DNA of 64,000 nt, taken from NCBI GenBank assembly GCA_905160935.1, contig CAJHZI010000206.1, forward strand, positions 179,501-243,500. Reading direction: 5' to 3'. Positions 1 to 64,000 of this stretch are shown here, piece after piece (position 1 is the first letter of the stretch; each line of letters begins with the position of its first letter). A program made the position numbers and the translations under genes. Under the pieces are notes generated by a model that saw only the letters and a list, made by a program, of their open reading frames with translations, was not told the DNA's origin and did no database searches. This stretch comes from Enchytraeus crypticus. Its lineage: Eukaryota > Annelida > Clitellata > Enchytraeida > Enchytraeidae.

Positions 1-460
1 AATAAATCAATCAATCAATCAATCAATCAATTAATAAATCAATCAATCAATTAATCAATCAATCCATTAATCAATCAATCCATTAATCAATCAATCCATT
101 AATCAATCAATCAATCAATGTATCAATCAAATCAATCAATCAATCAATTAATCAATCAATCAATCCATTAATCAATCAATTAATCAATCAATGTATCAAT
201 CAATAAATCAATCAATTAATTAATCATTCAGTCAGCCGATCAATCAATCAATCAATCAATCCATTAAGAAATAAATCAACGTATCAATCAAGTAACCATT
301 CAGTCAGAAAATCAATCAATAAATCAATCAATGTATCAAACAATCAATGAATCAAACTACCAATCAAAATCAATTAACTACCAATCAATTAACTAACAAA
401 ACAACTACCAATTAAACAATCAGTTAATCAATCAATACGGCTATCAATTAATCAATCGAA
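1..460. repeat. (ATCA)n-type microsatellite, degenerate
   Basis: Runs of AATC/ATCA units with scattered substitutions fill the left edge. No coding signal is seen up to base 748. The remaining NCBP1 C-terminal exons must lie left of base 1. Confidence 0.9.
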
Positions 461-748
461 AATAGAAATGTAGATAGAGAAATAGAAACAAAAAGCACAG
501 ACACATCGTGAAATAAAGAGACATATGTATTATGTTGACAGATGCATATGTTTATGAGCGTGTGTGTGTGTGTGTGAGAGAGAGTGAGAGATTTGTGAAC
601 TGGCAGATTGTCAAATCCTCAGATAATGGAGAGATCATGGTCCAAGGTGGTAACAGTTTTTGAATAGATATGTAAAGTGCGCACCACTAGAGCAATGACC
701 ACAGAGAAAGAGAGGCACAGAGACAAAGAGAGGGATAAAGAGAGATAC

Positions 749-1354
749 CTGGAAGATGATAATGAAGAGATCTTTCTGAGAGCTCTGTAGATCATCCAGT
801 TTGTCTTCCTCCACATCAATGGCATCAATGTTAGGTACCTCCTCCCCATCCAAGTCATACACATCTCCATCTCTCTTCTACAACAACAACAACATTCAAT
901 GTTAGGTACGTCCTCTACATCCAAGTCATACACATCATCATCTCCCTTCTACAACAACAACAACAACATTCAATGTTAGGTACGTCCTCTACATTCAAGT
1001 CATACACATCATCATCTCCCTTCTACAACAACAACAACAACATTCAATGTTAGGTACGTCCTCTACATTCACGTCATACACATCTCCATCTCTCTTTTAC
1101 AACAACAACAACAACATTAAAAGTTGAATTATCAACATTGTTGCTAATCCTGGTGACGCTATCACGGTGTTTCACTGTGGAGTGTTAGTCTCGCGGAGTA
1201 TGAATGCAGCCAGTAGTTAGCGCTATGTATCAAGAACTGTCAACAGACAGCCTACAGCTGATCTGAACACCACAACAGACAACCTATAGCTGATCTAAGG
1301 ACCACAACAGACAACCTATAGCTGATCTGAGGACCACAACAGACATCCTATAGC

Positions 1355-1398
<44 letters not shown>

Positions 1399-2198
1399 CA
1401 CATTATAGTGAAATGATCAACTATGTTGAGATCTATCACTTTTAATACCACATGTTATATCCGTTAGGTAATTTAGTCCATTTTCCGTGTAGCCAGGCCA
1501 GTGAATGTCCGAGATTTTACTCTCAGATCAGCGCGGCTGGGATTCGAACCCACGAGAGTTCGATTCACCTTTGGGTCTGTCATTTAAAACTTCATGAAAT
1601 TATCTACACCCTTAACCATTGCGCTATCGAGACATTCTAAACATTCTATATATAGCTGATCTGAACACCACAACAGACAACCTATAGCTGATCTGATCAC
1701 CACAACAGACAGCCTACAGCTGCTCTAAAGACCACAACAGACAACCTATAGCTGATCTAAGGACCACAACAGACAACCTTTAGCTGATCTGAACACCACA
1801 AGAGACAACCTATAGCTGATCATAGGACCACAACTGACAATCTATAGCTAAATAACTAACCATAACAGAATAAGGCAGCACACAGACAGCAGGCTGCGCT
1901 GCTGAGCCAAGCAGTGAAAGCTCTAGATAGAGGTGACACAGTCAACCAGCTAAGACATTGAACCAGTGGCAACAAAGTAAAGATATCACAAAGATATCAC
2001 AAAGATTTCACAAAGAGATCATAAAGATATCACAAAGATATCACAAAGATATCGCAAAGATATCACAAAGATATCACACTGCAGCTCGGTAATTATTACA
2101 TCTCTCTCTCCCTCTCTCTCTAGTGTTCTGCCAATGGGTGTGTCTAAGGTACATATTCATACTCAGCCTTCACTCTTCATATGGAGCCATCCATCCAT

Positions 2199-2269
<71 letters not shown>

Positions 2270-5200
2270 GCCTAAAGCTCGGAAAAAGGTATGGCTTCTG
2301 AAGTGGTTTCTCGTTGCATCCTCAGTTCTCGATTAGTCGCTCTGACGACACGTGCAGTTATTGGTTGGTCTATTCTAGGGAAATAACGGAGAGTCGCGGA
2401 TCAATTATATGATTCACCTTTCTGTCGTACTCTCTCAGCTTCTTCTTCATGACGTCGATATCTTTGCTCATTTTCTGCACCTGAGCGTTCATCTTCTTAA
2501 TGGTAGAGTGGAGTATTTCCCACACGTACCAGCTATCACAATCAATCAATCAATCAATCAATCTGTTCATCTTCTTAAAGGTAGAGTGGAGTATCTCCCA
2601 CACATACCAGCTATCACAATCAATCAAATCAATCACTCAATCTATCTGTTCATTTTCTTAATGGTAGAGTGGAGTATCTCACACACGTACCAGCTATTAC
2701 AATCAATCAATCAATTTATCAATCGATCTATCAATCGGTTCATCTTCTTAATGGTAGAGTGGAGTATCTCTCACATGGACCAGCTAACAAAATCAATCAA
2801 TCAATAAATCAATCAATCTTCTTAATGGTTAATACTGATGTTATTATTTTACTAAAAACTGCTAGTCTAGATTGCCTTATAACATCATCATCATGAGACT
2901 AAAATCAGAATAAATATATAAAAATAAAATATGAACTCAGAATCAGAATAATTGTTAGAAACAAATCAGTTACGAAGGAGCAGGTCATACATTATATATT
3001 TTTATAATAGAATAATAATCTTAATCATAATATCTCAATTTGTAATACATTTTGTAAGACTCCAATTTAGACCTATACAAAATGGAGGACGAATGAGGTG
3101 TAAATAAGATAAAATAAGCTCAGTTAGTAATGCATGTGCTACCTGCAAACGTTCCATAAATTTAATTACAATTATAATTAATTTTAATAATAACATCATT
3201 TGTTGTTAAGTTTCCTAATTTATAAATAATTTTACTGTAATGAATTTAACTTAACTTAGATAAATATCACAACGCATGTTGCAACGTTAACAAAGCAAAT
3301 AATATATATAATTATAGTCTTTATTCACTAAAAAAGTGGCAGTCCTACAAGCAAGGAAAATAAAAACCACCATAAAAATACAAGCTGAATTAGGACAACA
3401 AAGTAAATATAAAAGAATAAGGTTTACCCCGTGAATTAACTATACGGTCATTTTGCTACTTAAACTAGCAACAGCATAGCGGTAAAATACTTTCAAAATA
3501 TTTCCAAAATTTATATCTTATCTTAGCATATCAAAATATTTCCAAAATTTATATCTTATCTTAGCATATCAAAATATTTCCTCAATTTTTATCTTATCTT
3601 AGCATATCAAAATATTTCCAAAATTTATATATAATCTTAGCATATCCTATAATACAACGCAGACTACGTAATCTAGTCGAGCCGCTGATAGAAGTCGCAA
3701 GTACCAGGTGAGCTGAGATTTCATGAGATCAGAGAAGATCCAGCTAGCTACAGCTGAACACTGGACCACCTGAATCTTGAGCAACTTGTCTACCAACACG
3801 ACTATCATCTGCAACAAACAACAGCAGTCATACAATTACACACAGCATCGGTAATATACATACCAGGCTAACGTACAGAATTACACTGTATGTAATCCAT
3901 TATAAATATACATAAACAACCATCATCATCAACATCATCATCCTTCTTTGAATCATAGTTTAATTAGGGTCAGGATTAGAACATTTTGGAGCATTTTCTC
4001 GAGCCTAGACACACATCAAACGAATGCCCTTTCTGACATTGGTTTGGACCTTAATGATTTTCCACCTTTTACGACACGTGCAGTCCACTGTTGGTCCTTA
4101 CTTCAGCAACCTGGACACAATACGGGTACTATATACAAGGGCATTCAAAAATGTAAAAAACCTGCTAAAAGTATTAAAGATAAGTAAATAAGTAAAGAAT
4201 ATGTATACAGTAAAAGTCCCACCTGTTGATGACTACTCCACAGTCTATGCACAGAGTATGAATAAAGAGACCCACCTGTTGATGACTACTCCACAGTCTA
4301 TGCACAGAGTATGAATAAAGAGACCCACCTGTTGATGACTACTCCACAGTCTATGCACAGAGTATGAATAAAGAGACCCACCTGTTGATGACTACTCCAC
4401 AGTCTATGCACAGAGTATGAATAAAGAGACCCACCTGTTGATGACTACTCCACAGTCTATGCACAGAGTATGAATAAAGAGACCCACCTGTTGATGACTA
4501 CTCCACAGTCTATGCACAGAGTATGAATAAAGAGATCCACCTGTTGATGACTACTCCACAGTCTATGCACAGAGTATGAATAAAGAGACCCACCTGTTGA
4601 TGACTACTCCACAGTCTATGCACAGAGTATGAATAAAGAGACCCACCTGTTGATGACTGCTCCACAGTCTATGCACAGAGTTGAGCAGACAGATCTGTTT
4701 CTGTTCAGCCAGTTTCTCGTCATCAGACTCTCCCAGAGACTTCAACACTGGATGAAATCTATGCACACACGTAAATGTCTGCAGCCACTGGCGACGTCGA
4801 TAAGATATTAGACAGCGAATCAGTAGGTGCGGGGTTCAAATCCTGGGCTCGTCCGTCACTGACATCGCTTTCGAGAGATGAAACTAACGTTAACATTGGC
4901 TTTACTTTTTACGTACATACATGTCATACAACGGGGCAGAGCCAGTGGCTTTTAGACAACTTGTTCGACAGCGAATCAGTAGGTGCAGGGTTCACTCCCA
5001 GAGTGCTCTCTGTTACTGATATGATATCGAGCAGGAAACTGACGTCGCACTAGGCTTTTGATTAACTAAAAACATTTACTCTTAAGTCTAATGTAACGAC
5101 CGAAGTATTCATTCATTTTTAATTTCAACTAAAATCTTAATTCATTATCTTGTAGTCATCATTATCATCATCCTCCCTTGAATCCCAGTTTAACTAGGGT

Positions 5201-8200
5201 CGGGATACAAACAGACTGTCTCAAATCATCTCTGTCCTACACCATACCACCTGCCAATCCCCTATTGTAGACTTTTCCATTTGTTTAAATTCAATTCATT
5301 AAATTGTAGTAAATCTGCTAAACCGTTCCTTGGACACGGCATTGAGCTTGAGTGAGAGAGAGAAAGAAACGGGGAGAGAGAAAGGGAGAGAAAGAAAGAG
5401 AGAAACAGAGAGAGAAAGAAACAGGGAGAGAAGAAGAAAGAATGAGAGAAATAGAAAGAGAGATGGAAATAGAGAGAGAGAGACAAAACTGTACAACAGC
5501 AACAACTGTACAGACTGATCGCAGAGTTACTCACTTAGAGATGGCAGCGAAGGAGTGGCTGAACGACTTGGCGCCTAGAAGCAGAAGTGTCTCCACAAAC
5601 ACGCTGATCCTCAGCGGGTTGAACGCTGAAACACGCAATAACCTGCCTTCTATGAATACTGCAACCGAAAAGTAAAAATCCTTTTTTTAAATTACATAAC
5701 ATAAAAATTACACTGCTACTATCATCCATGATAACTTGGAGCACTATTGAAATAGATCCAAGAAGGATAATAGCAAGAATGTCCCAAAGGGTGTAAAAAA
5801 CGTTGTCTTCGTTCTTTATTTCTTCTTCCCTTCCAAGCTTCCTTCTATTATCTCTAAAATAATCATACACCTTCAGAAATTTCTACTACTTTTTATCTAG
5901 CTAAAGATAATATAAATACTTTCTTAATAATAATAATAATTTAATACTTATAATATAATAAATAAGAAATGCACTCTTAATGAAATACTTTCTTAGAACA
6001 TTTACGATCATGTATTATCAGCCCTTCCTTCTATAGGTTATCCTATCAAAGAGACTAGCTAAACAACTTGCAGATACTCAATCAATCAATCAATCAATCA
6101 ATAAGAGTTTAACGTCAGGTTCCTCGCCATAACGCAATGTCAGGGACGTCTCTTGCAGACTCTACACAAACAGGCGCCAAAGCATCACACGATGACGACT
6201 GAGTACACAGAGACCACAAGAGAAAGCAAGATCAAAACATCAATAGATGTTTATCAAATAGAGATCAATACGTCAATAGATGAGAAAAGAAAAGTGTGCG
6301 TACACTCGGTGCTCCCGTCCTCCATGTCAGTGGGTAGATCATCCAGGTCTTTCTCCGCCTCGCCTGGAGTGCATTTAGACTTTATACTCAGCATCAGCTT
6401 GTGCGCTACTGTCTTAACAGGGTCATCTCCGTCTAATCAATCAATCAATCAATCAATCTGACAATCAATCAGTTAATCGATCAGTTAATCAATCAGTCGA
6501 TCAGTAAATCAATCACTCAATCAATAGTAAAAGCTAAAGCTGGTAAAGCTAAGGTTAACGTCAGTTTCCTCACTCGAAAGCGATGTCAGTGACAGGCTAG
6601 CCCAGGATTTGAACCCCGCACATTCTGATCCGCAGTCGAGTATCTTACAGACTTTGCCACTGGATCCAGCCAGAGTAGTCTATGAATGAATTCAATAATC
6701 CGATCAAAGTAAAAATAAAAAGTAAAGTGATTAGTGAATCAATTAAGAAACTAAAACCTGAAGGGAGATATAGTGAGGGATAAATAGAGTGTAAGTGGCA
6801 ACAGAGAAAACAGCGACAAAGTCATAAAAATACTAGAAAAACGTTAATGTTAATGAAAAACTTGGTTTAATGTTCGTTTCGAGTCTCAAAAAATGTAGAT
6901 GATGCAGTGCGCACAGAATTTGAACTCTGTACCCACTAATGACGTCCCTGACATTGCCATATGGCGAGGAACAGGACGTTAAACACTTATTGATTGATTA
7001 ATTCAGTCGGTTTATCAGGAATGCAGGTACCACTTAGCGACGTAAGTACTACAGGCTAAAGTGATGAGATCCATGATCAAGAACTTACCCATAATGCCAC
7101 TGTTTCAGCCTAATAGAGAGAAAGCCAAGAAAAGACTACCGACTAACCGCTCGTGTCGTGATCATATCTGTAGTGAGGTTCAGGTCTAGCGGGCAGCAGA
7201 GCCTCAAAGCTCTCAGGCATTGTCTCCACCACTCTCTGGTGATAGGATAGTCTACAGATATAGATAGTTGATAGGATAGTCTACATATATAGATAGTTGA
7301 TAGGATAGTCTACAGATATAGATAGTTGATAGGATAGTCTACAGATATAGATAGTTGATAGGATAGTCTACAGATATAGATAGTTGATAGGATAGTCTAC
7401 AGATATAGATAGTTGATAGGATAGTCTACAGATATAGATAGTTGATAGGATAGTCTACAGATATAGATAGTGGATAAATATCTAATCGGATAGTCTACAG
7501 ATATAATGTGTGATAATATTAAATATCTGATAAAATTATCTGCAGATACACATGGTTGATAAAATTAGTGTCTGATAGGATAATCTACAGATAACTCATA
7601 ACATATAACAGAGCATAATCCTGTGTTGTGTCCAGGTTGTTGAAGAACAGACTAACCGTGGACTGCAAGTGTCTTAAAAAGCAGCAATGCACTAAGATCC
7701 AAACAAACGTACAAAAGGGTAGTCGGTTGGTGAGCGGCTGTGCTCCTGATTTTTCTAAAAACTTTTCTAAAACAAATAGAGAAGTTTAATTCTCAACTCC
7801 AGCTAAACTGGGATTCAAGGAAAGAAGAAGATGATGATGATAGGAAAACAAAAAGATATACAGATATAAATTACTGATAAAGTTAATTGACTGATTGAAT
7901 AATTTACAAATACTAACTGTTGATAAAATTAAATTACTGCCTAATATATCAAATCCTGATCACTGAGACGCCAAACAATTACCAAACATTTGAAGTAGAA
8001 TTACTTAAGAGATTGAGATAACACAGAAATTTAATACATCTTTCTTACAAAATAATGATCACATATATACGATAATGGTACCTAGGTAGGTTGTAGTGTA
8101 CTTAACGTCAAGGTTCGGAAGCACAACATTTCTTTTCAAGACGAGTAGGAATAATCAAACATTAATATTTAATATTCAGGGAATATCAACAGGTCAGGTT

Positions 8201-11200
8201 TCCAACGTCAGAAAGGCATTCGGTTGGTGAGCGCCAAGGCTCCAGAAATTGCCAAAAACATTTTCTGAAACGAATCTCAGATATTTTGAAATGGTTTGGG
8301 ACACAGAGGAATAGAGAAGGTATATTCGTATTTCGACCCTAGTTAAACTGGGATTAAACGGCAGATGATGATGATGATCGACAGGTTACAATTGTTGAAA
8401 TAGTATCTCTACCTGAGACACTTGAGCAGAGTCTCGCGGATGAACTTTGGCCTCGGCAGCTCCGGGTCCTGACTCAAACACTCGCTCCAGTCCTCCCAAC
8501 TCCACTTGAACTGGAAGTTACTGAGATGATAGGAGAACCAGTTGGAAAACCTGTCATGCAATCATCAGCAGCATCAATGCCTTTAAATGTTTGATGCATA
8601 TGTGTTCAATGATACGATGTTTGCATGATCTGTCTGTATACTGCGATATCTCTTAATTTAAAAAAAAATTTTTTTTAACTTTGGTTCTATTAAACTTCTT
8701 CTATTTCTACATAAGCAATCACACATTTCAGATGACATCAGTAAGTATATTGCTCGAGGTACTTGATACTAACCCATAAAGCCTATGTTAACGACTGTTT
8801 CAACTCTCAAAAGTGATATCAGTGATGAGAAAACCCAGGATTTGAACCAACAGATCAGCGGTAGGATATCTTTACTGACATTGCCACTGGTTCCAGCCTC
8901 AGATGCTACAGTGCAAGTACTACACAGATGTGGACATGAATAGGAAAGTGGATGCAATGTATGCCATGGACCTGACAGTAGGCACTAGGAGAGCACGAAC
9001 TTGGACACATTTACACAACCTACAGATTGGAAGATAAGTGTTGTTTTGCAATTGTTATCGTTTGCTGCTTTGGCGCCTGTTTGTACAGAGTCTGCAAGCC
9101 TTATGGCGAGGAACCGGACGTTAAATTCTTACTGATAAATTAATTGAAACAGCTAGACTTCTATCCAGTTAATTTCGTTCACTACTTCATCATTTGATTA
9201 TGATCACTATTTTGTACACACTTAGCTAAGAAAAATGCTTAGTAGAACAACGCTTGAGAGTATATCATAATAAAGATGGAGAATACATCGGAAAATTTGA
9301 CTAACGCCTTCATGTGCGCATTACACTGGCTTGAGCCAGAGGCGAAGTCGGTAAGACACTAGACCGCGGATCAGTATGTGCGGGGTTCAAATCCTGGCTG
9401 GCCCGTCACTGACATCGCTTTCAAGTGAGGCAACTGACGTTAACCTTAGCTTTACCAGCTTTTACTTTCAGAGTCAGACAGCCAGGAACAGTTTTAACTG
9501 GTGGCAGTGTATAACTTATCAGGCTAGAGTGTCACCGACTCTATCATCCATCCGAAACAAATTACCATTAGACATTAGAACTTCTCAATTCATAATAATT
9601 ATTTATAATAAATATATTAGAATATATCCATAATGATTGATATAATGGTGGTATCCCGACCCTAGTTAAACTGAGATTCAAGGGAAGATGATGATGATGA
9701 TAATGATGATGACTATGATGATGATTTATACTGATTTATACAGAACTTTGATGAGTTACCTCTCGATGCTGGTGACGTTCATGGTGTCCAGCTTCTCGTA
9801 CATGATCTCAGTCGCCTGAGCAAGCTGTGCGTGTTATTAGAGTTCACAGTCAGGTGCAACAGTGGAATGAAAAGTTAAGAATCAGTCACATGAGTAATTA
9901 CAATATTAAAAAATCAAGTTATAATCTAAACATAATTACAGTTAAACTGGAAAAACAGCAGGTCAAACCTAAATACATTTTATACAAGTCTGCTTTCGTT
10001 AATAAAGAACATGAGGTTAAAGAAACAAAATGATTAACCTAAGAAATGCAGCTTTACCAGAGAATAGGTTAGACTTGGCTTCTGATTGACCAACAACAGT
10101 GCAAAAACCATATGAATAAATTAAATAGAGAATTTTGACATGAAGTAGTAATGTGCACTTCTGTGCACCGATGTGTGCAAGCAACACTTGCAATCGTAGG
10201 TACGGGAAAAAGAAAGCAGCACACTAGTTCCAATCCACAACTCACTAGTCCCAATCCACAAGAAATGAACAGCTAAATGACTGGAAAGGATACAACTTGA
10301 GGCATGCTGCTAGGCTGTAGCTTACAAAGTTCTATCAGCAGAGACCCATAGAAGAGCTCTATGTACGGGGGTCTAGGTAACTGAAATATCTGAGAGAATA
10401 TCGCCTGTCAATCAATCAATCAATCAGTCAGTCAATTAGTCCATTCATCACTCAATAAAACGATCCATCGATCAATCAATCACCCACCAGCCAATCAATA
10501 AATCAATCCATCAATTATTCAACAATCAATCAATAATTCTATCAATCATTTAATTGATCAATCAATCACTCGATAACTCAATCAGTAAAAGGTCTCGATC
10601 TATTCGCTTTCATATGGTGAAATGAGAAATCCTACGAAAAACTTCCTACACTGAATCAATGAATCAATTATCAGATCATTTTGTGTTACATCTAAAGCAC
10701 AATTTCACATAACAAGGTCAAGATAACTAACTATCAGAGAAAGTATAACATATCAGCAGACAAATTAGTTAATCATATAATCAATGCACTAAGTTGATAA
10801 TAACTTTAAGCAATAAAACAATATAACTGCTGCAAGATATCAACCACATATGCCAGTATTAGTATCTGGTAAAGTAAAAAAATTGAATGTTAACGTCAGT
10901 TTCCTCACTCGAAAGTGATGTCAGCGACGGCGAGCCCAGGATTTGAACCCCATACATACTGATCCGCGGTCGAATAACTTACCGACATCGCCAATTTCTC
11001 CAGCCACAAGTAAAATCTGCCAAAAGCTACCTAGATCTGCAGCTAAAGCTTAGCTTAATGTCTTTCATTAAATTCTTTATTTCTTGTCTCAAAGCGTGCA
11101 AGTGACGAGGGCCATGAGCTGGATTTGAAACACCCTTCACCTACTGATCGCTGTTGGACGTCTTACCGATAAGCTATAGTTTCCACCAACCAATAAACTC

Positions 11201-13007
11201 GTTCTTTCGCTATGCTAGCTAGTAATTTACATACTCTATAGATACCATCATTTCCAGAAGAGAATTCAATTTTTTCTACAGTTAGCTAAAACGTTTCAAC
11301 AAATTCAACTATTGAAGTCATAAAAGAAAAAAAGGAAAACTATCTAAGATGCAATAGTTTATCAGGAATGCAGGTACCACATAGCTACTTAAGTACTACA
11401 GGCTAAAGTGACGAGATCCATGATCAAGAACAATAGAAAAGCTGGCTGGTAAAGCTAATGTTAACGTCAGTTTTCTCACTCGAAAGCGATGTCAGTAACG
11501 GGCGAGCCCAGGATTTGAACCCCGCACATACTGATCCACAGTCGAATACCAGAAATAATATAAATATTTATCATTGTAAAGTAAAAACAATGAACACGCA
11601 TTATACTGAAATGATCAACTCTGCTGATATCTAACACTATTAATATCACATGTTTAAACCATTAGACAATTTGGTCCATTTTCCGTGTAACCAGTCCAGT
11701 GAATGTCCGAGATTTTACACTCAGATCAGCGCAGATGATTCACAAGGCTATTTAGACATACCTCAACGATCATGTAGTTAACAGGGAATCCACTCTTCAC
11801 AGGTACAGTCACCAGGGCCTCAGCGCTGTATCATAGATAACAAACATAGAAACACATCCAGCTATGAGAACAAAAGTTAATTCCTCAAACCTTTGTATAT
11901 TCTTACCACTATCTATCTATCAAAATTTTAGGGGGAAGACGCTATGAAGATTGTTGATGATAGAAACGAATGGAGGAATTTTGCCGCCCTATGTTCTGTA
12001 CAGAACTCAAAGGACTGATGATGATGATCTATCTATTAATTACATTCAAGCACAAGGATGAGAGGACATCCCTGACATCATCCTTGTATAAGGAACCTTT
12101 GTTGTTAATACATGGTCATTTAACAATCTATGCAAATAATGTAATTCGTTAACAAAAATAAGGTCAAAGGTAAATGTCCGTTTCCGAGACACATAAGAGA
12201 TACCAGCCGAGAAAGTCGGGCTGGATTTGAAATGAAAGTCCCCTCTTTATTCAAATGGCAAGTTCTTTATCAATTAGGTCTTCCAACAGATGCCATCATT
12301 ATTGTCTAAAAAATAATTCAGAGAATATCGGACAGGACTTTCAGATATGGATCTACATAAAATATGCCAAAATAAGCAGAGATTAATTAGAACTGGCACC
12401 TGAATGCTCTATCAGCAACTGGTAGAGTTAGAGCTTTAAAGACACATTATTCGAAAAGATCAGAGACGTCACTTATTATGCAACATATTCCATCACGAGT
12501 TTAACTACCTAAGAAATAATTCATCATCATCATTATCATCATCATCATCTTCCTTTTATTCCCAGTTTAACAAGGGTCGGGATACGAATAGACCTTCTCC
12601 ATTCCTCGCTGTCCCATATCATATCACTAGTCAATCCCCTATAACCTCTTCTAATCGTTGTAGAAAATTTTGTATAAATTTCTGGAGCCGAATGCCCCTT
12701 CTGACGTTGGTTTGGATCTTAGTGTTTTAGTCGCCTTCTACGACACGTGCAGTCACCGGCTGGTCTATTCTCAAACAACCCAAACACAGGATTAGAATTA
12801 AACTAATATAAAAACAAAACACATATTAGACAATATAATTCACCAATATGAGATTAGATGTAAACTACACATAAATTTTTAGACTCCACATAAACATTTA
12901 TTGATAGCATAACTATATTCTGAGCCTGCAGATACACAGATAGGTATGTGTTCATATACTGTATATTTATTATCCATACATATATATATTATACATAAAT
13001 ATATCTG

Positions 13008-13061
<54 letters not shown>

Positions 13062-16000
13062 TATGAATTATATAGATCACAAAGGTTTAAACGTTAACGT
13101 CCGTTTCCCCATACAAGGATGATGTCAGGGGCGTTTAGACGTTTACATAAAATTAAATTTCATACAAACAGATTTAACACAAAACAGATTCACTAGGACA
13201 GCACTGAATAAACAAACAACTAAATGAACACAGGACAAGTATTGACAAATCTCAGTTGTTCCCACATAAATTTTTAATTTCATAATCCTTAACTACCCCC
13301 ATTAGATATAACACTGGCATAACTATATTCAATACGCTGTGAGCTACCTAACTTTACTCCAGCTACTGCAAACAATGTTAAAGTTAAATCTTCTACTAGC
13401 TTTAAGACAGGTCTCAAAGTAATAACAAGTCTAATATTTTATTCTAAGTCTAATATCTTGTATTATAATTTTTCCATTTTATTTAATGAAATACAATTAG
13501 GATTATTTATATTTATATTTATTTATATTAATATATCTGTAATAAACAAACATCTAAATGAAATTGTGAGAAAGGCACATGAGGATATAGTAAAGAGAGT
13601 TTGGAGGGAAGAACTGGATGTTAAGCTAGAGAGAGGTAGACCACAATTGACGTGGGATGTGGTAATTAAGAAGGACATGAAAAATAAGAAATTGACTGAT
13701 GATATAGTGTGGGACAGGGAGGACTGGAGAAAGTCTATTTGCATCCAGACCCTGGTTAAACTGGGATTTAAGGGAAGATGATGATGTCACCTAACTGAGG
13801 AAGGCAATGGGAAACCACCTCAGAAGCCATATTTTTCCCAAGCTATAGGTTACATAAGGTATGGATAAGGCATAGACTTTGTGAAGGGATTAACTTGTTG
13901 ATCTAAGTGAGTGGAGTGCTCTTATGGAGCGAGAAAGCAGACTTTGAGTATGAATATGTACCTTGAACCTGCCACATGGCAGTGCACTAAAGAGAGAGAG
14001 AGATGATTTATATTAATATACACTTTAGCTTCACAACAATATCAGAGTTGTGATTATGTAGGTAGCATTAGCCAGGTTATTTCAATAAGTATTTGAATTT
14101 ATTTTTGTTGAAGATTTCTATATTTTAGTTCAATGCTTCTGCATACCAACCTGTAGATACCACAAAATATTCTCAGTTTCAACGCATCATACCGAGTAAA
14201 ACGTTTTTTGACAGAAGAACAATGCTGCAAATTTTCTTCATCAAATTTTTGCAAAACTTAGCGCTTAAATGGTAACTGCGATACAGAAATTTGACAAGAA
14301 TTTTCGATTAGCCCATAGGGAACAACTGAGAGAGAGTTAGTCCTACGTTTGTTTCTGAAGATGTTGATTTACTGGTAGAGCAAGTAGGGCATCGGCACTA
14401 TAACACAGACACAGCAAGTGTACAACAAGTGTACACACACATGGGTACTATGACATACACACAGCAAGTGTACAACGTGTGTACACACACATGGGTACTA
14501 TAACATAGATACAGCAAGTGTACAATGTGTGTACACACATGTACACACATCGGCACTATAACATAGACACAGCAAGTGCACAATGTGTGTACACACATGT
14601 ACACACATCGGCACTATAACATAGACACAGCAAGTGTACAATGTGTGTACACACATGTACAAACATTGGCACTCTAACATTGACACAGCAAGTGTACAAC
14701 AAGTGTACACACACGTACACACACATGGATATTATGACATAGACACAGCAAGTGTACAACGTGTGTACACACGTAAACACACATGGGTACTGTGACATAG
14801 AGAGATCAAGTGTACAACTTATATGCACATACACAGGTATTATAACACAGACACAGCAAGTGTACAACATGTGTAAATACACATGAATACTGTACAATAT
14901 ATCTAAACACACACATAAAATCAACACTATAACATAGAGACAGTCAGTGTACACTGTACAACATGTGTACACATATACACACTAACATTGATGTTATAAC
15001 ATAGAGACGGTCAGTGCACACTGTACAACATGTGTACACATATACACACTAACATTGATGTGATAACATAGAGACAGTAAGAAAACAACATGTGTACACA
15101 TACATCAACACGATAACATAGACACATCAAGTGTATAACATGTATACACATGTCCATATACAAATCTGCACCATAACATGCACAACAAGTGTACAACATG
15201 TGTACACAACAAATCCTAATGCAAACAATAGCGCTGTGTAGTAAATTAAAGACAGAGCATAAGTACAACATGTACACACACACATAGATACTAACACATT
15301 TAAACACATATATACACAGATACTAACACATACACACAGATACTAACACATACACACGCACACAGATACTAACACATACACAAGCATCGATTCCATGAGT
15401 AACATGTGCACATTATGCGGTACTTAGGCAAATTTCACAACAATAAACAACATGCAGTACATGTACATACACAATACAACACATCAAAAGAGATGGCACT
15501 ATTTAAGACAACACCTAGCCCTGTAATCCAGGATCAATCTCAGCCCAACGGTTTATATTCAGATGTACTTATCAAGGAGACGAATCTCTGATTAAATGAC
15601 ATACTCTATCACTCGCATACATCACCTGGTTCTAGTATTTGACTTCACAACCTCGTATCCTTCAACATAAACTAGACTATTTTAAGAAGCTGGTAAAGCT
15701 AATGTTAACGTCAGTTTCCTCACTCCAAAGCGATGTCAGTGACGGGTGAGCCCAGAATTTGAACCCAGCATATACTGATCTGCAGTCGAGTACCTAACCA
15801 ACATCGCCACTGATTCCAGCCAGTTAATAAATACAGGCTACATACCGTAGAATGCTTGCAAACAACAGTATTAGATTGTTTTGCGACATGGCATTGCAAC
15901 TAATAATAGTTCATGTATCAATTCAATAATCCAGTTGTTCAGCACATGTCAAAGAGATCACTGTTTTTATCTATCAAAAGAGCTCTGACTGGATCACCCT

Positions 16001-16342
16001 AATTTGCCAGATTTAAATTAAATAGATATCTACCGGTACTAAAGAGTAAGTTACTGAAGTTAAGTATGTGCTACATAGAGACTAACGACTGAGCAGTCTT
16101 GATGGGTAAAGATGTATTAAGAAATAGGAAGAAGAGATGGATAGGACACATTCTAAGGAAGAAGGTCTATTAAAAGGGGTCATAGAAGGTAGAATGGAAG
16201 GAAAAGAAGTAGAGGCAGGCCGAGATTAGGTATGTTAAATGATTTGACCTGCTCATATGTGGAAATGAAGAGGAAAGAGAAGAGAAGACAGAGAAGAGTG
16301 GAGGCGTTATATACCATGGTCCTGCCAGTAAGCAGTGCACTT

Positions 16343-16379
<37 letters not shown>

Positions 16380-19334
16380 CAACACAGAGACTAACGACAG
16401 ACCAGTCTTTACGCTCCAGATGGTAGGTGTGGATAGATCGGTGCAGATATTCCTCCACTAGATAGCGCTGCAGTGAGTATCTGTCCGGCAGCGGCAAGTA
16501 CTCCTGCAGAAATAGAATACTAGAAATAATAATAATAATAACAATAATAATAATAATAATGATAATAATAATAATAATAATAAGAAAGAGGGATTCTATA
16601 TTAAATAGTAAGAAAGATGGATTCTATATCAGTTGCAGAATCCGTGACTAACTGGAAGTAAAATTTAAAATACAAGCAAAGAGATAAAATACATAACCGT
16701 GCAACAAACCGGTGAAATTAAAGTATACATTAAATATCAACAAAACTAAGTGTGAACTAAGTTAAATGTTAAATGGAATAAATGTAATTAAAATAATAAA
16801 TTGAATAAATTTAAATTGAATAATGTTAAAGAGAACTAAATGTGCAACAACCGGTGGAATGTCCTCCTGGACAAACAGCGTAAAGACCATGGTAGGCAGC
16901 GGATAGCTCGACTCGTCTGTGTGAGGTGGGACAGTGAGAGAGGGAATGGTGTGCTGCAGTGCATCACATATAGTTCCCTCAAACGCCACGTAGGGTCTAA
17001 TGATCTCAACCTCCTCCCACTGCAGTGCTCTCATTCCCTTAATCATTTCCCACAGGTGGTCCAAGTACTGTTAATACAACAGCATACAATATATAAAAAA
17101 GCTAAATGCTAAGGTTAACAACAGTTTCCTCACTCGAAAGCGATGTCAGTGACGAGCGAGAGGAGGATTTGAACCCCGCACATACTGATCCGCGGTCGAG
17201 TGTCTGTCTTATCAACTTCGCCACTGGCTCCAGCCAGTTGCGAAGCTAGTTCATATGTTACACATATTATTAACACACAGAGTACAATACACTACAATAC
17301 AATAAAAACGGTACTTATTATACAGCATAAGTAACTCTCTCCATGTAAAAGTGGCCACTTACGATCCAATTTATCATAAAAATTATTTGTTCAGATAAAT
17401 TGGATGCTAGAGTGGACAATTAATTTGACTGTTAATTCGCTCCATTAAATATATCAGAACAAAATGTCTATTCAGTTAAATTTGATCAAGAGGAGACAAT
17501 CTGATACAGGCTGTTCAAATAATGCAAAGTTCTTCAAGCATTAGCGTTGTAAGTAAATACTTTAGCCTTTGGTACGTTATAGGATTGAATGGATTCACTG
17601 ATTGCAGTGGCTGAGTAAAGCAATGGGAATGTAGCTCAGTAGCCATGACTTGGCGTTCAAATTGCATTTTATGCAATTTGAATAGGCAATTTGAAAAGAC
17701 TAAGTTAATGCACAAAAAATCTCCAGCTAATGCATAAAAACTCTCCAGCTAATGCATAGAAACGCTCCAGTTAATTCACAGAAACTCTCCAACTTATACG
17801 CAAAAGCTCACCAGCTTATACATAAAAGCTCACCAGCTTATATCTAAAAGCTCACCAGCTTATACATAAAACTCAACAGCTTATACATAAAAGCTCACTA
17901 GCTTATACATCAAAACTCACCAGCTTATACATAAAAACTCACCAGCTTATACATAAAACTCACCAGCTTATACAAAAAGCTCACTAGCTTATACCCAAAA
18001 ACTCACCAGCTTATACATAAAACTCACCAGCTTATACATAAAAGCTCAATAGCTTATACATAAAAGCTCACCAGCTAATGCATAAAAACTCTCCAGCTAA
18101 TGCACATAACACACGTGAACAAATTTTCTAAGTTAATTTGCTAAACAGTTTCTAGGAATTGTTGCTAATGGCTCCAGTGAAAGTTCAATAGAAGTGCACT
18201 CACCTCCACTTGTGAAGGTCTCTCATTGGCTCCCCAAACTCTCAACGCTGAAACGTGAATCTTCTGTCTGCGTCTACAGCATTTATATCATATAATCATC
18301 ATCATCATCATCATCTTCCTTTGAATTCAAGTTTACCTAGGGTAGGGATTCGAATAGACTATCTCAAGGTATTTATATCATATAACTGTTGCAACATTGT
18401 AAATACAAATAATTATAATATAGAACACAGTAAAATTCAAAATATACATAAAAATATAAAATACAATACAAATACTCTAATATGGAAAATATTGATAATA
18501 ACAACATCAGACGACATAAATATAAAGTTAGGCATTGATGAGTTAGGCAGCGCGTCAAGATTTCATAGTGAATCTCAGCAGCTGAATTAAGTGCTACCCC
18601 CAAACTAGTAGAATACAATGTAGGAGGCACTACAGACTATGAAAATCAGCATCAAACTATAATCGACAAAGGCAATTACTGAATAATATCTGGCTTACGT
18701 TTACGTCAGATTGCAACTAGTGACATAAACATACTGTCGCTATTATCTATAAGCATTTCCTTTCTCTTAATTTTCCCTTCATCGCATTGCACTTGCAATA
18801 CAACGAAAATGAGGAGAAAAAGAAGAGAAAAAGAAGAGAAAGAGAATGCAGAGTCGACCACAGGAATGACTCTGTACCTGATAAAGCTAATGTTAACGTC
18901 TGTTTGTTTCCTCACTCAAAAGCAATGTCAGTGACGGCGAGCCCAAGATTTGAACCCTGCACATACTGATCCGCGGTTGAGTATCTTACTGACATCGCCA
19001 CTGACAACCAATGGCCCACAGTACCTCATCACTTAATGGTAGGGGCAGGAATGTACCTGATATAAGCCTCTACAAGCAATGGTCTACAGTGACTCAACAC
19101 TTAATGGGAAGGGCAGGAATGTACCTGATATAAGCCTCTACAAGCAATGATCTACAGTGACTCATCACTTAATGGTAAGACAGGAATGTACCTGACATAA
19201 GCCTCTACAATGTTACACAGAGACTCCATGTCGTGAGGTTTCTTCTGACTCACTTCCAGACCAACCCAGGGCAAACAAGAGAGCACAGCGTACATGTACC
19301 AATCAGCCCGTACCTGATCAATCAATCAATCAAT

Positions 19335-19365
<31 letters not shown>

Positions 19366-20434
19366 TCATCAGTCAATCACTCAAACCAATCAATAACTCG
19401 AAAGATCAACCAAACTACATAGCTTCAACAATATGTGTTAAGCTATGTATTTTTTCAAACAAAACAGCACAGCACACATTTACTAAACAATACCTATCTG
19501 TGATGAACAATGAAACGATCGATCAATCGATAATCAATCAAGTTCACTTGTAGCAAAGAGCAACAATAAAAATAGTATCAATTAGAAAAAATCAATACCA
19601 ATTTAAAAGAAAATCAATTCAGAATTAACCCTTCACATTATTGCTTGTTGCAGAAGATACTAATTAATCGATACTAATTAATCACTAATAATTATAATTA
19701 ATCAATACTAATTAATCTAATGGAACTACCGACTTAGAGTTCCCCAGAAAGCACTTCATTTATTAACAAGTCACCCCTGTCACAAAGGCTATGCCTTGCC
19801 TTGCACCACAATGAAGCCAATAGCTGGAGAATAGTGTATCATCTGAGGTGGTTTCCCACTGCTTTCCTCGGTCATCGCTTGGTCGCCTCTTACAGAACTG
19901 CAGATGGACATCTAAGCAATCTTCTATGATTTGACACTATCACTCTTTTATTTTAATTTAAAATTTATTTAAACATGTAGAACGATTGTTAACAAGGTGA
20001 TTGATACCCGGGTGGTCAACTCAATCGGGTGTTATGCTCCCTCATTGATGGCCTGGTTTTGTATGAATTAGAGTGCCTGTCTTTGCGTTTTACTTAGTAC
20101 CTTATTTTATGTGAAATATGTCGACTGTTGTGTGTTGTGTGATATGTGAACAAACATATGTCTCTCTGAAAGATAAGGGAAACAAGAGAACATCAAATTA
20201 TTCACTGCTTAGTATTGCTCATAAAGCTACAGTATCTCTCTCACCCTGCTATAGAAATGCTACTATACTGTTTTGCCATAATATAATGAGCAACAACAAT
20301 AACAACAGAATTAAGTGCTACTGTCGTCCATGACAACATTGAGCACTCTGGTACCAAATCCAATCCGATGAGCAGAGTTTGGGGTCCAAAAACGGTGCAA
20401 GCCAAAATCCGGGAAGGCAGTCCTAGGAAGGGAG

Positions 20435-20473
<39 letters not shown>

Positions 20474-23047
20474 CATGATATGAACTACAGAACCTGAGGG
20501 ACGTCAGTCTCTGTGGTGACCTCTAAGAACGTTCTGTAGAGACTGATCAGTGAGGAGACTGTGACCACCCTGCAGTTGACGAGATCTGAGAGAAATCTCA
20601 GCTGTACATACAATACATTTATACTAAGTAATGAATTAGTAATTAAGTAAAAAATTAGTAATTAATTAAATTACTAATTAATTAATTATTTAAGTTGTCA
20701 TCATCTTCCCTTAGAGAAATCTCAGCTGAACATACTATCAATTTATACCAAGTACAAAACCTGGTAGGGCTAATGTTAACGTCAGTTTCCTCACATGAAA
20801 GCGATGTCAGGGATGGGTGAGCCCAGGCTTTGAACCCTGCACATACTGATCTGCGGTCGAATAACTTACCGACATCGCCACTGGCTCCAACCAGGGAAGA
20901 ATAAATTGTCATTAAGTAATAAATTACTAATTAGTTAAATTATTCATTAAGTAATTAATTAGTAATTATTTAAGTCATCATCATTTTCCCTTAAATCCCA
21001 GTTTAACTAGAGTCGGGATATGAATAGACCTTCTCCACTCCTCCCTGTCCCACACCATATCATCAATTATAATATTCAGGCACCAAACACTCAAATAACG
21101 TTAATATCTGATCATTTCAACAAAATGTATTAAATCTCCAAGTGAAATAGCATTCAGAATTAACAGTTTATTCTGTAATTCTGTAAACTTAACAGCGTAA
21201 TCTTAGTGATTCAGCTATCTGTGTCGATTCAAAAAGAAGCCTTGTGCTTCTGAACCTTGACGTTAAGCAGGCCATTAACACCAATTTGCTGGTCAAATAA
21301 AGATCATCTTATTCATCAACCAACCAGGAAAGTGAAATCAATGAGTTTGTACACAGAAAATCAAAAAGTCTTCCAACAAAGTCAGCAGATGCAAAAGTTA
21401 AACGTCATTCAAAGAAAAGCTAATGTTAACGTCAGTTTCCTTGAAAGTGATGTCATTTAAGCCATCAACTGACCAGGGATGTGAAGTCAAACAGTCACTA
21501 CATGTTTCTAAAGCCAAAAAGAAACTTTAAACGACAGAAGCAGTTGAACTTCAACATATTGATACGCTAGTGCACTCACCACAGTCCTAGCTATCTCGTA
21601 TTCCTCCGCCTTCAGGGCTTCCTTCAATCTTCTGATCAGAACCTCTACAAACTATAAACATAGTAACTGCAATTGTACAATACAGCCAAATATAATGTAA
21701 TATTGTATTTGAGGAAGGCAATGGGAAACCACCTCAGAAGCCATACTTTTCTCAAGCTATAGGCTACATAAGGTATGGATAAGGCATAGACTTTGTGAAG
21801 GGATTAATTTGTTGATCTATGAAGTGCTCTTATGAGCGAGAAAGCAGAGTAAGAATATGTACCTTGAACCTGCCACTTGGCAGTGCACTGAAGAAGACTG
21901 TAATATTAAGAGACGTATTAAAAATCAAATTGAAGTCAATAATATTTAGTGATTGATTGAGCAATAACTTCAACGAGCAATTCAGTTTAATTAAGTTTTG
22001 CTTGTGATTTTCATAAAACGACACTAATGACAGCAAAATTCTTGAACGGGGAATTGTCAAGCTGAGAGCAGATTAGCAATCGTCTTTCCTGCAATTAAAT
22101 AAACAAATCAACAAATTATAATAAAGTCAATTCACCAATCACCTAAAACAGATGCTGCACAATTTTCACTGGTTTTAGGGATTAAGTAAAAAATCCAGAG
22201 CCCCAAAACAGTTTATGATCTTTCGTTAAAAAATAGAGTAAAGCTGTATTCTGGAAAGATACACCAGATAAGGCTTAAACGAACCAGCAATATTTAATTG
22301 CAGTAAGGAAGTGACACACATATCTTTAAAGCAAATTACCACGAGTTAAGGCAATAGTCAAGTACTCAATTACAAAGTTTTCTTCAACAGAAACAAACTT
22401 GTGCTCAACTGAGCAGTTTAATGTTTTGTTTGTCACAGGTTTAGATATATAAAGTATGTCAATTACTATATACTCTGCTTTGTTTTATTTTTATCTTATC
22501 TTTCTTATTTTTCTCTATTATTGGTTAGTTGTCAGTGCATTTGGTGTTTTTGAGTTTAACTATAATAATAAACATACTCTAACACTGATCAAGATAAACC
22601 AACACAGATTTCAAAATTGTTAAAAAAGGGAATTGTCATATAAGAAAATTATTTGAAAACTCAACATACCTCTCCACCAGCATTGTAGTTCTTGGCATTC
22701 AGCAGACCTACTAGAGTTGTGTAGACTGTCACGTTCTCAGGCATGGTGACCACACTACAAAACATACGAAACCTTAATGTAACATTCCATACTTCACAAA
22801 AAGACTTAATTTATAAAATTTGTGCTGACTGCGCTTGGACCATTTCCTTGATCGATGGAGTGCTCTGGGTTGAGGTTAATATTAAAGTACTAATAATAAT
22901 AATAATAAAGGTTTAACGTCAGTTTCGTCATACAAGGATGATGTCAGGGACGTAATACTATTATTACGTAATACTCTTCTCATACTATTATATATAGTAT
23001 GAGAAGAAATAAGTGTATTGGACCCAAAACTTAGCCTTAATATATGG

Positions 23048-23085
<38 letters not shown>

Positions 23086-26000
23086 GAGAGAGAGGGAGAG
23101 AGTTTAGGATTTATGGGTTTTATTACTTTTAGTGAGTTGGTCAAAATAAAAGAGATGAAACATAAGTAATTAGAGCATTTTTCATATCAGAAAGAGCATT
23201 CCACCTAGGTTAATGATTAGGAGAGTCCATACTAATACTTATGTTCCTTAATGAACTTAATTTTCATTAAATTTGAATTAAAACTTAACTATTATATTTA
23301 TATAATTATACTTGCAAGGAACTTGAGATGCTTAAGCCTTACACCAAACCAAAATAGAATCAAGACTAGAAACAAACACGAAATGTTACTGCTGTATCTC
23401 TAATAAAGTTGTCTAGAAAATACAAGCAGTTTTAAGTCAGTTTTTTCTTCTAGATGCTCCTACGTCTAAGAGAGAAGTTACAAAACTTACAAAAGTTACA
23501 GCAGATTATATCATACATAAATGATTTCATGTTTTATCAGATTTTTAAATATTAAATTAATACTTTAAGAGATATGATTAGGCGAAACGGTTAGAGTATT
23601 CGCATTGGATTCAAAACACATGTTAGTCAATAACAACAGGATATCCCTTTAGGATACTGGAAGGTTCATCATATATCTGAGCTTGCTGCCAATTGACAGT
23701 ATCAACAGCAAAGATACGATGAATCATAGCGAGGAAGCCTCTTGAAGAAGAAGCCTGATCATTGGCCAAGACACTGATATAGAATTGGTGTTTTAAGAAA
23801 AAATGCATTAGAATCCAGTGCATGAAATTTACTCTTCATGAAACTAAGCCGGTATTTTGGCCAAAGTGTACAGGTTTGATATCAAATGAATAACAAGCAA
23901 AATGAATATAACATTTTTATTATTAGTAGTGTTTTATTATTTTTATTAGCATATTTAATTTTTATAAATTATTTTCAGATTATTTCACTAGATTTTTAAA
24001 AATAAATAATTAAAACTGGTCTGTCAAGACCAACCATTCGCTTTATTAGAACAGTATAACAAGAATACCGAAATAATCCAACAATTAGATTTAGATTGAA
24101 CTTAATCAGGTGGGACAAAAGATAATAAAATCTATTTAGTAATTTTTTAATTTTACTACTCTAGTGAATAGCGGAACGCCTCATGGCACAGTGGGTAGAG
24201 AGTTCGCCTATTGAACGATGGGTCGTGAGTTCGAGACTGCGTTGCAACGTGGGGTTTTCTCTTCCAAGGGGCGAATAAAAACCCACTTGTGTACACTTGG
24301 CGATGTCAGGTCAATCTTAATGTTCTATTTCCTATCCAGTCCCCTCCGTTATATCCCTATCCAGTCAACCCCGGATAGGGATATAATGGCTCACAAAAAA
24401 AGGAAGCTTGTATAATGAATACCGGTTGATTGATGCAACTTGTTTAAGAGTTTATGTTATAACAGCTGTTAGATATTCAACTTACTATCAGAATTTACCC
24501 AGTATATTTTATATTATTTTAATTTATTATTAGTCCAGTGAATAGTGATCGTACCACTGAAGAAGAATCTTGAGAATCTTGGACTTGTAGTTGGTCATGT
24601 CTGCCTCCAGTACTGTAGTCAAACCCTCCAAGTTACTCTCCAATGATGATGTGCTCTAAAAATGTACAAAATAATCTCAAAAGCAACTCTGTTGAAAAGA
24701 CGGGTTAAGCATAAAAGTCATAAATGATATGCTTTACCTAAAAATTCAGTAAAATCATAAGATTATCCATATGATTTTCAGAAGAAATGAATGATGTAGA
24801 AGCAAAATAGTCATAAATAGAGCCAGTCTTGTGATCTATTTGCAAAAGAAATGAATGATGAAGAAAAATAGAGCCAATCTTGTTATCTAAGTATGATCAG
24901 GATAAACATCAGGTATATTCTATAAGTTAAAATTTAAGACAGCAAGATTAAATAGCAAGAGAAGATTAGGAGTACCAGCAGAGACTCTCTTTTAATTTTC
25001 CGTTACTTATTTTAATTGTTTAATTTCTGCTTCAGTAACAACTCGATATTAAAAATTCTAACTTCTTAATTGCACTAAAAATTTCAATAGTTTTACCTTT
25101 TCACACACACGAGTGATAAGTGACTCAAGACGCTCCTCGATGTCGTTTTGATCTGCATGGCGTCTTCTCTTGCGAGCGTGATAAGCTATAAAGTAATAAG
25201 CATTTATATAATAATAATAGTAATAATAATAGAGCTCCATTAGCAGGCTTCGCTGCTGTAATTAATCAAAAACAATTATAAAACAATTAAATTAATTCAT
25301 AATTCATTGAAATTCAAAGGTAATGAAATTCAAGCAATGAAATAATAATAAATAATAATAATAATAATAAGCCGGGCGGCGATTCAGCACGTATTGCTCG
25401 AATCGTTTTTATCAAACCCCAGGTTCTTTACACCGGGGTAAAAAAAAAAAAATAAAAAAAAATAATAATAATAATAATAATAGTAAAGGTTTAACGTCAG
25501 TTTCCTCATCCAGGGATGATGTCAGGGACGTCCCCATAGCATACATCACTACACATCAATTCACCCAGACCAATCTTTTACAAATCAATCAAAACAATCA
25601 TTTACAAATATCAGGGAGTAATAATCGCCAAGCTTCAATAGATTATTATATTTCAACAATATTTATATAAATTTTTCTTGCTAATAGATATAAAAAGAAC
25701 TTGGCAACAATAACTTAACAATAACAGTAACTTGGTAACTATATCTAGAATAGAGATATTACAACATGGTCAGGCCTCTCAAAATCTTAAACTTGAATGA
25801 CTTGTTAACCTAAGGAACAAAAATTACTGACAGAAACTTAAAGAACAGTAAATGCGCATTAAAGAGAAAAGATTAACTATATTGACATCTATGGCTTTTA
25901 ATAACATTTTTTAAACTTGTTCCAAACTTGGTCCATAAGGGTTCGTACTTGGACAATCTTAGTTCTCCACCTTTTTTTATTTATTTTTTTATCCATTTTT

Positions 26001-26148
26001 ATATTTCTGGACACCTATCGTTGCAACTGACTATATAGAATCACAATTCTGTACTCCAATTACTAAAGATAATAAAAAATATTTAGCAGAACTTACACTC
26101 CTCGTCTTCGCTACTATCGTCGTTGTAGTTTTTTCGGCGAAACGACAT
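749..26148 (-). CDS. NCBP1: Nuclear cap-binding protein subunit 1 (CBP80), 21 exons, C-terminus outside window
   Basis: Large subunit of the nuclear cap-binding complex, which with CBP20 binds the m7G cap and serves splicing, 3' processing, export and nonsense-mediated decay. Exons 1 to 21 on the minus strand: 26148-26097, 25185-25097, 24655-24555, 22754-22670, 21651-21580, 20601-20494, 19313-19192, 18273-18204, 17067-16852, 16503-16403, 11825-11762, 10404-10294, 9824-9760, 8550-8413, 7251-7148, 6432-6304, 5625-5535, 4758-4647, 3808-3705, 2532-2418, 887-749 read as 877-749. The sum is 2178 nt, 726 codons without a stop, with phases matching at every junction. Visible are a bipartite basic signal (RRK then RKRRR), [55 protein letters not shown] and [10 protein letters not shown], all typical of CBP80 and its MIF4G-like helical repeats. 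Human CBP80 is 790 aa, so roughly 100 residues are missing past the window edge. Several exon edges are copied into tandem arrays (see findings). Confidence 0.95.
878..1100 (-). repeat. Three tandem copies of the NCBP1 exon 21 acceptor edge
   Basis: On the minus strand each unit is a (GTT)n tract, the TAG acceptor and about 50 nt matching the start of exon 21. Boundaries equivalent to 877 recur at 948, 1022 and about 1097. The outermost copy has AG changed to AA. Confidence 0.85.
1225..1856. repeat. About 33-bp minisatellite split by a SINE
   Basis: Units of roughly 33 bp containing GACCACAACAGACAACCTAT occupy 1225-1356 and resume at 1655-1856. A TAA-tract plus SINE-B copy lies between them, so the SINE entered an existing array. 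Lies in NCBP1 intron 20. Confidence 0.8.
1394..1642 (-). mobile_element. SINE-B, tRNA-derived
   Basis: On the minus strand it starts with a tRNA-like head: box A TAGCGCAATGGTTAAGG and box B GGTTCGAATCCC, about 80 nt apart. It ends in a TTA tract. Other copies lie at 11588, 36366 and 52652. Confidence 0.8.
1978..2085. repeat. AGATATCACAA 11-bp tandem repeat
   Basis: About nine imperfect 11-bp units in NCBP1 intron 20. Confidence 0.85.
2130..2395 (-). mobile_element. SINE-F remnant interrupted by an (AT)n tract
   Basis: Reverse-oriented pieces of the SINE-F body (AAGGTATGGCTTCTGAAGTGG; see 13786) flank an AT run. The family tail, a CT tract, is at 2101-2122. Confidence 0.5.
2197..2266. repeat. 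(AT)n microsatellite
   Basis: About 35 uninterrupted AT dinucleotides. Confidence 0.95.
2533..2830 (-). repeat. Tandem copies of the NCBP1 exon 20 acceptor edge
   Basis: The real acceptor is at 2532. The same junction, a (GATT)n tract then a TAG-like acceptor then CTGG plus about 45 nt of exon start, recurs with AGCT anchors at 2609, 2692 and 2782 and a partial unit near 2815. Spacing of 78, 83 and 90 bp varies with the length of the ATCA tract. Confidence 0.85.
3493..3648. repeat. About 39-bp repeat, four copies
   Basis: Four AT-rich units containing ATATCTTATCTTAGCATATC, in NCBP1 intron 19. They do not match an exon edge. Confidence 0.85.
3915..4135 (-). mobile_element. SINE-E, GAT-tailed
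   Basis: Reverse copy: ATC tract, then CAGTTTAATTAGGGTCAGGA, then the body with CGACACGTGCAGTCCACTG. Full-length forward copies are at 7617, 36690 and 53210. Confidence 0.75.
4217..4646 (-). repeat. Eight 53-bp copies of the NCBP1 exon 18 donor edge
   Basis: The real exon 18 ends at 4647 with CATCAACAG before GTGGGT. The end of the exon plus this donor repeats at exact 53-bp steps (4588, 4535, 4482, 4429, 4376, 4323, 4270, 4217). Most units are identical to one another. 53 is not a multiple of three, so use of a decoy shifts the frame. Confidence 0.92.
4778..4918 (+). mobile_element. SINE-A, tRNA-derived
   Basis: Carries a box A-like segment (CTGGCGACGTCGATAAGA) and box B GGTTCAAATCC, then the family 3' body GACATCGCTTTCGAG and GAAACTAACGTTAACATTGG. 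It starts 20 bp upstream of NCBP1 exon 18 on the plus strand. Confidence 0.8.
4936..5050 (+). mobile_element. SINE-A, degenerate copy
   Basis: Directly follows the previous copy. Box A is disrupted, while GCGAATCAGTAGGTGCAGGG and the GAAACTGACGT end are still readable. Confidence 0.6.
5155..5270 (-). mobile_element. SINE-E 3' fragment
   Basis: ATC tract followed by CCCAGTTTAACTAGGGTCGG and the AGACTGTCTCAAATCATCTC segment of the family. Confidence 0.7.
5350..5495. repeat. (GA)n-rich low-complexity tract
   Basis: GA/GAAA purine run in NCBP1 intron 16-17 space. Open frames here are low-complexity artefacts. Confidence 0.9.
6076..6232 (-). mobile_element. SINE-G, GATT-tailed
   Basis: Reverse copy: an (ATCA)n tract, GTTCCTCGCCATAACGCAATG, AACAGGCGCCAAAGCA and a head with GTACACAGAGACCACAAGAG. 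It ends about 70 bp from NCBP1 exon 16. Forward copies are at 9050 and 32700. Confidence 0.75.
6527..6672 (-). mobile_element. SINE-A, tRNA-derived
   Basis: Near-complete reverse copy with GGATTTGAACC (box B complement) and a final CCACTGGATCCAGCC. It lies beside NCBP1 exon 16. Confidence 0.85.
6935..7005 (+). mobile_element. SINE-G 3' end
   Basis: GACATTGCCATATGGCGAGG, then GGACGTTAAACACTTATTGA and a short GATT tail. It is joined to a degraded SINE-A piece at 6880-6930. Confidence 0.65.
7252..7500 (-). repeat. 29-bp array of the NCBP1 exon 15 acceptor edge
   Basis: Exon 15 starts at 7251 after ATATCTGTAG. The unit (acceptor plus the first 11 exon bases ACTATCCTATC) repeats with an exact 29-bp period; anchors at 7245, 7274, 7303, 7332, 7361, 7390, 7419, 7448 and a diverged one at 7488. 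A shift of 29 nt would break the frame. Confidence 0.92.
7617..7850 (+). mobile_element. SINE-E, GAT-tailed
   Basis: Forward copy: GTTGTGTCCAGGTTGTTGAA, a middle with GTCGGTTGGTGAGCGGCTG, AACTGGGATTCAAGGAAAG and a GAT tail. Confidence 0.8.
8185..8375 (+). mobile_element. SINE-E, 5'-truncated
   Basis: Starts in the CAACGTCAGAAAGGCATTCG segment and ends GTTAAACTGGGATTAAACGG plus (GAT)n. Confidence 0.8.
8772..8900 (-). mobile_element. SINE-A, tRNA-derived
   Basis: Reverse copy with CTCTCAAAAGTGATATCAGT, GGATTTGAACC and TTGCCACTGGTTCCAGCC. Confidence 0.8.
9050..9150 (+). mobile_element. SINE-G 3' half
   Basis: TTTGGCGCCTGTTTGTACAG, CTTATGGCGAGGAACCGGAC and a short tail. Confidence 0.75.
9326..9472 (+). 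mobile_element. SINE-A, tRNA-derived
   Basis: Clear forward copy: GGCGAAGTCGGTAAGACAC (box A region), GCGGATCAGTATGTGCGGGG, box B GGTTCAAATCC, ending GCTTTACCAGCTTTTAC. Confidence 0.88.
9648..9725 (+). mobile_element. SINE-E tail fragment
   Basis: ATCCCGACCCTAGTTAAACT and AAGGGAAGATGATGATGATG just upstream of NCBP1 exon 13 in plus coordinates. Confidence 0.7.
10405..10600. repeat. (ATCA)n tract abutting the NCBP1 exon 12 acceptor
   Basis: ATCA units begin 4 bp from the exon edge. Read on the minus strand this is a (GATT)n tract ending GACAG before exon 12. Confidence 0.85.
10862..11008 (-). mobile_element. SINE-A, tRNA-derived
   Basis: Complete reverse copy. A second, heavily diverged relative with GGATTTGAAACACCC and TACTGATCGCTGTTGGACG follows at 11090-11190. 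Confidence 0.82.
11446..11552 (-). mobile_element. SINE-A, 5'-truncated
   Basis: Reverse copy ending at ACTGATCCACAGTCGAATAC. The box A part is absent. Confidence 0.8.
11588..11750 (-). mobile_element. SINE-B, truncated
   Basis: Matches the 3' two-thirds of the copy at 1394 and stops before box B. It ends 12 bp from NCBP1 exon 11. Confidence 0.75.
11928..12030 (+). mobile_element. LINE-H 3' terminus
   Basis: Encodes the end of a reverse-transcriptase polyprotein ([13 protein letters not shown] type) followed by (GAT)n. The same end is at 42355-42450. A SINE-D head fragment lies at 12058-12085. Confidence 0.6.
12515..12785 (-). mobile_element. SINE-E, near full length
   Basis: Reverse copy: ATC tract, CCCAGTTTAACAAGGGTCGG, GAATGCCCCTTCTGACGTTG, CGACACGTGCAGTCACCGG and a final CAACCCAAACACAGG. 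Confidence 0.82.
12966..13058. repeat. (AT)n microsatellite
   Basis: AT dinucleotide run, pure over about 45 bp at 13010-13058. Confidence 0.9.
13560..13785 (+). mobile_element. LINE C-terminal fragment (partner of SINE-E)
   Basis: Open frame of about 72 codons ending at a [29 protein letters not shown] and [13 protein letters not shown]. This is the C-terminal signature of non-LTR reverse-transcriptase proteins (RGRP-xxTW). The last about 90 bp and the GAT tail are the same as the 3' end of SINE-E. Confidence 0.72.
13786..14008 (+). mobile_element. SINE-F, GA-tailed
   Basis: TGGGAAACCACCTCAGAAGC, AAGCTATAGGTTACATAAGG, GTACCTTGAACCTGCCACAT, GGCAGTGCACTAAAGAGAGAG. Confidence 0.8.
14395..15400. 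repeat. About 58-bp minisatellite, 1 kb, in NCBP1 intron 10
   Basis: About 16 drifting units built of ACACAGCAAGTGTACAAC, GTGTACACACATG and ACTATAACATAGA. Cysteine-rich open frames on the minus strand reflect the repeat and show no family signature. Confidence 0.9.
15690..15824 (-). mobile_element. SINE-A, tRNA-derived
   Basis: Reverse copy from GCTGGTAAAGCTAATGTTAA to CCACTGATTCCAGCC. Confidence 0.85.
16100..16378 (+). mobile_element. LINE-G 3' end
   Basis: Frameshifted remnant of the [11 protein letters not shown] and [13 protein letters not shown] coding region (compare 50160-50410, minus), ending CCATGGTCCTGCCAGTAAGC and a GA tract beside NCBP1 exon 10. Confidence 0.75.
17098..17238 (-). 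mobile_element. SINE-A, tRNA-derived
   Basis: Reverse copy 30 bp upstream of NCBP1 exon 9 in transcript direction; ends GCCACTGGCTCCAGCC. Confidence 0.87.
17705..18105. repeat. About 22-bp minisatellite in NCBP1 intron 8
   Basis: About 18 units of the form AGCTCACCAGCTTATACATA. Read along the NCBP1 transcript every GCTCACC unit gives GGTGAGC, a good donor consensus, although no exon copy is attached. Confidence 0.9.
18290..18365 (-). mobile_element. SINE-E 3' fragment
   Basis: (ATC)n then AGTTTACCTAGGGTAGGGAT. It begins 17 bp upstream of NCBP1 exon 8, so a (GAT)n tract lies before that acceptor. Confidence 0.65.
18878..19005 (-). mobile_element. SINE-A, tRNA-derived
   Basis: Reverse copy with CAAGATTTGAACCCTGCAC and TACTGATCCGCGGTTGAG. 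Confidence 0.83.
19015..19187 (-). repeat. Copies of the NCBP1 exon 7 donor edge
   Basis: The real exon 7 ends at 19192 (GGCTTATGTCAG before GTACAT). The last about 20 exon bases with the donor and intron recur at about 67-bp spacing (GTACCTGA anchors 19121 and 19053) plus a broken fragment at 19018-19050. Confidence 0.87.
19740..19930 (-). mobile_element. SINE-F, degraded
   Basis: Contains ATCTGAGGTGGTTTCCCACT and GGCTATGCCTTGCC, the reverse of the family body. Confidence 0.55.
20118..20333 (+). CDS. Small open frame, unassigned (71 aa)
   Basis: Antisense to NCBP1 in intron 6. The start reads [20 protein letters not shown], with a CCxxC cysteine pair like the N-terminus of some small zinc-binding proteins. 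The last third overlaps LINE tail DNA with an (AAC)n run, so the C-terminus is not credible. There is no supporting context. It may be one exon of a nested or degenerate transposon protein, or chance. Confidence 0.15.
   Translation: MSTVVCCVICEQTYVSLKDKGNKRTSNYSLLSIAHKATVSLSPCYRNATILFCHNIMSNNNNNRIKCYCRP
20318..20465 (-). mobile_element. LINE-N 3' tail, strongly 5'-truncated
   Basis: (AAC)n tail, AGTGCTACTGTCGTCCATGA, TGGGGTCCAAAAACGGTGCA and CCAAAATCCGGGAAGGCAG: the 3'UTR of the LINE at 26508, in reverse. It lies just left of NCBP1 exon 6. Confidence 0.8.
20760..20895 (-). mobile_element. SINE-A, tRNA-derived
   Basis: Reverse copy in NCBP1 intron 5, ending CCACTGGCTCCAACC. Confidence 0.85.
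20975..21065 (-). mobile_element. SINE-E 3' fragment
   Basis: CCCAGTTTAACTAGAGTCGG, then CCTTCTCCACTCCTCCCTGT. Confidence 0.75.
21414..21452 (-). mobile_element. SINE-A 3' fragment
   Basis: Only AGCTAATGTTAACGTCAGTT and a few following bases remain. Confidence 0.55.
21708..21895 (+). mobile_element. SINE-F, GA-tailed family
   Basis: Closely matches the copy at 13786, ending CTTGGCAGTGCACTGAAGAAG. Confidence 0.8.
22890..22960 (-). mobile_element. SINE-D, TAA-tailed, truncated
   Basis: (TAA)n, AAAGGTTTAACGTCAGTTTC and GGATGATGTCAGGGACGTA. A GA tract follows at 23052-23100. Nothing else recognised in 22960-24170, part of NCBP1 intron 3. Confidence 0.75.
24171..24440 (+). mobile_element. SINE-C, tRNA-derived
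   Basis: tRNA-like head: box A-like TGGCACAGTGGGTAGAG and box B-like GAGTTCGAGACTGCG, then a body with GGCGATGTCAGGTCAATC and a short GATT tail. Single copy in this window. Confidence 0.7.
25350..25610 (-). mobile_element. SINE-D with upstream (TAA)n
   Basis: TAA runs at 25350-25370 and 25462-25485, then AAAGGTTTAACGTCAGTTTC, GGGATGATGTCAGGGACGTC and ATCAATTCACCCAGACCAAT. Confidence 0.75.
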
Positions 26149-26507
26149 AGTGAATAGAGAAATCCCACTGGCTATTACAACTTTCTAAACCAGAAACAGC
26201 TTTGACAGAATATGACCTCAGAAAGTACGTGAGAATAATTCTAATATAAATAATTCGACAAAAAAGCGAAAATAACAAAACTGCGTCGCTCTTGTTAAAT
26301 TTTGAAAGATTCTTTGTTTACATTTTATTTCTGCTTATATTTTCTTCTTTTTTTGCTAATCTGCATTTATGAAATTATGCAGAATTATTACATCATCAAC
26401 AACGACAACAAAAAAATTAAAGTGCTACAGTCGTCTATGACAACATTGAGCACTGTGGTACCAAATCAAATCCGATGAGCAGAGCGTGGAGTCCAAAAAC
26501 GGTGCCA

Positions 26508-29500
26508 CTGCTAAATTTAACTCTTGTACACTGCACGTTGTTTCAGTGTACCGTCCCCCTTCGTCATCTCCATATGCCAAACCTTTCTCTATGTTTCTGT
26601 CGGAGTTTGCTGCATTGCTTTTCTCTCTTACTGCATCCAAATCTGACTTTGTCATCACTGGTGATCTAAATATTCATGTTGACCAACCACTTGATCACTC
26701 AAACCAGCAATTCAATAGCCTACTCAAATCCTGTAATACTGTACAGCATGTTAACATTACCACACACTTGGACAACCACACCTTAGATCTTGTCATTACT
26801 CCTTCCCAGTCAGCACTAGATCCTACGAGCATTGACATTTTATCACATTCTCCATCTGACCATTTCCCCGTCACTTGCTCAGCAAACACATGAAATCCCA
26901 AACTGCACCTAACACCACTACTATATCTTACCGGGAAATCAATAGCATCAATATCGATCAATTTTACTCGGACCTCGAGAATTCGACTCTAATCAAGTCT
27001 CCTTCTCTTGACCTTGATGAATTTGTACACCAGTACAACTCCACCCTTTCTGCCCTGCTTGACAAGCACGCACCTTTAACTCGTAAGACTATAAGGGAGT
27101 CTAACCCATGGTTCACTCCCGAACTAGCTAAGTTGAAGGCTGCGTGTCGTAGAGCCGACAGGAAGTGGCGCCAAACCCATGCTGTAGTTTGGAAAACTAC
27201 TTCCAATCTACAGTATAAAGAGTATCGTTCTGCCACTGCATCTGCTAAGCAACGATACTACTCCACTATCATCAGCAATGCAGTAAACTCCAAGAACCTA
27301 TGGAAAGCAGTCGACACTTTATTGCATAGGTCACCCTCTCCGTCTCTTCCTTCACTTCCTGCTGAGTCACTTCCTAAACGGTTTGCTCTTCACTTCTCTG
27401 ACAAAATCAATCAACTACGGTCCTCCATCATTCCTCTCATCTCTAGCTCCACACCTCACTATCCTCAACCATCCAAATCAACCGATGAGTAGCTCTATAG
27501 CTTCACCCCTGTCTCCATTGAGGAGATCACGCAACAAGTCTTGACTTCTCCTCCCAAGCACTGTGATCTCGACCCTATCCCTACTTCTCTGTTGAAGAAG
27601 TGTATCCATGTTCTGTCACCTTCAATTTCCACGATTGTTAATTTATCCTTGTCCTCTGGCACTTTTCCACAGTCATTTAAAAATGCTATTGTCACTCCAC
27701 TCCTAAAGAAACCATCGTTGGACAAGGAATCACTCTCCAACTACATAACATAACGGCACACTGGGTCAGGAAGCACAGATGCTTGTTTAAGACCCATTTC
27801 CTCCTTCCTCTATATGGTTATTAGTAATCGTTGCCTTTTGATTGCGCATCAATTGCAGCCGGCGCGGATTTAAGAATAACCTTCCATTACCCTGGGATTT
27901 TTCCTTCCTAAGCTTTTACCAACACTCGGTCTTCCAAGGTGGTCACCCACAGAGTACTAACCGAGGTCGATGCAGCTTAACTTCGATAATTGACGTGCAA
28001 CTAAACCAAGTGCGCTAATCCCGCCGTCACTACAGGCACATATCCAATTTACCATTCATTTCCAAACTCACAGAGAGACTAGTCTTTCAAAGACTCTCCA
28101 CCTATCTCAAGTCCAACGACCTCTTCAACAATCACCAATCTGCTTACATCCAACATCGCTCTACTGAAACTGTTCTTCTTTCTGTCTGTAACACCATTAC
28201 TAACGCCATGTGCACTCAACGTGTCACTGGACTTTGTACTCTCGATCTGTCTGCTGCTTTCGACACCATCGATCACCAAATCCTCCTACAACGTCTTTCC
28301 TCATGGTTTGGTATCCACGGCAATGCACTTGCTTGGTTTACTTCATATCTCACCGACCGTACTCTTAGCGTCAAAGTTCAAGAGTATTCCTCTCCGCCTT
28401 CCATCCTCAAGTACGGTGTGCCTCAGGGCTCTGTACTTGGTCCTATCCTCTTTAATTTATACACTACTCCACTAAGCTCCTTGATCTCTTCACATTCATT
28501 AGACCATCAACTTTTCGCTGATGACACTCAGCTGTACACATGCTTCACCCCCCACTCCTATCCTGATGCTAAGGCTTGTCTACAGATATCCTTTCAGCAG
28601 ATATCTTCCTGGATGTCTGCCAATTTCTTGGCACTCAATCCATCCAAGACTGAGTTCGTGCTATTTGGAACACCTCAGCAACTTTCAAAACTGAACGAGG
28701 TGTCCCTGGCTCTCTCTTCCGATGTTTCAGTCACACCAGTTTCTTTTGTGAAGAATCTTAGTGTTGTCCTTGACCGCCACCTCTCATTCCTCGAACATAT
28801 CACTAAAATGTCACAGGCATGTTTCTTTCATATTCGCGATCTTCGTCGAATAAGACCATTTCTTGCTCTCGAAACTGCCACTACAATTGGCGCTGCTCTC
28901 GTGCAATCGAAACTGGATTACTGTAACTCCCTATTTCTAAATCTTCCCAGTTGCGAGATTGATAGGTTGCAGTTCATCCAGAATTCCCTTGCATGTGCAG
29001 TCTTTAGTAGCTCCAAATATTCTCATGTTACTCAAATCCTCAAGTCCTTACACTGGCTCAAAGTTAGAGAACGCATTTTGTACAAGACAGTTCTCTAACT
29101 TATAAGTCTATTACCACTCCTGGTAATAGTTACATGTCCCACTTACTACAATTGGGACAACCTACCTCCAGGCCCACCAGGTTCTCTAAGTTAGTTACTC
29201 CTGAGAGACCGAGCCTTCCTTCACGTAGCAAGCTGTCTAGGCGCTCCTTCCAGCATGCTGCCCCGCAGATCTAGAATTCTCTCCCTTCCACTCTGCGCAC
29301 CCCCTCATCTATTCCTGATCAGCCTTTCCTACTCCACGAACAGTTTCATAGGCGATTGAAATCTTTTCTCTTCGACTTTTCATATCCACCAAACGTCCAC
29401 GAACTGAGACCAACACGTAAACCTACATTCCGCAAGTACCGTTCCTTGGACTGATCGCCCGGATTTTGGCTCGCACCTTTTATGGACCCCTCAATCTGCT

Positions 29501-29582
29501 CATATTTGATTTGGTATCACAGTGCTCAATGTTGTCATGGACAACAGTAGCACTCTAAAATCGTATTGTTGTTGTTGTTGTT
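26508..29582 (+). mobile_element. LINE-N copy P: CR1/L2-like non-LTR retrotransposon, 5'-truncated, defective
   Basis: Contains the end of an APE-type endonuclease (GDLNIHVDQ, HTLDLVI, SDHFPV), a linker, and a reverse transcriptase with [37 protein letters not shown] (catalytic ADD), WMSANFLALNPSKTEFVLFG and ALVQSKLDYCNSL. It ends in a 3'UTR and a (TTG)n tail. Damage: frame change near 26890, an in-frame TAG at 27490, a SINE insertion at 27743, a TAA at 29097 and a TAG in the C-terminal region near 29271. CR1, L2 and Jockey are neighbouring clades; I favour CR1/L2 from the RT motifs and the microsatellite-like tail. Confidence 0.9.
27743..28033 (-). mobile_element. 5S-rRNA-derived SINE inserted in the LINE
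   Basis: On the minus strand it reads CGAAGTTAAGC, GGTTAGTACT and GTGGGTGACCACCTTGG, the middle and 3' parts of 5S rRNA including the C-box region, then a non-5S body ending near GTTAT repeats. The flanking LINE frame (SLSNY, then RHISNLPFISKL) rejoins exactly when it is removed, with ACTAC present on both sides. Confidence 0.85.
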
Positions 29583-29965
29583 ACAAGCCAAAATCCGGGA
29601 GATCGGTCCGAGGAAGGGTACTAGTGGAATGAAGGTTTACGTGTTGGTCTCAGTTCATGTGCAGTGGTTGAATATGAGTGGTCAAAGAGAAAAGCCTTCA
29701 ACCGTCTATGAATCTGTTCATATGAAAGGAAAGGATGATCAGGAGAAGAGGAGGGGGTGCTCAGAGTGGCAGGAAGAGAATTCCAGATCTGAGGGTCAGT
29801 GTGCTGGAAGAAGCGCTTGGAGAGCTTTCTGCGAGACGGGATGCTAGGTCGCTCTAAAGTAATTAACTTGGAGGACCTAGTAGATGACTGCATAGAGGTA
29901 AGCTGTCTCACTTGTAATAAGTGGGACATTTAACCGTTACCAAGGGTAGTTATAGACTTAATAAT

Positions 29966-31575
29966 AACAACAATTAGAGTTCTACAGTCATCCGTGACAA
30001 CATCGAGCACTATTGAGACAAAATCAAGCCGGCAGCAAAAAAAGAAGGTCCAAAAACGGTGCAAATTCCAAAATCCAGAAATTCAGTCCAAAGTAAAGGG
30101 AGTTAAAGAAAAGGTGGTTTAGGCGCAGGTCGCTGCTCATGGACACTGGATGGAAAAGAGAGATGGAAAAGATAGGTCTTCAACTGCTTATGGAACTGCT
30201 CATAGGAAACAAAGGCTGATGTGATTCAAATGAAGATTTCCGAAGATATGGAATAGAATTCCAGATCTGAGTGCAGCATGCTGGAAAAACGATTAGATAG
30301 CTTAGAGCGTGAGGTAAGCTAGTCTCACAAGAGTAATTAATTTAGAAGACCGAGTAATAGCAGGCTGCATCACTTTAATCAAGTGAGACATACAAGTTTG
30401 TCCAGGATGGTGATGGACTTATAGGTTAACGAAGCTGTTTTGTAAATGATACGCTCTTTAATCTTTAGCCAGTGCAAAGACTTCAAAATAGGCGTAGCAT
30501 GTGAGTAGGTCTACTTGGAACAACAAAAAATTGCTCGCGCAAGAGAATTCTGAACAAACTGCAACCGATCAATCTCACAGCCAGGAGATTTAAAAACAGG
30601 GAATTGCAGTAGTCCAACTTCGATTGCACAAGAGCAGCACCAATTGTAGCAGCTGTCTCACGTGACAAATATGAACGTATTCTACGAAGATCACAGATAT
30701 GGAAAAAGCATGCTTGTGAAGTTTTAGTTATGTGTTCGTGGAAAGTTGGGTGTTTATCAAGGATAACACCGAGATTTCTCACAGAAGAAACAGGTGATAT
30801 TTTAATACCCGAAGATAACGAAAGAGTTTTACCTTTCAGCTTCAGAAGCTGTTGAGGTGTCCCGACCAACAAGAATTCAGTCTTAGCGGCCTGCTGGGAT
30901 TAAGTGCCAAGAAATTAGCAGACATCCAAGAGGATATAGACTGAAAACTTTGTTACAGAAGTGTTTCAGCATTAGAATAGGAGTTAGGACTTTGGACTGA
31001 ATTTCGGGATTTTGGAATTTGCACCGTTTTGGACCTTCTTTTTTTGCTCGCCGGCTTGATTTTGTCTCAATAGTGCTCGATGTTGTCATTGATGACTGTA
31101 GCACTCTAATTCTTGTTATTATTATTATTATTATTATTATTAGGGGTGAAACAAGTGTACATTTGAGTGTCATCAACATATAGTTCATGATCAAGAGAAT
31201 GAGAAGAGATTGGAGTGCTTAGGGGTGTTGTATAGAGGTTAAAGAGGATAGGACCAAGAACGGAGCCTTGAGGCACACCATACTTTAAGTGAGAAGACGA
31301 AGAGATGTACTCCATCACTTTCACACTAAAAGAACGATCCGTCAGATAGGAGGAAAACCAATCAGATAGGAGGAAAACCAATCAAGAACAATTCCACGAA
31401 CACCAAACCAGGAAGAAAGAGGTTCCAGAAGAATATTGTGATCAATGGTATCAAAAGCGGCCGAAAGATCAAGCATACATAATCCAGTTAAGCGTTGTGT
31501 GCACATGGCATTAACAATAGAATTGCACACAGATAGAAGCACCGTTTCAGTTGAACGATGCTTAGTAAGGAGCTT
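29966..31575 (-). mobile_element. LINE-N copy B (minus), 5'-truncated
   Basis: Tail and 3' end at 29966-30080, then reverse transcriptase pieces: ALVQSKLDYCNSLFLNLL, FLVGTPQQLLKLKG-like, YGVPQGSVLGPILFNLYT and [16 protein letters not shown]. It carries stops and frameshifts and contains the insertion at 30988. A 24-bp duplication (AATCAGATAGGAGGAAAAC) is at 31335-31380. Confidence 0.85.
30988..31142 (+). mobile_element. 155-bp LINE 3'-end insertion within copy B
   Basis: Plus-strand 3'UTR (CGGGATTTTGGAATTTGCAC, TAGTGCTCGATGTTGTCAT) with a (TTA)n tail. It interrupts the minus-strand frame between TCFTP and NSNAETLL-type residues. A TTAGG-like motif flanks both ends. Confidence 0.8.
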
Positions 31576-31576
31576 G

Positions 31577-31690
31577 ATGCTTATGATGCTTATACGTCAG
31601 AGAAGCTGCCTGGTAAAAAATGCGTTCTCTGACTTTAAACCAGTGCAGAGACTTCTGGAGAGGAGTCACATGGGCGTGCTTAGAGCAAAG
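31577..31690 (-). mobile_element. LINE-N copy D fragment
   Basis: Encodes HVTPLQKSLHWFKVRERIFY, a C-terminal RT segment out of order relative to copy B, so it belongs to an older copy. Confidence 0.7.
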
Positions 31691-32261
31691 ATATATAATT
31701 ATTCTATGATAGATATCATCAGAGATTTCAGGGATATTTCCATCAAATGTATGGTAACGTTTAATATTTATCAGCATCTGGCTCCACTGTTTGGATTGTA
31801 CAAAAATAAACAATCAACATTGTAAAATTGTAATGTTATTCGTTGTAACTTTACTTATTATCATTATTTTACTTATAATATTAAAGTATTTAACATATTT
31901 ACGTATAAAATCTGTAAAATTTAAAAGAATCTCTAAACGGTGTTTTATCATTTAATATTCGACATATTGCGCGTACCTAATCGGAATAATTCTGTTAAAG
32001 TTTATGGAACTATGACAATATGATAGAAGTTTTCACCATGACAGGATATAAAATTTTGCTTGAACTATAATTATGTTTTTGGCCTGTTTTGTAAAAGTGT
32101 GTAAAGTTTGCGACGTTCTTCCAAGATTACTAAAACGATTAATTAAATTAATCGCTCTACCATTAACTCTGCAAAGCGGTCTGCTGCGTCCTGAATTCAA
32201 ATGAACGAACCTGATATTAATTGAACTGAATTTGATTCTGCAGTACAAAGCTGGAAATAAT

Positions 32262-32312
32262 AAAATTAATTTAACGTAAGTTTCCTCATCCAAGGATGAT
32301 GTCAGGAAAGAA
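32262..32312 (-). mobile_element. SINE-D 3' fragment
   Basis: AATTTAACGTAAGTTTCCTC and CAAGGATGATGTCAGGA. Confidence 0.65.
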
Positions 32313-32586
32313 AAATGCCGAATAATAACAGGACTAGTATATTGATAAGAGTTATTTAAATTTAAAAAGGGATAGATATCATCATGGTTAATCAATTCAT
32401 AAGGTTTAAGGTTTAGTCGAGTGTACTAATGTTAATATGACTTTATTATTTTACACAAAAACATAAATGCATATAAATTTTTAATAGAAACTAATATTCT
32501 TGTTTTACTGTAATAAAACTAAATATTTTAGAGATATGCTCATAATTCTGGTTCAGTATTAAGTGTCTCAACGAAAGAAGCGGACT

Positions 32587-35500
32587 ATGTTTGGGCAGAT
32601 TGTGATAGGACCACCAGGGGCTGGTAAGACTACATACTGTCGAGCAATGCAGGAATTTATGTCAGGTAAGATCTAATGATCTTTCGATCTTGTAATTGTA
32701 ATGGTACTTTCCTTGGCAAGCTAAAAACCCATCTCTTTCCGCCATAGGTCTAAACTTTGACTCGCTTGCCTTGGATCTTGGACTTGCAGTGTTTTAATCT
32801 CGCTTTCTCTTGTGGTCTCTGTGTACTCAGTCGTCATCGTGTGGTGCTTTGGCGCCTGTTTGTGTAGAGTTCGCAAGATATCGCAAGATATTCGTGCCTG
32901 ATATTGCCTTTTGAGGGGAACCGGACGTTCTATTCTTATTGATTGATTGATTGATTGAATGGGATGGACAAATTTCTAGACATGTAAAAATTATATAAAT
33001 AAATTTACGAAGATGAATGAAGTTCAAAAGTCATTTTAGAGTGCTACTTTAATTCATGAAAACATTAAGCTCTTTCAAGATATAATTTTCTCGAATTTTC
33101 AACTGTTCTAAAATGTCTACCATTTCTCTTAATCATTGTTTTGGAATTTTGAGTGGCAATGCTTACTGAATATTGTTTGGCTCATTACCATAGCTATAAC
33201 ATTTAATCTGTGTTAACTGTTATAGTAGACAATTGTAGTGCTCTAATTGATGGTTGTTAATTCTCTCAATTCATTTAGACTGTCAGTTGTAATTCTGTTG
33301 GTGAATTCATTTCTGTTAGTTGGTTAAGTCTGGCCTTGAGTATACTGTAGTTAATATTAAATAGTTCAATATTAAACCTCTAATTATGATCTTACTGTGC
33401 TTTAGTTTATATGATAGTTATTCCATCCCATGTTGTGTTCGGGACTTTGAAGAATAGACCTACCGTTGACTGCACGTGTCTTAAGAGATGACAGCGCAAA
33501 ATCTGAGGAAAACCATGCAAACCAACTCTGAAGTTATATTTTCCATATTTTCTCTGAAGTTATATTTTCCGTATTTTCCAAGTCAAGCTTTAGGCTACAT
33601 AAGGGCTTAAGTTAAGGCATAGCCTTTGTGGAGAGGTTAATTAAGTTTTGATTTATAAGGTGCTCTATATGGAGCGTGAAAGCAGAGTCTGAGTATGAAA
33701 TTATGAATATACACCTTGGACCTGCCTTTTGGGAGGATACTAGTAAGAGAGAGCTTATCCTAAATCTCGAAGTCTCTACATGATCATTTTAGCACTGATC
33801 TAGTTAAAATATTAATAACCATGTAATAAAAGCTGATAAAGCTAAGGTTAATGTCAGTTTCCTCATTCTAAAGCAATGTCAGTGATGGATGAGCCCAGGA
33901 TTTGAATCCGCTCATACTGATATGCAATCGAATATCTTACCGACGTTGCCACTGGCTCCAGCCAGTGGAGACGTTGTAAAGATAAAGGTATAACCATAGT
34001 ATAATCTGGATGGGATTGTTTGGCTGAAAAAATCATTATTGAAACTTCTTAGCACGAGCAGATAGTGCAGTACTTCTGAAAAATGCAGAATTAAATAAAG
34101 AATGTTTTGCAACTATTTTTGGTACAGGCCTAGGTCGTAAGGTTGCTGTGGTGAACTTGGATCCAGCCAACGATGTCTTACCCTACAAACCCACCGTCGA
34201 TATATCCGACCTCATCACGCTCTCTGATGTCATGGACAACCTTCAGCTGGGACCTAACGGCGGTCTTGTCTACTGCATCGAATATCTTGAGAAGAACATA
34301 GACTGGCTGAAAAACCGTTTAGACTCAGAGGAGGTCAAAGGTCGATATATTCTGTTTGATTGCCCGGGTCAGGTTGAACTGTACACGCATCATCAGTCCG
34401 TTAGGAATATATTTGCTCAGCTCGGACGCTGGGACTATAGGTTAGCCGCGGTACATCTAGTCGACTCGCACTATTGCTCGGAACCGTCAAAGTTCATAGC
34501 AGTCCTCTTGACTTCGCTGTCTGCCATGTTGCAGGTGGAGCTTCCTCACGTCAATATTCTGTCGAAGGCTGATCTCATTCAACAGTATGGCCGACTTCCG
34601 TTCAATCTCGACTTCTTCACCGATGTATTAGATCTCAACTATCTGCTTGAGCATTTCACGGTAAGTGTTGTTGTTGCGATACAAGTCTTGCTGTTTGTTA
34701 TTGATTCATTATATTTGTATTTGCTTAAATTGCATGTAAAACTGGCATTGAACAGAGATGGTAGCATATTGATTATTTTGCTAAATTGGGCCATTAGTGC
34801 AGGGTATATATTCAGCATTTGAGCCGGCATTGGCATGCTTTCATTTGAATTGTCATTGGCATGCTTTCATTTGAACTGCCACTGACATGATTTCATTTGA
34901 ACTGTCACTGACATACTTTCATATGAACTGTCATTGACATGCTTTCATTTGAACTGTCACTGACATACTTTCATTTGAACTGTCACTGACATACTTTCAT
35001 TTGAACTGTCATTGGCATGCTTTCATTTGAACTGTCATTGGCATGCTTTCATTTGAACTGTCACTAACATACTTTCATTTGAACTGTCACTGATATTCTT
35101 TCATTTGAACTGTCACTGACATGCTTTCATTTGAACTGTCATTGACGTGCTTTCATTTGAACTGTCACTGACATGCTTTCATTTGAACTGTCACTGATAT
35201 GCTTTCATTTGAACTGTCATTGGCATGCTTTCATTTGAACTGTCATTGGCATGCTTTCATTTGAACTGTCACTGATATGCTTTCAAGGCAAGAAAATAAT
35301 GTCAAACTAGACCGTAGCTTTTTAAGTTTTTATTCGTTTTATAATTTTAACGTTGATTTTTTTTTTAATCAGGTGGAACTGAAAAATTGAATGATGAATG
35401 GTTGAGTAGTCCATTGATCTGCCGCAGTTGTTGGATGTTGTATGAGATCTAGAATGAGTAATACAGATATACAAAATGTTATATATTGCAACATACAACA

Positions 35501-37639
35501 ATTCATTTTGGAAAATATAGTTTATTATATACGGCCATGTATGTTTGTATTATACACTGTGGATATGTATATTTGTATGGCTTTTCTTCTGCCATGTATG
35601 GCCGCAGATTTTCCTTCTTTTAGTTTAGTTTTATCAATGAGCTATTTTCTTATAATTTGATTATTCATAATTGTTGATAGTCCATCCACCTTCGCCCTGG
35701 GATTTAGCCATTAGCGACTGATTCATGATTCTAATGTGCACGCTGTACCAATGTGCTAAAGCCCTTCCAAAAACTCTAGACTACTTACCTTTTTGCTTTA
35801 TTTCCAGGTACTCGCACTGTATTAATTAATAAATAACAAAGGTTTAATGTCCATTTCCTCATCCAGGGATGATGTCAGGGACGTCCCCACAGCACACATC
35901 ACTACAGATCAATTCACCCAGACCAATCTGCAAAAGAAATGTGCTGAGGTGAAGTAAGGTCCTAAGCGAAAGCCTAAGTAAAGTTGATCAAAAATTGATA
36001 TTGTGTATTGAGTTCTTGCAGTTGACTGTTCAGTAACGGCTGAACTGATTCATTGCTTGATTTTGTGATTGATGGTGATGATTTTGATGAATTGATTTGA
36101 TGATTTCAGATAGTGGTTTTGATGAATTGATTTGTTGATTTGACGTGTTTATGATTGCTCTGATGATTTGATTGATTGGTTACGTCAGGAGGATCCATTG
36201 TTCAAGAAGTACCGCAAGCTGAACGAGCGTTTGGTGGGAGTAATCGAGGACTACAGCCTCGTCTCATTTGTAGCACTGCACATACAGGTATTGACAAAAT
36301 CAAAGTTAATTTACTACAGTCTCTACAGCCTCGTCTCATTTGTAGCACTACATATACAGGCAATAATAACACACATTTTAGTGAAATGATCAACTACGTT
36401 AATATCTATCACTTTTATTATCACTTATTAAATCCGTTAGGCAATTTATCTCATTTACCGTGTAACCAGTCCAGTGAATGTCCGAGATTTTACTCTAAGA
36501 TCAGCGAGGCTGGGATTCGAACCCACAAGAGTTCAGTTCACCTCATGAACTGTCATTTAAAATTTCATGACCATATCTACATCTCTAACCATTACGCTAT
36601 TGAAACATTCAATATAATATAGGTATAGACGTAGTCAATGTTAATTTGCTCATTTATTTACTTATTTGCTTCATTTAATTAATTTGAACGTATTGTTATG
36701 TCCGGGTTACTGAAGAACAGACCGACCGTGGGCTGCATGTGTCAAAAAAGGCAACTAAAGCACTAAGTTCTAAACCAGCGTCAGAAAGGGTATTGATGAG
36801 TGCCTAGGCTCCAGAAATTAATTTTTAAAAATCTTAAGCAAATGGAAGAGATTTTGATATGGTTTTTCCATGCCATAGAAATACGGAGAGGATTGGAGAA
36901 AGTCTATTTGTATCCTAACCCTAGTTAAACTGGGGTTAAAGGGAAGTTGATGATGATTCTCTTATTTTGCTCTTGGAAATCACTGTACTTTTGGCAATGA
37001 TATATTTGACTGTGATATTGATTGAGACTGTGATGTACACTTTGGAATTGTGATGATTTGATAACTGGTGTAATATAGGATTGTAGAGGATTGTGCAAAT
37101 TCCAGATGTTAAGCGTGTTCTATGGAACGTATTGAATAGGTCTATTCTAAATATACTTGTGTAATTTACTAATTAAAATATACATATAATGGACTGTATG
37201 CTGTAAATTGAGAGAGAGAGAACTATGTTTATTTAAGTACACATACACGTATACATACCTGCACAAGGTCATCAAAGAGGATATATATACCTTATCTAGT
37301 TGACAGCCAGCAATCACACAAAAACAATCAAATATACATGTACAATTGAAAATTAGCAAAAAAGCAGTAGCAACCAACCAGCGTTCAAGTTGAAAAAAAT
37401 CGATTGATTGATTGTTTCAGGACAAGGAGAGTATGCTGCGGGTAATGAAGACGGTGGACAAAGCTAACGGCTACATGTTTGGTGAAGTGGAGGAGAGAAC
37501 GTTGAGCAGTCTGATGTCGTGTGCTGTCGCTGCAGAGTTTGAGTACGAGAAGATTGGAAACATTCAAGAGAAATACGTCGATGACGAGAGATTGCTGACT
37601 AGTAACTCTGACGATCATCTAGATGATTCAGTCACATAA
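32587..37639 (+). CDS. GPN2: GPN-loop GTPase 2, complete, 4 exons
   Basis: Exons 32587-32665, 34128-34660, 36189-36287 and 37421-37639; 930 nt, 309 aa plus TAA. Human GPN2 has 310. GPN-loop GTPases act in assembly and nuclear import of RNA polymerase II. Residues seen: P-loop GPPGAGKTT at 8-16, [10 protein letters not shown] near 33-42, the family-defining GPN at 68-70 within LGPNGG, G3 DCPGQVE at 104-110, HLVDSHYC near 136, and G4 SKAD at 172-175. The C-terminal segment [18 protein letters not shown] and the final EKYVDDER region fit GPN2 rather than GPN1 or GPN3. I chose the ATG at 32587 because the P-loop follows within 7 codons and no upstream in-frame sequence resembles the family. Introns 1 to 3 hold SINEs, a 26-bp array and a copy of the exon 3 end. 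Confidence 0.95.
32700..32968 (+). mobile_element. SINE-G, near full length, GATT-tailed
   Basis: Head with TTGTGGTCTCTGTGTACTC, middle TTTGGCGCCTGTTTGTGTAG, then GGGGAACCGGACGTTC and (GATT)n. Best copy of the family; in GPN2 intron 1. Confidence 0.8.
33420..33740 (+). mobile_element. SINE-E head joined to a SINE-F body
   Basis: Starts GTTGTGTTCGGGACTTTGAA (E-like), continues into the F body (GGCTACATAAGGGCTTAAG) and ends ACCTTGGACCTGCCTTTTGG. Composite or nested. Confidence 0.6.
33832..33965 (-). mobile_element. SINE-A, tRNA-derived
   Basis: Reverse copy in GPN2 intron 1, from AGCTGATAAAGCTAAGGTTA to GCCACTGGCTCCAGCC. Confidence 0.82.
34815..35285. repeat. 26-bp minisatellite, about 18 copies, GPN2 intron 2
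   Basis: Units of CATTTGAACTGTCACTGACA plus TGCTTT with T/C and GG/AC variants. They do not resemble either neighbouring exon edge. Confidence 0.93.
35832..35950 (-). mobile_element. SINE-D
   Basis: AAAGGTTTAATGTCCATTTC, GGGATGATGTCAGGGACGTC, then ATCAATTCACCCAGACCAAT and AGAAATGTGCTGAGG. Confidence 0.75.
36312..36361 (+). repeat. Single copy of the GPN2 exon 3 end in the intron
   Basis: CTACAGCCTCGTCTCATTTG and the following CACTACATATACAG duplicate the last about 37 bases of exon 3 (end 36287). The copy's donor position reads GC instead of GT. Confidence 0.85.
36366..36615 (-). mobile_element. SINE-B, tRNA-derived
   Basis: Full copy with GGGATTCGAACCCACAAGAG (box B complement) and CCATTACGCTATTGAAACA (box A complement). 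Confidence 0.8.
36690..36958 (+). mobile_element. SINE-E, full length
   Basis: GTTATGTCCGGGTTACTGAA head, CGTCAGAAAGGGTATTGATG, GAAATACGGAGAGGATTGGA, AACTGGGGTTAAAGGGAAG and a GAT tail. Confidence 0.82.
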
Positions 37640-37805
37640 TGCGTATAAAGATAATAACTGTTGTGTTAATAGGATACGTTTTGCAAAAGAGTTAGTGTTT
37701 CAGATTTTTTTTGTATACGTTATTTTGCTTTCTGGTTTGGTAAATAGTAGGTGCCAGAGATTTAAAAGTGCGTATGAAAATCTATATATCTCCATTCTCC
37801 AACTT

Positions 37806-37937
37806 CCAGCCAGTGGCGATGTCGGTAAGATATTCGACCGTGGATCAGTATGTGCGGAGTTAAAATCCTGGATTCGCCCGTCACTGACATCGCTTTCGAG
37901 TGAGGAAACTGATGTTAACATTAGCTTTAGCTTTTTT
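37806..37937 (+). mobile_element. SINE-A, tRNA-derived
   Basis: Forward copy GCCAGTGGCGATGTCGGTAA to TTAACATTAGCTTTAGC, 165 bp beyond the GPN2 stop, probably in its 3'UTR or just after. Confidence 0.85.
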
Positions 37938-38411
37938 TTCTATAATTATTAGATTTGAAATTTAGTTAAGCATTGTTTTACATTGTCATTTATATTGCTG
38001 AATTTTATCTAATCTCATCCATGTGAACTATGTGATTAGGTTAACATTGACTGCTGCTATTTAGGTCTATTTGTCGTCTATTTGTAGTTGATTCCAGAAG
38101 ATTCTATAAGTGTAATAACTGATACAACTAATGAATGCAAACCTAGGGTATAGTAGTAGTGTGTGGTATTTTCAAGAAGTTTAAATCTACTGACATCTGC
38201 ATTTGTTTGTGAAACATGAGTAGCACAGAAGCAGTTTAAAGGGTAATTAATTATAAACCCGTTTTGTAAGAGTTTCTTATACCAATTTAGGACTTTATTT
38301 CATTAAATATCTATCCAGTGCTATTCGTCCTCCTATTGATGCGTCACCTAAGAAATTCACGTGTAGTGTTTGTATTACTTCGTGTCCCAGCAATGAGATA
38401 TAAAATGCTTA

Positions 38412-38538
38412 AAGACGATGTTAACGTCAGTTTCATCTCTCGAAAGCGATATCAGTGACTGGAGAGCCCAGGATTTGAACCCCGCTCTTAGTGACTCGCA
38501 GTCAATATCTTACCGACGTCGCCACTGTCTCCAGCCAT
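38412..38538 (-). mobile_element. SINE-A, tRNA-derived
   Basis: Reverse copy in the GPN2 to dehydratase intergenic region; 38540-38917 holds nothing recognised. Confidence 0.82.
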
Positions 38539-38917
38539 CATTGGAAGTTGCGTGTCAATTTTGTTTTGCTGGTAGTACATACAAGTGAAGATCTCTGCAA
38601 AACCTTTTCTAATAGTGTGCTCAGCCTCTGCAGAAATGAGTTATGTTTATTTATATTTATTATTCCATTTTTATTCGAATAATATTATCTTTATATAATG
38701 TCACAGGTCTACATTATATTCTGTCACCTATATTAGTCAGTGGGGGTAAAAATAGGGCTCAAAATCTATATCACCAATGGATCGCTCCATTGTTACGATT
38801 TTGTGCGCCAAGAAGGATAATATATAATTCTTGCAGCAAAATAAATATAAGCCGCTGCGTGCTAAATGTAAACGCGCAATGCATGCAGAGAATATTCATA
38901 TTGTAGAGCCGGCTGCG

Positions 38918-39822
38918 CAGGGGCGGATCCAGGAATTTGTTAAGGGGGGGCCCGAAATTTTTTTTTGACAGTATACATTTTTTTGCTTACGCCCCGCCTT
39001 CTTCGGGATATGTGACGCAACCAGACAAATTTCTGTGGGGGGCTCAAAATTTGTTCACTACAGCTTTCGGCTCATAGAGTGTAGAGTGAGTGCATTTCCG
39101 TACCTTAGCCCCCCCCCCCCCCGCTCATACCCGTACTAAAGTCAGGGGAAAATGTTGTCCTCCAATGCATTGGTTATGCATTGGTTCAAGTGAAAATTGA
39201 GAGCTAGTGAAACGGTCAACATTTTTCGGGCCCCTTCCATTATACAGGGCTCCTAGTATATCCTAGAAAAATCGAGCTATTGGAACTGCGTTCCCTGTCG
39301 CACCCCCCCCCCGGCCCCCCCTAACCACTGCCATTACTAACATGTTTACACATCGAAATTGCAACAGAAACAATGAAAATATACCCTGTATTACCCTCCC
39401 CCGGGCCCCCCCTTACCACTGTCATTATTAACATATTTACACATCGAAATTGCCATAGAAACAATGAAAATATTCCCTGTCTTACCATCCCCCGGCCCCC
39501 TCCCCCCTTAGCACTGTCATTACTAACATATTTAAACATCGAAATTGCCATAGCAACAATGAAAATATACCCTGTCTTACCTTCCCCCCGGCCCCCCCCC
39601 CTTACCACTGCCATTACTAACATGTTTCCACATCGAAATTGCCATAGAAACAATGAAAATATACCATGTCTTTCCCCCCCCCGGCCCCCCCCCCCCCGAA
39701 CCACTGCCATTGCTAACATATTTAAACATCGAAATTGCCATGGAAACAATGAAAATATAGTTTAAAAATTTTTATCGTCGGACCTAAGGGGGGGGGGCCC
39801 GGGCCCCCTGGATCCGCCACTG
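38918..39822. mobile_element. Non-autonomous hAT transposon with internal poly-C repeats
   Basis: Terminal inverted repeats CAGGGGCGGATCCAGG and its complement ending CCTGGATCCGCCACTG. The 8-bp target duplication CGGCTGCG is perfect (38910-38917 and 39823-39830), as expected for hAT. No transposase frame. Inside, 39288-39760 holds five units of about 95-105 bp containing CATCGAAATTGCCATAG and AACAATGAAAATAT, separated by C7-C12 runs. Confidence 0.9.
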
Positions 39823-40677
39823 CGGCTGCGTATAATAGACGAGAATACGTGGATCAGAGTCTAAATTTAAAGTAAATTTCATGGATTACTGAAGGTCCAG
39901 CTATCTCTTCTTGCTTTTCTAAACTCCAATACAAAAAGAGCATTTGTGTGTCAACACACTTCGTCCGGCCTACACCTTCTAGAGTCTGTTGACTTATTTC
40001 CTATTGGCTATATAGTTTAACCTTGACAATGAATCGTCATGCTTTTAGGAGGGATATCTTGTCAGCGGTAAGAAACTATGAAAAGTTGGTAACTATGTAA
40101 ACACAACAGACCACTAAATCCCGACACTATAAAATTTCACTGACACCTAAAACTTTAAACTTCCGTACCTCTAACATTAATTGGAATAAAATAAAACTCT
40201 AATTACAGCGTACAATATCATAAAGCCACTCTTAGAGCTGCTCTATGTATTAGAATACTATAGAGAAGAAATTTAAGATAAGGCTATAATGTTGCCGAGA
40301 TATTAAAAATCACAGGGTTTGACTTGTAAATAAACATCCGAATTTGTTGGATCAAAGGTTTATTCTCATTTAAATAAAAGTTGTAAACAAGTAAATGAAG
40401 GTCGTTTTTATAGATTATTGAAACTTGCAGAGGTGACTAGATGCAAGCGAGTCTAGGCTTGACAACAGCGCTGTAGCAGGTTAGCAGTAATTTTTAAAAT
40501 TAATTCGAAATTACGCGTACTTTAATAACTTATGTTTAAGTTGTCATGTGAAGTGATTTTGACTAATGTTGTAAACTAATGTATGTATGTGAATGTGGAA
40601 ATGGAGAGAAAAGGCCATCAGTAGTAACTAGTTTTTTAGTAACTCTGCTTTGGTCTTCATGTGTATTTAAGTAATAG

Positions 40678-40826
40678 TGGCTTGAGCCAGTGGCGAAAAA
40701 GTCGGTAAGACACTCGACCAGTAGTATATCACTGATCTGCGGGGTTCAAATCCTGGGCTCGCCCGTCACTGACATCGCTTACGAGTGAGGAAACTGACGT
40801 TAACCTTAGCTTTACCAGCTTTACTT
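40678..40826 (+). mobile_element. SINE-A, tRNA-derived
   Basis: Forward copy with a small inserted duplication (GTAGTATATCACTGATC) before box B. It ends about 170 bp before the dehydratase start. 39831-40677 shows nothing recognised. Confidence 0.85.
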
Positions 40827-40994
40827 TTAATGCTGATATAGCATGTTCATATCAAATGTACTTAAAATTAGTATCATATTTTTTTTGTCATTTTTAGTAT
40901 TATTTGTTTTTAATTTTAATTTGAGTTTTATCTTGCTACGCTGTGTGTCATTCTTGTATCTAGAAAAAGAAAAGAAGGAAGGATTTCTGCAGGG

Positions 40995-43900
40995 ATGGCT
41001 GTAATAGGGAAGAAGTTGGATCATCTGAACACGCCGTGCTTTATTGTCAATGCAGACATCGTTCGTAACAATGCTGCTACAATGCGTCAACGATGCCAAG
41101 AATTAGGTGTTCAATTGCGACCTCACATGAAAACACATAAATGCTTGTAAGTTCTAAAATTCTATGTTTGACAGTTGTACAAGTTGTATCTTGAGAGTTC
41201 TACAAGTTCTCTGCTTGAGATTTTTACAAGTTCTATGCTTGTAAGTTCTACAAGTTCTTTGCTTGAGTCTCAAGCATAGAACTTGATAGGATAATAAAAG
41301 GGGGTATGATTAGCTATTAAAAGAATGTAATAAGAGGAAGAATGCAAGGGGAAATAGTTAGAGAAAGACTGAGATGGGATGTTGGATGATCTGATAACTA
41401 ATTATTTACAGAGATGAAAGGAAGGCAGAGGGTAGAATTGGTTGGAAGAGCTGTATGCCATGGATCTGCCATTAGGCAGTGCATTAGAAGAAGATTAGTT
41501 GAATATACTCATTTAATAAACATTTAATAATAATATCATTTTTAATATACTCTTTAATATACTCTTAAGTAATAATATAGGGCTACTTATTTAATAATTT
41601 AATACATTTAGCATACACTCTTGAGTTTCATGCAAGTGTTTCATTGTGTACATCATTTTACCAGTAAGATATTTGACTGCAGATCTGTATATGCGGGGTT
41701 CAGATCCTGGGCTTACCTGTCACTGACATCGCTTTCCAGTGAGGAAACTGACGTTAACATTAGTTTTACCAGCTTTTTGCATTTTCTTTTCTAATGATTT
41801 AGATAAAATGGTACATTGCGTCTGTTCAGAGAAGTGGGAATCATCGCCACGGATGGCAAGAAGCGCTGCATCACAGTATCGACGCTGGCAGAAGCTGAAT
41901 TCTTTGCTGAGGGTGGATTTGATGATATTGTGTTCGCTTCTCTTTTCTCTGCTGGCAAGATTCCAAGGTATAATGTCCATGTCTTATAGTAAAATTTAAT
42001 GTTAAATTATTTTTGTTAAAGCTATATTGTGGCTCTATAGATATAGTCAAATTTTTCTCTTATCGGAGAGGGTGATAAACGTATCTGCTATTTCTTGCGA
42101 AGCAGTTTCTCATAAAGGTAATAAACTTTTCCTTTTATATTTAGACTTCTTACTTTTTGTTGCTACCATTTGCTTTTCTGAGAGAAGGTTGAAGTTTTTA
42201 GGTCAGTTACTGAGAATGTCTGAGGATAGATACACAAAGACTGCAGTTAACTGAAAGCCAACTCAAGGAAGAAGGAAACGAGGAAGACCTAGAAGGTCTT
42301 CCTCGTTGTCTTCGCTAAATACGATCAATAAAGATTTTAAATTGTGAACATTTCATGGGAAGACGCTGTGAAGATTGCTGATGATAGAAACGAATGGAGG
42401 AATGTTGCCGCCCTATGTTCTGCACAAAACTCAAGGGACTGATGATGACCATTTGCTTACTGAGCAATAGTATTACTACTAATACTAATGTTTATTTATT
42501 TATTTTATTATTTTTTTATTACTAAGTATTAATATAATATTATTGTCCTTACAATGCCTCCTTTTGTTAGAAACCACATTTTTTGTTAGTACCACTCATT
42601 GTGGGACTGCCATTTGCTGGCTGGAGCCAGTGGCGATGTCAGTAAGATATTCGACCGCAGATCAGTATGTGCTGGTTCAAATCCTGGGCTCGCCCGTCAC
42701 TGACAAAGCTTTCGAGAGATGAGACTGATGTCAACATTGGCTCTACCAGCTTTTACTATCAGGATTGAATTTTTAAACTTCTTGTTTTTTGCAGTTGCAA
42801 TGGTAGCACTGGACTGGCTGAGTTTATAAAAGTTTAGTATTAAAAAATTTCATTAGGATGACTTAATCATCATCATCATCCTCCTTCTCCCTGCATAAAG
42901 ATGATTTCATTTGTTTAATTTGTATTGTGATATTTTATTGTGACTTCCTGCAAATAAAGTGATTTCATAGTGTCTTTATTTGAGGGTCTAAGGTTTCTTT
43001 CTACTAAGTTACATTGTTATCTCTCTTTTTTTGCTTGTTTTAAAACTGGATTTGAGTTTAGCTCGAAATTGACTTGATGCGTTGATTGAACGTGTTCACA
43101 GAATGAGGGAGTTGGCTAATAAGCTTTCTCTGTTCCATGTGATAATAGACAATCCTGTTCACTTTGAGCTTCTGGAACGTTCTCCACTTGATGGTGGAAA
43201 GCGTTGGTCTGTTCTGATAAAGATTGATGTGGAAAGTCGCAGAGGTGTGTTGTTCACGCATAGATTAACCTAAGTGTCGTATAGTTTAAAAGTACTTGTT
43301 GAAATATATTTTTATTACTTTTATATATATTTATAACTCAAATATACATATATTTTATAAATATATTTTATAATTTTATTAAATATTTTTTAAAATATAT
43401 TTTATAAGCTTTATATATTTTAATTTTTATATATTTTTATCTATGTGTCAGGATATTAAATTGGCATGTATATATGTGAGTTGTTTTTCAATTTGCAAAT
43501 TGTATTTCATGAGTGTAACTATACGGGAAAAAAAACAAAATAAAAAATAAATGTAATAATAATAATGGCAACAATTCGAGTGCTACAGTCATCAATGACA
43601 ACATCGAGCACTATTGAGACAAAATCAAGCCGGCAAGCAAGAAAAAAAGAATCATATCTTTTAAACGTATCATATCTCTCTTGCGTTGCTCGTGATATGT
43701 GAAACTTTATCTTTATAAATATATTTTATAATTTTATTAAATATTTTTTAAAATATATTTTATAAGCTTTATATATTTTAATTTTTATATATTTTTATCT
43801 ATGTGTCAGGATATTAAATTGGCATGTATATATGTGAGTTGTTTTTCAATTTGCAAATTGTATTTCATGAGTGTAACTATACGGGAAAAAAAACAAAATA

Positions 43901-46900
43901 AAAAATAAATGTAATAATAATAATGGCAACAATTCGAGTGCTACAGTCATCAATGACAACATCGAGCACTATTGAGACAAAATCAAGCCGGCAAGCAAGA
44001 AAAAAAGAATCATATCTTTTAAACGTATCATATCTCTCTTGCGTTGCTCGTGATATGTGAAACTTTATCTTTATAAATATATTTTATAATTTTATTAAAT
44101 ATTTTTTAAAATATATTTTATAAGCTTTATATATTTTAATTTTTATATATTTTTATATATTTTTATCTATGTGTCAGGATATTGAATTGGCATGTATATA
44201 TATGAGTTGTTTTTCAATTTGCAAATTGTATTTCATGAGTGTAACTATACGGGAAAAAAACAAAATAAAAAATAAATGTAATAATAATAATGGCAACAAT
44301 TTGAGTGCTACAGTCATCAATGACAACATCGAGCACTATTGAGACAAAATCAAGCCGGCAAGCAAGAAAAAAAGAATCATACCTTTTAAACATATCATAT
44401 CTCTCTTGCGCTGCTCGTGATACGTGAAACTTTATCTTTGCTTTTCATTTATAAATTGTAAGATCTAAATTTTTATTCATCGAATATCTGTCTAGTATGA
44501 AGTCGATAAGATACTCGACCGCGGATCAGTTGATGCGGGTTCAAATCCTGGGCTCGCCTGTCACTGACATCATTTTCGAGTGAGGAAACTGACGTTAACC
44601 TTAGCTTTACCGGCTTTACCTCATCTCATTTTAATTTCAGTTCTATGTTTATATTAATTTATTTTAATTCAGCGATATTTTCTTGCACTTTGTTACAGCT
44701 GGTGTGCAATGGGACAGTCGTGAAGAGATGATATCATTGGCTGAGAATGTCTCTGGCTCTAAGTCTTGTGCTCTTACGGGTGTCTACGCTCACGATGGTC
44801 ACTCGTATCACGTGAAAACAACGGACGATATACGAGAGACAGGCGGCGAAGCAGCCACCAGATTGGCTGCTGCAGCTAAGAGGTTAGTATTAGTGCAAGT
44901 TTATAAATTAAAGGCAAACGCTAAAAAGTTTTAAAATTTACGTTTATTAATGGATGAACGATTCTCGCGCTCGTTTTTCTCTCATGCTTTAGACCAACGC
45001 GTAGTGGCTGACTTAAAAGCTAGCAGAGCCAAGGTTAACGTTAGTTTCCTCTTTCGAAAGCGATGTCAGTGACGGGAGAGCCCAGAATATGAACCTGCAC
45101 ATACTGATCCGCGGTCAAATATCTTACCGATTTCTCCACTGGCTCCAGCCAAATTATGGAAGTTTTAAAGCAGCGATTGCTTTAGCCTTGATAGGGCTGA
45201 ATACAGTCTCATAGATGGCCATGCAAGCGGGAATTACTGTTAATTTCACCTTTCATGGTTAATTAAATCTTATCTTAGTGTACAAAGCGCTATTCGACTG
45301 CTAGCCTAATGGTCTATCTAATCGGGTGCTCATATTGTGTAGGGATACTCTTGACGTCCCTGACATCATCCTTGTATGAGGAAACGGACGTTAAACGTTT
45401 GTTATTATTATCTTTTGTTTGACCAACCTGAGCTTTTAAAACTGTGCGATTTCAAATGAATTCATTAGATCGTTATACCATTCCCATTACCATCTACTTT
45501 AATCAGCTGCATTGTTGCATGGTATCTGTTGGACTGTTTATGTCTGAAGTTAATTGATCAATGTAAGCCATCAGTTGGTGTAATGAAACTAACCGATGCT
45601 GAGCGACTAAATCTAAGGATTTGCAAGCGTCTTTCAAGCTCCTGATCGGCCGATGGATCACAAATCTCGTCTCCGTCGGTGACGTACCTATACAACCCGT
45701 CCACGTGGCTCTGCAGCGTGCAGTTGAGCGCCGTATAGTGAAGACTACACACGCTGAGGAAGTGCGGTCGCAGTCTGCCTATAGAGAACTTTGCAATGTT
45801 CATGACGGTCCGTTGCACCACCGCTCTGAACAAGAACACGACGCAGGCTGAGTAGATGGAAATGATGAACGCCGGGAAGGAGATGTGATTGAATCTGTTG
45901 GACGGCAGCGGAGCGCCCGTGACTCTGGCGTGAGAGTATATGACTAGCTCAACGATGCAGAACTGAAAGATAAAAAAATACACAATCTAGTGAGAATACG
46001 ATCATAATACGGGTCAACGAGTGAAGTCTATGACACACGTGGGACCAGGAATTAATTATATTAATTCATCATATCATGGACAGTTTTGACAAACATGTGT
46101 TCTTGCAGACTGTGAGATCAACCTTGTGTGTAATAAGTTAGCTGGAGCCAGTGGCGACGTTGGTAAGATACTTGATCGCGGATCAGTATTTGTGAGGTTC
46201 AAATCCTGGGCTCACCCGTCACTGACATCGCTTTCGAATGAAGCGATGTCAGAAACTGACGTTAACCTTAGCTACCAGCTTTAATAAAGGCCGTGACGGC
46301 ACTAACATATAACGATTTTGCGATTAATTAATATCTCTAGATTTCAATATGTAAAGGCACTGACTACAAAAGTAAAGTTAATGACATCTCATACAAATAT
46401 AAATTGTTAAAAAATATACTAGGTACAAAATATTTTGCTGCATAACAATTTATTTTACGTGAAACAAATAGTTTTTGTCTCTCTCACTCAAATACTCTAC
46501 CAAGTGGCAGGTCCAAGGTATGTATCTCGTTTTCACTACCTGCCTTCATTCACCTTAAAGATCCATCAATTTGCAAGTTAAGTCCATCACCTTGGCTATG
46601 CCCAATTCCCACCTTAGGGTAGCCTATAGCTTGGGAAAAGTATAGCCTGGCTTCTGAGGTGGTTTTCTTTTGCCTTCCCGGTGAGGTACACCAAGGTACA
46701 TGCTGAGTATTCATCCTTTACATTCAGAAGTAAGTGTGCGCCTAGTATTACCTGTCTTCAAACATAAATTTTTTGTCATTTGATGAATAGTGTCATTGAA
46801 TTTCTTGTTTTAAGCCATTTTTAAAGTTTTTGAAAAATCCTGTCAGAAATGTTGCCTGCCAGGTTACAGTTGATACGTTCTTTATATTAGCATTCGATTA

Positions 46901-47325
46901 ATTGATTTATATTTTAATGTAAAGCTGTTTATCCTTTCTTAGAGTAGTAAAATGGTTTCATGACGTAATGTTTATAGCATTAGAGATGCGGGATATAAGT
47001 GTGGAACAGTAGGTCTGGGTTCAACTCCTTCCTCCAGCCTTCCTTCTCCAGCCATGAAGGAGCTGACCGAGCTACATCCAGGAAACTACCTCTTCTACGG
47101 TTTCTTAGAACTTATAATATAAATATATAACTTTATTTATATATTAAAATTACATATCGGCGACTAATAATAATTTCACAAACATGTGTAATAGTATCTC
47201 TTAGATATTTAGCAAATTAATAGAAAAGAGAATTGTCTTTAATTAAATGTATCAAGTTAAGACATTTGGATAAAAATTGTCAAAGTTATTAGCCTGCAAA
47301 GTAGTTGCATTTATTCTGGACCACC

Positions 47326-47367
<42 letters not shown>

Positions 47368-48109
47368 TAATAATAATAATAATAATAAAGGTTTACCATC
47401 CGTTTCCTCATACAAGGATGATGTCAGGGACGTCCCCCATCACATGTCATTACAAATCGATTCACCCCAAACGATCTGAAAAATAACACGTGCTGAAGAG
47501 AAATAAGGGATCCTAAACAGTGCCAGTCCGGTGATAAAAAACAGTCAGGCAAGATTAAATAAAATCTATTATTATTTATTATATATATATATTATTATTA
47601 TTATCATTATTATTATTGTATTGTATTGTAAATGGATGCGGTTAACTGAAACAGAGATGATCAGAGCAACAATGAACAGAGACATATGGAGGAACATGAC
47701 CATGACCGCCTAGGCTTGGAACAGGCACGACACTTAGAGAAGAAGAGTTGTATTGTATTGTATTGTATTGTATTGATTTGTATTGTATTGTATTGGATAG
47801 TTTTATATTGTATTGTATTGTATTGGATAGTTTTATATTGTATTGTGTTTATTTGTATTGTATTGATTTGTATTGTATTGATTTGAATTGTATTGTGTTG
47901 ACTTGTAGATGCTCAGCAGAGCTTGCTGGCATCGTGTCAGTTAGGTGACGTGGCGTGTAGAGTGGCCACGCGTGTCCTAGGACACTATCCTCACAGGAAT
48001 GAGCTGCTCATAGACGCTGGGTGGACCTCAGTGTCTCTGGATGGAAAGGATGGCGTGCCTGGTGGATCATACTGCTTGTTTGAGGATGAGCCCGATCTCA
48101 AGTAACTTA

Positions 48110-48149
<40 letters not shown>

Positions 48150-50748
48150 TCTCTCTCAAGGAACAGATTTCTCTCTTTTTATATTGTGATTTATCTGTTA
48201 TTGTTATTGCCCGGTGGATCATACTGCTTGTTTGAGGATGAGCCTTATCTCAAGTAACTGATCTCTCTCTCTCTCTCTCTCTGTCCCTCTCTCTCTCTCA
48301 AGTAACTGATCTCTCTCTTTCTCTCTCTCTGTCCCTCTCTCTCTCTCTCTCTCTCTCTTTCAAGTAACTGCTCTCTCTCTCTGTCCCTCTCTCTCTCTCT
48401 TTCAAGTAACTTATCTCTCTCTCTGTCCCTCTCTCTCTCTCTCTCTCAAGTAATAGATCTCTCTTTTTTACTGTGATTTATCTGTTACTGTTATATATCT
48501 AATATAAAAAAGCCAGTTTTGTCTGTCTATCTCTCTGAAGAAACCCTGAGCGTCATCGTGCCATATTTAGAATTCCTTAACAGTTATGCTAATTACAACA
48601 GCTCTATCGTTTGTTCGCTATCAACTTAAATTCATATGACCAGTCTATATTGAAATTTTATTTAAATTTAAATTTTGTATTTAGCGTTACGACGCTAAAT
48701 ACAGCTCTCATTTGTCGACTGTAACTTTCTGGTGATTACTCCTCCTTCATATTTGGCTTTCTTTCGCAACATCAAATTTTTCAGTCCTAAATATTAACGT
48801 TAAATAGAGTGTTGTTGTTATTTATTAATAGTGTAAGGCTCATTCTTTTAGGCCTATATTGAATACTACTTCTTCATATATAAGAAAATTTTAGAAATTG
48901 ATTTATTGAGAGTCGTATGTTAGATTAGTAGAATGCCGCCTGAGAGGTTAGAGTTCAAATCCAGGTTCACTTAAATTGACCTTTTTATTTTAGATAAGCG
49001 CATTTTTGCACACGGGTACATACTAGTTTAATTTAATATACAGTTATACACTTACTACTGTATCTTATTTTCCATGGTAAATTTTTTAAAGTTTTGTTTT
49101 GTGTAGTTTTGTTTTTCTTTCGTTGCTCTTCGTTGTTCTCGTAGGAGTTAATGAGTAATTGATTTTACTGCGTAGGATTACCAAACCCCAAATATACAAA
49201 ATTTACTAGTTTTCTAAATTTACTTGCGTTATGTCCTGGTTGCTGAATATTAGACCAACCGAGGACTGCACATTTCATAAAAGGCGGCAAAGCACGAAGA
49301 TCAAAATCAGCTTCAGAAAGGGTATTCGGTTGGTGACTGCCTAGGCTGCAGAAATTGCAAAATTTTCTATTGCCGATCCAAGTTAAACACTTGTTCAAGA
49401 GAAGATGATGATGATAATGATGATGATGAACTGAGCGATTTTTTATTGATTTTTATTGTATCGAGCGATTTAAAACACTTATTCAAGAAGAGAAGAACAA
49501 GAAGATGATGATGATAAACTGAGCGATTGTTTTGTTGTAGATTAGTTAAAATGACTCAGGAAGTTGGATTTGTTCAACCTCGTAAGGGAAAGCTTAACTA
49601 TGAGAAATATCCCATCGGCATGATGCTAATGATAATTCCCTACCATGTAAGATTCTATTTTATATAATTCTATTCTTCAAAGCCATGTCACCAGCTCTGC
49701 CTAAGTGTAGTTAATTGAATCTATTTACATTTTGTATAGTTTATGGTTAAAATAAGACATTATTGCTAATAATATTTGCTTGATGACATTTTAAAAATGT
49801 TATGATTGAAAATTGCAACAAATATCTAGAAAATCAAGTGCAATTAGATTGTGACCAATTTGTGAGATATTTTCGGAAAACACCTTTTTCAAATGGAAAA
49901 ACAATAGCTTAATTATTTAATTTTTTACAGTTATCGAGTTGCATTGTTACTCGGCAAAATAGAATATAAATCTATTGCTATTGTGCATTTTATTGGTATG
50001 AATTATTTTCTAGCTTCTGTTAATAAATTAAACTGTCACACTTTTTCTCTTCTTAAGAAACTGCAATGGCTTCTAATCACTCAATGCATAAAATTCAAGA
50101 TAGCTTCCTTAGTTCTCAAAGGATTAATTTACGGTAAACCATCATAACTCTCTGATCTGTTATTTCTCTCTTAGTGTACTACCTACTGGCAGGTCCATGG
50201 TATATGACGCCTCCACTCTTTTCTGTCCTCTGCTTTCCTCTTCTTTTCCACATATGAGTGGGTCTTTAAATCAACTAACATACCTAATCTCGGCCTGCCC
50301 CTGCCTCTTTTTCCTTCCATTCTACCTTCTATGACCTCTATTAATAGACCTTCTCCCCTTAGAATGTGTCCTATCCAACACTTCTTCCTATTTCTTAATA
50401 CATTCATCAACTGTCTATCTGTACCAACTCTCTCAGAACTTCCTCATTTGTAACCTTTTGAGTCCAGCTAATCCTCTCCATTCTTGTCCAAATCCACATT
50501 TTCAACGTCTCCAGTTTCCTAATATCTTACTTAAGGTTCATGTTTCACATCCATACAATAGCATGGTCCCAACCAAAGTTTTCACTATCGTATCTTTGTA
50601 TGTATATGTATATCGTTTAAATGTAAATCGTTTAACCTGTATCGTGACTTTGTTTCAGTCCTGCGCCACGTCATGCATGCACAGAGAATACTTTGTGCAC
50701 GACGGCACTAACATTGTGGACGTGTGGAGACCCTGCAGCGGCTGGTGA
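40995..50748 (+). CDS. DSD1: D-serine dehydratase-like PLP enzyme, complete, 8 exons
   Basis: Exons 40995-41146, 41830-41967, 43102-43244, 44699-44882, 46978-47099, 47909-48101, 49541-49646 and 50659-50748; 1128 nt, 375 aa plus TGA, all phases closing. The chicken enzyme has 376 aa. Fold-type III PLP protein with an alanine-racemase-like N-terminal barrel. RPHMKTHK at 42-49 carries the Schiff-base lysine (K46; K45 in chicken). Then follow [50 protein letters not shown] and the zinc-site pair H346-x-C348 in HSCAT, ending [10 protein letters not shown]. The zinc pair favours D-serine or D-threo-hydroxyaspartate dehydratase over a bacterial D-threonine aldolase role, but substrate cannot be read from sequence. 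Acts on free D-serine, giving pyruvate and ammonia, probably cytosolic. Confidence 0.93.
41140..41280 (+). repeat. Imperfect repeats around the dehydratase exon 1 donor
   Basis: ATGCTTGTAAGTTCTA at the real donor (41146/41147) recurs at 41235-41250, within a run of TACAAGTTCT and TGCTTGAG units. Confidence 0.65.
41285..41490 (+). mobile_element. LINE-G 3' end, degraded
   Basis: AATGCAAGGGGAAATAGTTA, GGATGTTGGATGATCTG, then CCATGGATCTGCCATTAGGC as in other LINE-G tails. Confidence 0.6.
41664..41778 (+). mobile_element. SINE-A, tRNA-derived
   Basis: Forward copy, 5' end degraded, in dehydratase intron 1 about 50 bp before exon 2. Confidence 0.82.
42170..42450 (+). mobile_element. LINE-H C-terminal fragment
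   Basis: Coding remnants [19 protein letters not shown], then basic [12 protein letters not shown] sequence, then [18 protein letters not shown] and ALCSAQN, the usual C-terminus of RTE/I-type non-LTR elements, with a (GAT)n end. Stops present. Shares its end with 11928-12030. Confidence 0.72.
42620..42764 (+). mobile_element. SINE-A, tRNA-derived
   Basis: Forward copy, GGAGCCAGTGGCGATGTCAG to GGCTCTACCAGCTTTTAC. Confidence 0.87.
43356..44445 (+). repeat. Triplicated 358-368-bp unit containing a LINE tail
   Basis: ATACGGG anchors at 43521, 43879 and 44247. Copies 1 and 2 look nearly identical; copy 3 has a 10-bp insertion and scattered changes. Each unit holds AT-rich DNA and a LINE-N 3' end (GTGCTACAGTCATCAATGAC, AATCAAGCCGGCAAGCAAG). 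In dehydratase intron 3. Confidence 0.92.
44505..44622 (+). mobile_element. SINE-A, tRNA-derived
   Basis: Forward copy ending about 75 bp before dehydratase exon 4. Confidence 0.83.
45010..45152 (-). mobile_element. SINE-A, tRNA-derived
   Basis: Reverse copy in dehydratase intron 4. Confidence 0.84.
45340..45410 (+). mobile_element. SINE-D 3' end
   Basis: GACGTCCCTGACATCATCCT, GAGGAAACGGACGTTAAACG and a short TTA tail. Confidence 0.72.
45594..45962 (-). CDS. Isolated exon of a lipid phosphate phosphatase (PAP2/LPP family)
   Basis: Open exon of 123 codons, phase 0 at both ends, with a good acceptor (ATCTTTCAG) and donor (GTTAGT). It encodes a membrane segment ([17 protein letters not shown]), then KFSIGRLRP, the C1 catalytic motif KX6RP of LPP enzymes, and a following loop with RPHFLSVC. 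LPPs dephosphorylate phosphatidate, LPA and ceramide phosphate at the membrane. The exons that should carry the first transmembrane helix and motifs C2 (SGH) and C3 (SRxxxxxHxxxD) were not found by eye on either side. It lies antisense in dehydratase intron 4. It may be a retained exon of a scattered nested gene, a transduced fragment or a young pseudogene. Confidence 0.8.
46139..46284 (+). mobile_element. SINE-A, tRNA-derived
   Basis: Forward copy with a small internal duplication of AGCGATGTCAG near the 3' end. Confidence 0.86.
46475..46700 (-). mobile_element. SINE-F
   Basis: Reverse copy: CTACCAAGTGGCAGGTCCAA, GTAGCCTATAGCTTGGGAAA, CTTCTGAGGTGGTTTTC. Confidence 0.78.
47350..47545 (-). 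mobile_element. SINE-D with (TAA)n tail
   Basis: (AT)n and (TAA)n, then GGTTTACCATCCGTTTCCTC, GGATGATGTCAGGGACGTCC and a head part to about 47545. Longest copy of the family. A LINE C-terminal scrap ([12 protein letters not shown]) follows at 47630-47740. Confidence 0.75.
47745..47905. repeat. (TATTG)n pentanucleotide tract
   Basis: TATTG and related GATTTG units run up to the acceptor of dehydratase exon 6 at 47909. Confidence 0.9.
48102..48475 (+). repeat. Copies of the dehydratase exon 6 donor edge in a (TC)n tract
   Basis: The real donor follows 48101 (ATCTCAA before GTAACT). One long copy (48210-48258) repeats about 45 bases of exon end plus donor. CAAGTAACT-type donors recur near 48300, 48361, 48403 and, with changes, 48448, each embedded in CT repeats. 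Confidence 0.87.
49196..49440 (+). mobile_element. SINE-E, GAT-tailed
   Basis: GTTATGTCCTGGTTGCTGAA to AAGATGATGATGATAATGAT in dehydratase intron 6. A second GAT run at 49504 precedes exon 7. Confidence 0.8.
50160..50530 (-). mobile_element. LINE-G C-terminal coding fragment
   Basis: Best copy of this family: 75-codon frame with [36 protein letters not shown] and [10 protein letters not shown] at the end, just inside 50183-50410. Typical non-LTR RT C-terminus. In dehydratase intron 7. Confidence 0.8.
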
Positions 50749-50907
50749 TCTCCAGCCAATCAGAAGCAAGCTTTTACTAGCTCTGATCCAGTCATCCAAT
50801 TAGATTAATGCTTACATAATTATGCAGCGCTGATGAGCCTTATCCAATCAGATTGATACAGTTGGAGGTATCTGTGTGAATTATAGCAAGATTGCAACTT
50901 GACTTTT

Positions 50908-50913
50908 AATAAA
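50908..50913 (+). terminator. AATAAA poly(A) signal of the dehydratase gene
   Basis: AATAAA 160 bp after the stop codon, the first canonical signal downstream, giving a short 3'UTR. Confidence 0.55.
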
Positions 50914-51917
50914 CTTTAGTGAGAATACTTGTATGTAAACTATCGATCAGTCAATCACTCTCTTATTTTATTCACTTCTGTTTCATCATTGGATGCACGT
51001 TATTTAGTACATATTCAGTATAGTATAATTATAGTGTAGTGTATAGTATAGTACAGTAGTATGGTATAGTATTTATATTTGCATATTTGGTTCTATATTT
51101 GTATATTTGTTTATAACGCTCCTTTATATGTATATTCCAGTATCAATCAATGAACGATGATTAACGTGTCAGTCGATGGCAGGTACATGTATGTGATACA
51201 GTATGACTAACTAAACTAGAAATCTTGCATATTTAGCTTTTTTAAGTCTAGAAATTTTATATGTTTTGCTATATTTGCAAGATTTCTACTTGAATTTCTT
51301 AATTCTAGCGACTTTCCATTTTGCAGTATTTATCTCTGCTTGTTATAGTTGATGGAATTATTCCTATCAAAGAGTTGCTCAGATTCTTTTTTAATTTTTA
51401 GCTAATGGAGTGTGCATTACACGACTTTATGTGTTAAGTACATGTTTGTTTTGATGCAGATATTCAGGTATTGAGAGTTCATATTGTTCTTTGTAGCATG
51501 CAGTTTCAGTTGTAGCAGTGATCGAGTTATTAGTGCCAGGATGTGTTTGTTATTTATTATTTTATTTTATCTGTATCTCTCTTCTATTTGGTAGTACTTA
51601 ATTCGTAGACGTTGCTTCACAGATTGTAGGATATAATTGATTCAGTGTTTAACGTACTAGCTGCACTTTGATGCATTGAGCTACCAGATTCTTCCTATAC
51701 ATCAATTACGATGCATTAAGTCGCGCTCTTTTCATTAAATTGTGCACTAATTTTCAGTATTTGCGGTGTGACTTTTAACTATTGTTGTGCTTTATTAATG
51801 TGTTCATTTTTTATTTATATTAATGAACAGAGTTATTAATATTCTGCAGTATTTAGTCGCCGGTTAACTGTATACATGTATATCTTGTGTAAACTGCTAC
51901 TAACGCTATTGAAGAGT

Positions 51918-52130
51918 GGTGGTGTTTTCTAGTACAGAGCTGGTAGCACGATGAGTTAGGTGATGGTGTTTTCTAGGACAGAGCTGGTAACACGATGAGT
52001 TAAGTGATGATGTTTTCTAGGACAGAGCTGGTAACACTATGAGTTAGGCGGTGGTGTTTTCTAGGACTGAGCTGGTAACACGATGAGTTAGGTAATGATG
52101 TTTTCTAGGACAGAGCTGGTAATATGATGA
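51918..52130 (+). repeat. About 44-bp minisatellite, five copies
   Basis: Units read GGTGTTTTCTAGGACAGAGC then TGGTAACACGATGAGTTAGG. Each holds an acceptor-like TTTTCTAG. No exon is recognised nearby. The rest of 50914-51917 and 52131-52279 shows nothing recognised. Confidence 0.9.
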
Positions 52131-52279
52131 GCTAGATGTCCAACTGACTATCAGCAGGTTCAGGTTCAAATCCAGCGCTCATTCCGTCACAAATGACGAA
52201 TGAATGACGGCCCTGCCCAGTAAATGTTAGTCAAAGCTGAGGAAGGTATAGAGGCCCACCTCGTCATAAGCAGAATCCC

Positions 52280-52425
52280 CCAAGAATAATGTTGTATCAA
52301 TGTTATAGATGATTTAAAGATCCACTCATATGTGGACGTGAAGAGGAAAACGGAAGATTGGGATGAGTGAAGGCGATATATACCATGGACCTGCCAGTAG
52401 GCAGTGCACTAAGAGAGATTTTTAT
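52280..52425 (+). mobile_element. LINE-G 3' end
   Basis: GATGATTTAAAGATCCACTC, GTGGACGTGAAGAGGAAAAC, CCATGGACCTGCCAGTAGGC. Confidence 0.75.
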
Positions 52426-52651
52426 TTATAAATTTGTCTAACTTCTGGAGATTATGAACGAAGTACTAGTTAGACTCGCAAGCATTTGTCAGCGTAGCAA
52501 ACTGGATTAAGCTCATCTCTGCCACATTTCCTGATGATATCTGCCTCTGCAGTGAGCCGTTCTTAACCAACTGCTAATCTACAATTTCTGAGTAGAATTG
52601 CTCTGACTTCTATTGTTTCTGTATGGCGCTTGCAGTCTATTTGTGTAAAGT

Positions 52652-52885
52652 AAACACGCACTATAGTGAAATGATCAACTATGTTTATATCTAGCACTTT
52701 TAATACCACATGTTTAAACCGTTAGGCAGTTATTCCATTTTCCGTTTAACCAGTCCAGTGAGTGTCCGAAATTTTGCACTTAGATCAGCGCGGCTGGGAT
52801 TCGAACCCACGAGGGTTCAATTCACCTCAGGGTTTGTCATTTAAAATTTCATGACGTTACCACTACGCTATTAAGACATTGTGTC
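52652..52885 (-). mobile_element. SINE-B, tRNA-derived
   Basis: Reverse copy with GGGATTCGAACCCACGAGGG; box A end degraded. Confidence 0.8.
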
Positions 52886-53209
52886 CTTTCTGTCTGCACC
52901 GTTCTTGCCTTAAACTGATCTGAATGAACTTCGTTACCTTGTTAATGCTGTGATTATTTTTATGTTAGTGGTTATTTTTCTTATTGTTATTTCAGTATTG
53001 CTGATTTTTGTTATTGCTCGGTAATAACTTTGATATAAGACGATGTCTCTAATACAAATAGTCTGCTACGGGTGTGGTTTATACTATAGTCTGTTAGTGT
53101 ATTAACCGGTGATTGTAACAGCTCATTTTGCTGCTTCTATCATTTGCTTCACGCAATACTGTAGGAGGTGTTGTGATTTCTCACATTGTTGTTTGTTATT
53201 AGATTACCC

Positions 53210-53515
53210 GTGTTGTGCCCGGGTTACTGAGAAATATACCAACGGGTTACTTTGCACGTTTCGTAAAAGGCGACAAAGGCACTAAAATCAAACCAACGTC
53301 AGTTAGTGCATTCAGTTAGTGAGCGCCTAGGCTCCTGAAATTTCTACAAAATTTTCTAAAGCGATTGTAAGAGTTCATGGTATGGTATGGGACAAAGAGG
53401 AGTGGAGAAGGTCTATTTGTATCCGACCCAAGATAGACTTGGGATTTAAGGGAAAATGAAGATGATGATGATGATGACGATGATTATGATGATAACGATG
53501 ATGATGATAGTGTGC
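53210..53515 (+). mobile_element. SINE-E, full length
   Basis: GTTGTGCCCGGGTTACTGAG head to a long (GAT)n tail. 53516-54089 shows nothing recognised. Confidence 0.83.
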
Positions 53516-54089
53516 GTTACTAGATTAAAATATTGCTATTCAATTTTAGGGGCCTTGAAGTAGCATGCTTTCAAAAATAGTAAATTTGTTTTTTAATGAA
53601 AACGAGAGTTTATGCGTTATTAAATACCGTAATGTTTTATAACGCATAGACTCCGCTTTTATATTATTAACATATTTTACAATGTGAAATATCAGTATTT
53701 TCTCTTCATGTTAAGAAGAATGGTTAATATTTGTAAAACTAATTTTATTTGTTTGCTTTTACTTTATGTTTATCTCAGCGAAGATTAGGGATTTTGTTTT
53801 GCAAATCTGTACTCCTCCTCATTAAGCTTAGATTACTACAATCTACCAATCTTATACTGTGCTTGTCTTAAGAGGCGACTAAGCAATAATCAAAGATAGC
53901 AATCAGGAACTACTCCAGATGCAATTTCTCCTGGCAAAGGGCTATATTAAAAAGATTTGTTATGAACATCGGCGTAGTGGTGAGATCTGTGTTTGGTCTA
54001 TGAAGTCAGTTTAGAGAATGTGGGATTAATTTATACCTTGGACCTTCCATTAAGCAGAGTACTAGAACGAAAATGTCTATCTTCAATAA

Positions 54090-54205
54090 TAATAGTAATA
54101 AAGTTTTAGCGTCCGTTTCCTCATCCAAGGATGATGTCAGAGACGTCCCCACAACACAAATCACTACAGAGCAAGTCATCCAGACCAATCTTCAAAAGAA
54201 ATGTG
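54090..54205 (-). mobile_element. SINE-D
   Basis: Short TAA tract, GTTTTAGCGTCCGTTTCCTC, GGATGATGTCAGAGACGTCC. 54206-55082 shows nothing recognised. Confidence 0.75.
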
Positions 54206-55082
54206 CTCAATGTTAGGGTTGTTGCTTTCATTTCCCAGTAATATATTGTATGGTCATTTTAGTAACAAATTATAATTTAATTACAGTTCAGTATTCATAT
54301 CTTATGTCATTATGCTGTAATAATTCTATTTTCCTGCAATGTTGTGCTTAGTTCTATATTGCAACATCTTAGCACACCGTGTATTACGTTATACGTAGCT
54401 GTAATTAGATTTTATTGATATTATTTATATAGATCACCAAGAAGGGTCATTCAACCCTGTACAGTTCATAAGCAATGCAAACAAACAAGTAAATGCAAGA
54501 AGTGAGCACGATTTAAATGTGAACCATGGTGAACTTTAAAACGAAAATATAAATATTAATGTTAAGTGTTCGTTAAGAAAGCGCTGAGAGTACGTCATAA
54601 TCATTTCTGCTGATTTATTCATTGTGTCTGGCATTTAGCCCACAATAGGCTAACTAGTTTAGCTATATAACAATTCCATTATTTTATTGTATAGCCGTGA
54701 TATATTGTGATACGACAATAATTTGAATTTATGAGAACAACTTGACTTTGCAACTTGAAAGAGTAAATAAATAGTTGATGTTATTACATTGTTGTTTAAT
54801 TCATTAGACTGACATGGTGTTATCAGGCAATTATTAGATGCTATTCTATTGAGTAATAATTTGTTAGATTGGCATCGTGTTGTTTTGCAATGCTTAAATT
54901 CAATTCCATAGGCTATTGATTTCTTGGAAGAGTAACTTGTTTTAGCTAGTTCTTTTCAGATATAGGCCATATATTATTCCTGTTTGATAGTGCTTTGAAA
55001 TATGGATCTTGGACCTACTATTTGGTAGAGCGGTAGAGTTAGACAGAACGATAATGAGAGAGGAAAAGATGGAATGAAATAA

Positions 55083-55213
55083 AACGCTGGTAAAGCTTAT
55101 GTTAACGTCAGTTTCCTCACTCGAAAGCGATGTCAGCGATGGGCGAGCCTAGTAGGTTAGTGATGCGCGGCCGAATATCTTACTGACATCACCACTGGCT
55201 CCAGCCAGTGGCG
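55083..55213 (-). mobile_element. SINE-A, internally deleted
   Basis: Reverse copy in which the box B segment is shortened (GAGCCTAGTAGGTTAGTGAT); ends GGCTCCAGCCAGTGGCGAC. A GA tract follows at 55228-55262. Confidence 0.8.
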
Positions 55214-55304
55214 ACGAAATATGGAGAAAGCGAGAGAGAGTGAGGGAGAGAGAGAGAGAGAGAATATGTGCATCACTGAGAGGGAGACATTAATTCCATA
55301 TAAC

Positions 55305-55560
55305 AAAACAACGACACACTGGGTCAGGAAGCACAGATGCTTGTTTAAGGTCCATTTCCTCCTTCCTCTTCATGGTTTTTAGTGATAGTTGCCTTTCGAT
55401 GGAGCATCAATTGCAGCCGGAACCGATTTAAGAATAACCTTCCAACACACCGGAGATTTTTCATTCCAAGCTGTCAACCATCGGTCTTCCATGGTGGTCA
55501 CCCAAGCATGTACTAACCGAGGCCGATTTAGCAAACTTAATGCATGCACCTGGTCTCTTA
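55305..55560 (-). mobile_element. 5S-derived SINE
   Basis: Same body as the copy at 27743 (GACACACTGGGTCAGGAAGC, AATTGCAGCCGG) and the 5S-like part TGGTGGTCACCCA and GTACTAACCGAGGCCGAT. Confidence 0.8.
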
Positions 55561-55670
55561 AGAAGTTAATACATAACTGAAATTGTTAAGATTTTGTGAA
55601 TTTTTTTACCATTATGACCACAAACCTAATAAATAAAAATCCGCAAAATACCGTGTTGTTATATGTTAGT

Positions 55671-55895
55671 ATAGACGGCGAGATTTAGCGCGCTTGGTTT
55701 AGTTGCGCTTGAATAATCGTAACATCCCATCCAAAATCCCAGGATGGTGGAAGGTTATTCTTAAATCGGCTCCGGCTGCAATTAATGTGCCATCAAAGGC
55801 AAAGATTACTAATAACCATGGACATTATAGAGGAAATGGTTCTTAAACAACATCTGTGCTTCCTGGTCCACTGTGACGTTATGTTTTTTATGTAG
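55671..55895 (+). mobile_element. 5S-derived SINE with the 5S core deleted
   Basis: Starts AGACGGCGAGATTTAGCGCG, keeps the family 3' body (GGCTGCAATTAATGTGCC, CATCTGTGCTTCCTGG), but lacks the AAGTTAAGC to GGGTGACC segment. Opposite orientation to the copy at 55305. 55896-56110 is AT-rich with nothing else seen. Confidence 0.75.
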
Positions 55896-56110
55896 TGTTT
55901 GTCATGTCATTCATAGATATATAATAATCCAATACTTCGTTGATGTCATCATTGAAACAGTTTTAGAGCAATTTCATTTTATACTACAGGATAAAAACGG
56001 AAATAAAAATAGTTTTAAAATTTGTTTACATGTCACTTTATTTACTAATTAAATTTTTGGTGTTTATGACAGAAAACGGATATTCTAGGTAATTATTTAA
56101 CTATTGTGAA

Positions 56111-59100
56111 ATGACTGAGATTGCGCTACCGTCTAAGATGCCTATGAAATCATTCGTAACCGATATATTGGCTGTTGCAGGTTCGTACAGCGATTAGACT
56201 TTTCTTTTTATTTATTATCCATATTGTCGTCCAGTTTCTTGTCATACTAAATCCCTGACAGCGAATTTTATTTCAGATATATTATGTAGATTTATCTAAA
56301 AAGCTAGTAAAAAAGGTTAACGTTAGTTTCCTCATTCGAAAGCGACGTCAGTGACGGGCGAGCCCAACATTTGAACCCCATACATACTGATCCGCGGTCG
56401 AGTGTCTTACCGACTCCGCCACTGGCTCCAGCCACTCCGACATTGGCCCCAGCCAGTGGCAGGATGGCTGGACTAATATTTATTTCCATAGACGAATAGT
56501 TAGATAATAATGAATATTTATTCATTATATATATTATATTATTAATACTACTCACGTGATTAGCATAATTTAATAAACTAATATAAATTCTTAAAAATAA
56601 AATATATAAATGCCTCTAAGGCAATTTAGGCTAGCCGTGAATTAAATTTTAATTTTCTTTATATTATCCCCATAGTTGTGTTCATGAAAATGATCATATT
56701 TCATTCATGAATCTTTGATTTTACAAGTTGGACTGTGTAGCTGTTGTGGAAGAATGTTTGCTTTCATTTTTCTGACTCAAAAATTTGTATGGCTGGAGAT
56801 AGGGCCTCTTGCTCGTAGGGACCAAAAAGTGGGCTGGCAACTGTCCATTTGCCTAGGGGCCTCGGCCAGCAATGGTAAAAGACCATTTTTTGAAGGAAAA
56901 AAATGATAGTAACTTTGTCATCTAATCCTCTGATTTCCATTGTTTTAGGTAAGTTGGAAAAGGAAGATCTGACGGCAAAATTGGCTCAGTTAACGCAGAA
57001 GGTTGAGGAGGTGAAAATAGAAGTACACGATGCTTTGCATAAAAAGTATGCTGACTTTCAACCAACGTTTGAGGCAACTGTATCTCTTCGAAATAGAATA
57101 TCTGTAATTGATAAGGACATTGATTCTCTACATACCACTATTGAAAAGCAGGTTGTTTATTATTATTATTATTTATGTTTATTACTTAAACAGTATTTAT
57201 TAAGTATTTTTGCTAAGTGTCTATTGAATTCTAATATGAACCTGTTTTATTTAGCTGAGAAATTTTATTAAATTCAAGGCTATCATTTTAAATTTGATTA
57301 ATTTTGTTCATTAAATGGTAGTGTATTCATGCCTAACATGTCAGTTGACTAGAGTATTGGCTTTGGAGTATTTGAACCTGTTCTCTAATTAATATTACTT
57401 ATATTACAATTACCCCGTGTTGTGCTCGGGTGTGGTTGAGCCACTGTAGAATAGGGCAAACGAAAACAATCTGCTGCGTGTACGTAAGAGGCGACTAAGG
57501 CAGGAGCTGAGGATGGCTAGAGGGACCCACCTCACCATGAAATATTTTCCCCCAGGATTAAATGGTAATTAATCCATCTAACTGAGGAAGGCAACAGGAA
57601 ACCACCTCAGGAGCCATACTTTTCCCAAGCTATAGGCTACATAAGGTATTGATATGGAATAGACTTTGTGAAGGGATTAACTTGTTGATCTAAGGAGTGC
57701 TCTTATGGAGCGAGAAAGCAGACTTTGAGTATGAATATGTACCTTGAACCTGCCACTTGGCAGTGCACTGAAGAAGAAAGATATTACAATTAGTATAACA
57801 TTATTAGGAAAATTGATTTCTACATATCGTAATTATTAAATCTTAGCTTATCTTGTATATTGAACTTCTAATTCTAGGGTTGAAGTATTGATCTGTGTAG
57901 ATGTGTTCTGTAAATCATCATCATCTTCTCTTAAACTCCATTTTAACTAGGGTCGGGAAGACATGTTCTCTAAAGAATATTATTAAATATTTTTATTAAT
58001 CATAATAATGTGATTCATAGGCAACGATTCTTATCTGATATAAACCTAAGGTTAACGTCAGTTTCCTCACTCGAAAGCGATATCAGTGACGGGAGAGCCC
58101 AGGAGTTGAACCCCGCACATACTGATCCGCGGTCGAGTGTCTTACCGACTTCGCCACTGGCTCCAGCCAGTGAAATATATTGATCATCTAATCAATTGAT
58201 TGATTGATTTAACTAGACGAAGGGTCAGGTGCGAGTATCTGCTGTTGAATACGAGACTCTGTTCTCTAACTACGAGGAGTCTAAGGCGACGGTGCTGATA
58301 CTGACCGGACTGATAGAGATCCACGAGGGATTGCAGGCTCTCTGTACCGCTATAGACGATCACAAGCTAGGCACGGCTGCTGAGCTCATCTCTAGACTGG
58401 ATGAAGTGTTCTTAAGGCTTCATCGAGCAACCGGTAACGGTACGTGAGATTTGTACACATAGTCAATTAAACTGTGGATAAAAACGACCCGTGAAGTAAT
58501 AAAAGCTAAAAAAAGCGTATGTTAACGTCGGTTTCCTCATTCGAAAGCGATGTCAGTGACGGTAGAGTCCAGGATTTCAACCCCGCACACACTGATCCAC
58601 AGTCAAATATCTTACCGACATCGCCACTGGCTCCAGCCAATGGCAATGTTGGTAAGTTATTGACCAGAATGTACTAGAGAGTTTATTACAAATCCAAAAT
58701 CCACCGGTAACGGTATGCAAGATTTGCATGCAAAAAAGCAACAAATTTACTATTTTTAAAACAATGCTACTTCATGGCCTCCTATAATCGAATTACAATA
58801 TGTTAATCTAGTAATGCACACTATCATCATCATTATCATCATCATCAGCACCATCATCATCATCATTATCATCATCTTCATCATCATCATCATCATCTCC
58901 ATCATCATCACAATTAAACTGAGGATAAATACGACCCAGCAAGTTAACCACAATTTACTAGAGTGTCTACTACAAATCCCAAATCCAGAAAATAGAAATT
59001 AAAAGAAAGCTAAAAGAGAAAAGTTTAGAAATAAAATAGGACAGGAAGCTAATGGAAGGTATACTTATCCATTTTTCACAACTATCTTGATTATCACCTT

Positions 59101-62100
59101 TTGCTCTGATATTTTGTCACAATAATAAATCTATCCTGCTGATTGGCTCACGTGTGTAGTTGTAAGACCATAGCCTTTATCTTTTGAAAGGTTAGAATTA
59201 TCCTCAAGTCACCTCCTACTGATCTGCAATTGGGCATTTTGCCGATATGTCACTCGGCTCAATACATAGCATTTCACGTACTGTCTGTAGGTATTCACGT
59301 ATTGTCTGTAGGTATTCACGTATTGTCTGTAGGTATTCACATACTGTCTGTAGGTATTCACGTATTGTCTGTAGGTATTCACGTATTGCCTGTAGGTATT
59401 CACATACTATCTGTGGGTATTCGCGTATTGTCTGTAGGTATTCACGTATTGTCTGTAGGTATTCACGTATTGTCTGTAGGTATTCACGTATTGCCTGTAG
59501 GTATTCGCGTATTGTCTGTAGGTATTCACGTATTGTCTGTAGGTATTTACGTATTGTCTATAGGTATTCACGTATTGTCTGTAGGTATTCATGTATTGTC
59601 TGTAGGTATTCACGTATTGTCAGTAGGTATTCAGGTATTGTCTGTAGTTATTCACATATTGCCTGTAGGTATTCACATACTGCCTCCCCTGCCTCGTTTA
59701 TTTTCAATCATATGTTTGCTTGATTGCTGGCTGTCAACTAGGTACAATATACAGGGTGAGTAAAAGAAAGTAATAACACTGGCAAAAAGTTAGAATATCT
59801 CAGGCTATTGTTAATATTTTCAAATCAAACTTTTACAAATTACTAAAGGAATAATTGTTGATGTGGTGGCCAATTTTCATCCATTTTAATACATAGATTG
59901 GCCAGTTCTGAAAGTTTCAACAGAGCATCCCCCCACATTTTTTGAATGTACTATAAATAAAACATTTATTTTATTTTATTTGTTGGCCCTGAAAAGGGTC
60001 GTTGTGGTGGTTCAGAAAGAACAAGTTGTATCTGCTAGCATTACTGACTGTTCGATATCCTTTCCTCCGGCTGCTACACAGGACTGCAGTAGCTTTTGGA
60101 ACGCTAGGACAGCCTTGTTGATTCCAGCTTGGGGCACTCTCTCCCAGATTGATTGTAGCACTTCATGAAGTTCTGTATTGTTTTTAGGCTTCGGCTGGTG
60201 TTTCTGATAGAGATGCAGCATGGTTTCCTAAACATGGTAATCCAGAGGATTTTGATCGGAAGAGTTTGGAGGCCATTCACTCTTCTTGATGAAATCCGGG
60301 TTTCTCTCGCTGATCCACTCCTGTGCATGACGAGAAGCATGAGCAGGAGAATAATCCTGCTGAAAGATGAAACCATTTGGTAGAAGAGCATTGCAATAAT
60401 CAAACAGCTTGGGAAGTAAAGTATTGACGTAATACTGAGCGTTCAACTTTTCCTTCTTGCCAATGAAATGCAATTTGCCCTTATCCTAGTAGCAAACCCT
60501 ATTTTTAGGTAAAAAATGAGGGGTTGCTCTGCTGAATCTTGTATAACTGGCCAATCTGTAGATTAAAATGGATGAAAATTGGCAACCCCATCGAAAATTA
60601 TTCCTTTAGTAATTTGTAAAAGTTTGATTTGAAAATATTAACAATAACCTGAGATATTCAAACTTTTTGCAGGTGTTATCACTTTTTTTTACTCACCCTG
60701 TATATGCCTCCTCTTTGGTGACCTTGCGCCTGTATGCTTTCGTTTACTTCGATATCAATTTTGTTTTCTAAGTTTTAGAATTAAAATTGTGTCCTAGGTA
60801 TTCACGTACTGCCTCACCTGCGTGACTCATTCAACAGCTATCGTGCTAGGCTACATACTCATTGTGAGGATCGATGGAAAGATTTTATGCTGTGGACGAA
60901 CAGTCCCTCTTCGCAGGATGATATCGACACTGGCAGGAGACACGACACAACTAGCGATACGTCCAGCGACTCACAGGTTCAGCTGACGTTTAACACCGAT
61001 AAGGAAAGCTTGCAGCGTTTTAGCGAGGCTCTACAGACGCTCGCGACACTCTCTATGCTGCAGAGATCAGTGAAATCATTCTCGACGCGTCTGATGAAGC
61101 ACATCGTAAAGCCGACGCTGTCAAACCCACACGTGTTGGTTGTGTCTAAACAGCAGCCGACCTCTGTTAGCATTACCGTGAAGAACACTAAGGGACCGGC
61201 AGAGGTTAAGAGTGTAAGTGAGTGTCTGGATGCTATCAAGCACTTTCAGCTTGTTCTAGATGCTCTCTCTGCTGCTCTGACCGGACTAAAGTTTACTCGT
61301 TACGTCAGCGCGACTGAATCAAACGAGGATTCTCAGATTAGTGAGGGAGGCGGAGTTAGAGAGGCAGAAGAGAAGACACTGCTTGAAGAGGTGGGGTTAG
61401 TCGTTAGAGAGGAATTGGTTGATCTGCTGGTTACCAGATGTCTCTCTCCTGCGATACCGAGCGACTACGGTCAACTCAGAGACTACTCTCCTGTTCTCAG
61501 TGCAGCCGTTACAGTGCAAGTAGGTTCATTTAAATGTGAATATCAATATCTATATGATATTGTTAAATTGTTAAATTTATCATCATCCTCCCTTGAATCC
61601 CAGTTTAACCATGGTCGAATAGACTGTCTCAAATCCTGTCTGTTATTTTAAATTGTTAAATTTATAATCTTAGTATATTTGAATATTTAATATGTAGTAT
61701 TTTGGATATGAATTTTTGCTATTAATATTTTGAATTTGTGTTTCGCCAGACAAGAAATTACCCCTAATATAGACTTATGGCCGTAGTTACTTGTGAGATA
61801 ATCCAGTGTTTAAACATCAAAAGTTGTGTAAACTACTGATTCGTCACAATTTGGTATTCTGCAAGCTTGAATCGATGTGCAAAGTAATGCAAAGCTCTGT
61901 TCGCCTGTTTTCGGGCGTTTAAACAGTTGACATGCTATATCACTGATTACGAAATAATATTCTGACTTTGTTTACGAAGTAAGCTGATTGGTCGATCAGC
62001 CTAAAGGACAGCGCTGTGATTGGCTGAGTGACATAATTTTGACGGTTGACCTTGTAGTTAATAACCACGCAACATTTCTTAGTGAATACCAAAAAATTCA

Positions 62101-63916
62101 AAACAATAGTTTATAAACTATGTACCAGTTGGTTGGTTAGAAATAGTAATAAGAATTGGAGTGGACAGTGGACACACATTCGAAGAGGGGGGGGGGCAGT
62201 TTACTAAATAAAGTCATACAAGGTGGAATGGAAGGAAAGAAAAGCACAAGCAGAGTGAGATTAGGAATGTTAGATGATTTAAGGATCCACCCATGTGTGA
62301 ATATGAAGAGGAAAGCGGAAGACCATCCGGAATTAAGGAGCTGTATGGTGTATTTTTCAAAAATACTTTAAAATGAGTATAAATATGAGTTAAGTATTTG
62401 CATATACTGATAGACTCGTCTCGTTAAGATGGAGCTGCTACCACCTAATGACTTGACTCTATTGGAGTTTGTCAACAACATCGGCATGATGTTCGTAAAC
62501 AAGAAGTGTCAGACGCTGCTGGAGCACAGTCGCTCGCTAATGATGCTGCCGCTGCACAACGTCGTGATCGTTGGACCCAGCGGACCTTCCACTGCTGATC
62601 TCGGCTTCCCAGGAGTCAAGACTTCATCACCGGGCGAGGCTCCTCCCATCAGAGCCTCGGAGTCTGAACTGTTTGATGAGTCAGTGAATGAGAGGCTCGG
62701 GCAAATGTTTGACTTTCCTAAGTGCCAGATTAGGTGAGTGATGATGGGATTGACAGCTGGTTATTTTAGAGCTTACTTTTTCTTGTTCTCTCTCTTTCTT
62801 TCCGTCTCTCGCTCTCTTTTTCTCTCTCTCTCTCTCTCGTGCTCTCTCTTTCTTTTTCTCTCTGTCTCTTGCTCTCACTCTCTCGCTCTCACGTTTACTT
62901 TCTCTTGCTCTCCTCTCTCTCGCACTTTTTCTCATTCTCTCTCGCTCTCCCGCTCTCTCTACCACTCTCAAGTCCAAGGTACATATTCCTATTCAATTAT
63001 TGCATTCATGCTCAATAAAGAGCACTACATTAATTTACAAGTTAATCCTTTACAAAAAGCTACGCCTTTTTTCAGTGTATGTATTTTGCGCTCCCTCTCT
63101 CCATCTATACCTCTATCTTTCTCTCTCTCATTTGACGGCATATCGGCAGATCCTTGACATGTAATTCCTCCACATTTTCCAGTCCTATGCTTTTCTCTTC
63201 ATATCAACATACAAATTAGCTATCAGTTCATTCAGCATCCCAAGTCTTGGTCTTCCTCTAACCTCCTTTCCATCCATTCATCCCTCAACTGCGTACTTTA
63301 TTAAACTATCCCCTTTTTGAACATGGCCCATATAGTTCTTCTTTCTATTCTTTAAGATATACGTCAATGTTCAATTTGTGACAACCCTATTTAGCACTTC
63401 TTCTTTTGTAATTTTGTCAGTCCATTTGACCTTTTCCATTCTTCTGCAGAGCCACATTTTGAATTCTTCCAATTCTATTAAATTACTATATGAGTTGAGT
63501 CTAAAATATTTAATTAACAGTCACCTACAGTTTCATTACTCATGATAACATACTTAAGTCATCACTTGACGTCCCTGACATTGCCTTATGGCGAGGAACC
63601 TCACGTTTAATTCTTATTGATTGATTGATTGATAAGCACGATTATTCTGTGAGTAGCGTTGGTGTAAGAGACCTAGTAGCAGCTGCTTACCGGGCGATGC
63701 ACGAAGCAGCCACTCTCAGCTCTCAATCCTCAGCTAAGCTAGCAGCTGACCCAGCTGTCACTAAGAGCACAGCAGCAGCTAGGAGCGTGGAGTGTGTGAT
63801 AACAGCAGAGAGTGCAGTGCAGCTGTTCTACACAGTCAGGAACATGTTTGAACTGTACGTCAGCGTGGTACCAGTCTACCACAGAGATCAGCTGGCTACT
63901 CTACCACTGTTTGCTG
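56111..63916 (+). CDS. ZW10: Centromere/kinetochore protein ZW10 homologue, 6 exons, C-terminus outside window
   Basis: Exons 56111-56180, 56949-57151, 58217-58439, 60798-61519, 62414-62733 and 63657-63916 (continuing right). 1798 nt, about 599 residues, phases all consistent; human ZW10 is 779 aa. ZW10 is a subunit of the Rod-Zw10-Zwilch complex that recruits dynein and Mad1 to kinetochores, and of the NRZ/Dsl1 tether for Golgi-to-ER vesicles. Seen: FVTDILAVAGKLEKEDLTAK (coiled N-terminus), KYADFQPTFE, VLPHLRDSFNSY, MKHIVKPTLSNPHVLVV, NKKCQTLLEHSRSLM, and VQLFYTVRNMFELY before VVPVYHRDQL, collinear with human ZW10. The N-terminus is about 11 residues longer than human; MPMKSF, internal, is an alternative start. 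Exon 4 has a low-complexity Asp/Ser-rich stretch near its start. Confidence 0.94.
56302..56460 (-). mobile_element. SINE-A, with partially repeated head
   Basis: Reverse copy in ZW10 intron 1, followed by a second GCCACTCCGACATTGGCCCC segment. 56580-56948 shows nothing recognised. Confidence 0.83.
57398..57780 (+). mobile_element. SINE-F, full length
   Basis: Longest copy: head CGTGTTGTGCTCGGGTGTGG, GCGACTAAGGCAGGAGCTGA, then the common body and CTTGGCAGTGCACTGAAGAAG. ZW10 intron 2. Confidence 0.83.
57905..57965 (-). mobile_element. SINE-E 3' fragment
   Basis: ATC tract, CTCCATTTTAACTAGGGTCG. Confidence 0.65.
58040..58172 (-). mobile_element. SINE-A, tRNA-derived
   Basis: Reverse copy ending GCCACTGGCTCCAGCCAGTG, 45 bp before ZW10 exon 3. 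Confidence 0.88.
58503..58645 (-). mobile_element. SINE-A, tRNA-derived
   Basis: Reverse copy 60 bp after ZW10 exon 3. It lies between the real exon 3 donor and a partial echo of it at 58700-58725. Confidence 0.86.
58825..58915. repeat. (ATC)n microsatellite
   Basis: ATC trinucleotide run in ZW10 intron 3. Confidence 0.95.
59275..59700 (+). repeat. 21-bp array built from the ZW10 exon 4 acceptor junction
   Basis: About 20 units of GTATTCACGTATTGTCTGTAG. Exon 4 (60798) begins GTATTCACGTACTGCCTCAC after a TAG. The last array unit continues ACTGCCTCCCCTGCCTCG, matching further into the exon. Every unit therefore carries a TAG acceptor copy. Confidence 0.88.
59752..60700 (-). mobile_element. 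Tc1/mariner element with about 150-bp inverted repeats, decayed transposase
   Basis: Ends CAGGGTGAGTAAAAG and its complement, flanked by TA (59750-59751 and 60701-60702). Inverted repeats extend about 150 bp each (GTAATTTGTAAAAGTTTG in both). The minus strand encodes only the C-terminal half of a DDE transposase, GFIFQQDYSPAHASRHAQEW and WPPNSSDQNPLDYHV, in two frames joined by a frameshift near 60225. The N-terminal DNA-binding part is missing. Confidence 0.9.
61578..61640 (-). mobile_element. SINE-E 3' fragment
   Basis: CCTTGAATCCCAGTTTAACC follows ZW10 exon 4 by 60 bp. 61641-62139 has no recognised repeat or gene. Confidence 0.65.
62140..62350 (+). mobile_element. LINE-G C-terminal remnant
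   Basis: GGTGGAATGGAAGGAAAGAA, then a frame with SRVRLGMLDDLRIHP and NMKRKAEDHPELRSCMVY, 60 bp before ZW10 exon 5. Confidence 0.72.
62770..62970. repeat. (TC)n-rich tract
   Basis: TCTCTC pyrimidine run after ZW10 exon 5; open frames within it are artefacts. A CCAAGGTACATATTC piece of the SINE-F tail follows. Confidence 0.85.
63160..63530 (-). mobile_element. LINE-G 3' part
   Basis: Reverse remnants of the GRPRLGML coding block (AGTCTTGGTCTTCCTCTAAC) and upstream WTKxTNEEVL-like region (GTCAGTCCATTTGACC). Confidence 0.6.
63562..63636 (+). mobile_element. SINE-G 3' end abutting the ZW10 exon 6 acceptor
   Basis: TGACATTGCCTTATGGCGAG, ACGTTTAATTCTTATTGATT and (GATT)n ending 20 bp before the exon 6 start. 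Confidence 0.78.
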
Positions 63917-63939
63917 GTAACCGTGATCGATGTCTTCTA

Positions 63940-64000
63940 ATTAAAAAAGCTAATATTAACGACAGTTTCCTCACTCGAAAGTGATGTCAGTGACGGGCGA
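63940..64000 (-). mobile_element. SINE-A cut by the window edge
   Basis: AAAGCTAATATTAACGACAG, CACTCGAAAGTGATGTCAG, GACGGGCGA to the last base. Confidence 0.85.

Follow-up and report, generated by a model that had tools for sequence, protein, structure and literature searches.

We found that 12 of the 71 splice junctions modelled in a 64-kb window (the whole stretch of DNA analysed) are copied locally, eight in tandem arrays and four as a single extra copy. Seven of the copied junctions are donors and five are acceptors, and all of the copies lie on the intron side. The arrays are probably mirage-type minisatellites, in which a stretch that straddles the junction has been duplicated head to tail.

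Results

Splice junctions are copied into their own introns

The 71 junctions belong to NCBP1, GPN2, a D-serine-type dehydratase gene and ZW10. NCBP1 exon boundaries came from a spliced profile alignment, and a PDB match to CBP80 supports the identity of the gene. Profiles were built on 9 of the 51 NCBP1 homologues and 6 of the 120 dehydratase homologues listed. A protein search with ZW10 found no homologues, and this gene was modelled via Pfam and PDB instead; its exon 6 acceptor, as modelled, falls out of frame, with seven stops. Splice sites were scored with matrices of generic values, by which several modelled NCBP1 donors score low.

TRF at default settings returned 114 rows in the window. 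A sequence-only reading had named seven arrays as copies of neighbouring splice junctions. All seven are among these rows, and reading them copy by copy tied each one to a junction in the gene models. The same reading took dehydratase exon 1 for a single echo. The donor is indeed copied there, but as a diverged array. Arrays were thus found at four donors (NCBP1 exons 7 and 18, dehydratase exons 1 and 6) and four acceptors (NCBP1 exons 15, 20 and 21, ZW10 exon 4). Single copies are present at GPN2 exon 3 and ZW10 exon 3, where echoes had been proposed, and at the NCBP1 exon 6 acceptor and exon 10 donor, which had been missed. The features are as follows.

749..877, minus strand: NCBP1 exon 21, true acceptor 877 (spliced profile alignment, PDB match to CBP80; donor end by eye)
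825..1125, minus strand: 74-bp array of the NCBP1 exon 21 acceptor, 4.1 copies; 2/3 decoy AGs intact (TRF, sequence)
2487..2818, minus strand: 78-90-bp array of the NCBP1 exon 20 acceptor (true acceptor 2532); 3/3 decoy AGs intact (TRF, sequence)
4211..4681, minus strand: 53-bp array of the NCBP1 exon 18 donor (true donor 4646/4647), 8.9 copies; 8/8 decoy GTs intact (TRF, sequence)
7240..7593, minus strand: 29-bp array of the NCBP1 exon 15 acceptor (true acceptor 7251); 10/10 decoy AGs intact (TRF, sequence)
16073..16100, minus strand: NCBP1 exon 10 donor region (true site at 16402/16403) copied once, without GT; 25/28 bases match (gene model, sequence)
19004..19210, minus strand: 68-bp array of the NCBP1 exon 7 donor (true donor 19191/19192), 3.1 copies; 2/2 decoy GTs intact (TRF, sequence)
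20710..20754, minus strand: NCBP1 exon 6 acceptor (true site at 20601) copied once, with an intact AG; 39/45 bases match (gene model, sequence)
36323..36369, plus strand: GPN2 exon 3 donor end (true site at 36287/36288) copied once, GC replacing GT; 41/47 bases match (gene model, sequence)
41141..41267, plus strand: diverged array with a 24-bp unit, copying the dehydratase exon 1 donor (true site at 41146/41147); GT kept in 1/3 located copies (TRF, sequence)
48208..48464, plus strand: array copying the dehydratase exon 6 donor (true site at 48101/48102); 5/6 decoy GTs intact (TRF, sequence)
58703..58726, plus strand: ZW10 exon 3 donor (true site at 58439/58440) copied once, with an intact GT; 21/24 bases match, 273 bp downstream (sequence)
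59273..59692, plus strand: 21-bp array copying the ZW10 exon 4 acceptor (true site at 60797/60798), 19 copies; 18/19 decoy AGs intact (TRF, sequence)
59748..60704, strand not assigned: element with terminal inverted repeats that match at 36/40 bases; the ends could shift by a few bases

The GPN2 copy lies 72 bp downstream and covers the exon side plus CAG/G. The upstream part of the NCBP1 exon 15 array consists of diverged copies at ~45-bp spacing. At dehydratase exon 6, the first copy has ~45 bp of exon and later copies are (TC)n plus CAAGTAA; the one lost GT is at 48159, before the listed stretch. The array at dehydratase exon 1 is the weakest of the eight. The ZW10 exon 4 copies are 1.1-1.5 kb from their exon because the element with terminal inverted repeats lies in between. 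We take this element to be Tc1/mariner-like; a Pfam scan of it in three minus-strand frames gave no match.

Likeness between junctions and copies is not due to chance: none of 426 trials against Markov-resampled flanks reached a score of 9, and 10 of the 71 junctions scored at least 13 (dehydratase exon 1 exactly 13). Array units are 21-90 bp long. The TRF match ranges from 98% (the 53- and 29-bp units) down to ~80%. That is, the arrays differ in age, indicating that the duplication process recurs.

In two arrays the inner copies are more alike than the edge copy. At NCBP1 exon 18, adjacent copies are 98-100% alike, the far-edge pair is 93% alike, and the true copy is 87-94% like them. At NCBP1 exon 21, copies are 93-99% alike, compared with 87-89% to the true junction. 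In contrast, copy-by-copy identities in the arrays of NCBP1 exons 7, 15 and 20 gave no homogenised inside with a divergent edge.

There was no Rfam match at gathering scores. When one frame of 48999-63998 was searched against PDB, the sole match, to RNA polymerase, was driven by repeats. Scanning the plus strand of 50700-57000 with Pfam gave no match. A 44-bp array at 51916-52135 looks acceptor-like; it is outside the modelled genes and was left out of the counts.

Junctions as possible seeds of arrays

The sequence-only reading suggested a duplication mechanism acting at splice junctions, and proposed comparing junctions with intronic positions. Ten of the 71 junctions (14.1%) are locally duplicated. 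For 5619 intronic positions the figure is 20.2%, falling to 16.3-17.5% when low-complexity filters are applied. Thus, by plain coverage there is no enrichment. The ten omit ZW10 exon 4, whose copies are more than 500 bp away, and GPN2 exon 3, which matches on the exon side only; relaxing the rule adds both to give 12/71, and the controls ran at the strict rule only.

In contrast, nulls that count each array once gave a 2- to 6-fold excess at junctions. Eight of 29 in-gene arrays span a junction, compared with 1.7-2.2 expected at random (p 0.001-0.0002). The other 21 span none, as expected from the earlier description of the pattern as frequent and not universal. Among arrays of at least 2.5 copies, 8 of 17 span a junction, compared with 1.2-1.5 expected, and 0 of 5000 simulations reached 8. 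A TRF-free screen with copies down-weighted gave 10/71 junctions and 5.4-6.3% of intron (p 0.005-0.013), and at stricter scores 7-8 of 71 junctions (p 0.013-0.014). Relative to a neutral uniform process, the seed counts suggest more frequent involvement of junctions.

For these array counts we dropped rows whose period was below 18 bp or whose copy number was below 1.8, arrays that lie outside the four gene stretches, such as 700-733 immediately beyond the modelled end of NCBP1 exon 21, and in-gene arrays with a low-complexity index of at least 0.70 (5354, 10492 and 62787). This cut-off was set with the arrays known, and barely admits the dehydratase exon 6 array (0.69). We merged 7475-7593 into the NCBP1 exon 15 array, and set the unit lengths of arrays 17714 and 41141 by hand to 22 and 24.

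It is possible, although rather doubtful, that minisatellites in this lineage arise preferentially at junctions, owing to a step in base composition, simple-sequence tracts before the acceptor, or co-transcriptional structures. The seed-counted excess and the agreeing TRF-free screen argue for this, as do the simple repeats that adjoin the splice site in the units of NCBP1 exons 20 and 21 and dehydratase exon 6. However, inspection by eye showed no simple repeat in five of the eight units, plain coverage shows no enrichment, and the excess comes from one window chosen because of the pattern and includes one array at the edge of the cut-off and a weak one at dehydratase exon 1. We consider unlikely the broader claim that, in a protostome that is probably annelid-like, junctions are preferred birth places of minisatellites, with about half of the multi-copy in-gene arrays (8/17) junction-derived, several times the random number, and with mirage formation general in animals and a continual source of intact spare splice sites from which new introns and isoforms could arise.

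Decoy splice sites

The arrays hold decoy splice sites, as had been claimed: AG or GT is kept by 49 of the 54 array copies located, and by 51 of 58 when the four single copies are included. Many decoys score equal to or above the true site. Of 37 decoys tested, four of them from the 18 intact copies at ZW10 exon 4, 36 would give an early stop or break the reading frame, so wide use of decoys would be harmful. This result says little, since early stops are expected for almost any intron read-through. Minority bases are about half as common in the splice core of the copies as in the flanks (11/294 and 68/946; p = 0.04, with copies that are not independent). This hints weakly at something other than simple drift of the decoys.

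Selection could use the decoys, with redundant sites that buffer mutation or that adjust expression by way of unproductive splicing and decay. NCBP1 is a cap-binding protein and is linked to decay. The intact and high-scoring decoys, their early stops and the fewer core changes would all fit. However, the dehydratase and ZW10 genes show the same pattern, and young arrays would be intact simply because of their age. Beyond the marginal difference in the splice core, we found no positive evidence for selection of this kind, which the sequence-only reading had raised, and we regard it as quite improbable.

Discussion

What we describe most likely consists of neutral duplications hidden by correct splicing. 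We infer that a short stretch across an exon-intron boundary would duplicate head to tail, and that unequal exchange or slippage would then expand the array and could homogenise its inner copies. A duplication within an exon would usually be eliminated. One at a junction would not, because a full junction always remains beside the exon and the extra copies land in the intron. The spliceosome would be expected to keep the exon-side copy, leaving intact decoys mostly silent.

The sequence-only reading knew of no named system of this kind. The arrays match the "mirages" of amphioxus, minisatellite duplications of exon-intron boundaries that the passages drawn on here from PMC3087553 and PMC3902484 describe in the Adh, globin, troponin C and PGBD5 genes, with units of 10-72 bp (Adh) and 150-160 bp (globin). 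According to those passages, mirages were noted gene by gene and their cause was called unclear (PMC3087553, PMC3902484), they carry AG/GT decoys while RT-PCR suggested regular splicing, and globin mirages have homogenised inner copies that exclude the edges (PMC3087553). The arrays in the window resemble them in copying both donors and acceptors and in that most but not all copies keep AG or GT. Homogenised inner copies with excluded edges are clear at NCBP1 exons 18 and 21 and absent at exons 7, 15 and 20. For the 12 of 71 junctions copied in one 64-kb window, we found no comparable density figure in the amphioxus passages. Unlike amphioxus, the host appears to fall outside cephalochordates by one gene, the dehydratase, which is 47.7% identical to that of B. 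belcheri and in the tree groups with the annelids Capitella and Paralvinella (97/95). Trees contained 34 of 51 NCBP1 homologues and 41 of the 120 dehydratase homologues listed, chosen by hand. Based on these results, this is a known kind of repeat, apparently outside cephalochordates, in an animal that may be related to annelids.

One amphioxus mirage was aberrantly assembled in the genome draft, according to a passage in PMC3087553, but repeated misjoining of reads at junctions is a very improbable origin for the arrays here, where in most arrays copies differ from each other and from the true junction, an inserted element separates the ZW10 array from its exon, and twelve junctions in four genes are affected. 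A mobile repeat inserting at junctions was ruled out, as the exon part of every unit is gene-specific.

Mirage-type duplication also resembles intron gain by tandem duplication, in that sequence bearing splice signals is duplicated in tandem. Such intron gain was reportedly described in Rogers 1989, Zhuo 2007, and Gao and Lynch 2009. In that process a new intron arises from the duplicated sequence, whereas the copies described here come from existing junctions and lie in the introns of those same junctions. A potato case appears in a passage of PMC4974935. Human internal tandem repeats in segmental duplications are likewise minisatellites at exon-intron boundaries with cryptic splice sites; the passages drawn on from PMC2812944 concern primate paralogs of recent origin, for which transcripts give evidence of altered splicing, and, unlike here, describe no junction-seeded arrays.

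If mirages are dense in an animal that is apparently unrelated to amphioxus, they are no peculiarity of cephalochordates. Such a genome would allow mirage seeding to be counted, and the old idea of intron gain via duplicated splice signals would become directly testable. It would also be a warning for gene predictors, as such genomes present many equally scored splice sites.

Duplicated splice junctions

We found that eight tandem arrays in the window contain the neighboring predicted splice junction. The genes modeled in the window are:

NCBP1, 26136 to 749, minus strand, 21 exons modeled
GPN2, 32588-37639, plus strand
D-serine/D-threo-3-hydroxyaspartate-type dehydratase, 40995-50745, plus strand, 8 exons
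ZW10, 56949 onward, plus strand

Gene identities were based on PDB matches (CBP80 and human ZW10), Pfam and protein homologues, and the DNA is animal. Spliced profile alignment set the exon borders, with reading frames and splice signals used for GPN2 and ZW10; ZW10 exons are numbered as in the sequence-only reading. All 71 modeled junctions have GT or AG; the model places the ZW10 exon 6 acceptor out of frame. In several acceptors (2532, 6432, 10404, 19313 and 58216), a TTGA/ATTG-type microsatellite lies immediately 5' of the AG.

Tandem Repeats Finder (TRF) reported 114 rows in the window. The eight junction-containing arrays and four junctions with one extra copy each are:

NCBP1 exon 21 acceptor, array, 74-bp unit
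NCBP1 exon 20 acceptor, array, 78-90-bp unit
NCBP1 exon 18 donor, array, 53-bp unit
NCBP1 exon 15 acceptor, array, 29-bp unit, with diverged copies upstream at ~45-bp spacing
NCBP1 exon 7 donor, array, 68-bp unit
Dehydratase exon 1 donor, weak array, 24-bp unit
Dehydratase exon 6 donor, array, ~42-bp unit, ~45 bp of exon in the first copy
ZW10 exon 4 acceptor, array, 21-bp unit
NCBP1 exon 6 acceptor, single extra copy, 39/45 bases
NCBP1 exon 10 donor, single extra copy, 25/28 bases
ZW10 exon 3 donor, single extra copy, 21/24 bases
GPN2 exon 3 donor, single extra copy, 41/47 bases, stopping at the junction

Duplication affects 12 of the 71 junctions, 7 of them donors and 5 acceptors. All seven junction arrays proposed in the sequence-only reading are included. 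Of its three single echoes, those at ZW10 exon 3 and GPN2 exon 3 held, and that at dehydratase exon 1 is the weak array. In the ZW10 array, the final copy agrees with the start of exon 4 at 25 of 27 bases, reaching deeper into the exon than the unit does; the present distance between them is due to an intervening inverted-repeat element (36/40).

Other repeats and elements in the window

A 358-bp unit repeated three times (43354-44439, dehydratase intron 3; 97% match by TRF) involves no junction. Between the dehydratase gene and ZW10, five copies of a 44-bp unit (51916-52135), each with an acceptor-like TTTTCTAG, could be part of a putative further ZW10 5' exon. A ~120-bp repeat, by its look a short interspersed element, occurs 23 times on both strands of the 64 kb, counting the query copy, to which the others are 74-90% alike (for example 58515-58660, 4776-4896 and 18890-19015); one copy abuts the NCBP1 exon 7 array at its end. 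LINE-type reverse transcriptase sequences lie at 28019-29095 (plus strand; Pfam RVT_1 match) and ~31154-31360 (minus strand; a fragment slightly under the Pfam cut-off). An open frame in dehydratase intron 4 (45561-45986, minus strand) had no Pfam match; we take it to resemble lipid phosphate phosphatase.

Are junctions preferred?

We screened for ungapped copies within 500 bp that extended 8 or more bases to both sides of the junction. Scores of at least 13 were found at 10 of 71 junctions. In 426 trials with Markov-resampled flanks, no score was as high as 9, which excludes chance similarity as the source of the copies.

The enrichment over intronic positions that the earlier reading had proposed as a check did not appear: 14.1% of junctions were duplicated, compared to 20.2% of intronic positions (n=5619), or 17.5% (n=5349) and 16.3% (n=5126; junctions there 9/67) after low-complexity filters. 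Exon interiors were duplicated at 2.4% (14/589). This coverage test overstates the expectation, because coverage counts a seed n times in an array of n copies, and a junction can be the seed only once. Weighting intronic positions by copy number lowered the expectation to 6.3%, or 5.4% under the milder filter; for 10/71 junctions the corresponding p values are 0.013 and 0.0046. Stricter score thresholds left 7-8 of 71 junctions, compared to 3.5-4.5% expected (p = 0.013-0.014). In addition, each TRF array was reduced to a single seed, and these seeds were placed randomly across the collapsed gene territory. Eight of 29 arrays spanned a junction, compared to 1.7-2.2 expected (p 0.0002 to 0.001); for the 17 arrays with at least 2.5 copies, 1.2-1.5 were expected and none of 5000 simulations reached the 8 observed. 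These counts come from few arrays in a window picked for the pattern, with one of the eight arrays barely passing the low-complexity cut-off and a different one weak. It is plausible, not established, that junctions are favored as array seeds; the two nulls disagree.

Decoys and relatedness of copies

AG or GT was kept in 49 of 54 located array copies (51 of 58 counting single copies), and many of these decoys score similarly to or above the true site. In the exon 18 array, neighboring copies are 98-100% alike, dropping to 93% for the pair at the far edge; their likeness to the true copy is 87-94%. Exon 21 has a similar pattern. The exon 15 copies are almost all identical, the true copy among them, and the copies in the exon 7 and exon 20 arrays are equally apart.

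Relation to amphioxus mirages

The earlier reading knew of no named system like this, and there is one. PMC3087553 describes minisatellite-like duplications of exon-intron boundaries, "mirages", in two amphioxus globin genes, citing Adh, with units of 10-72 bp (Adh) and 150-160 bp (globins). Both boundaries are affected, many copies carry AG/GT decoys, RT-PCR suggested regular splicing, copy number differs between haplotypes, and inner copies are homogenized with the edges excluded; how mirages are generated is called unclear. PMC3902484 extends the list to PGBD5 and also mentions troponin C. The anatomy of the window arrays, known from sequence alone, is closely alike. In the open-licence literature, as excerpted, we found no junction arrays in other animals except a human case (PMC2812944), and papers beyond it could differ; the portions of PMC12783039 on earthworm intron minisatellites describe no junction copies.

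Protein searches found no near relative among homologues of the dehydratase (best match 58%; Owenia 49%, Branchiostoma 48%) and NCBP1 (best match 63%). In the dehydratase tree (41 of 120 homologues), the window groups with Capitella, Paralvinella and four other rows (97/95); the annelids Owenia and Dimorphilus fall outside this group, in a poorly separated part, and both Branchiostoma rows fall among vertebrates. In the NCBP1 tree (34 of 51 homologues, few of them non-arthropod names), the window joins one row and then a bryozoan, on long branches. By the one dehydratase gene, the host of the arrays is not Branchiostoma, and its lineage is probably lophotrochozoan, perhaps annelid.

Origin of the arrays

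The best supported origin is tandem duplication of the ordinary kind, in a genome rich in minisatellites. A seed would span the boundary, one junction would stay at the exon, and the remaining copies would pass into the intron; we propose that duplication therefore escapes selection. Exchange would then expand the array.

A true hot spot at junctions is a rival that would draw on the weighted and seed-placement counts and not on the coverage test. Another is that selection uses the decoys. Counting up to 10 bases from the junction, the splice core had 11/294 minority bases compared to 68/946 outside it (Fisher p = 0.04), at best a hint because the copies are related. An early stop was predicted for 36 of 37 decoys tested; since intron read-through nearly always yields stops, this shows only that wide decoy use would be costly. 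The remaining rival is that the arrays are an artefact.

The arrays differ in age, with TRF matches from 98% down to ~80%, which shows that duplication recurs.
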